Below, piece by piece: positions 1-64,000 of a stretch of 64,000 nt of DNA. This DNA comes from Sinohyriopsis cumingii. Its lineage: Eukaryota; Mollusca; Bivalvia; Unionida; Unionidae. Every line of letters starts with the position of its first letter. The first letter of the stretch is position 1. The position numbers were made by a program, and so were the translations under genes. The notes beneath the pieces are model-generated. The model was not told the DNA's origin. It searched no databases and saw nothing but the letters and a program-made list of their open reading frames with translations. Location of the stretch: contig CM068827.1 in assembly GCA_028554795.2 (NCBI GenBank), forward strand, positions 136,966,268-137,030,267, written 5' to 3'.

Positions 1-244
1 ACAGAGTAGACATTTTAGGATTATTTTAGGTTTATTTCCTAAAACTATAAGATCATCTAGCAGTTTTATTGTATTGCTTGGATAATTAAAATTTATGTTA
101 AGTTTAAAAACATTTGCTGGTTTTGCTTCTTTATGTTGCTTATTTGATGACCCTATAGTCGTAACACAACCCTATCAAATTTTCGTACATATTTTACTAA
201 AACGCATTAGACAACGATTTTGTATTTTTTTTTACAGACATACA

Positions 245-672
<428 letters not shown>

Positions 673-1119
673 TAATAGATAGACTTATAAAGGTATAAAT
701 GTCTTCCCAATAGTCGCTTGAAAACATGAAAATACTATTCTTGATACTTTTACTTACTGGTCAGGGCATTACACTAATAGAGAACGACTTTTTGAAAAGG
801 AATAAGGCAGTCGGTGTCCGGGTTTTGGTAAAGGTTTGGCTTCTTTATATTTTCACACAAAATCGCTACGCAAATCACTATTAGCCAATTAGAGATGTAT
901 AACGATCTTTTAATCGCTCAAAGACAAGAAGAAAGAACAGGTTAGCAGTGTTAGCCTCGCAACCCATCCACTACTAGAAGAATGGGTAGGAAATATAATT
1001 TAATTAAGGATGATCTTGGCGACCCACTCGAGAAACAGCATGGCGAACCACTCGACAACAGCATGGCGACCCAGTTTTGAGTCGCGACCCATAAGTTAAG
1101 CACCCCTGGCGTATGTTAT

Positions 1120-2560
1120 GGTTTTTTATTCGTCGTCCGTCCATCAGTTAGCATAATATTGTTATCGCTACTACTCCTAACCCACTTTGATGATTGCCAT
1201 GAAACTTTGCACATACATTTAACCTTTGCTCTAGTTGGCTTTACATGAAAATGGTGCTGTTCGTTCATCCTTTATGGCCGGTACAGCATCCATCTTGAAA
1301 ATCTTGTTATCGCAATTCCACCAGAACTGGTAGTCATATCAACATGGGATTTTTAAAGAAAGATTTCTTATGTCTAGTTGAGTATGAATAAAAAGGGTGC
1401 AGACTGCTTGTTCAATATGGCCGCCACAGTGGCCATTTTGGAAATTCTTGCTATAGCTACTTATCCTCAGTATATCGGCATATCAGCATAGGAATTTCAC
1501 TAAAAAACTATTTTGTGATGTCTACTAAGTCTTTAATGAAAATAGTGCCAATCTGATAACCAATATGGCCACCACGACAACCATCTTGAAAACTTTTTAT
1601 CGTTCGTCATCCTCAAAGGTGGCTTTTGCTAAAATACTTCTTTTGATGTCCTATTGGTCCTATATAAAAATCGCGCGTTTCTATGTTCAACAAGGCCGCC
1701 ACAGCGGCCATCTTGAAAATCGTGCTATTGGTACTCCTCTTACATGGATGGTGATATCAAAATGGGTATTTCATTAAAAATAAAACTTTTTTGATGTGTT
1801 GTTTTCCTTGAATAAATATGGTGTCATTCTAACATCAGAGATGTGACGGTAGCCATCTTGAAAATCTTGTTATAGCAAGGCCGCCTGAACAGTTGGTCCT
1901 AAATCAAAACAGTGTCTATCTCATTCCAAAATGGCCGACACACAGTGGCCATCTTAAAAATCTTTATTTGTCTACTCTTTCTCAATGGATCGTCGTATCA
2001 AGAAGAGGTTTTCACTTGAAACGAATGAAAATAGTGCCGATCTAATATCCAATATGGCCGTTGCGGCCTACTCTAACACTTGTTATCGCTACTCCTCCTG
2101 AAAGGAAAGTCATAAGAACATAGGGTTTTTCCAAAATTCTTTTTATGATGTCTACTTGGTACTAAATTAATATGGTGCCAATGTGAGGTCCAGTACAGCT
2201 GCCACATTGGCCTTCTTTAAAATAGTTCCAGTACTACTCCTTCTGAATACTGACATTTGTTTTTTAACAGAAGATTTCTTTTGATGTCAAGTTAGTCTTG
2301 TACATCAGATTTCTTATGTGGCTGCCCACAATGGTCAGCTCGAAAATGATAGTGTCACTACTTCTCACTACTTCTCTTTCATACCCCTCAATATGGCCAC
2401 AATGGTCAGCTCGAAATCTTAGTGTCACTACTTCTCTTTCATACCCCTCAATATGGACACTATGGTGGCTATCTTGAAAATACTTTTTATCTCCTCCCAA
2501 ATGGATGGCTAGATATGAACATGGGGTTCATACTAGCATACCTCTTATGAGACCTAGGTG
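1120..2560 (+). repeat. Dispersed intron repeat with internal monomers
   Basis: A head rich in GTCCGTCCG and ending near CTTTGCACA is followed by degenerate monomers of roughly 140-150 bp. Each monomer carries a variant of GCCGCCACAGTGGCCATCTT and a phrase like GTTATCGCTACTCCTC. The same head and monomers recur at 31855-33260 and 35215-35500. There is no coding capacity. It looks like a satellite-derived or dispersed complex repeat. Confidence 0.8.
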
Positions 2561-2645
2561 GTCCTAAATGAAATTTGCTTTTTCTGGTTCTTGTTCTCGT
2601 TGCTAATGTTGTTGCCTTAATAAATATATTATTTTTGTCTCACAG

Positions 2646-2813
2646 TCGACACCAGTGAGATAGGAAACGCATTTATTCTCAACTCAGAGCTCTTCCTGGT
2701 CGGTAGAGTATCTCCTCTCAAAGTCCGGGAAGGGTCGGAAACCATCCTTCGTGCCGAGAATAGGGATATCAGAACTCACTTCATCGTTTACTGGGATTTT
2801 AGAGAACCGAAAG
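2646..2813 (+). CDS. Thrombospondin-like exon, TSPN domain part 1
   Basis: The acceptor is TTTTTGTCTCACAG and the donor is GTAATT after CCGAAAG. The open frame enters with 2 nt of a split codon and leaves with 1 nt. It encodes a segment such as GNAFILNSELFLVGRVSPLK, a beta-strand-like stretch that fits the start of a thrombospondin N-terminal (TSPN) domain. It splices in phase to 3604. The signal-peptide exon must lie upstream of the window. Assignment rests on the coiled-coil and EGF exons downstream, which join in the same phase chain. Confidence 0.75.
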
Positions 2814-3603
2814 GTAATTTTCTGATCTTACTATATTTACCTAATCTATTGGCTTATTTTTTTTTAAATACAAACTCTAATTTAGAACAGGAGCATACTT
2901 AGCTGAGTACTCTACCAACAAATCTATTTCGACCTACATCCATAACAAAGTTTTCCGACATACACCTAAAACAGAAACAGTGCTAGACTCAGCGAAGATC
3001 GACATAAATATAATTGTACATTCTATTAATATCAAATAGTTAAGCTCATAACTATGGAATCTATATTAATATGTTGATTACCAGACCCTTTTAGGAATAT
3101 GGATTATTTTCCATTATTTAGTACAAGATAGTAAATACATCATACCCAGGCGTATCTTAGGATAATTACTAGTCCTGGCAACCTTTATCCTTTATTCACT
3201 CCATATAAAACTACAACAAATCACATCACAAAACCTATAATGTATTATACTGCACTATTCTAAATGACAATCTGTTAACATCAACTTAACTACTTACTCA
3301 TTGTAACACATCACGATAGTATAATACACAATACCACACCACACTACATTAAACCACACTGTACTGCATCACGCTAAAATGTAATGCATTAGACTAAACC
3401 ACGTTATACTGCACTACACTGGACCACGTTATACTGCACTACACTACATTACACTAAACCACTTAACAATACTATACATCAACGAAGTGTACCACACTAC
3501 ACATCGCCGCATTGAAAAACTATGGACTATATTCATACGTACAAGTAGTTGAAGTGCAACATACATCTTTAATTTTGAAGCCATATTATGTATATGCTTA
3601 AAG
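2814..3603 (+). other. Intron with ACTACA-rich simple sequence
   Basis: No gene is seen. The stretch 3290-3495 is a low-complexity run of ACCACACTACACTGCATTA-like phrases. The polypyrimidine tract before the 3604 acceptor is weak. Confidence 0.7.
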
Positions 3604-3818
3604 TGGTTGTACAAGTGAGATCTCGGGATGGTAGAGAATACAACATCAACTTCCCCCTGAGATTCTTAAGCAGACATACGGACAGCCGGTTCCTGATGCA
3701 TTTTAGTGACTTACCATCCGCCTCCAACGCCCTCCGCCTCTATCTAGATTGCCAGCTAGTGGGCGAGGACAACTCGGAGGTGCCGATCAGAGAGTCCATG
3801 CTCGGAAATCTGCTTGTT
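3604..3818 (+). CDS. Thrombospondin-like exon, TSPN domain part 2
   Basis: I chose the acceptor after CTTAAAG because it restores the frame from the preceding exon (1 nt plus 2 nt). The donor is GTGAGT after GGAAATCTGCTTGTT. The product contains NALRLYLDCQLVGEDNSEVP. The LYLDCQ/VGE stretch is the characteristic late strand of thrombospondin N-terminal domains, where a conserved Cys precedes the polar turn. The exon ends in phase 0 and joins 6401. The exact 5' edge is less sure than the 3' edge. Confidence 0.75.
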
Positions 3819-6400
3819 GTGAGTAATATAGCGTAGCTATTTTTGCTTTCAGTAGTACACTCCACTCCTATATAAATGTGTCCGCCTTTTTTATGGTCAG
3901 TCCATCGTTGCCTAAGCCCGTGGCTAACTAGTATTAACTTTTCCATGAACAAATGTGAAAAACGGAAGACGCACCAATCGTCTGTTCCTTGCAATGTAGG
4001 TGTCTCATACCGACCTGCTGTTCCTTGTGAAGTATGTGTCTCAGACCTACATTCTCTTATAAAAAGCCTTAATATTCGGCTCACTTTTCGACATCTATTC
4101 TTCTAACCCAGCCCGAGTTTCTCCATATTACTCGTTATTAGATCACCTGGTGCCAGTGCAAGGTGAGTTGGCATGGCACTCTGTATTCATCCGTCATCAG
4201 TCGGCTGTCAATCAGCATCTCCATTTTAACAACCACGAAGCTGCATTTTTAATCCGATTTCGATCCGTCGTGGAATATCCACATATACGATCAGCAAGAC
4301 CCATACATATTAATGAGGTGATCTTCCGTATAATTGGCTGAACTTGTCGCGAACCTAAGACTGTATATCTGATCTGATTTTGAGTACCGGTAAAGTTTAG
4401 TCATCTAGACCATACACGGGTAAAGCAAATCTACTCCTACTATCGAGGTCGTATTGCATCTAATTAGCTGAACTTGTCAGCACTTTAGTGACTATTTCTG
4501 ATTCGAGTTTATTTATATAAAAAAATCCAACTTATTAAAAATGCTTATGTTATCAAGATATCCAATGATTTTTAAAATCTGCGCATAATAATAAAATTTT
4601 GTTTAGCTGGAAAAGGGTCTCAGTTTGTATGCTATGTGATCATTTATTTTTATTTTTGAGACTCTCTCGCCAGTTAATGAAAGGGAAATAACCCATGATA
4701 CTGACTATGGAGAATCACAAGTTTGGGCTACACAGTTCTTTCTCTTGCAAACTGATCTAATATATATGAAAAATGAATGAATGAATGTATGAATATAATA
4801 TACATTCATTTCAATATAATATTTAAAAACATTGGCAAAATAATAAGTCTTTGGGACGAAAATTAAGCATTTATAAACTATAACTAAATAAAATGTATTG
4901 AAATATAGCAAGCAATCATCCTAGTTGATATAATGCACGGCTATAAATTGACTTTGTAAAACAAATTAATAATCCCAGTCTTGAGACACGGTTTCAAAAA
5001 TGGGGAGAGGGGGCAGGAAATATTATCTTGCGTTTCTGATTTACACCAGTAAAAAAGAAGTAGTAGCTAAAGAAACGTCGATTAGATGTTTTATTGATAG
5101 AATCAATGCACAACTACATGGTGATATAAACTGTGTGCAATATTTTGATTAATGATTCGAACTTCTTCACACATTTATTGATATTTGTTTACAATAATAT
5201 TAATTTTGCTCCAATAATAACACATTCTTATAAAGTCCATGTCTAAGTCTACAGACTGATTTGCTAGTGATGATTTCTAGATACGTTACCACATTATAAA
5301 TTTTTGAAGATTTGGAAGAGTGTTTAATATGTTCATGGGAATTGTTAGTGTTGCCATATTGAAGTGTATGAAGCATTTGCTAATTATTTGTTATCATATG
5401 CATTGTACATTACGGCTTTTCATATATTCAATGCAAATACTCGCATGTGTTTTCTTAAATTTATATATTGTTTTATTTTTAACATTACAAAATCCATATA
5501 AGTAGTTATAGTAGGGTTCCCTACCACTATTAATATGCTTTTCTCCTGAAATACTTTAATTACCAAGTATTAAGAATCAAGACAAAGCAAAACACAAAGC
5601 CAGTGTAAATTATTATTTTATTTTCCTGAAATCCACGTGTCTCTGTGAATCAAAAAGCAAAGCTTCGCCAATAAGATTAACACTGAAAAATCTTGGATGG
5701 CTTTGAATATGGGAAACACACCATGCATATTAATTATGCCGTTACCTTTGGAAATTATTTTTTTTTAATTGGACTACGGTGAAGTAGGTAAAATGGGCAT
5801 ATTATAAAAGTTTGTGGATAGTTTACAAATTATGTGTTCTTACAATACTTCATAAGTCTGCGTACTGAAATGGTCAACTTATGTATGTTAGGTCGGTGAG
5901 CGATATATGACTCACTTGGACCTCTTGTTGTCAACAACTCGAGCCGACTTCAGACAGCATTCAAGATTTTCACTGCATCTAATCCCGAGGTATTTCTGTT
6001 CATTTTCGTGGTCAACAGACAACAGCTGAAAGAAAGAGGCTAGTTAAAACATCCCGACAAGTGATTTGTAATCCTTATATAGATATAAAACTTCCGTAAT
6101 TTGCCTACCTTTGATAAAACGCCGTGGGAAAGGTAAATTTAGTTCCCAGATGTTAGAAAGGGTAGATATAAATGTTCCAAGTAGAGCATCGTTTATAAAA
6201 GACTTATAAATGCCTGGGAGCCGCACTAGCTTAGCTGGTAGAGCGTCTGGCTCGTACATTAAATAATCCAATAGTCTCCGACATAAAGACTTATATTCGA
6301 CAATCGGATTTATCCCACTTAAAAAAACATAGCATGGCTTGCGTCCAAGTAACGTCTTTGAACTCAATTACTTTGAGTTGGACATTCTTTATTTTCACAG
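3819..6400 (+). other. Intron without recognisable genes
   Basis: AT-rich unique sequence. A short phrase (TAATTAGCTGAACTTGTC and variants) occurs near 4332 and 4462. A tRNA-like box-A remnant, probably from an old SINE, lies near 6223-6265 with no box B. No coding exon that fits the host phase chain was found. Confidence 0.6.
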
Positions 6401-6581
6401 GAGAAAAGCAGCGATTATAATCTGTATTCCCAAGTCAATCTGGACACAATGCTTAGAGTTCAGGGGTGCCAAATACAGGAAACCGTCCATGAAAGGCAGA
6501 CTCATACCAGTTCTTCCACCGCAACCAACGTCAGAGTAACAGGACCTGGTAGCAACAGCTTCAACGCCGCTCCCGGCTCAG
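6401..6581 (+). CDS. Thrombospondin-like exon, end of N-terminal region or linker
   Basis: The acceptor is ATTTTCACAG and the donor is GTAAGC after GGCTCAG. It enters in phase 0, the only open phase, and exits with 1 nt. It encodes a serine/threonine-rich stretch with one cysteine (MLRVQGCQIQE) that ends in a Gly/Ser/Asn-rich linker (TGPGSNSFNAAPGS). This fits the variable linker between TSPN and the oligomerisation coiled coil. The next exon is 21.7 kb away because the Polinton fills the intron. Confidence 0.7.
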
Positions 6582-6769
6582 GTAAGCAGTCAGAATTCCG
6601 CTAGTTAATATTTGCTTTTGATCATTGGAATTTCTACAACGAAAACGGGGTTGTGCAGTGATTGGTTGCATTTTGGACTGATTTGTCATTGCATTCTTTT
6701 TCAAAATGATACAACTCAAATAATTAAGTTCAACTTTGGACAAGCAAGTACTTAACATATTTTGCCCAT

Positions 6770-7497
6770 AAAAGCATCAGCTGATCAAGAGTGGGTCAAT
6801 AATTTATGTAAGCATCAGTTGATCAAGAGTGGGTCAATAGTTTATGTAAGCATTAGTTGATCAAGAGTGGGTCAATATTTTATGTAAGTATTAGTTGATC
6901 AAGAGTGGATCAGTAGTTTACGTAAGCATCAGTTGATCAAGAGTGGGTCAATATTTTATGTAAGCATCAGCTGATCAAGAGTGGGTCAATAGTTTATTTA
7001 AGCATCAATTGATCAAGAGTGGGTCAATAGTTTATGTAAGCATCAATTGATCAAGAGTGGGTCAATAGTTTATGTAAGCATTAGTTGATCAAGAGTTGGT
7101 CAATATTTTATGTAAGCATCAGTTGATCAAGAGTGGGTCAATAGTTTATGTAAGCATTAGTTGATCAAGAGTGGGTCAGTAGTTTACGTAAGCATCAGTT
7201 GATCAAGAGTGGGTCAATATTTTATGTAAGCATCAGTTGATCAAGAGTGGGTCAATAGTTTATGTAAGCATTAGTTGATCAAGAGTGGGTCAATATTTTA
7301 TGTAAGCATCAGTTGATCAAGAGTGGGTCATTAGTTTATGTAAGCATTAGTTGATCAAGAGTGGGTCAGTAGTTTACGTAAGCATCAGTTGATCAAGAGT
7401 GGGTCAATATTTTATGTAAGCATCAGTTGATCAAGAGTGGGTCAATAGTTTATGTAAGCATCAGTTGATCAAGAGTGGGTCAGTAGTTTATGTAAGC
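6770..7497 (+). repeat. 38-bp satellite with higher-order pattern
   Basis: About 19 copies of a 38-bp unit containing TTGATCAAGAGTGGGTCAAT. Variants at a few sites (AATAGTTTATG, AATATTTTATG, AGTAGTTTACG; CATCAG/CATTAG) recur in the same order. This shows that blocks of several monomers were duplicated together. Confidence 0.95.
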
Positions 7498-8310
7498 AGA
7501 AAATGTGTCCCGTGTAAAGCCGCCGTTAAAAATTGGCATTAAAAAAAGCAGAAAATATTTACTGTTAAAGGGAATTGGAGTAAATTCACCCGAGCATATT
7601 TGAGGCTTAACTTGGAAAGATGTCGCATGCTTTACATGGGAAACATAGACTTTCTGCCTTTTTAATGAAGCTGACATTTTTGTTTTGATCATCTAGTACT
7701 TTTTTGGCAAAGAAAGCAGTTTTGTGCATTTATTATATCCATTTACTGTCCTGAATATTTTCTGTTCCTAATGACATGTCAACAAAATTGAGTATTCCTT
7801 TTGGAACTTTCATACAAGATTTATCAAGGCTTTTCTTGTTTATTGGGTTGTATTTATGGCAGTCGTGTCTGAACATTGTTACCGGTAGATGAAAAATATT
7901 CGGTAATGTTAGACCTTAACCATGGTTTCAAAGCGAAGTAGACAATCTCAAAACTTATAAAATCATGGGGATTACCGTATTGCCATACATCTGTCAGACA
8001 CGACATATATAGACTATTGACCAATAATATCCCTGGCCAAGGTGCGAGGCATCACCTGTCTAACATGCGCACTGGAAACTTGTCTGACACTGAGTCCTAA
8101 ATGTCCGTTTTGTAGTCGACTGCTACTATATAATATATACAAATTAATCTTGTCATAATTTAAAAATATTGCAACCAATTTTTGTGATATTTTCAATATA
8201 CACTAAATAATTAACACTTATTCACACATAGTAAGTTTTTACAAAAATGATTTTATATGGTATGCGATGCAAATGAGTAGCAATCAACACACAGCCCTAC
8301 TGACCAACAT
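7498..8310. other. Intron sequence with nothing recognised
   Basis: Unique AT-rich sequence. The frames are short and show no domain. Confidence 0.5.
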
Positions 8311-8313
8311 TCA

Positions 8314-8320
<7 letters not shown>

Positions 8321-8368
<48 letters not shown>
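8321..8368. repeat. CA dinucleotide microsatellite
   Basis: About 24 CA units, with a second short CA run at 8472-8490. Confidence 0.97.
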
Positions 8369-8370
<2 letters not shown>

Positions 8371-8639
8371 TACAGACTTATGCTGACTTATGTGTATGGA
8401 AGATGTAAAGTATCTGATAGAGCAATGTGGCACACCACCTATTCTTACCGACCCACATATCTTAAAGACCAAAACACACACACACACACATATACACAAA
8501 CGGACAAGGTAAAAGGGATCAGTATACCTTCCTCTGTTTTACCTAGAAACAACTAAAAGTGAACTACATATTAATATTAAAATTGGAATTACTAATTTTG
8601 TCTGCCATAAAAATTTTAAAAACCTAAGGGATAATAAAA

Positions 8640-8905
8640 TGACCAGGATGTGGGTCATACAAAGACCAGGATGTGGATCATAAATGACCAGGATGCGGGT
8701 CATACAAAGACCAGGATGTGGGTCATAAAACGACTAGGATGTGGGTCATACAAAGACCAGGATGTGGGTCATAAAACGACTAGGATGTGGGTCATAAAAC
8801 GACTAGGATGTGGGTCATACAAAGATCAGGATGTGGGTCATAAAACGACCAGAATGTGGGTCATACAAAGACCAGGATGTGGGTCATAAAATGACTAGGA
8901 TCTGA
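8640..8905 (+). repeat. 23/46-bp tandem repeat
   Basis: Eleven or so 23-bp units of the form GACCAGGATGTGGGTCATAC. Two subtypes (CATACAAAGACC and CATAAAACGACT) largely alternate, giving a 46-bp dimer. The 79-residue open frame over it is a repeat artefact. Confidence 0.92.
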
Positions 8906-9077
8906 ATCATATGTTCTCTTCCAGAACATTCTAAGTTTGTAAATGAAGCTAGAAATTGACTTCAAATATTACTAAACAATATATATATAAATTTAAAATA
9001 TACATAACACTATATGGTGAATTGAAGGTGTTTTCATTAAATGTGTCCAACTATCTCCCAGATACTTTTGATACAAA

Positions 9078-9082
<5 letters not shown>

Positions 9083-9165
<83 letters not shown>
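9083..9165. repeat. TA microsatellite
   Basis: About 41 TA units in the same intron. Confidence 0.97.
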
Positions 9166-9166
<1 letters not shown>

Positions 9167-9787
9167 ACTAGACCTAATCGTATCCCATAAATTCAATTAT
9201 TGTATTTTAATAGTTTAGGTGATGCATTGCCTTATTAATGGTGGAACAGACAGACAGACAGTCAAGCAGAAAAAACGAAGACATAATCCAAAACTTTCTT
9301 GTCTCAAAATCGTGTTGGTTTTTGTTATACTCATTTAAACAATATGACCGTCAATGCTAATTATGAAAAGATTTAAAATGCTATCAAAACTTACAGAAAA
9401 ATCTATGGTTGACAAAGTACACTTTCCACGAAACAGCTTTTCATGACATGAGAATTACGTGTATCTGAACGTAATGATATAACTTAAAACTACACACAAT
9501 AACTATGCTGGCACGACTTTTATTTCAATTTTCAAAACGAACAATAATTTTGCATCAATTGTAAAGAAAAGAAAATCTAGCTGAAACATTATTGTCCCTC
9601 TACCCAATTAATAAAATAGTCCGGATGTTCCTCTAATTTCCATTCTATGGTCATGGCTGTAGAAGGGACGGTCGTGTGATGCATACCAGTAGTGAACGGG
9701 AATTGACAAACTGCAAATAACAACCTACGCACATTGCAGTTGCATTTTCTTCTTCTTTTTCTTCTTCTTTTCGTCTTCTTCTTCTTC

Positions 9788-9829
<42 letters not shown>

Positions 9830-10124
9830 GTTTTATAATTAAATATATAAACGGATCTTAACGTTAGCTAAGTTCACAATGTGTCTAAACGGCAAAATGG
9901 TTTTGGATTCTAATATATGAGAGTCACTGCCTAACCTCTGCTATGCTTCTGTTAGACATTGGTTTTAAAGGTCCTTTATGTGATGTGATACCTTAAAAAA
10001 TGAATAAGGAATACATTCTTAAACAAATTCATGAAGTATGATGCCCTGCGAATGTATCTGCAGTACTTTGCGCAACTAAGAACAACAGAGTAAGTTCTAA
10101 ATTAAACAATAATACTAACATAAT
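9166..10124. other. Intron sequence with TTC/TTA trinucleotide run
   Basis: No gene is seen. A TTC-rich stretch grades into (TTA)n at 9748-9828. Confidence 0.7.
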
Positions 10125-10391
10125 AACAGTTTCTGGTGGGGCCCCTAGTGGCCGAGTGGTCTAAAGCGCTCTCCGTTACGGATCACTGCCATCTCACCTC
10201 TGTCTACGTGGGTTCGAGTCTTCAGTTCGGCCAATGTGCGTATGTGAGAAAGCTTGCTAGTAGCTTCTCGTGGGTTGGTTGTTCTTTCTGGGATTTTCCC
10301 GGGTTCTTCCTCCACCATTAATACTGGCCGCCATGTATAGCCTATCGTGTGCTGAAAAATGGCGTTAAACCATACAACAACAGTTTCTGGT
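10125..10391 (+). mobile_element. tRNA-derived SINE, complete copy with 13-bp TSD
   Basis: The body (10138-10378) begins with a tRNA-like head with box A (AGTGGCCGAGTGGTCTAAAG) and box B (GGGTTCGAGTC). A conserved core (GAGAAAGCTTGC, CCCGGGTTCTTCCTCCACC) and a tail ending GGCGTTAAAC plus CAA repeats follow. The 13-bp duplication AACAGTTTCTGGT flanks it at 10125-10137 and 10379-10391. Five more copies are in the window. The head looks Leu/Ser-tRNA-like, and the CGTTAAAC tail is typical of mollusc SINEs. Confidence 0.9.
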
Positions 10392-10599
10392 TATGTAGAT
10401 GTCACTGCAGCCATGTACTCAATAAATAGCTAAAGGGAGGGGTATATTTATATACTTCCAGTCTCTACGTAAAGTTCCAGTAGCAATCGCTTTATCCATT
10501 ATATCTAATGCATTTTCATTCCTCCATAACCAATTTATGTAAAACTATCTTTTTGATTTAAATTTGGGGCAAGCCTCGATTCTAAATCACGCTCTCAAC

Positions 10600-10667
10600 T
10601 AGATCCATTGCAAGCAAGTACCATTTGTATGGAGGCGTTCGTTGAGGCAGGTTTCATTGTATTTCTG
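10600..10667 (+). repeat. Left remainder of an 87-bp satellite
   Basis: One partial unit of the 87-bp repeat that continues at 27773-28160. The two parts were contiguous before the SINE and the Polinton inserted. Confidence 0.85.
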
Positions 10668-10781
10668 TTGTAGTTGTTGTTGTGGGGTTTAACGCCATTT
10701 TTCAGCACACGATAGGCTATACATGGCGGCCAGTAGTAATGGTGGAGGAAGAACCCGGAAAACCCCGGAAAGAACCACCGA
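10668..10781 (-). mobile_element. SINE 3' half, split by the Polinton
   Basis: This is the minus-strand tail and core of the same SINE family. It continues at 27722-27772 after the Polinton. The SINE lacks its tRNA head (5' truncated). It is flanked by TTGTATTTCTG at 10657-10667 and 27773-27783, its own target duplication. Confidence 0.9.
10776..10781. repeat. Polinton target-site duplication, left
   Basis: CACCGA lies immediately before the left terminus and matches CACCGA at 27722-27727. A 6-bp duplication is the hallmark of Polinton integrase. Confidence 0.95.
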
Positions 10782-11129
10782 AGTAGTGAATGGGGTCACC
10801 CTAGCCTCAATGGGAATTAGCATTACAGAGACCCCTGGGTCACTCTAGCCTCAATGGAAATTTAACATGGAGAAAAATCGTGGGTCACTCTAGGCTCAAG
10901 GGGAATTGAACATGGGAAAAAGTTCTGGGTCACTCTAGCCTCAAGGGGAATTGAACATGGAGAAAAAACCCTGGGCCACTCTAGCCTCAAGAGGAATTGA
11001 ACATGGGATTTTTTAAAAAAATTTTTTAAATTTAAATTTAAATTTAAATTTAAAAAAGGGGTAGGCAATTGAATAAAGTCATTCTCTTTTCGAGAAATAT
11101 GGCTGGCCCTGAAAAGGGCCTTTGGGTTT
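10782..11129 (+). repeat. Polinton left terminal inverted repeat
   Basis: 348 bp, matching the reverse complement of 27371-27721 with few differences. It contains about five tandem 45-bp subrepeats (CTGGGTCACTCTAGCCTCAA). A TTTAAATTTAAATT palindromic AT block follows at 11023-11055. Its inner edge carries the histone-like stem-loop of the minus-strand gene at 11145. Confidence 0.96.
11083..11120 (-). terminator. Histone-type 3' stem-loop and downstream element (copy 1, minus strand)
   Basis: Read on the minus strand, 11120-11105 is GGCCCTTTTCAGGGCC, a perfect 6-bp stem with a TTTC loop. It is preceded by AAACCCAAA and followed by AGCCA. Thirteen nt further is GAAAAGAGA (11091-11083). It lies 25 nt past the stop of the gene ending at 11145. 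The arrangement matches metazoan replication-dependent histone mRNA ends, which are bound by SLBP and cut with U7 snRNP. Function here is inferred. Confidence 0.85.
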
Positions 11130-11144
11130 ATGTTAATGTATCCA

Positions 11145-11378
11145 TTAACATAAAGGGCACCGCATTGGTCTTCTTCTTGTCCTTAGGCTGCGTTTCACTG
11201 TAGGACCGTAAATCAGGACTCTTTTGAGGCATCCTTGTCTTTCTACGTAGATCCTACGTATCCACAGACTGGTGTTTGTCCTGTGGACAACGGTCCACTT
11301 GGATCGGACATACATGGGTATGTCCGTCCGGAACATCATGGAAGACACAAGCGTAGAAGATTGCACATCGGTCGACAT
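11145..11378 (-). CDS. Small Arg/Cys-containing protein, unknown function
   Basis: 77 residues, basic near the C terminus (RSLRTRRRPMRCPLC). I recognise no domain. Two things suggest it is real. A TATAAATA box lies 45-52 nt before its ATG, the same spacing as the other genes of this element, and a histone-like stem-loop lies 25 nt after its stop. It is divergently transcribed from the gene at 11598 and points toward the left terminus. It may be an early or host-interaction gene; that is a guess. Confidence 0.6.
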   Translation of the reverse strand: MSTDVQSSTLVSSMMFRTDIPMYVRSKWTVVHRTNTSLWIRRIYVERQGCLKRVLIYGPTVKRSLRTRRRPMRCPLC

Positions 11379-11597
11379 CTTGAAGCGACGAGAACAAGTG
11401 AATCAATGCACTGAACTGCGCTTATTTATAGGCAGAGGTAGGATTGAAACGGATTGAGTTCATTCACCAATCCGAACACGCGTTACAAAATTCAGTCAGC
11501 TCGCATCCAATCCGAAGAGAGCAGTCTGTGACGTCAGTTGGTCTATATAGATTCGCTAGCGCCTGTGTGCAGTCAATCTATGCGACAGTGATTCAAC
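11379..11597. promoter_or_regulatory. Bidirectional promoter between two terminal genes
   Basis: Minus-strand TATAAATA (11430-11423) serves the gene at 11378, and plus-strand TATATAG (11544-11550) serves the gene at 11598. Between them are two CCAATCCGA boxes (11467 and 11505 regions) with an inverted CGGATTG at 11450, and a perfect CRE-like TGACGTCA at 11529-11536. These are typical host Pol II sites. Factor binding is inferred. Confidence 0.7.
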
Positions 11598-12155
11598 ATG
11601 ACGGAAACTCAGAAAACGATCCATTGGGGTGCACCAGCAGGGGAGACCGCCCAAGGGAACCCGGACTTACTTTCAGAAGAGGTACATTGGGATTTTGTGG
11701 ATTTTCTTACCTCGCAAGAATTTGTTCCGGAACCTTCGTTACCTTCTTCATTACCGCAAGTGGAGAATTTTAGACAGAGACAGAAAGAAGAATTGGAGAA
11801 ATTTATGCAACGACAAAAGGAAGCGGAACAAGCTTTTCTCCTACAGCAACAGCAACAGCAGCAAGAAGAGGTAAGAAAAAAACAACAGCAACAACAGCAA
11901 GAAGTAGCAGCAAAGAAACAAGAGGGTGAAAATCAAACGGCTACGGTACTGTTGGACATTTTAGCGGAGTTAAGAAGTCTGAAACAAATGTATCAGACTT
12001 CTTTATCACGACCGAAGAGAATACGACCTTCCCGAGCTAAACACGCCAACCCTGTGACTAAGCCTATCGTACCACCCTTAGTGATTTCAACCCAATCATC
12101 AGAAGTAGGCCTTGGCCGTGGCAAAGGCTTAAGGCAGTTAAAGTTGATTGGTTAA
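11598..12155 (+). CDS. Gln-rich coiled-coil protein, unknown function
   Basis: 185 residues. The N-terminal 55 residues are acidic/neutral with WDFVDFLTSQEF. A long charged, Gln-rich helix follows (about 60-120, with runs of Q and RQKE/KKQ), then a Leu-rich helix (LLDILAELRSLKQMYQ) and a basic tail with RPKRIRPSRAKH. Membrane segments are absent. The start is the first ATG, about 50 nt after a TATA box. The transcript end is marked by a histone-type stem-loop 27 nt past the stop. The architecture could be a DNA- or capsid-associated scaffold, but no family is recognised. Confidence 0.75.
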   Translation: MTETQKTIHWGAPAGETAQGNPDLLSEEVHWDFVDFLTSQEFVPEPSLPSSLPQVENFRQRQKEELEKFMQRQKEAEQAFLLQQQQQQQEEVRKKQQQQQQEVAAKKQEGENQTATVLLDILAELRSLKQMYQTSLSRPKRIRPSRAKHANPVTKPIVPPLVISTQSSEVGLGRGKGLRQLKLIG

Positions 12156-12182
12156 ACTCACTCCTACACCATAAAGAAAAAA

Positions 12183-12220
12183 GGCCCTTTTCAGGGCCAC
12201 CCACATTTCTCGAAAAGAAA
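12183..12220 (+). terminator. Histone-type 3' stem-loop and downstream element (copy 2)
   Basis: GGCCCTTTTCAGGGCC at 12183-12198 is preceded by AAAAAA and followed exactly by ACCCA. GAAAAGAAA sits 13 nt downstream at 12212-12220. Stem, loop, 3' flank and spaced purine-rich element all match the histone pre-mRNA processing signal, the best of the five copies. It lies 27 nt after the stop of the Gln-rich gene. Confidence 0.9.
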
Positions 12221-12389
12221 TACAATTTCAATTTGCCAATAACTCAAAAATAAACCCCACCCATTTTACCCTTATAGTACGTGTCTGTGTATGAGTGCGT
12301 GAGTGTAGCTTCTTATTTTAAAATCAAAACTCAAAGACACTTACCTTATATCCTTCATGTATTCTTTTATCCATTTTTTACAATCCAAT

Positions 12390-12943
12390 TCACAATTCAC
12401 CACAGAACACTTTAATTAAAAGTTCATTGACTTCTTCTTTCTCCTTGTTTAGTCTCTCTGTGTTTTTAATTTCTTCACCGTTTTTTTCCTCATTTTCTTC
12501 CCTTCTTCTTTTCTTCTCCTGTTTCTTTGCCTCTTTTAAACAGAATTGTCTTCTTTCTTCCTCTTCTTCCTCTGAAGAATCCCTCTCTTCTTTCGAAGAA
12601 TCCCTCTCTTCTTCCGAAGAATCCCTCTCTTCTTCTGAAGAATCCTTCTTTTCTTCTGACTCCTCTTGTTTCTTTTTTGGGCAATCTGGAGACCAATGTC
12701 CTTTTTCTTTACAATAATGACAGGTATCTTGACTTTTGTCTTTTTTAGGCCCCGTTTTTTTTTCTTTTTTGACGGTCTGGACACTCTGAAGACCAATGCC
12801 CTTTCTTCTGACAGATATAGCAAGTATCCTGACTTTTATCTCGAAAGGAAGGAGAGTAGTCCGTAGGCTGGTCTGAAGAGAATTTTCTAATGACCCCCTC
12901 GCAAAGCTCTGACGAAACGTTCCATCTGGATAGTCTCTTCCAT
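12390..12943 (-). pseudogene. CCHC zinc-knuckle protein with Glu/Ser repeats, frameshifted
   Basis: Two CCHC knuckles lie in different frames: CYICQKKGHWSSEC in the frame ending at 12745 and CHYCKEKGHWSPDC in the frame ending at 12390. A repeated EERDSSEE segment and a Lys/Glu-rich coiled tail follow the second. The start I favour is the ATG at 12943, because it lies 55 nt from the minus-strand TATATAAAA at 13006-12998; earlier ATGs precede the likely transcription start. From that ATG two shifts are needed, near a C5 run (about 12895) and in T/A runs near 12750-12775. The breaks may be real decay or homopolymer assembly errors. CCHC knuckles bind single-stranded nucleic acid, as in retroviral Gag; the role here is unknown. 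Confidence 0.7.
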
Positions 12944-13077
12944 CGTTGTGCTCGGTTTGAGAGTGAAATGAATAGTGAAAGGACAAGACACACACCCTTT
13001 TATATACGCTGGTTTGTCATGACTATAAATTAGTCTATGGTGTTTAAACTTTAGTCATTTGACGTTTTGCACTCAAG
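12944..13077. promoter_or_regulatory. Bidirectional promoter between zinc-knuckle gene and PolB
   Basis: TATATAAAA on the minus strand (13006-12998) and CTATAAAT on the plus strand (13023-13030). Each lies 48-55 nt from the ATG it would serve. Confidence 0.75.
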
Positions 13078-16000
13078 ATGAAACGATCCCATTCATTCGA
13101 GAAGAAAGAAGAAGAAGAAAGTAAGAGGCAGAAACGTGATCTATCGCCTCGTACCAGGGCTGAAATCTTGGCACAAATTCATGCCAGTGATTTTGAAGAG
13201 GACATAAGTGAACCAGAATCAGAACCCTCTAAACCAAGTTCACAACCCTTAGTCAACCCTGAAAAGTACTATTCCATTCGAGAGACGGAAAAGCGCTCCT
13301 CTAGAAAATTTAGAACCACGGCTTACACCTACACGGTGAAGTTTAAAGATTTCAAGGCCGACGTACCATTGGAGAAAGCAGAAGGGTTTATCACCGAGAT
13401 GTGGGATTCTTTGCTCACCGCACTCAAGCGACAATGTCAACCCAAAGAAGACGATCGCTTGACACTATCCATAGATCACGACGGTTTGAAATCCCCTGTT
13501 TGGATCGAGTTTAGCAGACCCGCAGAACTAACCCCTTCCAAAGTCATGGACAAGATTCAACACGTACAACAATCTAATGACCAGTTTGACATCACCGATG
13601 GTAAAGCCACACTGAAAATGGCTCACGTCTCTCCTCCTCAAGGGACTGGACGCAAAATGATGTTATTGGTGGACGACCTTCGCAACACCAAAACAAGTCT
13701 CGTCCGAATTAACAACCCTCAAGACCAGATGTGTTTAGCTCGAGCCATCGTGGTGGGACGAACCTATGCCAACAAGAACGACACGGTAGAATGGAAAAGA
13801 GCCTGGAAAACTATTCGACAATCGGACCGAGCCAAACAACGAAACGAAGCAGAACTCCTGTTGCAACAAGCTGGTCTGTCCAAAGACACACCCTGTGGCA
13901 TTCCTGAGATGCAAAAATTGTAAGATGCCCTAGCTCCACGCTACACCTTGAAAGTGCACCCTCAAGAAGTGCGCGGACCTCTGTTGTTTCGAGGCCAAGA
14001 ATTTAAGGACGGAAAATACATTCATGTTTATTATCACGATGACCATTTCGATACCATTACCACTATTACCGGATTCCTGGGATATGTTTATTACTGTGAG
14101 AAATGTGATTATGGTTATAATAATCGTGAGCAACACAAACATTGCGGGTGGAAATGCCCAGGATGTTTGGCCTCTCCACCCTGTCTGAGCGAAGAACCAG
14201 TACCTTGTTCGACTTGTCTGCGCACGTTTGTTAGCCCTACCTGTTACCAACAACATTTGAAAACACAAGGTTCACAGAAGAAATGTGCTTGTCAGCTCCT
14301 GAGATTGTGCCCTACGTGTAGACAAGGCATACGTACCAACAGTACCAAGGCACACGTATGTCGAGCAAAGAAAAAATGTCACATTTGTCACCACATCGTC
14401 GACTTGGAACACCAATGCTACGTGCAAAAATACCAACCCCCACCAGAGAAAGAGGACGGTCACAAGAAGAAAAGCAATTTCATCTTTTTCGATTTCGAAT
14501 GCATGCAAGAGACCGGCATTCACATTCCTAATTTCTGCGTGGCTCATCGAGCGTGCGAGAAGTGCATTCAAGAACCTATCTTCAGTCATTGCCCTCACTG
14601 CAGCAAGATTCCTGGAGGGCGTGAAAAAATCTTTCGAGGACCGAACACGTCAGCCGATTTTGCCCAATGGGTCTTAGATCCCATCGACAAGACGTGGAGC
14701 CAAGAGGACATCGAACGTTACGGAGATTGTCATCGTCATGCCACAGTGATGGCTCACAATTTCTCTGGATACGATGGACAGTTTCTTCTCAGATACTATA
14801 CGGACCAAGGCACCGAGCGTCCTAAAGTCACTTTGAACGGAGCCAAAATCATTTTCATGCAAGTGGGACAAGTGCAGTTTAAAGATTCGATGAGTTACTT
14901 GGCCATGCCTTTGAGTCGAATGCCTAAAACGTTTGGAATGACAGAAATGGCTAAAGGGTACTTTCCTCACTTTTTCAATACGGAAGCCAATCAACATGCC
15001 GTTCTACCCCATTTACCTGAGGCTCACTATTACGACCCCGACAACATGCGTACCGAACAACGAGAAGCTTTCTACGCTTGGTACCAAGCTCACGCCTCGG
15101 ACCCTTTCGACTTTCAGGAAGAAATGTTAAAGTATTGTCGTTCCGACGTGGACATTTTACGGCGTTGCTGTGGAAAATTTCGAGAACTGTTCATGGAACA
15201 CGGAGGGGTCGATCCTTTGAAAGAAGCTTGCACCATTGCCAAAGCGTGTTCCCTAGTGTATCGACAACGATTCATGCCTGAAAACACCGTGGCTGTCATC
15301 AGTCCTCAAACGACCCACTTTGTCAAACGTCAATACTCGGTCAAAGCCCTACGTTGGTTACATTACTTGTGCGACAAGGAAGACAAGTGGATTCAGCATG
15401 CCCGCAACGGAGGGGGCGAAAAGACCATCGGAACGTATTCGGTCGATGGCTGGGACTTAGAAAACCCCAAGATCGTGTACGAGTTTAACGGTTGCTTATT
15501 TCACGGATGTCCCGTCTGTTACCCTGACCGTGGCACTAAAAATCAGTTTTTGCAACGAACCCTGGAAGACTTGTACCAGGACACTTGTCAGCGGCGCCTA
15601 AAGTTAGAACAGGAAGGATACCAAGTGGTGGAAATGTGGGAACACGAGTACGATCACCGTATGAAAACCGATCCCGAGTTTAAACGCCTCGTGGAAGGTT
15701 ACCAGTTCATGGACCCGCTGAACCCGAGGGATAGTTTGTACGGAGGAAGGACCAATGCCACCTGTTTGCTGTACCAAGCCGACGAAGAGAAAGGAGAAGA
15801 AATCAAATACTTGGACGTGTGTTCGCTGTATCCCTACGTGTGCAAATATTGTCGCTTTCCTGTAGGGCACCCGCAATTGTTAACGGAACACATTGACCTG
15901 AAAAACATTCGACAATACGAAGGCTTGATCAAGTGTAAAGTTTTGCCTCCCACGAACCTATACCATCCCGTCTTACCTCACCATTGTCAAGGCAAACTGC

Positions 16001-17142
16001 TGTTTCCCTTGTGCCGTACTTGTGCCGAAACGTGCAACCAAGATCAGCCTTGTCATCACACCCAGGAAGAACGGGCCTTGACGGGAACCTGGGTCAGCAT
16101 AGAATTGTTCAAAGCTCTGGACATGGGATACCAACTGTTAGAAGTGTACGAAATTTGCCACTTTCCCAAGACACAACAGTACCACAAGGGTGACCCTACT
16201 CAGAAAGGCATTTTCGCCGACTACGTGGATGTCTTTTTGAAACTGAAACAAGAAGCCAGCGGCTATCCTTCCTGGTGTCACACTCCCGAAGACCAAATAA
16301 AATTCAAAGAGAAATACTACGAACAAGAAGGCATCTCTTTAGACCACATCGAAAAAAACGAAGGCAGGCGATCGTTTGCCAAAGTGATGTTAAATTGCTT
16401 GTGGGGTAAAATGGCATAACGACCGTGTTTACCCAAGACGGAATATTTGACAGAACCTTCCCGCTACTTCCAGATGATTCACGACAAAACCAAATACATG
16501 AAACACGTGGACGTCGTTCGAGAGGATTTGATCTTGGTCAATTACGAAGAAGATCTGGACTTTGTACAAGACGACCCTTTTGGAAATGTCATCATTGCGG
16601 CTTACGTGACAGCTCATGCTCGCTTAAAATTGTACGAAGCTTTAGAACTGTTAGAAGAACGCGTCCTGTACTTTGACACGGACAGTTGCATTTACATCCA
16701 TCACCCGAGTCAACAGCACCCTGACATCGAAGGAGACCGTTTAGGAGCCTGGACAGACGAGCATCCCGACGACAAGATTCTAAGTTTCGTCAGTGGCGGC
16801 CCCAAAAATTACGGCTACGAATACCGGGACAAACAAGGAGAAGTGCACACGACGTGCAAAGTGAAAGGACTGACTCTGAATTATCGTACCAGTCGAGTGG
16901 TCAACTTTGGGGTATTGAAAGAAGCCTTGCAATCGGGAGAGGATGCAAACTTTAAAGTGACCACCTATCAACCGAACAAGATTGTACGTTTACCCACTCT
17001 CCACATCGTCAGTCGACCCTTGGAAAAAGTCTATCAAATTGTATACCAGAAACGAGTGCGACTTCCCAATCACTTTACGTTGCCGTACGGTCACGTCGGT
17101 ATTGGTCTGTATATAAAAAGGAACCCTAGGCAAGATCGATAG
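13078..17142 (+). pseudogene. polB: Protein-primed family-B DNA polymerase, two in-frame stops
   Basis: One frame of 1,355 codons interrupted only by TAA at codons 282 and 1114; this is a known Polinton/adenovirus-type replicative polymerase. An N-terminal charged region comes first, and then a Cys/His-rich zinc-finger-like region (about 340-450). The exonuclease motifs are FDFE (~472), HNFSGYDG (~560) and YCRSDVDIL (~686). Polymerase motifs are DVCSLYP (~913), KVMLNCLWG (~1102) and YFDTDS (~1198). All catalytic residues are kept. The start is the ATG 48 nt after a TATA box. The sequence on both sides of each stop aligns as one polymerase, so the stops are point changes in an otherwise complete gene. 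The 3' end overlaps the TATA box of the next gene. Confidence 0.95.
17110..17120 (+). promoter_or_regulatory. TATA box inside the 3' end of polB
   Basis: TATATAAAAAG, 49-59 nt before the ATG at 17169 and embedded in the last codons of the polymerase. Confidence 0.75.
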
Positions 17143-17168
17143 TTCATTGTTCATTGAAGTAACTTACC

Positions 17169-17560
17169 ATGTCGTTGACGAAGAAGAAACCAGATTGGTT
17201 AGGAGTCAAATGTTGGACATCACCGAGACCAGGGTTTTGAGGCTTGGACACAAGAGGTGGCCCAGTATGCACGAGAGTTATTCAAGGAAAAAAGTTACTT
17301 TTCAACCTGTGTTAGTGACGGTGCCAGAAGAACCCGTCACCCAGGACAGGACTGTCGTGGACAGGCCTGAAAGACCCTTTCGGGAGGACACTTGTGTGAC
17401 CTTACCCCCTACCATAGAACTGGTTAGAACTTTACCCAAAACATGTGGTTGTTGTACAGACACTTGTTTTTATTCCACGTTCATGGTTATCATGTGCCTT
17501 TTATTCTTGTACTTAAGCCTTTGGCTTTTATGTATTTTTGTCTTTCGTATTCATGTTTGA
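17169..17560 (+). pseudogene. Small C-terminal-anchored membrane protein, probably frameshifted
   Basis: The TATA-positioned ATG (17169) opens MSLTKKKPDWLG and stops after 23 codons. A neighbouring frame reads plausibly through DQGFEAWTQEVAQYARELF. The frame ending at 17560 gives a Pro/Thr-rich stretch, a Cys cluster (CGCCTDTC) and one strong transmembrane segment (FMVIMCLLFLYLSLWLLCIF). Only shifts between frames connect them, so the gene appears broken. A polyadenylation signal AATAAA follows at 17576. No homologue is recognised; it may be a type II or tail-anchored envelope or membrane protein. Confidence 0.5.
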
Positions 17561-17575
17561 AAAAAACAAAACATT

Positions 17576-17605
17576 CAATAAACGTGTTCTGAAAAAGTAT
17601 ATAAA
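17576..17605 (+). promoter_or_regulatory. Poly(A) signal followed by TATA box
   Basis: AATAAA at about 17577 ends the previous transcript. TATATAAA at 17598-17605 starts the ATPase unit 48 nt before its ATG. Confidence 0.75.
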
Positions 17606-17652
17606 CTCTTGTCTTGTTTGTTTTTCGTGTCACAAGTGACATTTCTCACACA

Positions 17653-18394
17653 ATGGCTACCTCTGCTGTCTCTGCTCCCTCTTCCTCTACTGTCAAAGTC
17701 ATCGACGAACACTTAGATCGTGCCAGTTGGGAGGCTTTGTATCTTCGCCATCCCTTTAACATGCTCATTGCTGGACCTAGCGGTTCAGGCAAAACCGAAT
17801 TCGTCAAACGTTTGATCGAACATAAACATCATTTGATCGATCGGCCACCTCAACGGATCGTGTGGTGTTACAAAGAGTGGCAATCGGCGTACAACCTCTT
17901 GCGAGAAAGTCAAGGCGATTCCATCGTGTTTGTGGAAGGCATTCCTAAAGAAGACGACGGCATCGTCTCTGACTCCCGTCAAACCCATTTGGTCATTTTC
18001 GACGACATGTTAGGAGAAGACGAAGAAGAAATTAAACTTTGGTTCACGCGCCAAGGGCATCACCGTAATGCCAGTGTCGTTTACATCACCCAAAATTTGT
18101 TTCAACAAAGTAAAGCCCATCGCACCATCAGTCTCAATGTGCATTACATGGTCTTGTTTAAAAGCCCTCGAGATAAATCGCAAGTGCAAGTCTTAGCCAA
18201 ACAGTTAGGAACGCCTTGGCTGACTCAGGCCTAAGACGATGCCACTCAAACTCCACGCCTATTTACTCGTCGATTTGAAACCTACGACTCCCGAGTATTT
18301 GCGATTTCGTACCCACTTGTTTCACCACTGGTGCCAAGACGGAGGGCCTGTCCTGTACACGTCTCCGTCCTCGACTTCATTTCACTCCCCATAA
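17653..18394 (+). pseudogene. FtsK/HerA-type genome-packaging ATPase, broken near C terminus
   Basis: This enzyme pumps the genome into the capsid in Polintons and related viruses. The Walker A motif is GPSGSGKTEF (about 41-50) and Walker B is LVIFDDM (about 113-119), followed by a conserved ITQN sensor region (VVYITQNLF). The frame stops at TAA, codon 194. The family's usual C-terminal strand (AYLLVDLKP) follows in the +1 frame and ends at 18394. There is thus one nonsense codon and one single-base shift, both after the catalytic core. I start at 17653 because it is the first ATG after the TATA box. Confidence 0.92.
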
Positions 18395-18402
18395 AAAAAA
18401 TC

Positions 18403-18410
18403 TATAAAAA
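18403..18410 (+). promoter_or_regulatory. TATA box for the basic core-like gene
   Basis: TATAAAAA, 41-48 nt before the ATG at 18451. Confidence 0.75.
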
Positions 18411-18450
18411 CCTCAGACCCTTTTTCGTCTGTCTCACTCTCAGTGCGAAC

Positions 18451-19392
18451 ATGACGTCCCTTCAGTCGCATCTTCCCGTCAAATTGATTCGTGCCTTGTA
18501 TGGCATCAGTCGAGAAAAAGATCCACAAACACGAGCTCGTGTCTTAGAAGCTAGTCTCAAAGAAGTCTTACGATGGTTCACGGTGACGGCACGTCAATTA
18601 CTCCAAGGAATCATTCAGATTCCTCATCAAACCAAACGCTTTTTCGATCGAAACAAAGTCGCTTTGGTCCAACTGGCCGATCCCCGCATCGACACTCAAA
18701 CCAAAAAACAAATCATTTTGAAACCTGGAGGGAGCGGTACTCTAGGAGGGGTCATCATTCGCTCACTCTTAAGATGGGATCCTAATGCCCCCAAAGTTAT
18801 ACCCAAGACAAAAGTCCAACGAAGCCCCAAGAAGAAAAAGACCAGGTCCCCAAGGAGAACTTCTCCAGTGGCAGGACCCTCCTCTGACCAGACACCACCC
18901 CGGAAAAAGAAAAGAAGCCCCCAGAAAAAGAAACAGAGAAAAAGTCCCCAGAAAAAGAAAAGTCCACAGAAAACTAGTCGCAAGAGAGGCACTTCGGCCA
19001 GGACGCAACCTTACACTCGCAAACCACGATCTGCCACGGCAGTGACTGCGTCTCCGGCATCCTCACGTTTGTCCACTTCTCCGTTGATGACACCAGGAAC
19101 TGAAGAGTACTTGGAGACGTTGATTACACCAAGAACTTCTCCGTTGATGACCCCCAAAAGAACTTCCCCAGTGGCAGGACCCTCCAATTTAGTGGCAGTG
19201 GCTGCTGCTCACAAAGTACCTTCTCCCAAAATCAAAGTCCAAGAAAGATCGGGCATGTTACAAAGTTTACTGGATTTGTCCAAGCAAGAACTGGCTCGAT
19301 TTAGTCCGTTACGTACCCCTGCACGACGTGTCATGCCTGTCCTCAAATTGATACGACGTAAAGACAATCAGTGGCGGCGCGTTCCAGTATAA
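18451..19392 (+). CDS. Lys/Ser/Pro-rich basic protein with GG motif, core-like
   Basis: 313 residues, intact. The helical N-terminal 100 residues contain LADPRIDTQTKKQIILKPGG, followed by a hydrophobic stretch. This is the pattern (charged helix, KK, then a GG turn) common in a family of small Polinton proteins. The middle is very basic with SPKKKKTRSPRR and repeated SPQKK units, and TSPVAGPS occurs twice. The C terminus has LIRRKDNQWRRV. The Lys/Ser-Pro repeats suggest DNA condensation and phosphorylation as in viral core proteins or sperm histones; that is an inference. The stop codon TAA lies within the TATA box of the next gene. Confidence 0.8.
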   Translation: MTSLQSHLPVKLIRALYGISREKDPQTRARVLEASLKEVLRWFTVTARQLLQGIIQIPHQTKRFFDRNKVALVQLADPRIDTQTKKQIILKPGGSGTLGGVIIRSLLRWDPNAPKVIPKTKVQRSPKKKKTRSPRRTSPVAGPSSDQTPPRKKKRSPQKKKQRKSPQKKKSPQKTSRKRGTSARTQPYTRKPRSATAVTASPASSRLSTSPLMTPGTEEYLETLITPRTSPLMTPKRTSPVAGPSNLVAVAAAHKVPSPKIKVQERSGMLQSLLDLSKQELARFSPLRTPARRVMPVLKLIRRKDNQWRRVPV

Positions 19393-19396
19393 AAAG
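19388..19396 (+). promoter_or_regulatory. TATA box overlapping the stop codon of the upstream gene
   Basis: TATAAAAAG. The TAA stop of the basic protein (19390-19392) is part of the box. The ATG it serves is at 19452. Confidence 0.7.
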
Positions 19397-19451
19397 GGCC
19401 TGTGACCAAGTAGGGTATCAGTGTTTTTTTGGTGCTCCTAAAGACTCAAAG

Positions 19452-19838
19452 ATGTCACCCTCCAGAAAACCCCAAGGAAAGAAAAGGAAAGGACTGCCAC
19501 CACGTTTAGCCAAACATGGGGACATGTTATCTGTCCTGTCCAAAGCTTCTCCACCCCTACGAAAAAAACTCATTCAAACGGCCTCCAAAGAGGTCATCGA
19601 TACCGTGTGCGAATGTTGTTTGAACGTTTTGAAAGGCACGATCCCTTTGTCCAAACACCAGAAACAATGATTAAGCAAGCATCGTCACGTTCTTCGCCAA
19701 ATGCTTCGAAAGAAAATTCCCATTCGTCAAAAAAAGAAGATGTTGGTCCAACGTGGAGGCATTTTGCCTCTCTTGTTAGGTCCCATACTGAAAGGAGTCT
19801 TGGGAACCATGTTGGAAGGACTGGTGGGAGCAAGATAA
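19452..19838 (+). pseudogene. Small Polinton helix/GG-motif protein, one in-frame stop
   Basis: 128 codons interrupted by TGA at 19668-19670. The N-terminal part is basic (SRKPQGKKRKGLPPR) and has a cysteine pair before NVLKGTIPLSKHQK. After the stop the same frame continues with a charged helix, KKKMLVQRGG and a hydrophobic tail (ILPLLLGPILKGVLGTML). This layout is a recurring small protein of Polintons and adintoviruses and may be membrane-active. The TGA sits in the middle of a continuous alignment, so it is probably a single nonsense change. Confidence 0.8.
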
Positions 19839-19843
19839 AAAGG
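19834..19843 (+). promoter_or_regulatory. TATA-like box overlapping the upstream stop
   Basis: AGATAAAAAG, 45-54 nt before the ATG at 19888; the TAA stop at 19836-19838 is within it. Confidence 0.6.
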
Positions 19844-19887
19844 CCCTCGGAAGTCCCAAGATCTCAGAATCGACCCCTGACAACCCC

Positions 19888-20538
19888 ATGGAAGGACGAA
19901 AACTAGCTTTAGTGCCTTACAAACGATGGATGGAATACCATCGATGGCAAGAACAACGCACCCCGCATTTACCTTCCAATCCCAATTTGAGCGAGATGTC
20001 CCAGTTACAACACGAATTGCAGTCCTTGATGGATCGCCAAGATTTGTCCGAAACAGAAAAATCGCAAAAGTACGGTCAACTCTTGCAACGACTGCAACTC
20101 TTTCACCAGAAAGCTTTAGACGAAACAGCTCTACCCACTCTGAAAGATTTTAAGACCTTGATGAAAAGTCCAGCACCATCACCAGTACCAGTGCCAGTAC
20201 CAGTACCACCAGTACCAGTGACCAAGACAGAAAAAGGAAAAGTAGAAGAAGAAGAAGGGTTTCAAACTCCACCAGAAAAAGTACGCAAGTTAACAACACC
20301 ACCTACCTCCAGAATTGGATGGATTAAAGAGATGATGGCCACCCCTTCTTCATCACAAGAGAAAAAGAAAGTGAAGACAGAAGTGAAGACAGAAGTGAAA
20401 CAAGAACCGATATCCCCCGCTCTGACATCCTCCTCCTCTTCAACACCTATTGCCGGTCGCACACGCAAAGCATTGCAATCCAAGAAAATACCCCAAGAGA
20501 AAAAGAGTAGCATCCTCCAAGAGTGGGTGCCTTATTAA
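19888..20538 (+). CDS. Conserved Polinton protein with LLQR helix, Pro-rich linker
   Basis: 216 residues, intact. The N terminus begins MEGRKLALVPYKRW. A helical pair follows, in which DRQDLSETEKSQKYGQLLQR (about 50-70) is the recognisable core. Similar "DLS..EK...Y...LQR" segments recur in one conserved Polinton gene of unknown function. The C-terminal half is a Pro-Val repeat (PVPVPVPVPPVPV), then acidic/basic low-complexity sequence with EVKTEVKQEP. It has no known enzymatic motif. The integrase follows after 24 nt without its own TATA box, so the two may share a transcript. Confidence 0.75.
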   Translation: MEGRKLALVPYKRWMEYHRWQEQRTPHLPSNPNLSEMSQLQHELQSLMDRQDLSETEKSQKYGQLLQRLQLFHQKALDETALPTLKDFKTLMKSPAPSPVPVPVPVPPVPVTKTEKGKVEEEEGFQTPPEKVRKLTTPPTSRIGWIKEMMATPSSSQEKKKVKTEVKTEVKQEPISPALTSSSSSTPIAGRTRKALQSKKIPQEKKSSILQEWVPY

Positions 20539-20562
20539 CACACCAACCAACCAACACAAAAA

Positions 20563-21673
20563 ATGGAAAAAGTCTTAGCCAGCATTTACCTCGATCCCTC
20601 GCATCCTGCAGGTTACGCAGGAGTTCAAAAATTGTATCGTGCTGCCAAAACGCGACTGAAAAGTCTCCGTTTACCTCAAGTGCAACGATGGTTACAAGAA
20701 CAAGCTACCTACACTTTACACAAACCCATTCGACGCAAGTTTGCCAGAAGTCGCACTCGAGTGGAAGGCATCGATCATCAATGGCAAGCCGATTTAGCCG
20801 ATGTCTCTCATTTGACTACCTACAATCGTGGCTACAAATATTTCTTTTGTGTCATCGACATCTTTTCCAAATTTGCCTGGGTCGTGCCCTTGACTTCCAA
20901 ATCGAGCAGCGAGTTAGTGCGAGCCCTGCAACGGGTGTTGAAACAAAGCGGTCGTCACCCTCTTCGATGGCAAACGGACAAAGGCACAGAATTTCTGAAC
21001 CAAGCTTTCCAAAAAGAATTAAAGAAACGTGACATTCATTTTTTTTACCACCGAGAATCCCGAAACCAAAGCCAGCATCGTTGAACGTTTTCAACGCACT
21101 TTGAAAGAACGCATGTGGAAATATTTTACGCATCACCACACTCTGAAGTACATCGACATCTTACCGCACCTGGTGCAAGCGTACAACCAATCTTAAAATC
21201 GAAGCATCGGACGTGCCCCGCAAGACGTGACTCCCGACAACGAAGTGCTGGTGTTTGAGCGTCTGTTTGGTACGTCCCCGACGAGGGCTGTCCCCAAGAA
21301 AAGTGGAGACTTGGCCGTAGGAGATTGGGTGCGCATTGGCAAAACCAAAGGCACTTTTGACAAAGGTTACTTACCTAACTGGACGACCGAATTGTTTCGC
21401 GTCACTGGACGAGTGCATGGTTGTCATCCTGCCGTCTATAAATTGGAAGACATGAACGGATAAGTGCTCAAAGGAACGTTTTATTTGCCCGAGTTACAAC
21501 GTGTCACCAAAAAAGAAGACGACGTGTACGACATCGAAAGCATTCTCGAACGCAGAACCCGTAAAGTGGGCAAACGACGTGTCAAAGAAGTCAAAGTACG
21601 TTGGAAAGGATATCCGCCCAGTTTTGATTCTTGGATCGACGCTTCGCAAGTCATCGACTATAAAAAGAAGTGA
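20563..21673 (+). pseudogene. int: Retroviral-type integrase with chromodomain, disrupted
   Basis: It inserts the element and gives 6-bp duplications. An N-terminal helical domain precedes the rve core: first Asp in HQWQADLADV (~77), second Asp in WQTDKGTEF (~139), and Glu in SIVERFQ after a frameshift. An SH3-like stretch with WVRIGKTKGTFDKGYLPNW follows. The C-terminal chromodomain has DVYDIESILERR and VRWKGYPPSFDSWI, which would target histone marks. Lesions are a shift at a T8 run near 21040, TAA at 21194-21196 and TAA at 21461-21463. All DDE residues are present. The reading frame ends TGA at 21673, just before the next ATG. Confidence 0.94.
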
Positions 21674-21678
21674 CCATC

Positions 21679-22095
21679 ATGCCTTTTCACACAGCAGACG
21701 CAGCTACGTCGACCACTCCTCCTTCACCTAGTTCTTCTGTGCAAGATTTACAAAAACAACCCTTGTGGGTGTGGTGTGGAGAACGTGTGCCTAAAACGCA
21801 AATCGTCTTTTTCTGCCAAATCTTCGTGGTGTATTGTGTCATCGGGGCAGCCATCGCCAATTTGAGTTTGCAACAAGGAGACAAACAATTGTGGACCATT
21901 TTATTGAGCAGTTGCATCGGTTACCTGCTTCCTAATCCCTCCCTGAAATTCACCTCGAACGGGAACCCCGGGAACCTTGTGTCCAGTGCCAGTGCCAGTC
22001 ACCACTTCAATCACAACCAGAACCCCATTTTAGACGGAGACACGCCTCTGACGTCCAGTAACCCCTCGGACAGCCACAGAACTCTGGAATTATGA
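21679..22095 (+). CDS. Conserved small Polinton membrane protein
   Basis: 138 residues from the first ATG. A Ser/Thr/Pro-rich N terminus leads to WCGERVPKTQIVFFCQIF, the first of two hydrophobic segments. The second ends SSCIGYLLPNPSL. The "VPK.QIVFFCQ ... LLSSC.GYLLPNP" pattern is a widespread Polinton/adintovirus protein of unknown function with two membrane spans. The tail is Ser/Asn-rich. Its stop overlaps the start of the minor capsid gene (ATGA at 22092-22095), suggesting coupled or shared expression. A degraded copy lies at 46265-46620. Confidence 0.85.
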   Translation: MPFHTADAATSTTPPSPSSSVQDLQKQPLWVWCGERVPKTQIVFFCQIFVVYCVIGAAIANLSLQQGDKQLWTILLSSCIGYLLPNPSLKFTSNGNPGNLVSSASASHHFNHNQNPILDGDTPLTSSNPSDSHRTLEL

Positions 22096-23015
22096 GTCAC
22101 CAAAACCAATTTTACTTAACTTTACCCAGTGACAGTTCCATGGAGGTGTTTCCCAAGAACACGTTGTGCTGTTACACGGCCAAATTACCTCAGGCCATCC
22201 AGTTAGATCACGAAGCCCATTGGGAAGTGACTTTAATAGAAATGATTCACCCGACCCAAGTCCTCAATGTCCTTCCCAATCAAAATTTTTTTGATGTGGA
22301 AGTTCATGACGAGCAAATGCAACAGTGGATGGATAGCAATGTCAAATATGACAAGAAAACCCGTACACAAAAGTACACCACCTATCACTTGTTCATTCCC
22401 CCAGGCTATTATTTTAGTGGTCAACATTTGGTCAGCACCATAACCTCCAGGTTTAATGTCGTGTTTCTGAAAGCTTTGGAGCATGTTAACAAAAGTGTCA
22501 CCATGGAGTACCACAAAACAGCTCGTCGCTTCTTGATGAAATTTGAACGGAGTAAAATCCTGTCCATTTTATTTTGTCCTGAATTGTATGACATGTTGGG
22601 CGGAGACATGAACCTGAGAATGAGCATGATGAAGAAAAGCGAATTACCCATCGTTTACGACAACGAGTCTTTTAGCAAGTTATTTCGTGCCCCGATAGAA
22701 CTGAACCAAGGACTGAATTTGATGTTTGTGTACTCCGATGTGGTGGAGTATAACGTGGTGGGACACACCTCCGTACCGTTACTGCGTGTCATTCCTTTCA
22801 AAGTGGATTCTGCCACGAACACTGACGAGGAAGGTGGAAACACTTACCACGTCCACCGCGAATTTGTACATCCTCACTATTTGCCTGTCAGTAAGTCGTA
22901 TTTGGACACGGTCAACATTACTATAAAAGGAGATTTGGGACAAAATATTCCATTCACCAAAGGAAAAGTCACGGTGAAACTCCATTTTCGAAAACGGTTT
23001 TCTCACGATTCGTAA
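22092..23015 (+). CDS. Minor capsid protein (penton-type single jelly roll)
   Basis: 307 residues, intact. It starts MSHQNQFYLTLPSDSS and has HWEVTLIEMIHPTQ near residue 45, the signature of Polinton minor capsid proteins. The rest is beta-rich. The family forms the pentamers at capsid vertices. The order minor capsid, pVI-like, major capsid is the standard Polinton late block and is kept here and in the decayed copy at 46620-47485. A TATA-like TATAAAAG at 22923 inside its 3' end could serve the next gene. Confidence 0.92.
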   Translation: MSHQNQFYLTLPSDSSMEVFPKNTLCCYTAKLPQAIQLDHEAHWEVTLIEMIHPTQVLNVLPNQNFFDVEVHDEQMQQWMDSNVKYDKKTRTQKYTTYHLFIPPGYYFSGQHLVSTITSRFNVVFLKALEHVNKSVTMEYHKTARRFLMKFERSKILSILFCPELYDMLGGDMNLRMSMMKKSELPIVYDNESFSKLFRAPIELNQGLNLMFVYSDVVEYNVVGHTSVPLLRVIPFKVDSATNTDEEGGNTYHVHREFVHPHYLPVSKSYLDTVNITIKGDLGQNIPFTKGKVTVKLHFRKRFSHDS

Positions 23016-23018
23016 GTC

Positions 23019-23435
23019 ATGTATCCAGTGTACCGAGGGGTTGCTCGACAGCGAGGACACGGTTTAGGAGATATGTTAAAATCGGCCTTTCGTTCGGTGG
23101 CCCCGGTGTTGAAACCGATGGTGACACGCGGATTGCACGCATTGAAAGATGCGGCACTGACGCAAGGCAAAGAATTTCTCCAAAATGTCATCATCGACAA
23201 ACAAAACCCTAAAGAAGCCTTCATGAGGGCAGGCAAAAATGTCTTGCTGCAAACGGGCAAAGACATTTTAGGCCAACGAGAAACACCTATAAATGCCCTG
23301 CACGCTACCGAGTCAGGCATTCAGCAAGGACAAGGCAGAAAGAGACGACGAAGAAAACACCCTTTCACCAGACTTCAAGCGAGAAAGGCCAAGAAAAGAA
23401 GAACCGTTCGAGACTTAGACGTTTTCGATTATTGA
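23019..23435 (+). CDS. pVI-like capsid-internal protein
   Basis: 138 residues, intact, 3 nt after the minor capsid stop. It has a Gly-rich amphipathic N terminus (RGHGLGDMLKSAFRSVAPVL), then helices, and ends in a very basic cluster (GRKRRRRKHPF, ARKAKKRR) and DLDVFDY. Adenovirus pVI-type proteins link capsid to core and can disrupt membranes through such an amphipathic helix. The position between the capsid genes supports the call. An internally deleted copy is at 47505-47692. Confidence 0.85.
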   Translation: MYPVYRGVARQRGHGLGDMLKSAFRSVAPVLKPMVTRGLHALKDAALTQGKEFLQNVIIDKQNPKEAFMRAGKNVLLQTGKDILGQRETPINALHATESGIQQGQGRKRRRRKHPFTRLQARKAKKRRTVRDLDVFDY

Positions 23436-23452
23436 GAAAAGAGACAAAAAAA

Positions 23453-24763
23453 ATGATGCACCGAGAATCTTGCGCTTGTTCCAAGACGGAACTGGATCTG
23501 CTTGACATGCCCCCCACGATGATGACGATGCAAGAATCCCAGTGGGTGGAATTTCACCCCGTCTCCTCACTGACCGATTCCGCTCCCATCGAGTTTGAAA
23601 TCAAAGGACAGCCCGAAGATTGCATCGATCTGAATAGCAGTTACTTGTACCTGAAAGTCAAAATTCTAGATAAGACTGGAGGTGCTATAGACGATGAAGC
23701 AGTAGCTCACGTCAACAATTTCATGCATTCCTTGTTCAGTGGAGTGGACTTGTACTTGAATAACAAACTGGTCAGTAGCAGCATGGATACTTACCCTTAT
23801 CGTGCCTACCTGGAAAATCTCTTGACGTACGGAATAGATGCCAAGAACACTCATCTCAATGCCTGTGTGGTATGGGAAGCTGACGAACCTACCAAGTTTG
23901 AAATATTGGAAACTGATGAAAAGAAAGACAACAATGATGGATTTCTAGAACGAAGAAAGAGAATCACGGGAGCCGACACAAGCTTAGAACTAATGGATCT
24001 TTGCATTTGGACATGTGGTTGCAAGAAAAGTATTTGCTGAACGGGGTGGATGTCCGCCTGAGACTGAATCGTAGCAGTGCCGCTTTCCATTTGATGGCTG
24101 ATAGTGACGGTTACAAAACCAAAATCCTAGAAGCCAGACTACGTACGCCGTGCGGAAGTGTTACCTAAAGTGGAAAACGACATCAGTCAGACGTTGAGCA
24201 GAACGACTGCCAAGTATCCCATACGACGCGTGGAAGTGAAAACCTTCACCATTCCCAAGGGACAGCGATCCATGATCGAAGATCATCTGTTCCAAGGACA
24301 GTTACCCAAACGTTTGATCGTTGGTATCGTCGAGAATACAGCCTTCAACGGAGCTGCCGAAAAAAATCCTTTCTACTTTCAACACTTTGGCGTGTCCAAA
24401 TTCGAAGTCAGTCGCGATGGCAAGACCTTGTGTACCCGACCTTTCGAACCTGACTTTACCAAGAAGAATTACTTGAGATCGTACTTGTCCCTGTACGAAG
24501 CCACCGGACAGTTAGGAACCAATACCAGTCACGGTATTACGTACGAGGATTATGCAGGAGGCTACGCTTTGTGGGCTTTCGATTTCACTCCAGACCAAGG
24601 CAGCGACGAGGGACATTTCCACCCTATAAAATCCGGCCAGATTCGTGTGGAAATTCAGTTTAAAGACCGAGACCCTGATGAAACGGTGAACGTCATCCTG
24701 TATGCAGAATTCGATAATACCATAGAAATCAACAGTTTGAGAGAAGTCATCCTAGATTACTAG
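23453..24763 (+). pseudogene. Major capsid protein (double jelly roll), two frameshifts
   Basis: About 435 codons if read through two single-site shifts. Recognisable stretches are SSLTDSAPIEFEIKGQPEDC (~40-60), HVNNFMHSLFSGVDLYLNNK (~90-115) and, near the C terminus, SGQIRVEIQFK and VILYAEFDNTIEI. These are typical of Polinton hexon-like major capsid proteins, which form the trimeric capsomers. The frame is lost near 24003 (a one-base deletion by comparison with the other frame) and again near 24145. The segment between is open in a second frame. The start is the first ATG of an ATGATG pair. A degraded relative is at 47697-48790. Confidence 0.93.
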
Positions 24764-24813
24764 AAACCATGGAAGACTGTCATCCCTCTTTACCTAGTGG
24801 AGAAACTTTTAGT

Positions 24814-24998
24814 GTTGGATTATTGTTAAAAAATGTTAGATTTGTTGTTGTTTAGTGTTAAGTGATTTTTGAATAAAAAATGTTGTGTTTTGAAAAAATT
24901 GTTTGATGTTATATTGTTGGATTATTGTTAAAAATGTTAGAGTTGTTGTTTAGTGTTAAGTGATTTTTGAATAAAAAATGTTGTGTTTTGAAAAAAAT
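24814..24998 (+). repeat. Tandem duplication of a poly(A)-signal region
   Basis: Two roughly 85-bp units (24814-24898 and 24916-24997) each contain GAATAAAAAATGTTGTG. They give the late capsid transcripts two consecutive AATAAA signals, in contrast to the stem-loop ends of the terminal genes. Confidence 0.9.
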
Positions 24999-25107
24999 AC
25001 CTTTGTCTTTTGTTTAGCTATAAGAATGTTCGATTGATGCTCTTTCATTTCTTACTATCCCTCTCATGACACTCACTAAACGTTGCGACTCAAAAACCGT
25101 GTGGGGG

Positions 25108-25143
25108 GATGTTTTCCTTCACGTCCGCGCTTTGACTTTAAGA
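25108..25143 (+). promoter_or_regulatory. Repeated early-type promoter, copy A
   Basis: GATGTTTTCCTTCACGTCCG at 25108, then TTTAAG at about 25137, 54-60 nt before the ATG at 25197. The same block precedes the next two genes. Confidence 0.8.
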
Positions 25144-25196
25144 ACTGGGGTTGTTTCCAGTCTAACCATCCATTGTCGACTCATCCTCCTAAGAAG

Positions 25197-25556
25197 ATGT
25201 GCTCCAAACTAGCTAAGCTCAACGAAGCCTACGTGAATTTGCATAGGGTCAGACACAGTCTGATACCGAAGCCAGAAGAAATAGAGAATGTGAGAATGTT
25301 AAAAATCACCGAAGACCTGATAGAAGAGCTCTTCAGAGAAGAAATGAACAGGGAAAAAGAAGAATGGACAGAGAAGTACAGACTTCAGAGACAGCAGCAA
25401 CAGCAGCAACAACAACAACAGCAGCAGCAACCTGAAGCTGACAGAGGCTTTGTCGATTGTCGTATCGACACCAAAGAGTTCTTCTTCTCTTTTCGAAGAA
25501 GCAGACCTATCGCCAGAAAGTCTATCCTCAGAGGACATCGCATTCTTAGAAACTAA
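25197..25556 (+). CDS. Small coiled-coil, poly-Gln protein (terminal gene family member 1)
   Basis: 119 residues from the ATG that follows the shared promoter; the frame is open upstream but those codons precede the TATA. The N-terminal helix is KLAKLNEAYVNLHRVRHSLI, then an acidic helix, a run of about 13 Gln, and a basic tail (SFRRSRPIARK). Its N-terminal helix resembles that of the gene at 26052 in spacing and residues. It ends 26 nt before a histone-type stem-loop. Function unknown. Confidence 0.7.
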   Translation: MCSKLAKLNEAYVNLHRVRHSLIPKPEEIENVRMLKITEDLIEELFREEMNREKEEWTEKYRLQRQQQQQQQQQQQQQPEADRGFVDCRIDTKEFFFSFRRSRPIARKSILRGHRILRN

Positions 25557-25582
25557 AAGATTGCCATAGCAAACAAAAAAAC

Positions 25583-25620
25583 AGCCCTTTTCAGGGCTAC
25601 CCAATACTCTAGAAAAGAAA
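25583..25620 (+). terminator. Histone-type 3' stem-loop and downstream element (copy 3)
   Basis: AGCCCTTTTCAGGGCT (25583-25598) is followed by ACCCA, then GAAAAGAAA 13 nt past the stem (25612-25620). The outer pair is A-T instead of G-C. An AATAAA lies about 45 nt downstream as a possible back-up signal. Confidence 0.85.
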
Positions 25621-25964
25621 TAACAATCCATTTGCCAATGTGTGTAGGTAGAGTAGTGTGAAAATAAACACTAACTCTTTTTTTAAAAAAATGTGAGGGT
25701 ATGTGTTTGTGTGTTTGTGTTTGTAAGTGGTTAAGTAAGTTGGTATGGATAGTAGATTAAAATGATGTCTTTTTTGGTGTTTGAGGTGTAAATTTGGGGT
25801 TAGATTGGACTGCTTTGCATATGTGGATAGTCTATTGAAGTGATTTATAAAAAATTTTAAAATAGTGTTGGGTAGCATAAAAAGTGAGTGAGTATTTCTT
25901 TTAGGTCCGCGCGTTGTTGTTTTTTTGTCATGATGTAGGTAAGATCAATTTTATGTTTTTAGGG
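25621..25964 (+). other. Spacer between terminal genes, partly duplicated
   Basis: The 3' sequence (GTAGGTAGAGTAGTGTGAA and following) recurs after the next stem-loop at 26515. The stretch 25905-25960 recurs at 26815-26875, so the spacer was copied with the gene unit. Confidence 0.75.
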
Positions 25965-26000
25965 GATGTTTTCCTTCACGTCCGCGATTTCACTATAAAT
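25965..26000 (+). promoter_or_regulatory. Repeated early-type promoter, copy B
   Basis: GATGTTTTCCTTCACGTCCG at 25965, followed by TATAAAT at 25994-26000, 52-58 nt before the ATG at 26052. Confidence 0.85.
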
Positions 26001-26051
26001 TGAAACTCGTTCGGCAGTCCAACTACCCTTGTTGATTGATCAACACCAAAA

Positions 26052-26432
26052 ATGAACACGAGACTGGAGAAACTGTTGGAACTTCATGTGCATCTGGAAT
26101 ATGCCAGGCGCATATTAAATGAACTGGCCGCGGAAGCCATTGTGGAGGAGGGAAGGATAAGAGAGGAGGAGGAAAGAAGAAACAAAGAAGAGGAGGAGAG
26201 AAGATATAAAGAAGAAGAGGAAAGAAGATACAAAGAGGAGGAGAGAAGATACAAAGAAGAGGAGGAGGATGAGGAAAAGGAGAGAAGAAGAAGAAATTTC
26301 AGAATCCCAGAAACCGAAAATTGGGATTCTGAAGCCACATATCCTGCCTCTGCTCTCTCCCCCCAAAAGGTAAAAAGTAACTGGGGGATAAGATGTGTAT
26401 GCGGCGCCAGGCCTGGAAGGTGCCACCATTAA
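26052..26432 (+). CDS. Small Glu/Arg-rich coiled-coil protein (family member 2)
   Basis: 126 residues. The N-terminal helix is LEKLLELHVHLEYARRIL, similar in pattern to member 1. A long charged helix of EEERRYKEEE repeats (about 38-78) follows, then a neutral tail with a CVCGARPGRC cysteine cluster. The repeats probably form a single alpha helix or coiled coil. Function unknown. It has the same promoter and stem-loop as its neighbours, so it belongs to one amplified cassette. Confidence 0.7.
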   Translation: MNTRLEKLLELHVHLEYARRILNELAAEAIVEEGRIREEEERRNKEEEERRYKEEEERRYKEEERRYKEEEEDEEKERRRRNFRIPETENWDSEATYPASALSPQKVKSNWGIRCVCGARPGRCHH

Positions 26433-26460
26433 CCAGGTGTCCATGAAGTTCCAAAAAAAC

Positions 26461-26498
26461 AGCCCTTTTCAGGGCTACCCAATACTCTAGAAAAGAAA
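26461..26498 (+). terminator. Histone-type 3' stem-loop and downstream element (copy 4)
   Basis: AGCCCTTTTCAGGGCT (26461-26476), then ACCCA, and GAAAAGAAA at 26490-26498, again 13 nt past the stem. Nearly identical to copy 3 over more than 80 bp. Confidence 0.85.
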
Positions 26499-26800
26499 TA
26501 ACCATCAATTTGCCAATGTGTAGGTAGAGTAGTGTGAATATAAACACTAACTCTTTTCTAAGATAGTGTGAGGGTATGTGTTTGTGTGTTGGTGCTTGTA
26601 AGAGCTAAGGTATGTTTGTGTGAATAGTAGATTATGGGTTTCTTTATTGTTTCTTAGCGTATGTGAAGAGTATAGTTAGGGTTTTGTAAGCTCTCACGTA
26701 CGATTGTGCGGATAGTAGATTATGGATTTTGTTTATTGTTTCTTAGCGTATGTGGAGAGTATAGTTTGGGTTATATTATAAGAAATGAAAAAAAGTAGGG
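26499..26800 (+). other. Spacer with internal short duplication
   Basis: A phrase of about 60 bp (GTAGATTATGG..TTTATTGTTTCTTAGCGTATG) occurs twice (about 26625 and 26710). No gene. Confidence 0.7.
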
Positions 26801-26910
26801 GATGTTTCCTTCACGTCCGCGCGTTGCTGTTTCTTTGGTCATGATCTAGGTAAGATCAATTTTATGTTTTAGGGGGATGTTTTCCTTCACGTCCGCGCTT
26901 TCACTATAAG
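26801..26910 (+). promoter_or_regulatory. Repeated early-type promoter, copy C with doubled core
   Basis: The GATGTTTCCTTCACGTCCG core occurs at 26801 and again at 26876, followed by TATAAG at 26905-26910. This is 41-46 nt before the ATG at 26951. Confidence 0.85.
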
Positions 26911-26950
26911 AACCCACAGTATTCGTCGTTCAAACCATTCTACAAAGAAG

Positions 26951-27301
26951 ATGGCTTCTAACCAAATGGACAAAATACAAACATTGCAAGACGTTTTAGA
27001 CAACTTAGGAATGATGGAACAGATGTTAATAAGACTCGTTGAAGACCATTATTCCTATAGTCCCCATCGTGTAAAGATGGAAATTAATAACTTAAAAAAG
27101 GTAAAGGACAAGATTAGTGGTGTCATGAAAGAGATAAAGGAGGAGAAGGAGGATGAAGAGGAAAGAATAAGAATAAGCAAATGGAACGAAAAAATTGAAA
27201 AAGAAGAAGAAAATGAGAAGAGGAAGAAAGAAGAGGAGGAAGAGAAGAAGAAAGAAGAGCAGGAGAAAAAAAAAAGAAAGAGAAGAAGAGAAAGAGTGTA
27301 G
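26951..27301 (+). CDS. Small Lys/Glu-rich coiled-coil protein (family member 3)
   Basis: 116 residues. The N-terminal helix is MDKIQTLQDVLDNLGMMEQM, then a basic segment (HRVKMEINNLKKVKDK), and the C-terminal half is a continuous Lys/Glu/Arg helix ending KKRKRRRERV. It lies next to the right terminus with its stem-loop in the inverted repeat. Coding sequence is poorly conserved relative to its neighbours although promoter and 3' end are shared. Function unknown. Confidence 0.7.
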   Translation: MASNQMDKIQTLQDVLDNLGMMEQMLIRLVEDHYSYSPHRVKMEINNLKKVKDKISGVMKEIKEEKEDEEERIRISKWNEKIEKEEENEKRKKEEEEEKKKEEQEKKKRKRRRERV

Positions 27302-27370
27302 GAGATAAAATAAGAACTTGGTGGAGAAAAAGAAGAAATTAGAAGCAGAAGAAGAAGAAGAAGAAGAAGA

Positions 27371-27721
27371 AAACCCAAAGGCTCTTTTCAGGGCCAGCCA
27401 TATTTCTCCAAAAGAGAATGACTTTATTCAATTGCCTACCCCTTTTTTAAATTTAAATTTAAATTTAAATTTAAAAAATTTAAAAAAAAAAAAATCCCAT
27501 GTTCAATTCCTCTTGAGGCTAGAGTGGCCCAGGGTTTTTTCTCCATGTTCAATTCCCCTTGAGGCTAGAGTGACCCAAAACTTTTTCCCATGTTCAATTC
27601 CCCTTGAGCCTAGAGTGACCCACGATTTTTCTCCATGTTAAATTTCCATTGAGGCTAGAGTGACCCAGGGGTCTCTGTAATGCTAATTCCCATTGAGGCT
27701 AGGGTGACCCCATTCACTACT
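27371..27721 (-). repeat. Polinton right terminal inverted repeat
   Basis: 351 bp, the inverse of 10782-11129, ending CACTACT at the element boundary. It carries the same 45-bp subrepeats and AT palindrome. The inner edge holds stem-loop copy 5. Confidence 0.96.
27380..27418 (+). terminator. Histone-type 3' stem-loop and downstream element (copy 5, in the TIR)
   Basis: GGCTCTTTTCAGGGCC (27380-27395; one G-T pair in the stem) is preceded by AAACCCAAA and followed by AGCCA. AAAAGAGAA begins 14 nt further. It serves the gene ending at 27301 and is the inverted partner of copy 1. Confidence 0.85.
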
Positions 27722-27727
27722 CACCGA
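27722..27727. repeat. Polinton target-site duplication, right
   Basis: CACCGA, identical to 10776-10781. Confidence 0.95.
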
Positions 27728-27772
27728 CCCACGAGAAGCTACTGGCAAGCTTTCTCAGATGCCCACATTGAC
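27722..27772 (-). mobile_element. SINE 5'-side remainder after the Polinton
   Basis: GAGAAGCTACTGGCAAGCTT and following are the core that continues the SINE at 10668-10781. The tRNA head is missing. Confidence 0.85.
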
Positions 27773-28160
27773 TTGTATTTCTGTAACATCTAAAACAAAA
27801 ACTATGTCCATTGTAAACAAGTTCGATTTGTATGGATGCGTTCGTTGAGGCAGGTTTCATTGTATTTCTGTAACGTTTAGAACAAAAACTATGTCCATTG
27901 TAAACAAGTACCCTTTGTATGGAGGCGTTCGTTGAGGCAGGTTTCATTGTATTTCTGTAACGTTTAGAACAAAAACTATGTCCATTGTAAACAAGTACCC
28001 TTTGTATGGAGGCGTTCGTTGAGGCAGGTTTCGTTGTATTTCTGTAACGTTTTGAACAAAAACTATGTCCATTGTAAACAAGTACCCTTTGTATGGAGGC
28101 GTTCGTTGAGGCAGGTTTCATTGAATTTCTGTAACATCTAGAACAAAAACTATGAAGCTC
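27773..28160 (+). repeat. 87-bp satellite array
   Basis: About 4.5 units of 87 bp containing GGAGGCGTTCGTTGAGGCAG and AACAAAAACTATGTCCATTG. The period is a multiple of three, so a long minus-strand frame runs across it; that frame is an artefact. Confidence 0.92.
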
Positions 28161-28262
28161 ATACATAATTATTTGTTACGTTATGACATATCTACAAGGA
28201 AAGGATGAGGTCAAAGTCATACATAATTTGGGTAAGCGTAACCCCATTTTGTTTTGGTTTAG

Positions 28263-28304
28263 ACATTCATCGTTTGGGATACCAGTTAAGAAGAATTAGC
28301 CGAA
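28263..28304 (+). CDS. Thrombospondin-like exon, start of coiled coil
   Basis: A 42-nt exon between TTTAG and GTAAGT, phase 1 to phase 1. It encodes IHRLGYQLRRISR and joins both neighbours without a stop. The heptad-like spacing of hydrophobic residues leads into the oligomerisation helix. Confidence 0.75.
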
Positions 28305-28470
28305 GTAAGTATTTGATTTTTGTTTAGAACTTCTATGGTATATGATGGTAAGTGTCTCATTATATATCAATGGTTTATTGTCTCATTATATGTCAATGGT
28401 TTATTGTCTCATTATATGTCAATTGTCTATTGTCTCATTATATGTCAATGGTGTATTTTCTCATTGACAG

Positions 28471-28553
28471 AAACTTTGTGGCACAGTATGGCTCAATCTG
28501 TACGAGATTTGACGTATGCTGTGCGACAGTTACAGAGGGAAATTGAGTTGCAG
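28471..28553 (+). CDS. Thrombospondin-like exon, oligomerisation coiled coil
   Basis: Acceptor CATTGACAG, donor GTTAGT. It encodes MAQSVRDLTYAVRQLQREIE, a clear amphipathic helix matching the assembly coiled coil of group-B thrombospondins. Exits in phase 0 to 30856. Confidence 0.88.
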
Positions 28554-30060
28554 GTTAGTTAACAAATTTCATGCCCTTTGATCTTAAGTGCCATTAATGC
28601 TAGTTATCTCAATTACCGTAAATGCTAATGAATCTGAATTGCCGTTAATGCTAATTATATTAATTGCCGTTAATTTTAATGATTTTAATTGCTTTTAATG
28701 TTAATGAAGTTTACGTTTTAAATATTTTCTTCGAAACGTCATATTGAATATTTTACAGGTGATAGTTATGCCCAAATATGAGACTAAGCTACACCGCAGT
28801 TTCAAAGGTAATCATTGTAGCATGTAATTGTGATGCCTCACTATGGTTCAGTCTGATTAAAAAAGATCTCCGCTGTCCTACGTGAAGATATGACGGCGAC
28901 CGCTTAAGGGTCGTGCAGCTTTCAAAACTCTGTAAGTGAATCAAATCGTTCGGTATACCATTCATGCTCTTCATCCATACTGCTCAATCTCCAAGCGCGA
29001 AGATATAAGACTTCATCCAATTGGTTGATAAAATTAGCGATTATGGTAATAACATAGGTTACCAGAACATGACCCCTAAGCGGTCGCTGTCAGATCTTCA
29101 TGTATAATAGTGGATATCTATTTTAATCAGATTGAACACTTGTTTAGTGATTGATTGATTAATTCAATGAATGGTGCTCAATGGCACAAAGCCGCATGTA
29201 AGACTAGTGCCAAGGCTATGAGAGTACAATATTTTACTGAGACGCAAACTATTGCAGCCTATCAAGATAGGTCTTGGCAGGATTTGAACTCTTGACTCTC
29301 TGTTTGATTGGTTGATTAAGACTAATTAGTCATGGAGGCTTTAGATAAATTTCGCTAGGAAGTGATACTGTCTAGTTGTAGTACACATTTGATGTCTAAT
29401 GAAAACCGGGTTCTTGTAATTTGAGTTACTATGCATAAACTATGCATTAGTTATTCTATATATAACTCCCAGTGGTCTTGACCTTTGATATATTAATTGC
29501 AGACCAATCAGGAAACTGCCCTTCCTAAGTGTAACGAAACGACAAAAGTTTATAAAATATGGATGAAGAAATCTTGAGAAAAGTGGACTTACCATAAGGA
29601 ACCCAGTATGATATATTTTTGCCTTTAAACTCTGGGTATAACAATTAATAGGATAGTAGATCTGCCCAAATGTAGACTGTCTATAAAATGTGATGAAAAA
29701 TGGATCCAGGAAACTTGACCTTTCGAGCAAAAACTCATAAAACTACAATGTCGGCCTTGATCTTGCAACTTTCAGCGTTAGAAGCAGTAGGGGGCTGCCT
29801 CTGCACCTGGTATATTCTACTTATGAAACGTTTAGGTCCAAAAACTTAACGTATGATTTAAAACGGAAAGTCATAGTTCAGTTCTATAAACCTTGATTTT
29901 CAACTAACAGCTCCAAAACGAATTGATTTCGGCCCCTATACGTGGGTAAGGCACATGTGAAGCCTTGGGAAAAACATGACAACAGCTTGCGGACACCAAC
30001 TCGTTCTACGGTCAGACTGACTGATTTATATCGTAATGGCTATATTCCCGCCAACCCGCA
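28554..30060 (+). other. Intron with a fold-back element
   Basis: Apart from the MITE at 28844-29138, this is unique AT-rich sequence without coding signals. TTAATG-like phrases recur at 28580-28700. Confidence 0.6.
28844..29138. mobile_element. MITE-like fold-back element
   Basis: Imperfect 65-bp inverted repeats: 28844-28908 (TCTGATTAAAAAAGATCTCC..GCGACCGCTTA) against 29074-29138 in reverse complement. A single-arm relative is at 33855-33935. No coding capacity; non-autonomous DNA transposon is the likely class. Confidence 0.75.
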
Positions 30061-30069
30061 CTCTCCACC

Positions 30070-30072
<3 letters not shown>

Positions 30073-30160
<88 letters not shown>
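30073..30160. repeat. TA microsatellite
   Basis: About 43 TA units. A CTCTCTGT-rich run follows at 30243-30288 and a CA run at 30706-30735. Confidence 0.97.
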
Positions 30161-30163
<3 letters not shown>

Positions 30164-30703
30164 ATTAAATGTCATTGTTGGTGTTAATGTCTGATATAAT
30201 TCGGCGCGTGGTAACAAATACTTGTCGTTATTAATATTTCATCTCTCTCTGTGCCTGTCTCTCTGTCTCTGTCTCAGTCTCTCTCTGACGCCGTTAGAAC
30301 CAGTTTTGTTCTATAGCACACGGGCTCTTTCAGAGGTTGAGAGAGGCCCGGACCGATTCTCGAGTTTGAGGTCCCTAGGTCCTGGTTATATTGAAATTTA
30401 GAATACCAACACAAACCAATATACAAAGATTTAAAAGACAACTAATTACACAACGAAGCGGATTTATTATTTTCAGAATTGTTTATTTTAAAATCGCTTT
30501 TCGAGTCCCCTAAGGGGTTGAGACACGGGTGAAATGGCTCACAGTCGCCCCCACTCCATTTTGCCTGTTGGCAGATCGTTAATAATCCAAAGACAATTAC
30601 AGCTCACTTATCAAGTGGACATAACGCATCCATCCGATTAAAAAAAAAAGTAGCATGTGTTATGAACCCTTAACAACGACTTCTGTTATGAATTGAACAA
30701 GTC

Positions 30704-30737
<34 letters not shown>

Positions 30738-30855
30738 GAAAAAGAATACAAAAAGGTGCTTTGGGTAGAAAATAAGTGTCCTTGCATGCGAAAGATTTGT
30801 GTATGTAGGATGCAATATATTAGTTTTTGATATGTTATTTCTTTATATTTTTCAG

Positions 30856-31027
<172 letters not shown>

Positions 31028-31409
31028 CAGTGGTATGATGTATAGTCTTACCCTATCCTTCGGTCCGCACTTCCTTCCCATTGTCTGTCCATCACTCCTG
31101 AAGTGTTGTGTTCAAATCAGTTTTGAGGCACCGTGGCGGAACATCGATGCTCATGCTCTATTAAGGCATTTTAAGATGTTGAGCTTTTGCATTCTATGAA
31201 TTAAGCGACGTTTATTGGTATTTTCAGGTAGTGAATGCTTTTTATGATCTATACTTAGGTAAACAAGCAAGTCAGAGTGTACGAAAGTGAACTAGAAAGT
31301 ATGGGACATAATAAAGAAATAAAAAGTAAATAAATAAATAAATAAATAAATAAATGAACAAACAAACTTACTGAATTGAATTTGAACTTTTTCTTGTAAA
31401 TAATTTAAG

Positions 31410-31583
31410 CAAGAGCACCTCAAGCAACGAGAATAACATGTGCTGATAATCCATGTTACACTGGAGTCCGTTGCCAGGAAACAGAACAAAGTTATCGATG
31501 CGGTGCTTGCCCAGGTGGTTACTATGGGAACGGCGTTCGTTGTGTAAAGATACCCACATGTGCTGACAACCCTTGTTTCGCAA
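31410..31583 (+). CDS. Thrombospondin-like exon, EGF-like domain 1 and start of 2
   Basis: Acceptor AATTTAAG, donor GTAAGC. It encodes ITCADNPCYTGVRCQETEQS, then CGACPGGYYGNGVRC, a six-cysteine EGF-like domain of thrombospondin type, and the start of the next (TCADNPCFA). Phases match both neighbours. Confidence 0.9.
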
Positions 31584-31854
31584 GTAAGCTTTGTTATTTT
31601 ATTGTTTAAACAGATCTCAATACTTAATGTATAATTAGATTTGTTATCGCATATATAGTGGCAGGTTTCGAGGTGTGGGTGGGGTAGCAGGGTTAATTAG
31701 TAATACATGGGCAGGTTTCATTATAGAATCCAGTTCACAATCAGAACATGATACTCCCATTAATCTTTGTTTACAATATCACACCCCTGACTTGTCAAAA
31801 TGATTTTTTTAGCTCTAATTGTAATGTACCAGAAACTCTTATGGGGTTCACTGT

Positions 31855-31941
31855 CTTCCTTCATCCCTTGTCGTCCGTCCGTCTGTTAACACGAGTGTGT
31901 TATCGCTACTGCTCCTAGACTACTTGGAGGATTGCGGTGAG

Positions 31942-31985
<44 letters not shown>

Positions 31986-33260
31986 CCTTGATCCAGTTAG
32001 TCCTCAGTGACAATGGCGCCTATATTTAGTTGGTTGGCTTGTTTTACGACATAACAGCATAAGTAAGTTTTTTGGTGCCGAGGCAATTGGAGTAAAGAAT
32101 GAAAACGGCGCTGCTCTGATGTCCAATATGACGGCCACTGTGGCCATCTTGAAACTCTTATCATCGCAATTCCTTCTAAATGGATGGTTATATCACCATA
32201 GAGTGTTCAATAGAATATTTATCATGACTCCTAGTTGGTTCTAAATGATAACAGTACCGATCTGATTTCCAATATAGGTGCCAAAATAACTAACTTGAAA
32301 AGCTTGTTGTCGCTACGCTTCCTATATGAATTGTCATATCCACATGGGGCTTTCACTAAAGGATTTCCTATGATGTTCTTAAATACAATCTGGTACCGAT
32401 TTGACATCCAATATGGCCGCCATGGCAGCTACCTTTCAAATTTTATTATCGCAACTACTATTAAACAGAAAGTCATATTAACTTGGGGTTTTCACGAAAT
32501 GAATTCGCAATATACCAGTTCATCTTAAATGAAAACGTTCATATTGAAAATCATTTTATCACTACTTCTCCTACATGGATGGTCCTTTCAACATGGGGTT
32601 TTCGCTAAAAAACTTCTTGATGCGTAGGTCATTATAATTAAAATGGTACTGCTACAAGGTCCAATATGGCCGATATGGCAGCATTTTGAACATCTGGTAA
32701 TCAATACTCGTATAACAACATGGAGTTTTCACCACAAGACTTAATATGGTATCTGGCTGTAAACTGTATCGATTTGATGTCTGATATGGCAGCCACAGTG
32801 GCGAACTTGAGACTCGTGTCATAACTACTTCACATTAATGAACGAACATCAGCATGCGGTTTTCTCTTGAAGATTTGTAATGTTTTGTTTATCCTAACAT
32901 AAAATGGTGTAGATCTTGCGTCCTTATGTTTCGATCTTGAAAATCTTTTGTTTGCTACTCCTCCTAAATGAAAGTTATTTAGACATGGTGTTTTGATCAA
33001 AGAATTTTTACGGTGTCTGCTTGGCCCTAAATGAAAATGACTAACCTCAAATATGACCACCTTGGTAGCTGTCTAAAAATACTATCTTCACTGGATTGCT
33101 ATATAAACATGGTTTTTTCACAAATAGACTTTCAATTATATCCCAGTTAGTACGAAATTAAAATGGTGCCGGTTCTAAATTCAATCAGTATACCACAGTT
33201 GTTGTCTTGAAAACCTTCATGTCACTATTTACCTCCCCTCAAATGAATGATCAATGTGAC
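31855..33260 (+). repeat. Second copy of the GTCCGTCCG-headed intron repeat
   Basis: Same head and GCCGCCATGGCAGC/TGGCCATCTTG monomers as 1120-2560. A CA microsatellite is embedded at 31947-31982. Confidence 0.8.
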
Positions 33261-35210
33261 ATGAGGTATAACTGTCAGAGAAAGAGAACAGTTCTGCTAC
33301 TGAGCCACAAGCATACCGTAAAATCCGAGTACTTTCCGATTGATAATAATGTTGACTTTGAAAAAACAATATTATAATTCTCAGTCGAATCCTACGTTTT
33401 TTTGTGTAGTTTCATGGTTTCAATTTTTAAATATCCATGGTATAATCAATTGATTTAATAACCAAATAAAAATTCCAAAACAAAACATCAGTAGCAATTT
33501 GTTCCTTTCTTATGATTTTGACTATCACTCTCTTTATTTAAGGATCGAGCGTGAGTATATATTCTTTTAATACTTTTTATTGAATAAAATGATATAACTT
33601 CAGCAATTTCTTTTTATCGCTTTGGGAAAGCAGAATACTTTTTACAAGAGGAACTAACCGGAGTAGAAAAACAAATATATTACAGTAAGCAAAAGAAACG
33701 GAGTAAAGTGCCTGCCCTGACATAAGCCACGGAGCCAACCTGTCCTGGTCATGTCTGGACTACAATCCGCAAATATCATATTTTAAGCTCGGCATGCTAA
33801 CCAACCAGTCACCGTGGTTCCCTTAATTCAGAATGGAAAAAAGTTGTAAGTGCTGCAGTGTGATTAAAATCAGATCTCCTCTATCCTACATGAGGAGTGG
33901 AGCTCTGATTATAATCAGATTGAAAGTACTAGAAGGTAACAATCTCATCCTCCTTCTGTATTAATCCTGCAAGTTTACGTTTCAATGGGCTTTTCCTCCT
34001 CTTTGCATATGAAGGAGTTACTATATGGGAACAAGATGTAACTTATGGATATGTCCCCCTCCCCCCCACCCCCGAAGTTAACGTGATTATGAAATTTGTA
34101 ATATTCATATGACATTATGGGGCTAATGGTAAATTAACATGATAAAACAATGGTTTATGAAATTTGAAAAGAGTGGGTTTGACACCCGTAATGACCGACA
34201 AAAAATCACGCTGACTGTACAATGCTTTTTGCGAGTGACTAACACCTATTTTGAGTGAACAACATCATTTGTGACAAACCAACACATATTGTTTCTGATT
34301 ATGTGTGACCAACACCTAGTTTTACTGACCAACACTATGTTTGACTGACTAGCACCTGCTCTGACTGATTAACACTTATTCTGAGTGACCAACACACATT
34401 GCATTTGACATATATTGTAACAAACCCAAAGGGATGAATGAGTTAAACACATATATGGTAAGAATCCCACAATAATGAATGGCGGCAAATAGACATGCAT
34501 AGTACGAAATTCACAGGAATGAATTGTAGGAAATAGACCTATACTTTAGTAAACCCACAGGGATGAATGGCAGGAAATATGTTATATTTACTTATCTAAT
34601 GCACTTATTGAATCTTTTCGACAGAGCGATGTGATTGATGCCTTTTTTCTAAAATGCAAGTCATGGTATGTTTTGGTGTTGCACCTTTTTCCAATGTTGT
34701 TGTTTTTTTTTTTTGTTTTTTTTAAATTTTGATTATAAGTTTTTTACTTTTAGAACATTTAAACTGGAACAAATATGAACCCTAAGAATATCGCCTCATC
34801 GTTTGATGAAAACAGAATATCGCCTCATAATTTGTTGAAAACAATTTATCGTTTCAAACGTAGCTAAAAATTAGAATTTGAACTTAAATCGGTTGATTCA
34901 TGAGCAAAAACATAGCCAGTGTTATTGTGTTTGTGTCTGTGGGGGGGGGGGGAGGAGGCGCGGAGTTTGTAATAATGCAATACAACGACAAGTAAGTTTT
35001 TTTTTCAAAATCAACACTATCAAACAAACTCGATAATTTACTCACTCACTAATAATAACTAAAAGCTGAGCAGTATCTTTCCCTAACAAATCATATCACA
35101 TGCATTCACATTATTGCGGTGTTAGCTCAAGTGGTTATAGGCCATACTGATTATATGCCTTAATGGTTATAGGCCAGAGGAGCTTATGCCAGAACAGCTT
35201 ATGTGACGTC
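33261..35210. other. Intron, AT-rich with simple repeats
   Basis: A one-arm MITE relative is at 33855-33935. TGACCAACACCTA-like short repeats lie at 34195-34410, a GGGATGAATG phrase recurs at 34430-34575, and poly-T and poly-G tracts are near 34710 and 34940. No gene. Confidence 0.65.
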
Positions 35211-35214
35211 TGCT

Positions 35215-35500
35215 GTCTGTCGTCCGTCCGTCCCTTATTATAAGATTTTTATCGCTATTACTCCTAAACTACTTGGAGGATTGCCATCAGACTTTACACA
35301 CATATTCGTCACGAAGTCTAATTGGTCCTAACTGAAAAACAATAGTGCTGCTTGGACATAAAATGTGGCCGCCACATGGGGTATATTGCAAATCTTGTTA
35401 CCGCTGCATGGATGGCCACATCAACATCGGATTTTCATTAAAACAGTTCTTATGATGTCTAGTTAGTTCTAATTAAACATAGTGCAGACCTGAAAAATTA
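35215..35500 (+). repeat. Third copy of the GTCCGTCCG-headed intron repeat
   Basis: Head and about two monomers; shorter than the other copies. Confidence 0.75.
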
Positions 35501-35719
35501 AAAATCTCACATTTTGAAAAGAGTTTAAAAAACTGCAATCCTAAAACATCCATTACTTGTTTTATACACAAAATATGTACAGGGTGATTCATTGCCAACC
35601 AATGTATTCCTGGTTTTTTCGTAATAATATGTTTTTTCGACCCATTCATACTAATGTAATATTGTATTTTTCTTACTTTTTTAAGAACCCATTAATATAT
35701 TGGGATGGGGGGGGGGGAC

Positions 35720-35968
35720 GGGGACCGAATGACCTAAAGCGCTAGCCTTTACCGATCACTATCATCTCACTTATGCATGGGTTCGTGTCTGAGGCGCGGC
35801 AAATGTGGGTATGTGAGAAAGCTGTCGGTAGCTCCCATGGATTGGTTGTTCTTACCTCGGCTTTCATGCGTTTTTCCTCCACTAATTATACCTGCCGCCA
35901 GGTATAGCCTGTCTTACGCTGAGAAATGGCGTTAAACCCAACACAACAATAACAACAGCAACAACAAT
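35720..35968 (+). mobile_element. Diverged SINE of the CGTTAAAC family
   Basis: Head with GACCTAAAGCGCT, box B remnant GGGTTCGTGTC, core GTGAGAAAGCTG, and tail GGCGTTAAACCCAA plus CAA repeats. More diverged than the other copies. Confidence 0.85.
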
Positions 35969-36080
35969 CTCTTAGGGGTTGTTACAATGCATCCTGTCAT
36001 TCATCCCTTTATTAGTATATGCTTGTTTTGTTTGTTTGCTTGCTTTTACTTATTCGCACAATTTTATGTCAATGTAGAAC

Positions 36081-36361
36081 GCTCCGTGGCCTAGTGGTTA
36101 GAGCGTCCGCCCCAGATGCGGGATGTCGTGGGTTCGAACCCCGGCTGAGTCATACCAAAGACTCCTAAAAATGGTACTAACAGCTGCCTCGCTAGGCGCT
36201 CAGCATTAAGAGGTTAGTGTTAGGACTGGTCGACCTGGTGTCAGGATAATGTGACTGGATGGCATGATGCCCCATTGCTAGACATCACTTTAAACTGCCA
36301 CACTGCATATATCATAGCGATGTGACTGGAAAATTGTTCAAGCTAAGTTAAAAATCTAAAT

Positions 36362-36392
<31 letters not shown>
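36081..36392 (+). mobile_element. Second SINE family (tRNA-like head, CA tail)
   Basis: Box A (TGGCCTAGTGGTTAGAGCG) and box B (GGTTCGAACCC) are clear. The ends of the head do not form an acceptor stem, so it is not a tRNA gene. The core (GCTGCCTCGCTAGGCGCTCA, GTGACTGGATGGCATGATGC) and CA-repeat tail mark a tRNA-derived SINE. Similar cores are widespread in molluscs, as far as I recall. Confidence 0.8.
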
Positions 36393-36779
36393 GTGTGTCA
36401 ATGTAATAATATATTTTTTCCTCGCCGTACCTAAGGACATATCGCGCATTATTTTCCTATTCAGAACCCATAGATGACTAAAGTGTTGGTCATCTCGAAT
36501 ATTTTGGTAAGTCACAATAGGTATGGACCAGTTAGACTAAGTGTTGATCATACAGATTAGATGCTGGTCAGTTAGTGTGAATCCTTATCTGTTTTACGTG
36601 TGTCTGACCCACGGCTCGAGTTTCATAAACACAAGTGTGCCCGTCATGTTAATGACCCATAGGCCCATAGTGTCATAGCTAATGTTAAAACTTCCATAAT
36701 ATCCACCATTATCGAATCCTTATAAGACCAATAGTGAAATGCATAATGTTAAATTCCAAAATGCGTCTAATATTAAATC

Positions 36780-37130
36780 CCACAGGGATGTAAAAAAAAA
36801 AACGTTAATATTAAATCCCACAGGGATGTAAAAAAACGTTAATATTAAATTCCACTGGGATGTAAAAAAACGTTAATATTAAATCCCACAGGGATGTAAA
36901 AAAACGTTAATATTAAATCCCAAAGGGATGTAAATAACGTTAATATTAAATCAAACAGTGATATAAAAAAAACGTTAATATTAAATCCCACAGGGATGTA
37001 AAAAACATTAATATTAAATCCCACTGGGATGTAAAGAACTTTAAATTTAAACCCCACTGGGATGTAAAAAAAACGTTAATATTAAATCCCACAGGGATGT
37101 AAAATAACGTTAATATTAAATTCCCATGGG
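36780..37130 (+). repeat. About 38-bp tandem repeat
   Basis: Nine units of the form AACGTTAATATTAAATCCCA plus CAGGGATGTAAAA, with indels in the A-run. Confidence 0.93.
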
Positions 37131-37346
37131 ACGGGGTTTACGTTCACAAATTCACTGTGATGCATGTTCCCTAAGGAGCCATGTTACCCTCTGAAATACT
37201 TGAAAGTTGTCGTCACACTTGACATAAAGGCTTGCACGAATAATGTTGATTCTAATATCAAAGGCCAAAGGTGCAAGATATAGTTATGGCATAGAGACAG
37301 TTCTTTCAGTTCAGTGAAAGGTTTTATTTTAATACATTCATTGCAG

Positions 37347-37570
37347 GTGTGCGATGTTATGATACACCGAATGGTTACCGTTGTGGCCCTTGCCCTCATG
37401 GTTTAACAGGGGACGGAAGTAGATATGGCTGCCGGACTGTACGCATTACATGTGACTCCAGCCCATGCTTCCAAGGCGTGCAGTGCCAGGACACTCCTGA
37501 TGGTTTTCTATGCGGACCTTGCCCTGCTGGATATAGCGGAAACGGAACGACATGCGTTGACCTTGATGAG
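37347..37570 (+). CDS. Thrombospondin-like exon, EGF-like domains 2-3
   Basis: Acceptor CATTGCAG. It encodes [20 protein letters not shown], then [19 protein letters not shown] and [20 protein letters not shown]. The CVDLDE ending begins a calcium-binding EGF consensus. The donor after GATGAG is GCAAGT, a non-canonical GC-AG intron. Phase 0 joins 40106. Confidence 0.92.
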
Positions 37571-38049
37571 GCAAGTCCATTACGAACACGCAATTTGTAT
37601 TTCAAGATGATTTAGAGGTGTAAGTGGCCAATGACGGTAATTCTTAGCTACGACTACATTTCCAAACCCATGCTGATATTTGTTTGTATCATATGCTTCG
37701 TATCATAAAACTGTTTCCGACCGTTATATTCGTTGTTTAACATTAAAATGAAGTTCTCAGATTATTTATTAAAGCAAGAGAGTTAACCCAAAAACCCTCC
37801 AAAATACAACAATAACAATACATAAGTAAAATCTGCAACATCAAGTATTTTGACTTTAGACTGTTGCTTTAAATGCCACGTTGTAAGCCTTGCCAAAGCA
37901 TTGGCGCAGTAGCTGCTTATATTAATATTGTTGATACACGTTACGTCCGTTCCGTCGTTGAATCACAGTCCTGAATTTCGCTTGAAGCAAGAAATCATGA
38001 CCCAGAGTTCACTGAATCTCGAATAAGTTTAAGTATGAGATAAATTCAT
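37571..38049 (+). other. Intron sequence with nothing recognised
   Basis: Unique AT-rich sequence between the GC donor and the 66-bp satellite. Confidence 0.5.
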
Positions 38050-38795
38050 TTGATTGATTAGATTTTTCATAAGGTTAGACTTAAAATGGCGTCTGTTCCA
38101 ATTTAACCATCATGGATATCTACTCGGAATAAGGTCAGACTTAAAGTGGTGTCTAGTCAGATTTATCCATCATGGATTTTGGTCTATACTCAGAATAAGG
38201 TCAGAGTTAAAATGGCGCCTAATTAGATTTATCCATCATGGATTTTGGTCTATACTCAGAATAAGGTCAGACTTAAAGCGGTGTCTAGTAAGATTTATCC
38301 ATCATGGATTTAGATCTACACTAAGAATAAGGTCAAACTTAAAATGGTGTCTAGTCAGATTTATTCATCATGGATTTAGGTCTACACTCAGAATAAGGTT
38401 AGACTTAAAAGGGCGCCTAATCAGATTTATCCATCATGGATTTTGGTCTATACTTAGAAAAAGGTCAGACTTAAAGTGGTATCTAGTAAGATTTATCCAT
38501 CATGGATTTAGATCTACACTAAGAATAAGGTCAGACTTAAAATGGTGTCTAGTCAGATTTATTCATCATGGATTTAGGTCTATATTCAGAATATGGTCAG
38601 AGTTAAAATGGCGCCCAATCAGATTTATCCATCATGGATTTTGGTCTATACTCAGAATAAGGTTAGACTTAAAGTGGTGTCTAGTAAGATTTATCCATCA
38701 TGGATTTAGATCTACACTAAGAATAAGGTCAGACTTAAAATGGTGTCAGATTTATTCATCATGGATTTAGGTCTACACTCAGAATACCTTCTGAT
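38050..38795 (+). repeat. 66-bp satellite with a long artefactual frame
   Basis: About 11 units containing AAGGTCAGACTTAAAATGG and GATTTATCCATCATGGATTT. A dimeric pattern (GGTGTCTAGT versus GGCGCCTAAT) gives a 132-bp higher order. The 66-bp period is divisible by three and lacks stops in one frame, producing a 238-residue repeat ORF without other coding evidence. Confidence 0.93.
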
Positions 38796-39109
38796 GTATA
38801 GATTGCCTGACTTCAATACGCTACTGTTTGTCAACGTCAAACATCATATAAGACATAATGTAGACAACAGTAAGCATTATATAAGTGGTGTTTCATTTGC
38901 GACATATTGTCATTCCATAACATAATCTGATGCAGAATTGGAATTAAAAGTATTGCAGTCAACACTGTGTGTAACGATCACCCAGGAGACACTTTAAAAA
39001 ATGTTATATCTATTCCAGTAACATTGCATCATTTCCTGTATAAATGGAACACCATTTCAATGTGTGTTATTTTTTAAATAAATGGAACATTATTTTAAAC
39101 ACAGATAGT

Positions 39110-39375
39110 CCTTGTATGCAGGTTAACGCTATAATAGATTTGACGCTATAATATGTCTCACTATAATGTTTGACGCTATAATAGGTTTGACTATAATAGG
39201 TTTGACGCTATAACAGGTTTGACGCTATAAAAGGTATGACGCTATAAAAGGTTTGACGCTTTAATAGGTTTGAAGCTATAATAGGTCTTACTATAATGTT
39301 TGACGCTATAATAGGTTTGACTCTTTAATAGGTTGGATGCTATAACGGGTTTGACGCTATAATAGGCGTGACTAA
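39110..39375 (+). repeat. Short-unit repeat TTTGACGCTATAATAGG
   Basis: About 15 degenerate 16-17-bp units. Confidence 0.88.
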
Positions 39376-40105
39376 ATTTAGCATTAAGAAACAATTGCAA
39401 TGTTGGATGGTTAGTATTATCATCCCTTTCGTTCCCCCCCCCCCCCCCCCCCCCCCCGCTTACTACTGATAAATTCGCTGCTAGGTAAACATCTTTGTGA
39501 ACCTCGGTTATGCACCACTTTCGTATCGTTTGTTTGACATTATTTTCCTATTTGTACGAGGGTGTGGGGGCAGAAAATCGAAAATGGAGCATTACTCTTT
39601 CAACATTGAATCTGTCGCAAAGTAATAGATACCAGTATTTCTTTTCAGGAAGTTGTGATTTGTTTTGCAAAGTTGGGCAATGTAATGATGAATTATTAAC
39701 GACGATTGACACACAGTACAACAGTGTTAATGTATTTGTTTTTCTGAAATAATGATTTCTCAAGCTATCTGTTTGCTATAACAGATCCCCAGTAAATCTT
39801 ATTTTCAACAGAGTGTCGCTCAAATTAGCATACACTTGCTTTTTGCATCACATTGGTAACCATGATTATAAAGGAATAATTCGCCATATTTAGATTATGT
39901 AACATATTCATAGATTTTTAACATAAAAAGTAGCATAATTTACTCTTTAAATAAAAACAATTTAACCCAACATTACCCACCCAACTTCATTTAAATCTGC
40001 ATTATAGTAGATCATAAGGTAAATGACGTTGTTTTATTTATTTTTATAATATGAACAGATTCAATGTTTTTGTAACCACACTAATTTCGGTACTGTCGGC
40101 TTCAG
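39376..40105 (+). other. Intron with poly-C tract
   Basis: A C tract at 39435-39458; otherwise no recognised element. Confidence 0.7.
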
Positions 40106-40249
40106 TGTGCCTACCACAATCCCTGCGACAATACGACACAATGCATCAACCTGTCTCCGGGGTTTCGTTGCACCGACTGCCCTCTTGGATTCCATGGTGA
40201 ACATACGGTCCTTGGCGTTGGATTTGAGAGTGCACGTAGGCTGAAACAG
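40106..40249 (+). CDS. Thrombospondin-like exon, EGF-like domain and linker
   Basis: Acceptor GTCGGCTTCAG, donor GTAAAT, phase 0 both sides. It encodes CAYHNPCDNTTQCINLSPGF and CTDCPLGFHGEHTVLGVGFE. The pattern of Cys spacing and the GF..ESARRLKQ linker match the interval before the calcium-binding EGF of group-B thrombospondins. Confidence 0.92.
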
Positions 40250-41269
40250 GTAAATGTAGAGCCTGTAAACAGCATGGTTTGGCTACACAAAACCTATGTT
40301 GCTTGTGGCTTGTAATTGTCTTGTGAACGTAGTGGGATTTTGTACCAATATTTGTTAAACAAGGTCTAATGAACCAAATTCAATAGATCACCATTTTATC
40401 TGAAGGCTAATGAGAGAGAGAGAGAGAATGTACGCTGATTCATTAATATACCACTATATACATAAAATTTATATGTATAACATATTCATTAAAAGGAAAC
40501 TAAGCTTGCCGAGTTCCTTTTTAAGCAAAATGTTATGCAACGAGAGCCAGTGGTATATCAAAGATATGACGTAAATACTGTACATGTATTCTATTTATAT
40601 CACAATCAAATACACATACTTGAATATCCAACACAATTAAGACTGATTACAAGCATCGGTGTTGACGGAACGAATGAAATCTGTTCAACCCTGTCCAGTG
40701 TGTCCGCTACAAAATGTAGTTCTTAACCTTTTGGGAATGATCACAATCTCCTTTGTAAATTGATAAGTTGCTTCTTTTAGTTTTTGAAGTTCTATTTTTT
40801 TTAATTCATATTAATTAGGTAAATATAAGGCACACCGCTTATGATTTAAACAAGAAATATTTCAATTACCAATTTCTGAAAATGCTATGTCATCTAATAT
40901 GATTTTTGCATTTTGGAAGTTTCTAAGATCATAATCAAGACTCTAAATTTAACTGATTGAAATAAACTCTTCAGTTCTTTCATCGAAGCAAACAATTCTT
41001 TAGTTGAAGTAAACACGTTTACCATTAATAATGTTCTGAATATTTAACCCACAATGGATGAGCAATATTAGCTATATATTATGCTGTTTGCAAAACAAAT
41101 GTTGATGATCATTTACACTATTAACTTGCTTTTGGCCAAGGCCAAGTACAAAATAATGTGTACAATAAATATTATCAAAGAAAAACCAATAACTAATACA
41201 AAAGAAATATACGTAACACCTCTCCTCATAAACAAAAATAAAAAATCAATAAGACTCTCTTTTGAATAT
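40250..41269 (+). other. Intron sequence without recognised features
   Basis: AT-rich; a short GAGA run at 40416-40427. No coding signal. Confidence 0.5.
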
Positions 41270-44200
41270 TAATCAACAATATGACACAAAATATACACGA
41301 AGCAATACGATACTTCTATAAACATGAAAGTACATCTGCAGTTTGATTTTCTTTCCCTTGATCTTCCTGTTGACAGTATTGTATTCCTGCAACATCAAAT
41401 TCCACTTTAATAATGTCTGATGTTTGTTTTGTATCTTGCAAACGAAAGTAAGGGCGATGTAATCGCTAAATATAATACTTGGAGAAGGAGCTAAACTAAT
41501 ATACACTTCAAAGTATTGCCAAATCCGTACCAATGGCAAACATTCCTTCTCTACTGTGGACTAATTTATCTGGTGCTTATTTAAATGTCTTAGAAAAATA
41601 GTACACTGGACCCTCTAAACCATTTTCCCCTTTCTGAATCAATATTCCACCAACCTCAACATTGCTTCCATCAACAATCATTTTAAATGACTGAAATTTG
41701 GAGCTGAAAGAACTGGAACACTTTCAAGCAAGGCCTTTAACTTATCAAAAAAGTCCTTACAATTTTCAGACCAATAAGACTTTGTTTTCTTAGTAAATTA
41801 GGGGTTCAGCACGTATGAAATAATTTGAATAAATTTCCGATACTATCCAGCCATACCCGAAAACGCATCATTGTTTTTTCTACTGATATGCACTGGGAAT
41901 TAAGAGATAACATTGACATTAACTTCTCTATGTTTAACTTGACCGAGTCCCACAGTATGTCATAAGCATGTAACACAAGCAACGTAACTGTCAATTTTGT
42001 ATCACCAATTCTATTAAAGAATTTCCAAGTGATCTTTCCAGGTGTCAGTGTAAATAATGACCAAACAAAGGTAAGCGTTACAATTATCTAGACTAGATGT
42101 AATCATGTTCATTAAACGTTGCAACGTTTAAGGCGAACCTTTCATCCCAAACGACATCACTTTATATTGATAAAGTCCATCTTGACTTACAAATGTCGAA
42201 ATTTCCTTTTGTCCTTTCCGTGAGTGGAATTTGCCATAATCCTTTGTTACGACAAGCTTTATAAAATTTAACAAATAATCTATTACCTTAGAAAAACAAA
42301 GTAAAAATGGAAAAATTTACTTAACAGTTTTAAGAATAAAATCCAAAACAATAATCCAGTAATTAAAAAATTAGAAGTGCTAGTAATAAAATGTTCTAAT
42401 GAATTCGAGGTCAAGTCCCAAAGAAAATCCAAAATGGAAGGCAATGACGTATACTACAGCCAGTATAGTACTGTTGTGTCTACAGTTATCTGTTGAACCA
42501 TAGAATATAATCAGGTGTTAGAATTCTGAATAAAATAAATGTCTTTGTCGAAGAATTCTATATGAGCACTAAAATATTCCAGGAAAAGAAATAATAATTC
42601 CATAAAATAAACTTTCAACTCAGAATGGTCACAACAAAACAAACACACTGACATCATTTGTTTAGAAGCCCGACTGAGATGAATTCTCCATAGGTTATAA
42701 GGTTATACAGTCTAAGTAAGAGGCAAAATAGATACCCTAATGAGGGTCACATGATCACTTTCCAGAACAAGATAGAAGCTATTTACATGTCTAAGGTCAC
42801 GTATTCCAGTACAGCCTCAATCTTACTCTATGTATCCTACAATAGAAATAAATAAAAAAGAAGTTGTTTACTCAACTGTTACTAATTTTGAATTAAGGTA
42901 AGGAACTAGGTCAGCATTAGGTGTTTATGACTGTACGGTCAGGTCAAACTAGTTTCTGGAAAATATCAATTTCCAGTAAACAAAATTACATTGTTTTAAC
43001 ATGTAATGAAATAAAAAAAATTAAAACTTACAAACAGACAATTCAACAAAATCAAATATAAATTAAATCAAATATACATAACACATCCCCCATAAAGAAG
43101 AAAATATTAATATGATAAAGCTTTCTTTTTACCACTGATTAATTATACATGAGGTTAAAAAGAACTCTTATGGATTACACACAGTGTACATGAAATAATA
43201 CATTTTTATACAAGAGAAAGTGCATTTGCTATTAAAGTATATTTTCCCTTGAAGTGCTTGATGTCAATATAATAATCCTAAAACAACAGACTCCACCTTA
43301 GTAGTCTTTGATTTTTATTTTTCATGTTGCCGATGAAAGTAAGGGGGTTGTGGTCAAAGCCAAACATTACTTCTCGATTGTTGAACAATTTCTTTGGTGC
43401 CTATTTAATTTCTTAGAAAAATAGCACACTGTGTGATCAACATCATTTTTGTCTTCTTGCTCCAACCCCAACATCGCTTGCATCAACAGACAGTTTAAAT
43501 GATTGGCTGAAATTTGGAGCTGTAAGAACTGGCGTACTTTTAAGTATGGCTTTTAACTTAGCAAAAGCATCCTGATATGTTTCAGTCCAAAGGAACATTT
43601 TTTCTTACTCAATACATTTGAGTTTAACAATTATAAAAAAATTGGAACAACATTTTTGATGGTATCCAGTCATACCTAAATATCGCATCAGTTGCTTTTA
43701 ACTAACAGGCACAGGGAATTCAGATATAATCTAGACCTTAGCATCCGTTGCTTTAACTTGTCCATGTACCACAATATGTCCTATAAAAGTTACATTAGCA
43801 AGGCAGAACTCACTTTTTATTCGTTAATGAAGCTTTTGCCTCAGAAAGATCATTTTTTCTGGCAAATTTAATTAATTCATCTTTTTTCAAAAGGTCTAGT
43901 TGTTCCTGGGTAGGACTTGAAAGAATGATTTCCACCTTTGATGCCATTGTAGAAAAAGCTTGCTGATTTCACTAAAAGATTTCAAAATTGTAAAACAATA
44001 TTTGGGATTTAGAAACATGTTCAAACCCTAGGGAGATTCAAATTTCAAAAAGAAAATTTAACAAATAATTTATTTCCCTAGAAAAATAAAGCAAAAATGG
44101 AAAAATTATCTTCCAAGAATAATCCAGGAATTAAAAACTTCGAAGTCCTAGTAATAAAAAATTCGAGTCCGAGACCCGATGAAAATCCAAAATGGAAGGC

Positions 44201-45060
44201 AATGACGTATAATATAGCCAGTATAGTACTGTTGTGTCTACAGTTCTCTGTTGAACCATAGAATATAATCTGGTGTTTGAATTCTAAATAAAATTTCAGT
44301 AAATGTCTTTGTCCAAGAATTTTGTATGAGCACTAAAATATTCCAGGGATAAAAATTAATAATTTCATACAATAAAATTTCAACTCAAGATGGTCACAAC
44401 GAAACGAACACCTTGACACCAAGTGTTTAGAAGCCCAACTGGGATAAATTCTCCATAGGAAAAGGTTATACAGCCTTAGTAAGCTGCAAAATAGATACGC
44501 GTATGAGGGTCACATGATCACTTTCAAGAAAAAGGTAGAAGCTATTTAATGTCTAAGGTCACGTATTCCAGTACAGCCTCAGTCTCACTCTTTGTATCCG
44601 ACAATAAAAATAAATAACAAAAATTATTTACTCAACTGTTACTAATTTTGAATTAAGGTCAGGAACTATGTCAGCATTAGGTGTTTACGACTAAACGATC
44701 AGCTCAAACTAATTTCTGGAAAATATTAAATTCCAGTAAAAAAATTACATTACTTTAACATGTAATGAAATAAAAAAAATTAAACTTACAAACAGACAAT
44801 TAAATTAAATCAAATACAAATTAAGTCAAATATACATAATGCCGTTCAAAAGGTCACACATTGCAACATATTTTGCATTTCCAATTTTGTCAATGCAGTT
44901 GTCGATTTTTGGCATTGGAAATGAATCCAATTTGGTCACCATATACACATTTGTATAGATGTTACAAATGCGTAAAATGTTACATGGTTTTAGCACAAAA
45001 ATACATGGCGAACTCCAGTCACTTTTACCTGGTTCTCTGAAATAATTTTCCAGCAAATAC
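41270..45060 (-). mobile_element. Degraded Gypsy retrotransposon with 1.8-kb tandem duplication
   Basis: On the minus strand 45056-44838 reads as the N-terminal reverse-transcriptase region (REPGKSDWSSPCIF, TKLDSFPMPKIDNCIDKIG). RT/RNase H remnants follow twice: about 43900-43110 (APNFSQSFKLSVDASDVGVG) and 42240-41270 (GYWQ-like start, then VCKIQNKHQTLLKWNLMLQE). A non-coding block of about 0.8 kb is duplicated at 42260-43085 and 44055-44838, so a unit of about 1.75-1.8 kb occurs in tandem. Many stops and shifts; clearly dead. Confidence 0.82.
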
Positions 45061-45329
45061 TCATTAAAATAAATTCTCCAACTATTCCTGTGGAATCTAC
45101 AATGTTAACGTCATGGTAGGTTTTATGCTCTCGTGTTGGAAAATCTGGAAACAAGTGCTCGTATTCAAAACGTAGCTGTTTTAATTCGTTTTTCTTCTTG
45201 TAGCTGCAGACGTGAAAATGTCTGGTCCATATTATTCATTTCTGCATTCCAAAGACTGGTTACATCAAAGTCATTACAGTCTGGTTGCATTCCGTCACTT
45301 AAATCCTCACAGTGTGGGACGGATACAGC

Positions 45330-46240
45330 TTAAATGACTGAATTCGATCACCATTGGCAAGTTGACTGAACAGGTGTCCCCCGTTTATCATTATACAATA
45401 AAGGTTATAAATATATATTTTGTGTTATAGATGTGTTTTTTAAAATCAGCATAAGTGATATCCTTGATTTAAATCACGTTGGGAGTTAGCGCGAGCTTTA
45501 AAAAATCATTTGTAAACTAATTGTTTTGCACCCTCTATGATGGCTAACTGAAAACAAACACTGAATTTCGAACCAACCCTTTCTGAACGAAGTTAAAAAC
45601 AAAAAATAAAAAATCCAACACCGTCATTTTGTCACGATTACAATTCTGAAACCAATGTCATTGTCGCGAAGCGATTTTAAAGAAGATTGAAATAAGAGTT
45701 TTGGAAATATTTTTAACATCAGCATACTCTCCAATACATCGATGTGGTTACCTGGGGAAAGCCTACAATGAATCGTACAATTTCACCATCAGATGTGATG
45801 CAGAAGAAGTGCCGCTTCAGACTAAAGAGACAGCATTTTGCTTCCTTGTTTGGAATGTTTGTAACATGCTCAAGGAAACAATAAAGAAATGTTAAGAGCA
45901 GGAAACTGTGCTCACATTAGAAGACCAAAAGTACTTTGGACAAAAGTTAATACCGAACTACATGACATAACTGTTAGTTTCACAGTACGGTTGCTTGGAT
46001 GTTACCCTAAAGTCTGTAAAATGGAAAATCTGAATTGAGAAGAGCTAAACGAATATTTTACCTGACATAGAGTCACCAAGAAAAACGACAGCATGTACAG
46101 TATCAAAATCGATCACAGAACACGTAAAGTGGGAAAACCTTGTGTCCAGGAAATGAAAATCCGTTGGAAGGGATATCAACCCAATTTCGATTTTTTTTAA
46201 ATTTCAGCTTCACAAGTTATCTATTATAAAAAGAAGTAAA
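45330..46240 (+). pseudogene. Decayed Polinton integrase
   Basis: DNA such as TTCGATCACCATTGGCAAG (45345) matches the first-Asp region of the integrase at 20780. The SH3-like region is recognisable near 45970. The chromodomain (HRTRKVGKPCVQEMKIRWKG, about 46115-46170) ends with YYKKK. Many stops. It begins directly after the dead Gypsy element; no inverted repeat is visible at either side. Confidence 0.85.
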
Positions 46241-46264
46241 AGTGACTAATATACATTTAAGTAT

Positions 46265-46620
46265 TGGGTCCCTTTTCCGAGTTCATCCATGCAAGAACTG
46301 CAAAGACAAACTGAACAACAGTGTGCGTGGTGTGGATAGCTTGTTCCTAAAATTCAAAACACCTTTTCTGTCACTTCTTTGTGGTGTATTGTGTCATTGG
46401 CGCCGCTATTGACAACGTGGTTTGCAAAATAAACAACTGTGGGTGGTCATTTTATGCAGCAGTTGTATTTGTTGTCTTCTTTCCTATCCTTCACAGCAGC
46501 AACAACTGCAGCAAAGCCAATGCCATTCACAATTTATCCAGTCACAGCCACCCTTTGAACCGATAGAAAATCATTCCTGGTTGACATATGGTCGCTCTTC
46601 GGAGACAATTTAACTATTAA
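46265..46620 (+). pseudogene. Decayed copy of the small Polinton membrane protein
   Basis: Aligned with 21679-22095: TGTGTGCGTGGTGTGGATAG (WVWCG), VPK-like codons, GTGTATTGTGTCATTGGCGC (VYCVIGA) and the CAA/CAG-rich tail. Stops and shifts throughout. Confidence 0.8.
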
Positions 46621-47485
46621 TGATCGATTTATTTTACATTGTTATTGACACGTTCTATGGATATGCTTCCCAGCGAAATTACCTCAAAGCTATACGATTA
46701 GATAACAAAACTAATTGGAAAGTTGCGATGGTAGGAATTATTTATTCCACTCGAGTTTTAAATATTGGTGGGACACAAAGGCAATTCTGGTCAAAATACT
46801 CAATAAACAAGCACAATAACACTTGGACAAAATACCCAAGCTTTTACGAAAATAACATAAGATACAAGAACCTGCTAATTCACAGCTGAATATGCATATC
46901 ATAGAAATTCTCGAAGGATCATATTGTAATAGTCGCCATCTCGTCGGTATGAATTCAGCTTTTTTTTGTAAACGAACCGATTGACAAAAGCAATCGACAA
47001 AACTCACCCAAGAGTACTGATCGACTACCGTGCACCTTGTCGTCGTCTAACAATCCATTTTTCTGGCAGCAAAACGTGACCCATCACATTTTCTCCCATT
47101 TTTGTTTGCTGTTCTGGGTGGGAAAACTGACCTTGTTTTAGCCATGGACATCAATGAAAACAGCCAATTCTTCAAACATTTATGACACCCTATGTAAATA
47201 AATGAAGTACTCAATTTGACGATTGTGTATTTTAATGTGGTAGAGTACAATGTGGTATGGAGTCATTCCTTTCAAAGTAGATTCTGCCACCTCCAGCGCC
47301 GGAGACAAACAATTAAGGAAATACCTATCACGTTTACGTATGAATTTGTGCATCCGCATTATCTTTCTCGTAGTAAGTCGTATTAGGACAGAGCTGTCAT
47401 CAGTATTAAAGAATATCTGGGGCAAAATATATTCTCTGAAGAAGTCACTATAAACAACATTTTCAAAATCGATTCTCAGTGAATT
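46620..47485 (+). pseudogene. Decayed Polinton minor capsid gene
   Basis: Recognisable patches: KAIRLDNKTNWKVAMVGIIY (about 46680-46740) and GVIPFKVDSAT (about 47250). The middle is poorly conserved and partly deleted. Confidence 0.82.
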
Positions 47486-47504
47486 TTAACTGACGCATCC
47501 TGTG

Positions 47505-47692
47505 TTCCGAGGAGTAGCTAGGAAAGGAGAACATGGTTTTTGGAGATATGTTGAAATCGGTCGTATCCTACTCTGAACAGCGAAGAAGAAGCAGGAAACT
47601 ACGTCGAAAATATTCCAAAGCGCACAGATATGACTACAAAAGGAATGAAAAGAAAATAACCGTCATAGACTTGGACATTTTCTATTACTAAA
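47505..47692 (+). pseudogene. Decayed pVI-like gene with internal deletion
   Basis: The start (FRGVARKGEHGF-like) and GATATGTTGAAATCGG match 23030-23080. The basic C terminus (LRRKYSKAHRYDYKRNEKK-like) and the DLD.F.Y end match 23340-23435; the middle is missing. Confidence 0.78.
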
Positions 47693-47696
47693 AATC

Positions 47697-48790
47697 ATGT
47701 ACCGAGTTTCTTGTGAATACTCCACTACAGAACTTGATACGTTTGCAGTGCCCATGATGATGATGATGATGATGTAAGAGTCCCAGAGGATATAATGATA
47801 TCCGGTGTGGTGTTCTTTGACGATCTCAGCTCACACTGAGTTAGAAATCAAAGGTCATACCGAAGATTACATTGATCTGAAAAAGTCACTTGTACCTAAT
47901 GTCATCGTCTTCACAGCTGACAACAACAATCCATGCAATGATGCTAGAATCGCTTCTCTCTGCACTTTCATGTTGTTGTTGTTCAGCAAGTTGAATGTGT
48001 CCTTAAACAACAAGCTGTTCAGCAGTACCATTACCGAACGTACCTAGAGAATCTACCGATGGAAAGGAAGCCAATAATACACTTATTGATGCGTCTGGAT
48101 GTTATTGGAGCGAAACCCGACACATTAGCGGCAATCAAAGACACATACTTGACATGGCTAGTGACTTCATAATGTAGGATTTTATGACTGCTAAATGAAA
48201 ATCAGACATGGACATAGTTTAGAAATGATGGATCATTTACACTTGGACATTTTGTTGTAAGACAAGTTGACTGGAGTAAATATTCGCCTGACGTAGTATC
48301 AGTGTAGTATTATGCTACATTTGATAGATGTTGCTAACAGGTACAAAACCTACATCGCAGAAGCCAGACTATATACGACGTATAGAAGTATTACCTAAGT
48401 AGGAGACGATACCCCAGTCAAGTTCTGACAAGAAAAATTGCCAAGTATCTCATATGACGAGTGGAATTCAAATCCTTTACTATTGCCTCTAGCTCCTCTC
48501 CAAGAACAATGATATGGTCTCCACTGAGTCAGCTCCCTAAACGTTTATTTATTGGCATCAAAGAAATGCTGCAGTTAGCCAAAATACTCGTAGAGAAATC
48601 ATGTCCCATTCGAACACTTCAGTGTATCGATGGTAGACGTGATCTGAGACAGTCAAACTTTTCCCCCCAGACCATTTCAACCTGACTTTGCCCAGAAGAG
48701 TTACATGCGATCTTACTTGAATCCATTTGAAGCTCCAGAACGATTATCGACCAACGATAATGGCTTAAAGAAGAAATAGTATTTATGTCA
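47697..48790 (+). pseudogene. Decayed Polinton major capsid gene
   Basis: The sequence follows 23453-24763 in order: the repeated ATGATG, ELEIKGHTEDYIDLKKS (about 47820), LNNKLFSSTI (48005), HLDI/LLDKL-like (48240), and SSPRTMIWSP and QLPKRLFIGI (48500-48550). Heavily shifted. An AATAAA follows at 48811. Confidence 0.82.
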
Positions 48791-49162
48791 CGATAGTCAG
48801 AACAGGAATAAAACTTTGTCTTCTGTTTTGCCCACCTCTTTGCGGGCCACTTAACATTGTTATTGTTGTCGAATCGATTATCATAGTAAGCAATCATCAC
48901 AACCAACGACTGATGTCGTGTAAAACAGACAAAGTTGGAGTCTTCTCTGGAAGAAGCATGGATACACGTCCCAGAAGACACAAACCTGAACGTGTGGTGT
49001 AAAGACTTAAAAGACTATTTGACGCACTACTGATTCTCTTGAAAACGATTAGTTATTTCTATGGATGTTTGTTCTTGTTTTTTACTTAAAATTTCTTTTG
49101 ACCACAGACAGGCCCATCATGTTAAACCTGTGGAATTTTGTTATATTGCATTTCCCCTTGTC
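48791..49162. other. Spacer before the LTR retrotransposon
   Basis: No gene or repeat recognised. Confidence 0.5.
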
Positions 49163-49167
49163 CCCAT
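49163..49167. repeat. Target duplication CCCAT of the Gypsy element, left
   Basis: Matches CCCAT at 54259-54263. Confidence 0.93.
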
Positions 49168-49352
49168 TGTAACGTAATGCATATGTACATGTATTAGTCT
49201 AGTTCACAGTAAGGTTGTACGAGTTGTTTCCCTTCTTACTGTTGTAAGCGCTTGTCAAAAGAAGAGTGGAACAGTGGTGACAGGAGAGTGAATAAAACGT
49301 GTTGAGCACAGCCCAGTCTTCTGTCTTGAATTTGTCATAGAAAGACGTTACA
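49168..49352 (+). repeat. Left LTR
   Basis: Begins TGTAACG, ends CGTTACA; contains GAATAAAACG as the poly(A) signal. It differs from the right LTR by G versus A in GTTGTTTCCC. Confidence 0.95.
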
Positions 49353-49365
49353 TGGTGTCAGAAGG

Positions 49366-50463
49366 ATGGCATTTTCGCCTACATCATCAATACCTTTTCC
49401 GCCGAAACTGGAGCTTCGGGGAAATTTGTCTGCGAACTGGAAAAAATTCAAAAGAGTCTGGGTGAACTATGAAGTAGCTACGGGGCTGGCAGAAAAAGCG
49501 CCAAAACTGAGAATAGCCACTCTTCTTACGTGTTTAGGGCCAGACGCCATAGAACTGTTTGATACCTTCACATATGAGAATGATGGAGACAAAGATAAAC
49601 CTGACAAAGTGCTTGACAGATTTGAAAAGTACTGTATAGGAGAAACAAACGAAACCTATGAACGGTACAATTTCAATTGTCGACAACAGGAAGCAGGTGA
49701 GAGCATTGATGCCTACGTAGCTGCGCTAAGGTCACTAGCACAAACGTGTAATTACGGTGATTTAGAGGACAGTCTGTTGCGAGACAGAATGGTAATTGGG
49801 ATAAGAGACAACAGCACCAGGAGAAAACTGTTGCAAGACAAGAAGTTAACCTTAAGAACTTGCATAGATATCTGTCGAGCAAACGAAAAAACGCAAGAAC
49901 AGATGAAAGCTATGAATCAGGAAGAAGTGTCGGCATTAGCACAAAAGAAGAGTGAAAAGTCAAGAAAGCAAAGTCAGCTGCAAAGAGAGTGTGACTACTG
50001 CGGGAAAGAACATGAAGCAAAGAAAGAAGCTTGCCCGGCCGTAGGGAAAATATGTGCAGAGTGTGGGTTAAAGAACCATTTTGCAGTAAAGTGCAAACAT
50101 AAAACTCCAAAATGGAAAGCACACAAAAAGAAATACAAGCAGAAAGAAGGAGTAAAAGTTATAGATGATAATTCAAGTATTGATAGTGAAAGTGAAGAAT
50201 TTGTGTTGACAGTAGAAGAAGTTAATGGGATAGAAACATACCCAAAGAAATTGTTTGCCAAAATGACTTTAGGTGAGAGTCTGATAAATTTCCAATTAGA
50301 CTGTGGCTCAACAGTTAATATAATCTCTGAAACAGATTATAAGACAATATGCCATGATGACAAACTGAAGCACCTGGAAAAGAACAATGTGACACTTGTT
50401 ATGTATAACAACAGTGAAACAAGAGCCTTGGGTAAAAGAAAATTGCACATTACAAATCCATAG
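49366..50463 (+). pseudogene. gag: Gag and protease part of the Gypsy polyprotein, ends at TAG
   Basis: 365 residues. A capsid-like helical region comes first (about 20-190; FEKYCIGETNETYERYNF, GESIDAYVAALR). Two cysteine knuckles follow (CDYCGKEHEAKKEAC and CAECGLKNHFAVKC), then a retropepsin-type site LDCGSTVNII, where DCGS replaces the usual D[ST]G. TAG (50461-50463) is followed in the same frame by more pol sequence, so the stop is likely a point mutation rather than the natural end. Confidence 0.88.
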
Positions 50464-53400
50464 AATAAGAAAGTTTACATCTTAGAGTTTGTAATTGTAC
50501 AAGGGAAGGCAAGACCCCTACTTGGAGCCCAAGCAGTACAGAAAATGAAACTAATTACTGTAAATAAACAACATATCATGGCAGTGGAGACAACACCAAA
50601 CCTCGTACAGGAATATGAAGACATATTCAATGGAGAAGGTCTCTTGGAAGGAGAACTCCACCTTGAACTGACAGAACAAGCCAAACCAGTAAAACTGCCA
50701 GTGAGGAAAATTCCATTAGCTGTTAAGCCGAAGTTGAGGGCAGAAATTCAACGACTGGTGAAACTTGGAATATTGACTATTGTTGTTGTTGTTGTGGGGT
50801 TTAACGCCATTTTTCAGCACACGATAGGCTATACATTGCGGCCAGTATTAATGGTGGAGGAAGAACCCGGGAAAACCCCGGAAAGAACCACCGACCCTCG
50901 AGAAGCTACTGGCAAGCTTTCTCACATACCCACATTGGCTGAATCTTAGACTCGAACCGCCGCAGACAGAGGTGAGATGGCAGTGATCCGTAACGTAGAG
51001 CGCTTTAGACCACTCGGCCACTCGGGGCCCCGGAATATTGACTAAGGAGAAAGAACCAACAGACTGGATTTCTAGCATGGTGGTGGTTATGAAGAACAAC
51101 GAGAAATACGGCTGTGCATTGACCCACAACCTTTAAATAAGGTCTTGAAAAGAAACCATTACCCAATTCCAACGATAGAAGATGTTCTGCCAGACCTGAG
51201 CAAGGCGAGAATTTTTACTGTTGTGGATGCAAAAAATGGGTTTTGGCATGTTAAGTTAGATGAGGAATCTAGCAAACTCACCACATTTGGAACGCCATGG
51301 GGACGATACAGATGGAGGAGAATGCCATTTGGTATAGCACCAGCGCCAGAAGAATTTCAGAGGAGAATTGATGAAGCTTTGGAAGGGATTCAAGGTGTGA
51401 AAGCAATTCATGATGATATTCTAGTTTGGGGAAGTGGTGAAGATGATGCTAAGGCCACAGATGATCATGACAGAAAGCTTCGTAAACTTTTTTGAGAGAT
51501 GTCGCACAAAGAATGTTAAATTGAACAAAGATAAGATGAAATTGAGGCAGAAGGAAGTCACATTCATGGGACATGTGATCTCTGCAGAAGGGTTGAAAGT
51601 TGACAGTGCAAAGGTAGAGGCAATCAAAGAAATGCCTATACCGACCGATAAACAGGCAGTCCAGCGACTGTTAGGTATGGTGAACTATGTTCAGAAGTTT
51701 GCTCCAAGGCTATCGGAAGTGACAGAGCCATTAAGACAGTTGATCAAGAAGGACGTCGAGTTTTATTGGGATCAAATTCATGATAAATGCCTTCATGAAA
51801 TTAGAGAGATATTGACATCAGCACCAGTTCTAAGGTACTTTGACCATGAGAAGGACACTATTCTTCAATGTGATGCATCGGAAACAGGGCTAGGGGCTTG
51901 TTTGCTGCAAGAGGGGCACCCAGTAGCCTATGCCTCACGTGCACTCACAGTGACTGAGGTAAATTATGCACAAATTGAGAAAGAGCTACTAGCAATAGTT
52001 TTTGGAATGGAAAGGTTTGAGAACTATGTCTACGGGAGACGAGTAGTCATAGAAAGTGACCACAAACCACTTGAAATAATCTGCAAGAAAACTTTAGTTA
52101 GTGCACCAAAGCGACTGCAAAGAATGCTGTTAAAACTGCAGAAATTTGACTTCATGGTAGTCTACAAGCAAGGTACAAAGATGTACATGGCTGATACATT
52201 GAGTCGTGCATGTTTGCCCTGTAACAAGAAAGTATGTGATAGCGATAGAGTATTTGAGGTTGATACCCGCTCATTCACAGAGAAAGCAATAGAAAGTGTG
52301 AGCATGGTTGAGTATCTACCAGTTTCTATTGAACGCATCACTGAGATTCAGAGAGAAACTGAAACAGATTTTCAGTTATGACAGTTGAAAAAAGTCATTC
52401 AAAGAGGATGGCCCGAAGAAAAAAAAGTACTTCCACAAGAACTACAGTATTACTCTCCTTTCCGAGAGGAACTGACATTACAGAATGGCCTGATTTTCAA
52501 AAGTGACCGTGTAGTGATCCCTGCCACACTGAAAGGTTCGATAATGGAAAGGCTGCACTCCAGTCACATAGGAATACAAGGCTGTCTGCGAAGAGCCAGA
52601 GAAGCTATATATTGGCCAAACATGAATCGCGAAATAGAAAACTACATTGCGAAGTGTGAAACATGCAATGCATATTCTTTTCAGCAGCAGAAAGAATCAC
52701 TCATAAGTCACGATGTGCCTACCAGGCCATGGGAGAATATAGGTGTAGACCTATGTGAATTTGACAGCAAAGCATATCTGGTCACAGTAGACTATTATTC
52801 AAATTTTGTTGAAGTTGATAGACTTTATAATAAGACTGCCAAAGAAGTCATCATGAAAGTGAAAGCTCACATGTCCAGGTATGGAATACCAGATGAACTT
52901 GTATCAGACAATGGACCACCATTCTCAGGAAAAGATTTTTCAGAATTTGCACGTTCTTACGAGTTCAAACACAAAACTAGCTCACCAGGATACCCTCAAT
53001 CAAATGGAAGAGTGGAGAACGCAGTGAAAACGGTGAAGAGATTAATGAGGAAATCAGTACAATCTAGATCAGATCCCTACCTTGCGCTACTGGATTTCCG
53101 GAATACACCAACAGAAGTATTGCAGTCATCACCAGCACAATGCATGTTCAATAGGCGTACAAAAACTTTACTGCCTATGTCAAAAAGACTCTTAATGCCA
53201 AGGACACAGTCACAGGAAACTACCAGATCTAAGTTGTTGGTAAACAAAAGGAAACAAGAAAAATACTACAATAAGAGTGCAAAGGATTTGCAACCATTAC
53301 ACACTGGAGATGTTGTTAGGGTTAAACCCAGTGACAAACATGGTACTTGGCGAAAGGCATACGTAGAAGGAAAAGTTGACATTCGCTCTTACAAGATTCG

Positions 53401-53746
53401 GACAGAAGATGGTAGTGTGTATCGCAGGAACAGAAAATATCTGCGAGCTACAAGTGAAAAGTTCATAGACCCTGATATTCAGGATCTACACCCAACACCC
53501 GCTGAATCGCAAACACCAGAAATTCTTATGCCGTCTGAAACATGCAAAACAGAAACAGAAATTCATGTACCACAAGAAATTGAAAAAACCAATAGTGGTG
53601 CAAAGATTACATCTCAGAACAAATCTAGACCAAAGATGAGCGAACAACAACCATTGAATAATAATGGCGGATCTCCAGACAACTATCAGACATCTAGAGG
53701 GAGAAATGTTAAGAAACCTGTGTATTTGAAAGACTATGTCACCTAA
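50464..53746 (+). pseudogene. pol: RT, RNase H and integrase of the Gypsy polyprotein
   Basis: The frame after the TAG (VYILEFVIVQGKARPLLGAQ) leads to the RT N terminus (PVRKIPLAVKPKLRAEIQRL), cut by a SINE at 50780-51044. RT resumes with IDP..LNKVLKRNHYPIPTIE and the catalytic AIHDDILVWG. RNase H has LQCDASETGLGACLL. The integrase has HSSH..CETC zinc residues, then VDLCEF, SDNGPPF and SNGRVENAV (DDE). Two compensating frameshifts (near 51105 and 51460) and TGA at 52379-52381 break it. The tail after the integrase is Gln/Ser/Pro-rich. Confidence 0.93.
50780..51031 (-). mobile_element. Full-length SINE inside the RT gene
   Basis: Same family as 10138-10378, minus strand, with the tRNA head at the right end. 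Perfect 13-bp duplication GGAATATTGACTA at 50767-50779 and 51032-51044. It postdates the retrotransposon. Confidence 0.96.
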
Positions 53747-54073
53747 ATATGAATGTATGTTAATTCCTAGGACAGTGATGCAAAGTTGAAAATAAGGGTG
53801 GATAGAAAATTGAGTTAAGACAGAAAGAACTTTAAATAATTCATTTTAGTAAATCATTTGCTAGTGATACCTAGGAAAGCTGGCCATTCCTATATTAAAG
53901 AATAATCTCATTTTGATTCTGCATGCATAAAGCTGAGAATTCTAGTCTGATTTTATTGGTAGTAAATTTAGTACTCTTGAAAGAAAGTGCTCATAGCATA
54001 ACAAAGGAATTGTATATTAACATTATGTGCCAGCAAGCAAGTTAATGGAGAAAATCTATTTTAAGAAGGGAGA

Positions 54074-54258
54074 TGTAACGTAATGCATATGTACATGTAT
54101 TAGTCTAGTTCACAGTAAGGTTGTACGAGTTATTTCCCTTCTTACTGTTGTAAGCGCTTGTCAAAAGAAGAGTGGAACAGTGGTGACAGGAGAGTGAATA
54201 AAACGTGTTGAGCACAGCCCAGTCTTCTGTCTTGAATTTGTCATAGAAAGACGTTACA
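54074..54258 (+). repeat. Right LTR
   Basis: 185 bp, followed by CCCAT (54259-54263). Confidence 0.95.
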
Positions 54259-54429
54259 CCCATCACGTTAAAATTATGGACATTTTTCATTGCCCCGGAA
54301 TGACTCGTCATATTAATCTCTGATATAAAATTTAAATTATCCACTTTTGTCCTCTGATTAGCCCACATTAACAAATATTTCCCCCTATGAAACTTCGAAC
54401 CGCACATTCATGAGACAGTACCTTCGTGG

Positions 54430-54680
54430 GGGGCCCCGAGTGGCCGAGTGGTCTAAAGCGCTCTCCGTTACAGATCACTGCCATCTCACCTCTGTCTTAG
54501 CGTTGGTTCGAGTCTCGGATTCGGCCAGTGTGGGTATGTGAGAAAGCTTGCCAGTAGCTTCTCGAGGGTCGGTGGTTCTTTCCGGTGTTTTCCCGGGTTC
54601 TTCCTCCACCATTAATACGGCCGCCATGTATAGCCTATCGTGTGCTGAAAAATGCCGTTAAACCCTACAACAACAACAAC
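54430..54680 (+). mobile_element. SINE, near full length
   Basis: tRNA-like head, core and CAA tail of the same family; no clear target duplication seen. Confidence 0.92.
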
Positions 54681-55514
54681 AAAACTTTCAAAATTTTATG
54701 TTTTTTCCTGCTTCACATTGGTATGTTTATCTGCACAAAATTCTGAGCCGTATATCTGAATTTTAATCAGCGCAATACCAATCGTGCCCAAACACTTAAT
54801 CAACAAAACTATTTCTGTATCAAATTACTGAAGATTTACACATGAGAAAATTAAAAGCACGAAAGATAAAAGAGAACGTGGCTGCCATAGTGAAATAGAG
54901 GAAGGTAAACTAAGATGCTGAAATAAATCTTGAAATGGGTGAAATCTGTAACCCAAAATCAATACTAATACGTGCCACAATCTGATACATAATATATACA
55001 TGATAATAAAAACTATACAAAATCAACACATATACGACATGCAAAAGACGTAAAGATAGGGATAATCTAATAATACCTTTAAGTAATAAAATAGTGGAAA
55101 ATATGAAACGCGTTCCAGGAAAAGCTGAACTCTTTTGTAACATACCATGGAAAAGAAAATCATCGATTACAGGTGGTACATGAAGTGGAGTCGCCGCTTC
55201 CATTTCTAATAATTTCCAAAATTTCACAAAATTAGAGGCATAATTTCAACGTTTTGCAGCCGTGAAACGAAAGGGTAATTTTCCGTACCTATACTGATAA
55301 AAGGATGATTTTCCATGCTTAATTGTCCTGAGGAAAAGATGATTTTCTTTCCTGAGATGCTTTTCTATATTTGCCTTGACGTCAAGATGATTTTCCACAC
55401 TTGTCCTGATGCTTTTTTGTATGATGCCTGCAAGAAAAACGTGAGTTTTTAAATGATGGTAAGTCTTGAAGATTCGATGGTTCAAATTTGTTCAACACTC
55501 CAACTTTGGTCACT
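54681..55514. other. Intron sequence without recognised features
   Basis: AT-rich unique sequence. Short GATGATTTTCC-type phrases recur at 55295-55395. Confidence 0.5.
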
Positions 55515-55741
55515 TACGTTGTTGTTGTTGTTATAGGGTTTAATGACATGTTTCAGCACAAGATAGGCTGTACATGGCGGCCAGTATAAATGGTGGTGGA
55601 AGAACCAGGGAAAAGCCCGGAAAGCACCACCGACCGACGAAATGCTACTGGCAAGCTTTCTCACGTACCCACAGTGGCCGAGCCTGAAAGTCTCTTACAT
55701 AAGCAGAGGTATTAGGCTAAGACGATAGGTAGATCGTTTAG
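55515..55741 (-). mobile_element. Diverged SINE
   Basis: Minus-strand copy: CAA tail, TTTAATGACATG for the tail motif, core GGCAAGCTTTCTCAC, and an eroded head. Confidence 0.88.
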
Positions 55742-57603
55742 ACAAAAAGAGGTCACGTGGATAATCTGTGGATAACAAAGTACTTTGAAATGTCCTTGAA
55801 AACTGCAGTAATTTCGTCTAGCTTCTAAGAATCTAAGGACAGTTTTGCAACCATAACTTCCCAAGATGACTGAGAAATAAGGATGGCGAATATTCAATTG
55901 TTTAGTTAGTTCTCTTTTTTTTTGTCCTGTCAACAATTGTTAACGTTAGATGGTGGTTACCATCAGGCTTATGTTTTATTTTATTTTACGAAAGGTCTTT
56001 AAAAAAAAAATTAGTACTACTTCATCGTTTCTGACAGTGCAAGGTAAAGAGGGTTTAAATCTGTGTTTCAATCCTATCGCGGATAACCCGGAGTCGGCTG
56101 TCATGGTGTGTCCCTAAGCAAAGTACAGTATTTCATTTGCCTCTGTGTATGATATAACACTTCGTATACCACTGTACTATTAGGCCTTAAACCAGCTAAC
56201 TTACCAGTTACTTAAGTTATACGATATTCAATTACACGATTAGATGGTATAATCTTCATTGGCTGATGTGCCGTAAACACCAAACTCACCCGCCCATCCA
56301 ACCAATCAACTACTTCAATCAGCTACTGATGGCTCTCAGGTATGGTCCTGGATTTTAAAACGTAGCCAAAAAAAAAAATCGCCAACTTCAATATATTGTA
56401 GCCATTTTCAAAAAATGTCGCCAGATTATGTAATGAATATTTTTCCAAGTCTATTAATGTAATAGGCAAAGAACATTGAAAAAAGATGGGATAGTTATTA
56501 CTTTAATGACAACAAGCAATACAGCCATAATATTACGCCATAATATTACAAAATAAATCATTACATTACTGCTTTTCACTACTTCCATGTTCTTTGCATC
56601 CTGCATCACAGTTAGTGCATAAGTATGACTGTCGTCACCTGAAATAAATGCATTATCAGCTGTAAAATATCTACTTTCCTGTCATCTACAGTCTCTCTCT
56701 GTCTCTCGTTTTTTTAAAAAATATAAACATCAGGTGTTGAGCAAATCGATATTATGTGTTTTATTTTCCAAACAATAGTTTTGTAAGGAACTGTAGTTTA
56801 TGGCATTTTAATACTAAAACCCCGTGATCGTACTTTGCAATGCAAGATTCAGGGACTGTTGTCTGATGAATTTGCACTAAATCCAAACGCTGTTAATTTT
56901 GTTAACTTACTCTAAGGATGAGGCGATGAACACGCAACGGTAAACTTTCGTTTACTCATGACAAAGTTGCACTGTTGACAGTATGCCATTCTGATAGCGA
57001 TTTTTTCCATTTGCTTTGCATTTATACACAGCAATCGGTACTTAAAAAATAATCAGTTTTCTCTTAAGTTTCAACAAAACTATTTTATTGGTGCATTTAA
57101 AAAAAACAACAGGAGGATTAGCCGTCGTTTAATTAATTGTAGCTGTTTTTATTAGCGTCTTCAGAGGTCGGTCGATTGTAGGTATTGTCCAAGTAGCATG
57201 ACTGAGTCATAGCATACAGTACTCAGGCCAGATGTCAACATACGCGGATCATGATATTGCAATGCACTGTAAAGATGGGTTTGTCAATACGAACAAAGGG
57301 TTTGTTTATGTAACATATATATTCAAGTGCACTGTGTATCCAAGTTTGTGGCTTACTTTTGTGGTCCCTATGAATGTCTCCACTCCAGATCCATGACTGT
57401 ATGTACTAATTAAACAGCCAAAATGGTTGTCGACAAAAAATTGCCATATGGTATATTTTGTCGCCAATAAAAAAAATCTCAATTTGGGACATTGGCGAAG
57501 CCCAGGACGATCTCTGGCTCTGATAGTTGCGTGATTATGGTGTTGTGGTTGTTCAAACATGCCAAAATCATTCTCGAACTTGTGACAATACGTTGTTCTA
57601 AAC
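55742..57603. other. Intron sequence without recognised features
   Basis: Unique AT-rich sequence with short microsatellites (CTCTCTGTCTCT near 56694). No exon or transposon protein seen. Confidence 0.5.
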
Positions 57604-57614
57604 TTGTATGTTAT

Positions 57615-57929
57615 TTTACAGGTGTGTGAACTTGGATGCTATTTAATAGGTGTGTCAACTGGTATGTTATTTTGCAGGTGCATCAACTTGCATGTTATTT
57701 TACAGGTGTGTCAACTTGTATGTTATTTTACAGGTGTGTCAACTTGTATGTTATTTTACAGGTGTGTCAACTTGCATGCTATTTTACAGGTGTGTCAACT
57801 TGGATGCTATTTTACAGGTGTGTCAACTTGCATGCTATTTAATAGGTGTGTCAACTGGTATGTTATTTTGCAGGTGCATCAACTTGCGTGTTATTTTACA
57901 GGTGTGTCAACTTGAATATTATTTTACAG
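57615..57929 (+). repeat. 28-bp minisatellite made of a 3' splice site
   Basis: Eleven 28-bp units of the form ATTTTACAGGTGTGTCAACT. The last half-unit is the true acceptor and first codons of the exon at 57930 (GTGTGTCAA). Each unit repeats the pyrimidine stretch, CAG and exon start. Confidence 0.95.
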
Positions 57930-58004
57930 GTGTGTCAAGATGTAGACGAGTGTCAGAGCAACAACGGTGGCTGTGTGCCAGATTCTGTTTGCCATAACAC
58001 AAAA
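57930..58004 (+). CDS. Thrombospondin-like exon, calcium-binding EGF
   Basis: Phase 0, donor GTAAGG. It encodes VCQDVDECQSNNGGCVPDSV plus CHNTK. DVDEC..NNGGC is the calcium-binding EGF consensus. It is the last host exon in the window; type 3 repeats and the C-terminal lectin-like domain should follow outside it. Confidence 0.93.
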
Positions 58005-59441
58005 GTAAGGGATTAACTTTGTCTCTCAGAATCATAAACCACCCCAATGTTTGTTCGGTTTCTCTGGTTTTCTTATTTATTTAATTAATTTTTAAAATGA
58101 ATATATCATATTATTGAATCTAAAATGTAGATAATGTATATCGAATTTAATCCTTATTATTTCACTTAAAAATGTATATTGATTTATTGGTGCTTTGATA
58201 GCCTCTACACATACACTACCTATGGCATGTTTTTAATATTTTTCTTCCACTACATTTCTTACGTTTACCTTGTACAAAACGTTTACGTTACCTAGTACTA
58301 CACGTTTAGTTTTTACTACATGTTTACATTTACTTTGTAATACACATTTACATTTACCTTGTGCTACACATTTACGTTATCTTGTACTACGTGTTTACGT
58401 TACCTTGTAATACACGTTTATGTTTACCTTGTACTACATATTTACGCATACCTGGTACTACACGTTTATGTTTACCTTGTACTACATGTATATGCTTATC
58501 TTGTACTACATGTGCACGATACCTTGTACTACATGTTTACGTTTACGTTTGCCTTGTACTACACATTTGCGCTACCTTGTACTACACCTTCATTTTACCT
58601 TGTACTACATGTTTAAGTTTACCTTGTAATTATTCCAATTTTTATTAATTGACCGCGTTTTCTACAATTTGATTGGATGTAAACTGTCACGTGATACTGG
58701 TCTGGAATTATTTACACATTGATAAATTCTGCGGACCGTTTTTGGTTCCCTACTTCTGGGTCATTTTATGTTAAGTTTTATCATTATCAACGCCTTGCAC
58801 CATAATAATAACAACAACAAGGTCCCCCACCAACCCCTGTGATTTCTGATCAAAATTTACAAATCCCAGAATACAATCGCCCATTATAAGTTAAAGCAAA
58901 GGACTTGCACAGACCTTCCTGCACTCTAATAATCTCTCCCTTTGCCGAAGAAAGCATATGGCAGGCTTTAAGAATAAATCTTTAGAATTTATTGCATTTC
59001 ACATCGATAATATGTTGCAGCAGCTATTAAAGGTCACAGTCATATCAGGAGTTGTGGATCTCACTAAAATGGACATGAGTATACTTTGAAAGATCGAAAT
59101 GCGCAGAAAGCAAGAAGAACAATGCAATAACAACACTAGCCATAAGCAAGCGTATTGTTAAAAACAGGAACTGCCTGGTTTAAACAGCATCAACCATGTC
59201 TTTTTGATTAAAAGAAAAAATGATCATAGCAAGCTCGTTAGATAACTGCCATGACCCATTCTGACACTACCATATATTACTACATAAAAATCTACTACTC
59301 TTTGCTAATGAAAATGTGGCTATGTATTTTGTCGCAATGAAGAATGTAAAGAAAACTTTGTTAATGAAATCTGCTGATATGATGACAGAAAGAAAGTAAA
59401 TTGGAATTACAAGGATTAAATGATCATGGTTGGGTATTTTT
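58005..59441. other. Intron with a short-unit repeat
   Basis: About 18 degenerate units of a 22-bp phrase (ACCTTGTACTACACGTTTAC) lie at 58260-58630. The rest, to 59441, is unique AT-rich sequence. Confidence 0.7.
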
Positions 59442-59590
59442 TAGCAGCAGAGGGGGTGATCAGACCACTTAAGGGAATGGTCACCTTGTGTTTGAATCAA
59501 AAAGAATAATGACCCTTCATAGAGGTAATACCACGTCTACGATTATTGTTTGTCCCAAACAGAATTGTAGACGAACCCCCTCTGCTGCTA
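59442..59590. mobile_element. Hairpin-forming MITE-like element or viral terminus
   Basis: Perfect 16-bp inverted repeats TAGCAGCAGAGGGGGT (59442-59457) and its complement (59575-59590), with further internal inverted pairs (GACCA/TGGTC; CGTCTAC/GTAGACG). The ends can be read as TA target duplications with 14-bp termini, as in mariner MITEs. It lies 28 nt before the first gene of the viral block, so a role as its end or promoter is also possible. Confidence 0.65.
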
Positions 59591-59604
59591 TAATAATTAA
59601 ATCT

Positions 59605-59621
59605 AATGTTATAATAAAATG
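59605..59621 (+). promoter_or_regulatory. AT-rich start-proximal motif
   Basis: TTATAATAAAATG directly joins the start codon. The same string precedes the ATG at 61164 (61154-61166), and shorter forms precede 62572 (TTTTATATAAAAATG) and 63466 (TTATTATAATG). Confidence 0.6.
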
Positions 59622-60635
59622 GTACATCCGGAATCTCATACTGCAAGAATAGCTCGAGAACGATTAGAAGCAATCAAAAAAATTCTTCCTGTTAGAGATT
59701 CATTCAGAAAAAATCTACAAGCGCAGCAAGAAGCACAAGCTGAGTATGAAGAAGAAACTAAAAAACTGTTTAAGCCCGTCACTGCAGTCATCAAAGAAGA
59801 TCTTCTTCCGGTATCAAAACAAATAGCAAGAAGAACTAAACAGACAAAGAAGATTTTACGAGATCTTCCAACTGATATAGCTGCGGCTCAACCTCCACAT
59901 GTTGGTGAAGAAATACTTGAGGGTATTGGTAAAATTCGTGCTGAAATAGGTGAGATGAAAGATCATGTAACAGAAACAGGAGAAGCAAGGGAAAGGGTTC
60001 GTATAAAAGATAAATTTAATGAACAACATCTTGATCTCATAAAGGAATCTAAAAATGTAAATATATTAGCTGAATATGCCGCACGGACTTATGGTTATCG
60101 AAAAGAAGTTTTAAAAACCGAGTATGCCAATGATATTATAAGTCGTGATAATTGGTTCAGGTGGATATTTCGTATACATTATAATGTTGACCAAGCTAGA
60201 AATAGTGATACTAGATATATTGAATTTATGAAAGCAATAGATTTATATTATGATCGACTGCAAAAACAACAACAGCAGGAACAAATACAACCTTCTTCTC
60301 CGATACCGCAGCAACAACAAATACAACTTCCGCAGAAACGGAAAAAACAAACTCCACCACCGCAGCAACAACCTTCTCGACCGCAATCTCCAGAAGAAGA
60401 ATTTCACGATGCACCGGGTGCTACTGGCAGTGGTCTGGGAAATAATTTAGTTTGTCCTGATAATATCCTCAATGACGTGTCACGGTTAGAGGTTCTCATA
60501 GGAGGAAAACGTGCCGGAAATAATTCACCAGAAATAACCAATGAAGCATCTGATATTTGTCGGCGATTATTTCAAGGTGGTGTCACGGATATTGGCGTTT
60601 ACCGAGAGCTTATTGATGAGCTCGTTGATGATTAG
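59619..60635 (+). CDS. Coiled-coil structural protein with conserved C-terminal GNNSPE segment
   Basis: 338 residues. The N-terminal two thirds are helical and charged with coiled-coil potential (RIARERLEAIKKIL; LQAQQEAQAEYEEETKKL). A Trp/aromatic patch (NWFRWIFRIHYN) lies near 195. A Gln/Pro-rich linker (about 230-275) follows. The C terminus has GGKRAGNNSPEITNEASDIC, a compact helical segment I have the impression recurs in virus-like elements of cnidarians and other invertebrates. Possible scaffold or tape-like protein; function unknown. Confidence 0.75.
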   Translation: MVHPESHTARIARERLEAIKKILPVRDSFRKNLQAQQEAQAEYEEETKKLFKPVTAVIKEDLLPVSKQIARRTKQTKKILRDLPTDIAAAQPPHVGEEILEGIGKIRAEIGEMKDHVTETGEARERVRIKDKFNEQHLDLIKESKNVNILAEYAARTYGYRKEVLKTEYANDIISRDNWFRWIFRIHYNVDQARNSDTRYIEFMKAIDLYYDRLQKQQQQEQIQPSSPIPQQQQIQLPQKRKKQTPPPQQQPSRPQSPEEEFHDAPGATGSGLGNNLVCPDNILNDVSRLEVLIGGKRAGNNSPEITNEASDICRRLFQGGVTDIGVYRELIDELVDD

Positions 60636-60669
60636 TCATCGCGATTAGATAAATGGTAAATAAAATAAG

Positions 60670-61131
60670 ATGATCATACATAATAATCATCGTAAATCTG
60701 TACAGGTCAGAGCGGTGAACTCACGATTACCAATTTATAGGGTTATTTACGGAGATGGACTTGGTGATGTTATTCAGGGATTATTTACAAGGTTAGCCCC
60801 AAAAGCAGCACCTATTGCAAAACAATTATCGATGAAAGCTATTGATATTGTTCGTGAAAAAGCTCCTGGTGCAATTATCAATGTTGCTGGGAAGGCATTC
60901 TCGGCGATCAAAGAAAGACTAGCACGATTATTGCGACGAAAACAACAACCACTTGTGAAACTGGCAAGTACTGAGGTGATGCCAGCAGACGTAAGTAAAA
61001 TAATAAATCAAGCTGCAAATCAAAAACTAGCAGCGTTAGCAGATCGGGGACTCGGTGAATCGGGAAATAATATTTCAAGTTTAATATCAGGAAGTGGAAC
61101 TTCCCGAGGTGGAACTTCCCGAACGCGGTAA
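60670..61131 (+). CDS. pVI-like amphipathic capsid protein
   Basis: 153 residues. YGDGLGDVIQGLFTRLAPKA (about 25-45) is an amphipathic, Gly-containing helix like that of the pVI-like gene at 23019. Alanine-rich helices, a basic cluster (LARLLRRKQQP) and a Ser/Gly C terminus (GSGTSRGGTSRTR) follow. The position just before the capsid candidate fits a cement or membrane-lytic role. Starts at the first ATG. Confidence 0.75.
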   Translation: MIIHNNHRKSVQVRAVNSRLPIYRVIYGDGLGDVIQGLFTRLAPKAAPIAKQLSMKAIDIVREKAPGAIINVAGKAFSAIKERLARLLRRKQQPLVKLASTEVMPADVSKIINQAANQKLAALADRGLGESGNNISSLISGSGTSRGGTSRTR

Positions 61132-61163
61132 TCAACGTGTTAGACGAAAATAATTATAATAAA

Positions 61164-62537
61164 ATGTTCAAGCGCGTATCCGACACAGCATTTGACATGG
61201 AAGCACCTGTCCTTAAAGATGAATCGGTACGTGATTATCAGTTTTATTCTTATGACGCACGAACACCAGATCAACATGGAAGAATTGAACTATAAGTTCA
61301 TGACACAAGTAGATATTTTCTACCCGCTGAGGCTTTTATTGAGGTAGAAGGTACAATCGTAAAAACGGATGATGCTAATTACTTAGATCCAGTAAAAGTT
61401 GGTTTCGTCAACAACGGGATCATGGCATTATTTGATAGCGCCACGTATATGATTGATGGAAAAAATATTGAATCGATTGAGAAGGATGTAGACGTTGCTA
61501 CAACAATAATAGGGCTGGCAAGATATTCTGATGATTATACAAGATCAGCAGGTCCCACAATGATGTTTGTGAAAGATAATTCTAATAACCCTGAAAGCGA
61601 TCCGTATAATATAAGACGACCAAGAAATTTTGCCAATAACGCGGATGCCGATGTGTGGCCGGTGGTTCATGGTTCTGGTGAAAATTTCAACTTGGGATTT
61701 GCAGCGCGTAGAAATATGTTGCTAGGAGACAATAGAAGATTTTCATGTACAATTCCACTATCGCATATTTTTGGATTTTGTAGGAATGTTAAAAAGGTTA
61801 TTTTTGGAGCTAGACACACGGTTGTTCTTGTAAGAAAGGGTAATGATAATGATGCTCTGTGGAGACCCGTTGGTGATGTTGGTAAAGTAGTATTATCGAA
61901 ACTTTCACTGTGGATGCCGGTAATGACTCCAACGATCGCAGAAGAACAGAAATTAATTTCTTTCATGGACACAGGTGGTAAATCCTTGTTGTCATGGTTA
62001 ACAACAAACACAGATAGTATGCAAACTAACGTTAACGGTCAGTTTACATGGCATATAGCATCACAACAAGGTGTTTCTGCACCACGACATATTTTTATTG
62101 CGTTTCAAAACCATGATCGTTTAGGTAGTCAAGTTCACTCTCATATGATATTTGATAAACTAGGTCTTACAAATATTTCCTTGCGGATAAACGGACAACA
62201 AGAACCAACAGATAATATACAACTAAATTATGAACAAAATCGTATAGGACGTGCATATCATCGTTTGATGTCATTCATGGGACATGATCAAAATGTAGAT
62301 ACTGGGTTGCAAATATCACAATATGATTTCAGGACGTTGTATCCGATTTATTATTTTTCACTGGAGCATCTTGATCTATCAAAACAATCTGTCGTTGATA
62401 TACATCTTAAAGCAACATTAAATACAGGTGGTGTTGATTACAGAGCAATCGCGGTCATACTTAGCAATAAAGCCATGTTACTTGAAGGTGGTAGTGGTCG
62501 AATGAGGGTCGTTGATGCACCGGTGGAAAATCTGTAA
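61164..62537 (+). pseudogene. Probable major capsid protein (double jelly roll), one in-frame stop
   Basis: 458 codons from the ATG after the TTATAATAAA motif; TAA at codon 44 (61293-61295) is the only break, and the frame is continuous on both sides. Beta-rich throughout. Notable stretches are ATTIIGLARYSDDYTRSAGP (~110), FSCTIPLSHIFGFCRNVKK (~195) and SKLSLWMPVMTPTIAEEQK (~245). The size, the beta content and the place between pVI-like and core/protease genes support major capsid. It does not resemble the capsid at 23453 in sequence, so it belongs to another lineage. Structure prediction would settle it. Confidence 0.68.
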
Positions 62538-62571
62538 TCGTATTATTTAGAAAAATATATTTTATATAAAA

Positions 62572-63015
62572 ATGTCGTATGGTCATGTTAATGTTACTCT
62601 GACTCCTGGTCAGGTCAAAAAACTTCAATTAAAAACCACCAACAAATGTGGAACTAAAATATCACTAAAACGAGATCAAATTGGTGGTGGTCCAAACAAA
62701 TTATCGTTGACAAATAATCAGATTAAACATTTCAATAAAGCCCTGGAATCAAAAACTGGAGTTCAATTTCATCTTTCCCCGAGCGCCATCAAAGACATGG
62801 TTAAAACCGGTGGAATATTTCCACTTCTTGCGGCTATTCCAGCGTTAATAGCTGCTGCCGCGCCAGCCGTAGCAAAAGCAGCCGCGTTAGGTGCTGTTGG
62901 AACAGCTGCTGGAATGGCTCTAAAGAAAGCAACAGGGCAAGGATACAAAAAAAAGGGACGCGGCTTAAGATTGCCAGGATCTCGTTGGGGAAAGGGTCTG
63001 AGGCTTCCACGTTAG
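62572..63015 (+). CDS. Core-like protein with Gly/Ala hydrophobic centre and basic tail
   Basis: 147 residues. The N-terminal half is polar with LTPGQVKKLQL and KISLKRDQIGGGP. The centre is a long Ala/Ile/Leu segment (GGIFPLLAAIPALIAAAAPA) that could cross a membrane. The tail is basic (KKKGRGLRLPGSRWGKGLRL). This layout resembles adenovirus pX/mu-like or small Polinton core proteins. The protease frame overlaps its last codons. Confidence 0.75.
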   Translation: MSYGHVNVTLTPGQVKKLQLKTTNKCGTKISLKRDQIGGGPNKLSLTNNQIKHFNKALESKTGVQFHLSPSAIKDMVKTGGIFPLLAAIPALIAAAAPAVAKAAALGAVGTAAGMALKKATGQGYKKKGRGLRLPGSRWGKGLRLPR

Positions 63016-63446
63016 ATACTCCAGCATCAAATTTTGATTTACTTGATGCTGCTAAACGATTAAAAATAAAAAATTTTAGAGGTGTTTTCATGCGAGATCA
63101 ATTACCAAAACAACCAAACAAACTAGAAACAGGTATTATTAATCTCGATGAACGTTCTGGACCTGGTACTCACTGGGTATCATACGCGGTTGATCCACGT
63201 GGAATCGTTTATTTTGATTCATACGGGTTAGCTCCACCAGTTGAATTTATCAAGTATGTCGCACCACTCCACGCAACAACCAGAGTTTGGTATTCAACGT
63301 TACCTACACAAACAATGACAGATCCGCCAATATGCGGCCGTGAAGTAATTAATGTACTTAACGCTATATCAAAATCATCCAAACCGCCACATAAAATCGT
63401 GCATGATTATACAAGCAACCGCTTCGTTGCGCGTAAAGCGTTTTAA
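62985..63446 (+). CDS. Adenovirus-type cysteine protease
   Basis: The family cleaves capsid and core precursors during maturation. The catalytic His is in GPGTHWVSYAVD, the acidic partner in VYFDSYG, the Gln in STLPTQ and the Cys in PPICGREVINVL. All four are present. The conserved N-terminal segment NFDLLDAAKRLKIKNFRGVF begins upstream of any in-frame ATG; the first ATG is at 63090. The start given is therefore only the open-frame limit. Initiation may be by a non-AUG codon, a shift from the overlapping upstream gene, or an ATG now lost. Length (about 150) is typical for Polinton-like proteases. Confidence 0.85.
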   Translation: MGKGSEASTLDTPASNFDLLDAAKRLKIKNFRGVFMRDQLPKQPNKLETGIINLDERSGPGTHWVSYAVDPRGIVYFDSYGLAPPVEFIKYVAPLHATTRVWYSTLPTQTMTDPPICGREVINVLNAISKSSKPPHKIVHDYTSNRFVARKAF

Positions 63447-63465
63447 ACAACAGGTCTTATTATAA

Positions 63466-64000
63466 TGGTTGATATTTACGGAAGAAGATCCTCACGTGTT
63501 AAGAGACCATTCGGCGACGTTGATCTGTCAAAGTACGCGACTAAGGATGACCTCGCTGACGTTATGAACCTGGCTGGAGTTGACCCAGATGAGGTTGTTA
63601 TTTTTCAAGATCAACATGGTAAACTAAAAACGAGCAATATCAAATGGAATGATATAATCCGACGAGTACTTGGTGCAGCTACGGATAATATTCCTGTGTT
63701 TACTGACAGCGGCATAATTAGGGATTCAAGTGTATCATTTACAACCATCAGAGATGAAATTGCAAAAAGTGTTGCTGATCGCGTAAAAAATACCGGTGAC
63801 ACAATGACAGGTGAACTTAGCATGAACGGAAATAAAATAGTAGTTTTAAGAGATCCAACATCCGACGAAGACGCAGCAACAAAAAAATACGTCGACACCG
63901 TAGACGGTAAATTATCCACGTTACAGGCCGAGTATAATGTTCACGCGGGCACTTTTGGAAGATTTCGCAGAGTCTATCAAAGAATCATAGAAGAATTCTT
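63466..64000 (+). CDS. Fibre-like attachment protein, 3' truncated by window end
   Basis: At least 178 codons, open to the window edge. The N terminus is basic (YGRRSSRVKRPFGDVDLSKY). The segment NTGDTMTGELSMNGNKIV, followed by DPTSDEDAATKKYVD (about 107-145), is the repeat style of tail-fibre and collar proteins of phages and some eukaryotic viruses. It probably forms a trimeric shaft, with the receptor-binding head beyond the window. The ATG is preceded by TTATTATA, as in the other genes of this block. Confidence 0.78.

Follow-up and report, generated by a model that had tools for sequence, protein, structure and literature searches.

Animals use a signal made of a hairpin and a downstream purine block for their histone messages. 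In the account given in PMC6303110, histone pre-mRNA is cleaved at ACCCA, 5 nt beyond the stem, and U7 recognizes its target by pairing, with the CUCUUU of mouse U7 binding an AAAGAG core according to PMC7026596. Here, we describe five 3' ends of the histone type, each with a 6-bp stem closed by a UUUC loop, a tail of sequence A[C/G]CCA, and then a purine run, in a Polinton, a virus-like mobile element of 16.9 kb in a probable animal genome (positions 10782 to 27721 of the window, which is the whole 64-kb stretch of DNA analyzed; Table 1). The terminal genes A to E of this element probably end in genuine replication-dependent-histone-type signals, giving mRNAs that would be SLBP/U7 processed, nonpolyadenylated, and present mainly in S phase. 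Literature searches for the histone stem-loop or SLBP together with Polinton, with most subscription journals outside their reach, found no papers. Among the matches listed by broader searches, none announced 3' ends of this type for Polintons or for mRNAs of viruses, although one of them, PMC12220804, contains the words Polinton, stem-loop, and histone.

The element and its terminal genes

The element is flanked by target-site duplications, as read at its junctions, and its left and right terminal inverted repeats are identical at 344 of 354 aligned bases, over a stretch slightly wider than the annotated repeat. The family B DNA polymerase is in two open pieces, of which the first is recognizable (PF03175, E = 2.4e-40), with the frame broken by a stop near 16419, and the retroviral-type integrase (PF00665 rve, E = 9e-14) is coded by a short ORF. 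The packaging ATPase (PF04665, 33.9 bits versus a cut-off of 22.8) has 355 database relatives, 120 of them listed. The ORFs at 22092 to 23015 and 23453 to 24763, which may be of the penton and major capsid types, respectively, have no match in a Pfam search, and the first has 72 relatives, none of which carries an informative name. Core genes of this copy are interrupted, and the copy itself may be dead.

Genes A to E are each a single open reading frame, and none of the five proteins matches a histone family in Pfam. The gene B protein has a predicted long helix and a basic, conserved C-terminal tail; its structure model is a single long helix with low-confidence ends, and the gene is conserved in the 19 relatives aligned, of 20 listed. 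A TATA-like box lies 52 to 53 nt before the ATG of gene A, and promoter-like repeats precede the cassettes of genes C, D, and E. We considered a promoter difference as a mark of the terminal genes and rejected it, as 13078, 17653, and 18451 also have TATA-like boxes, 48 to 55 nt ahead of the ATG.

Table 1. Positions of the element's termini, terminal genes, and 3'-end signals in the window
Feature	Positions	Strand	Remarks
Target-site duplication CACCGA, left copy	10776..10781	.	Junctions read
Left terminal inverted repeat	10782..11129	+	In transcript sense, inner edge 9 bp before hairpin A
Purine block A, GAAAAGAGAA	11082..11091	-	
Hairpin A, GGCCCTTTTCAGGGCC	11105..11120	-	24 nt after stop codon; tail AGCCA; Histone3 33.9 bits
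Gene A	11145..11378	-	77-aa basic ORF, transcribed outward; no Pfam match
Gene B	11598..12155	+	185 aa; 20 database relatives
Hairpin B, GGCCCTTTTCAGGGCC	12183..12198	+	27 nt after stop codon; tail ACCCA; Histone3 41.2 bits
Purine block B, GAAAAGAAA	12212..12220	+	
Promoter-like repeat, cassette C	25104..25145	+	TTTAAG replaces TATA box; repeat family D7
Gene C	25197..25556	+	119-aa ORF
Hairpin C, AGCCCTTTTCAGGGCT	25583..25598	+	26 nt after stop codon; tail ACCCA; Histone3 31.0 bits
Purine block C, AGAAAAGAAA	25611..25620	+	
Promoter-like repeat, cassette D	25961..26002	+	With CACTATAA
Gene D	26052..26432	+	126-aa ORF
Hairpin D, AGCCCTTTTCAGGGCT	26461..26476	+	28 nt after stop codon; tail ACCCA; Histone3 31.0 bits
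Purine block D, AGAAAAGAAA	26489..26498	+	
Promoter-like repeat, cassette E	26872..26913	+	With CACTATAA
Gene E	26951..27301	+	116-aa ORF, transcribed outward
Right terminal inverted repeat	27371..27721	-	Hairpin E inside
Hairpin E, GGCTCTTTTCAGGGCC	27380..27395	+	One G-U pair; 78 nt after stop codon; tail AGCCA; Histone3 26.6 bits
Purine block E, AAAAGAGAA	27410..27418	+	
Target-site duplication CACCGA, right copy	27722..27727	.	Junctions read

Hairpins, tails, and purine blocks

All five hairpins are found at the coordinates and on the strands given in the initial annotation, and its description of the tails also holds, with ACCCA following three hairpins and AGCCA the other two. A purine block follows every hairpin as it had proposed; the first run of at least 7 purines begins 13, 13, 12, 12, and 14 nt past the stem in A to E, respectively, and extends for 9 to 10 nt. 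The core of the block is AAAGAG in A and E, and AAAGAA in B, C, and D; spacing and core agree with the two published accounts cited above. Four of the five hairpins begin 24 to 28 nt after the stop codon, and the fifth (gene E) is at 78 nt.

The Rfam Histone3 covariance model (RF00032; gathering score 34), which that annotation had named, matches all five hairpins at E ≤ 9e-4, with one (hairpin B) above the gathering score, and has no further matches at E ≤ 10 within positions 9000 to 29500. Allowing up to two mismatches, GGCYCTTTTCAGRGCC has five matches in the window versus 0.05 expected (100 shuffles), and a regular expression for hairpin, tail, and purine run finds exactly these five sites on both strands of the 64 kb. 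Sixty shuffles gave a mean of 0.97 hairpins, none with a tail and none with the full composite, and the shuffle counts for hairpin and composite lead us to reject a chance palindrome. The base-pair cells are all standard pairs (30/30), and the outer pair changes from G-C to A-U in the C/D lineage; this covariation is a single event among five related copies, with a score reached by 50 of 500 shuffles. Folding together with the flanking sequence does not set hairpin E apart from its shuffles (34 of 200 fold equally well), and for the other four hairpins 1, 2, 2, and 9 of 200 shuffles fold as well.

Copy history and alternative explanations

The five copies fall into three lineages, including a pair in the inverted repeat (A and E) and a tandem duplicate (25583/26461). 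Five independent acquisitions can be rejected, as the spacers are shared and two copies are inside the inverted repeat. The ORFs of C and D are 60% identical, whereas the stretch from hairpin to purine block is identical at 38 of 38 positions; gene conversion could be the source of this high identity. A database relative of gene B (P0204, on a 1,150-base contig; 62% or 71% protein identity) lacks the stop codon, and the protein reads on into an extension corresponding to translated hairpin, tail, and purine block, spaced as in gene B. Its alignment to the hairpin region scores 60, compared with a maximum of 45 in 2000 shuffles, and 25 of its 31 code-fixed bases match at the hairpin B region; the next-best three positions in the window have 20 matches, and of these two are hairpins A and C, the third being unrelated. 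One base of its stem differs, with A in place of U, which may leave this pair unmatched. The signal thus appears to be conserved in one relative, a single sequence, via a read-through protein. DNA of related elements was not confirmed in IMG/VR (using the 22092 to 23015 protein and its alignment, the ATPase alignment, and the gene B alignment) or in prokaryote genome contigs (using the alignments of 22092 to 23015 and gene B), and evidence of conservation therefore comes from proteins and this one read-through relative.

The poly(A) signals are less informative. The initial annotation had the central genes using AATAAA instead of the hairpin, and AATAAA does follow the major-capsid-type and PolB frames (24872, 24970, and 17577). 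However, hairpins B and C are also followed by AATAAA, at distances of 50 and 64 nt, with ATTAAA variants further on, and the contrast between terminal and capsid genes is weak and only suggestive. Polyadenylated forms are therefore possible; in humans, according to PMC9756948, certain histone pre-mRNAs that carry the two signals can use either. For hairpins A, D, and E, there is no sense-strand AATAAA within 1.5 kb downstream.

These observations bear on whether the signals are a relic, derived from a histone 3' end that was taken from the host, spread by duplication, and is now unused, with the genes polyadenylated or silent. The spacer sequence common to all five looks like one ancestral piece, and both the interrupted core genes and the AATAAA motifs behind B and C are in keeping with decay. 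Nonetheless, we consider a relic unlikely, in that no part of the C/D duplication is better kept than the stretch from hairpin to purine block, this stretch is recognizable beside a gene B relative as divergent as P0204, and three of the five copies have no sense-strand AATAAA in the 1.5 kb downstream.

It is more improbable still that the main target of the hairpin RNAs is the host, with abundant short transcripts that compete for SLBP, 3'hExo, or U7 so as to disturb histone supply and favor a naked viral genome. Five copies close to the Histone3 consensus in a small element would suit such a role, and the cis-signals are the same as those for SLBP/U7 processing. But an ORF precedes each hairpin and gene B is conserved among its aligned relatives, which points to 3' ends that serve protein expression.

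Transcript ends in some giant viruses follow a hairpin rule, and a generic palindrome that ends or stabilizes transcripts without SLBP or U7 would account for the stems, all five of which fold alone (-9 to -11.4 kcal/mol), and for the occurrence of the hairpin core in 101 IMG/VR stretches. It has no need, however, of the UUUC loop, the A[C/G]CCA tail, or a purine run at fixed spacing. By eye, none of the 99 IMG/VR hairpin-core matches with flanks has ACCCA and one has AGCCA (without a purine block), and none combines tail and purine block. Composites of a strict hairpin, tail, and purines, or with a UUUA loop, have no matches in IMG/VR, and a relaxed hairpin followed by ACC has two, neither with ACCCA and one with a purine run about 24 nt past the stem (by eye). 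We thus regard the generic hairpin as very improbable. A DNA-level terminal element (a replication origin or packaging signal) is scarcely credible, for although two copies sit where the terminal inverted repeat ends toward the interior of the element, three are internal and all five are gene oriented, 24 to 78 nt past a stop codon.

Predicted processing and comparison with known systems

The reading of the initial annotation, in which an SLBP-binding hairpin, a cleavage tail, and a U7-pairing purine block form a histone-type processing signal, is strongly supported at the sequence level. Host SLBP would bind the hairpin of the terminal-gene pre-mRNAs and U7 snRNP the purine block, and cleavage would follow A[C/G]CCA, at 5 nt beyond the stem, with the transcripts presumably functioning as mRNAs without poly(A). 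The presence of this signal on the terminal genes suggests that the S-phase RNA-processing machinery of the host is borrowed. S-phase timing is plausible, and the terminal genes would be expressed mainly in that phase, in which SLBP is available and replication of the element is possible. The broader proposal, that a lineage of animal Polintons ties expression of its terminal, early-type genes to host S phase through SLBP/U7-dependent nonhistone viral mRNAs, could as easily be wrong as right; with such gating, regulatory proteins would be made only where the cell can support replication of the element's DNA.

If SLBP/U7 processing does occur, the rule as it is given in PMC6303110 (eLife 2018) would be broken by nonhistone mRNAs that carry the full signal in a virus-like element, and these would represent viral capture of a cell-cycle RNA pathway. 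Such processing would also offer a direct way to test the coupling of Polinton gene expression to host replication, and such genes could be missed by poly(A)-selected RNAseq.

The element resembles Polinton/Maverick elements of the adintovirus type in having terminal inverted repeats that begin with AG, a 6-bp target duplication, and a family B DNA polymerase, rve integrase, and A32-type ATPase (by Pfam), and differs from them in the histone-type 3' ends of its terminal genes. Compared with animal histone 3' ends, the AGCCA tail in two of five copies, the passing of the Rfam gathering score by only one of five, and the location in a virus-like transposon of genes that have no histone match in Pfam are departures. 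Shared with them are the 6-bp stem, the UUUC loop, and the ACCCA-type tail, together with a purine-rich stretch from 12 to 14 nt past the stem and, in four of the five genes, a hairpin close to the stop codon.

Histone-type 3′ ends of the terminal Polinton genes

Five short open reading frames near the Polinton termini (genes A to E, left to right) are each followed by a histone-type stem-loop (hairpins A to E), a five-base tail, and a purine run, as claimed in the initial annotation. The Rfam Histone3 model, proposed there as a check, matches all five hairpins (33.9, 41.2, 31.0, 31.0, and 26.6 bits for A to E, respectively) with E-values of ≤9e-4, although only hairpin B reaches the gathering score of 34; a Histone3 search of positions 9000 to 29500 returned no others up to an E-value of 10. 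The tail after the stem is ACCCA in B, C, and D, and AGCCA in A and E. The purine runs are 9 to 10 nt long and begin 12 to 14 nt past the stem in all five (13 to 14 nt in the initial annotation).

Terminal genes of the Polinton and positions of their histone-type hairpins
Gene	Coordinates	Strand	Product	Hairpin start
A	11378-11145	minus	77 aa	24 nt past stop
B	11598-12155	plus	185 aa	27 nt past stop
C	25197-25556	plus	119 aa	26 nt past stop
D	26052-26432	plus	126 aa	28 nt past stop
E	26951-27301	plus	116 aa	78 nt past stop

A regular expression requiring a 6-bp stem, a U[U/C][U/C]N loop, the tail, and the purine run finds the five Polinton hairpins and nothing else on both strands of the 64 kb. 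Sixty dinucleotide-preserving shuffles contain a mean of 0.97 hairpins, none with the tail and none with the purine run. In IMG/VR, the hairpin core by itself is present in 101 stretches, and among the 99 viewed by eye with 40-nt flanks, ACCCA comes next in none and AGCCA in one, which lacks a purine block. Neither a stricter composite pattern nor a UUUA-loop composite has any match in IMG/VR, and a relaxed pattern gave two, neither with ACCCA. Single-strand folding supports the stem of all five hairpins; with flanks included, the fold is equaled by 1, 2, 2, and 9 of 200 shuffles for A to D, respectively, and by 34 of 200 for hairpin E, which is not clearly better than chance. In open-licence PMC articles we found no literature on Polintons with "histone stem-loop" or with SLBP (the hairpin-binding protein), and no announcement of histone-type ends in Polintons was among the matches listed in broader searches of the same collection.

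The element, its products, and its neighbors

The Polinton spans positions 10782 to 27721 and has inverted repeats of ∼350 bp (arms of 233 nt at 100% and 121 nt at 95% identity; 344 of 354 aligned bases identical over a slightly wider stretch), with a CACCGA target duplication immediately flanking both ends. Each repeat contains about five tandem units of ∼45 bp with a motif like TGGGTCACTCTAGCCTCAA (10791 to 11013 and 27495 to 27710). Pfam identifies a viral-type family B DNA polymerase, an rve integrase, and an A32-type ATPase, and has no family for the ORFs at 22092 to 23015 and 23453 to 24763, which we take to code for penton- and major-capsid-type proteins. With interrupted polymerase and major-capsid-type frames and short integrase and ATPase frames, the copy is probably not autonomous; all five terminal ORFs are open. 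A minus-strand ORF (12390 to 13016; 208 aa) in the interval separating the left hairpin genes from the polymerase codes for a CCHC zinc knuckle (PF00098, E = 2.3e-5) and has no histone-type hairpin.

Pfam finds no histone domain in the A to E proteins; there are weak, sub-cut-off matches for B, C, D, and E, and none for A. By eye, charged residues abound in D and E, C is glutamine-rich, and A is basic. The gene B product is modeled as a single long helix (residues 53 to 136) with low-confidence ends (mean pLDDT, 69.5). Our guess, drawn by analogy from adenovirus terminal genes, is a regulatory, early-type role for those of the Polinton.

An ATPase relative with 66% identity is labeled as coming from a metagenome-assembled genome of Candidatus Thiodiazotropha taylori; this is a lucinid clam symbiont, and the contig may therefore be host DNA. 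At most, this hints that related elements live in bivalves or other marine animals. For the window itself, the kind of element and the histone-type signal suggest an animal host. A second virus-like element (59607 to 63446) lies close to the window's right end. It codes for a double-jelly-roll capsid-type protein (PF21738, E = 4.8e-23) and for a product with a sub-cut-off adenovirus-protease match; the regular expression finds no histone-type hairpin in it. A putative Gypsy-like retrotransposon (49330 to 53746) was identified by eye from its translations.

Kinship of the copies and a read-through relative of gene B

Hairpins A and E both lie inside the inverted repeat, whose inner edge is 9 bp ahead of the hairpin, and are thus one lineage kept similar by the repeat. 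Cassettes C and D (promoter-like repeat, ORF, and hairpin) are a tandem duplicate, and the hairpins form three lineages, A/E, B, and C/D; spacers shared among the copies suggest a single common origin for all five. All 30 stem pair cells are standard pairs, including one G-U in E. The outermost pair is G-C in A, B, and E, whereas it is A-U in C and D, a covariation that represents one event and whose score is attained by 50 of 500 shuffles, such that this control is not decisive. Cassettes C and D are 81% identical in the promoter repeat, 60% in the ORF, 65% in the stop-to-stem spacer, 100% (38/38) from the hairpin to the purine block, 94% in the next 55 nt, and 76% in a further 200 nt. This profile fits selection on the processing signal, and gene conversion is a possible source of the high identity.

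For gene B, 20 relatives in the database reach E ≤ 1, and 19 of them were aligned (P0212, a partial match, was excluded); conservation runs along the helix and a basic C-terminal tail. The tail, GLGRGKGLRQLK (12102 to 12152), shows good conservation across the alignment and by eye resembles the GRGKGGKGLGK tail of histone H4, through possible mimicry or chance. One relative, P0204, on a 1,150-base contig (62% or 71% identity in two comparisons), has no stop where the others terminate, and its 31-residue extension corresponds to the hairpin, tail, and purine block translated in one frame of the gene B 3′ UTR. The extension scores 60 against this UTR (best of 2,000 shuffles, 45), and the runner-up places in the whole window fall in the regions of hairpins C, A, and D. 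Among the code-fixed bases, 25 of 31 agree at the hairpin B site and 20 of 31 at three other positions (hairpin A, hairpin C, and one unrelated). By count, the stem starts 28 nt past the lost stop, if the residue after SRS marks that stop; one base of the stem's top pair is A instead of U, and the protein does not fix its partner. This one sequence, read through its protein, indirectly suggests that the signal also accompanies this gene in another element.

Gene layout and predicted 3′ processing

A TATA-like box lies 47 to 59 nt upstream of the ATG in four of the five terminal genes, and gene C has TTTAAG at 60 nt. Each is a single short ORF, and the 3′ UTR is short in all but gene E. TATA boxes are also present at comparable distances upstream of the central ORFs 13078, 17653, and 18451, and it is therefore the 3′ end that distinguishes the terminal genes. 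A 42-nt module with CCTTCACGTCCGCG precedes C, D, and E (25104 to 25145, 25961 to 26002, and 26872 to 26913), the later copies matching the first at 81% and 95% identity, with a weaker fourth copy at 26796; it is a candidate common promoter of these genes.

From the histone-like 3′ signals and gene layout, we infer that SLBP and the U7 snRNP, the purine-block-pairing particle, would process the terminal-gene pre-mRNAs, and that the mRNAs would be non-polyadenylated and expressed mainly in S phase. Transcription of genes A and E runs outward, into the inverted repeats, and this layout suggests that the signal at the repeat's inner edge would give both transcripts the same defined end, before flanking host DNA. 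AATAAA is present 50 and 64 nt downstream of hairpins B and C, respectively, and could provide backup poly(A) sites; none follows hairpins A, D, and E on the sense strand within 1.5 kb. Some human histone pre-mRNAs are described as having both kinds of signal, with either used (PMC9756948).

The purine blocks have an AAAGAG core in A and E and AAAGAA in B, C, and D, and CUCUUU of mouse U7 is described as pairing with an AAAGAG core (PMC7026596). Cnidarian canonical histone genes are described as having the same stem-loop and purine-rich element and as lacking a poly(A) signal; the same paper characterizes core histone genes in general as having short UTRs and no introns (PMC5011920). The terminal Polinton genes resemble core histone genes in their TATA-like box, single short ORF, and short 3′ UTR.
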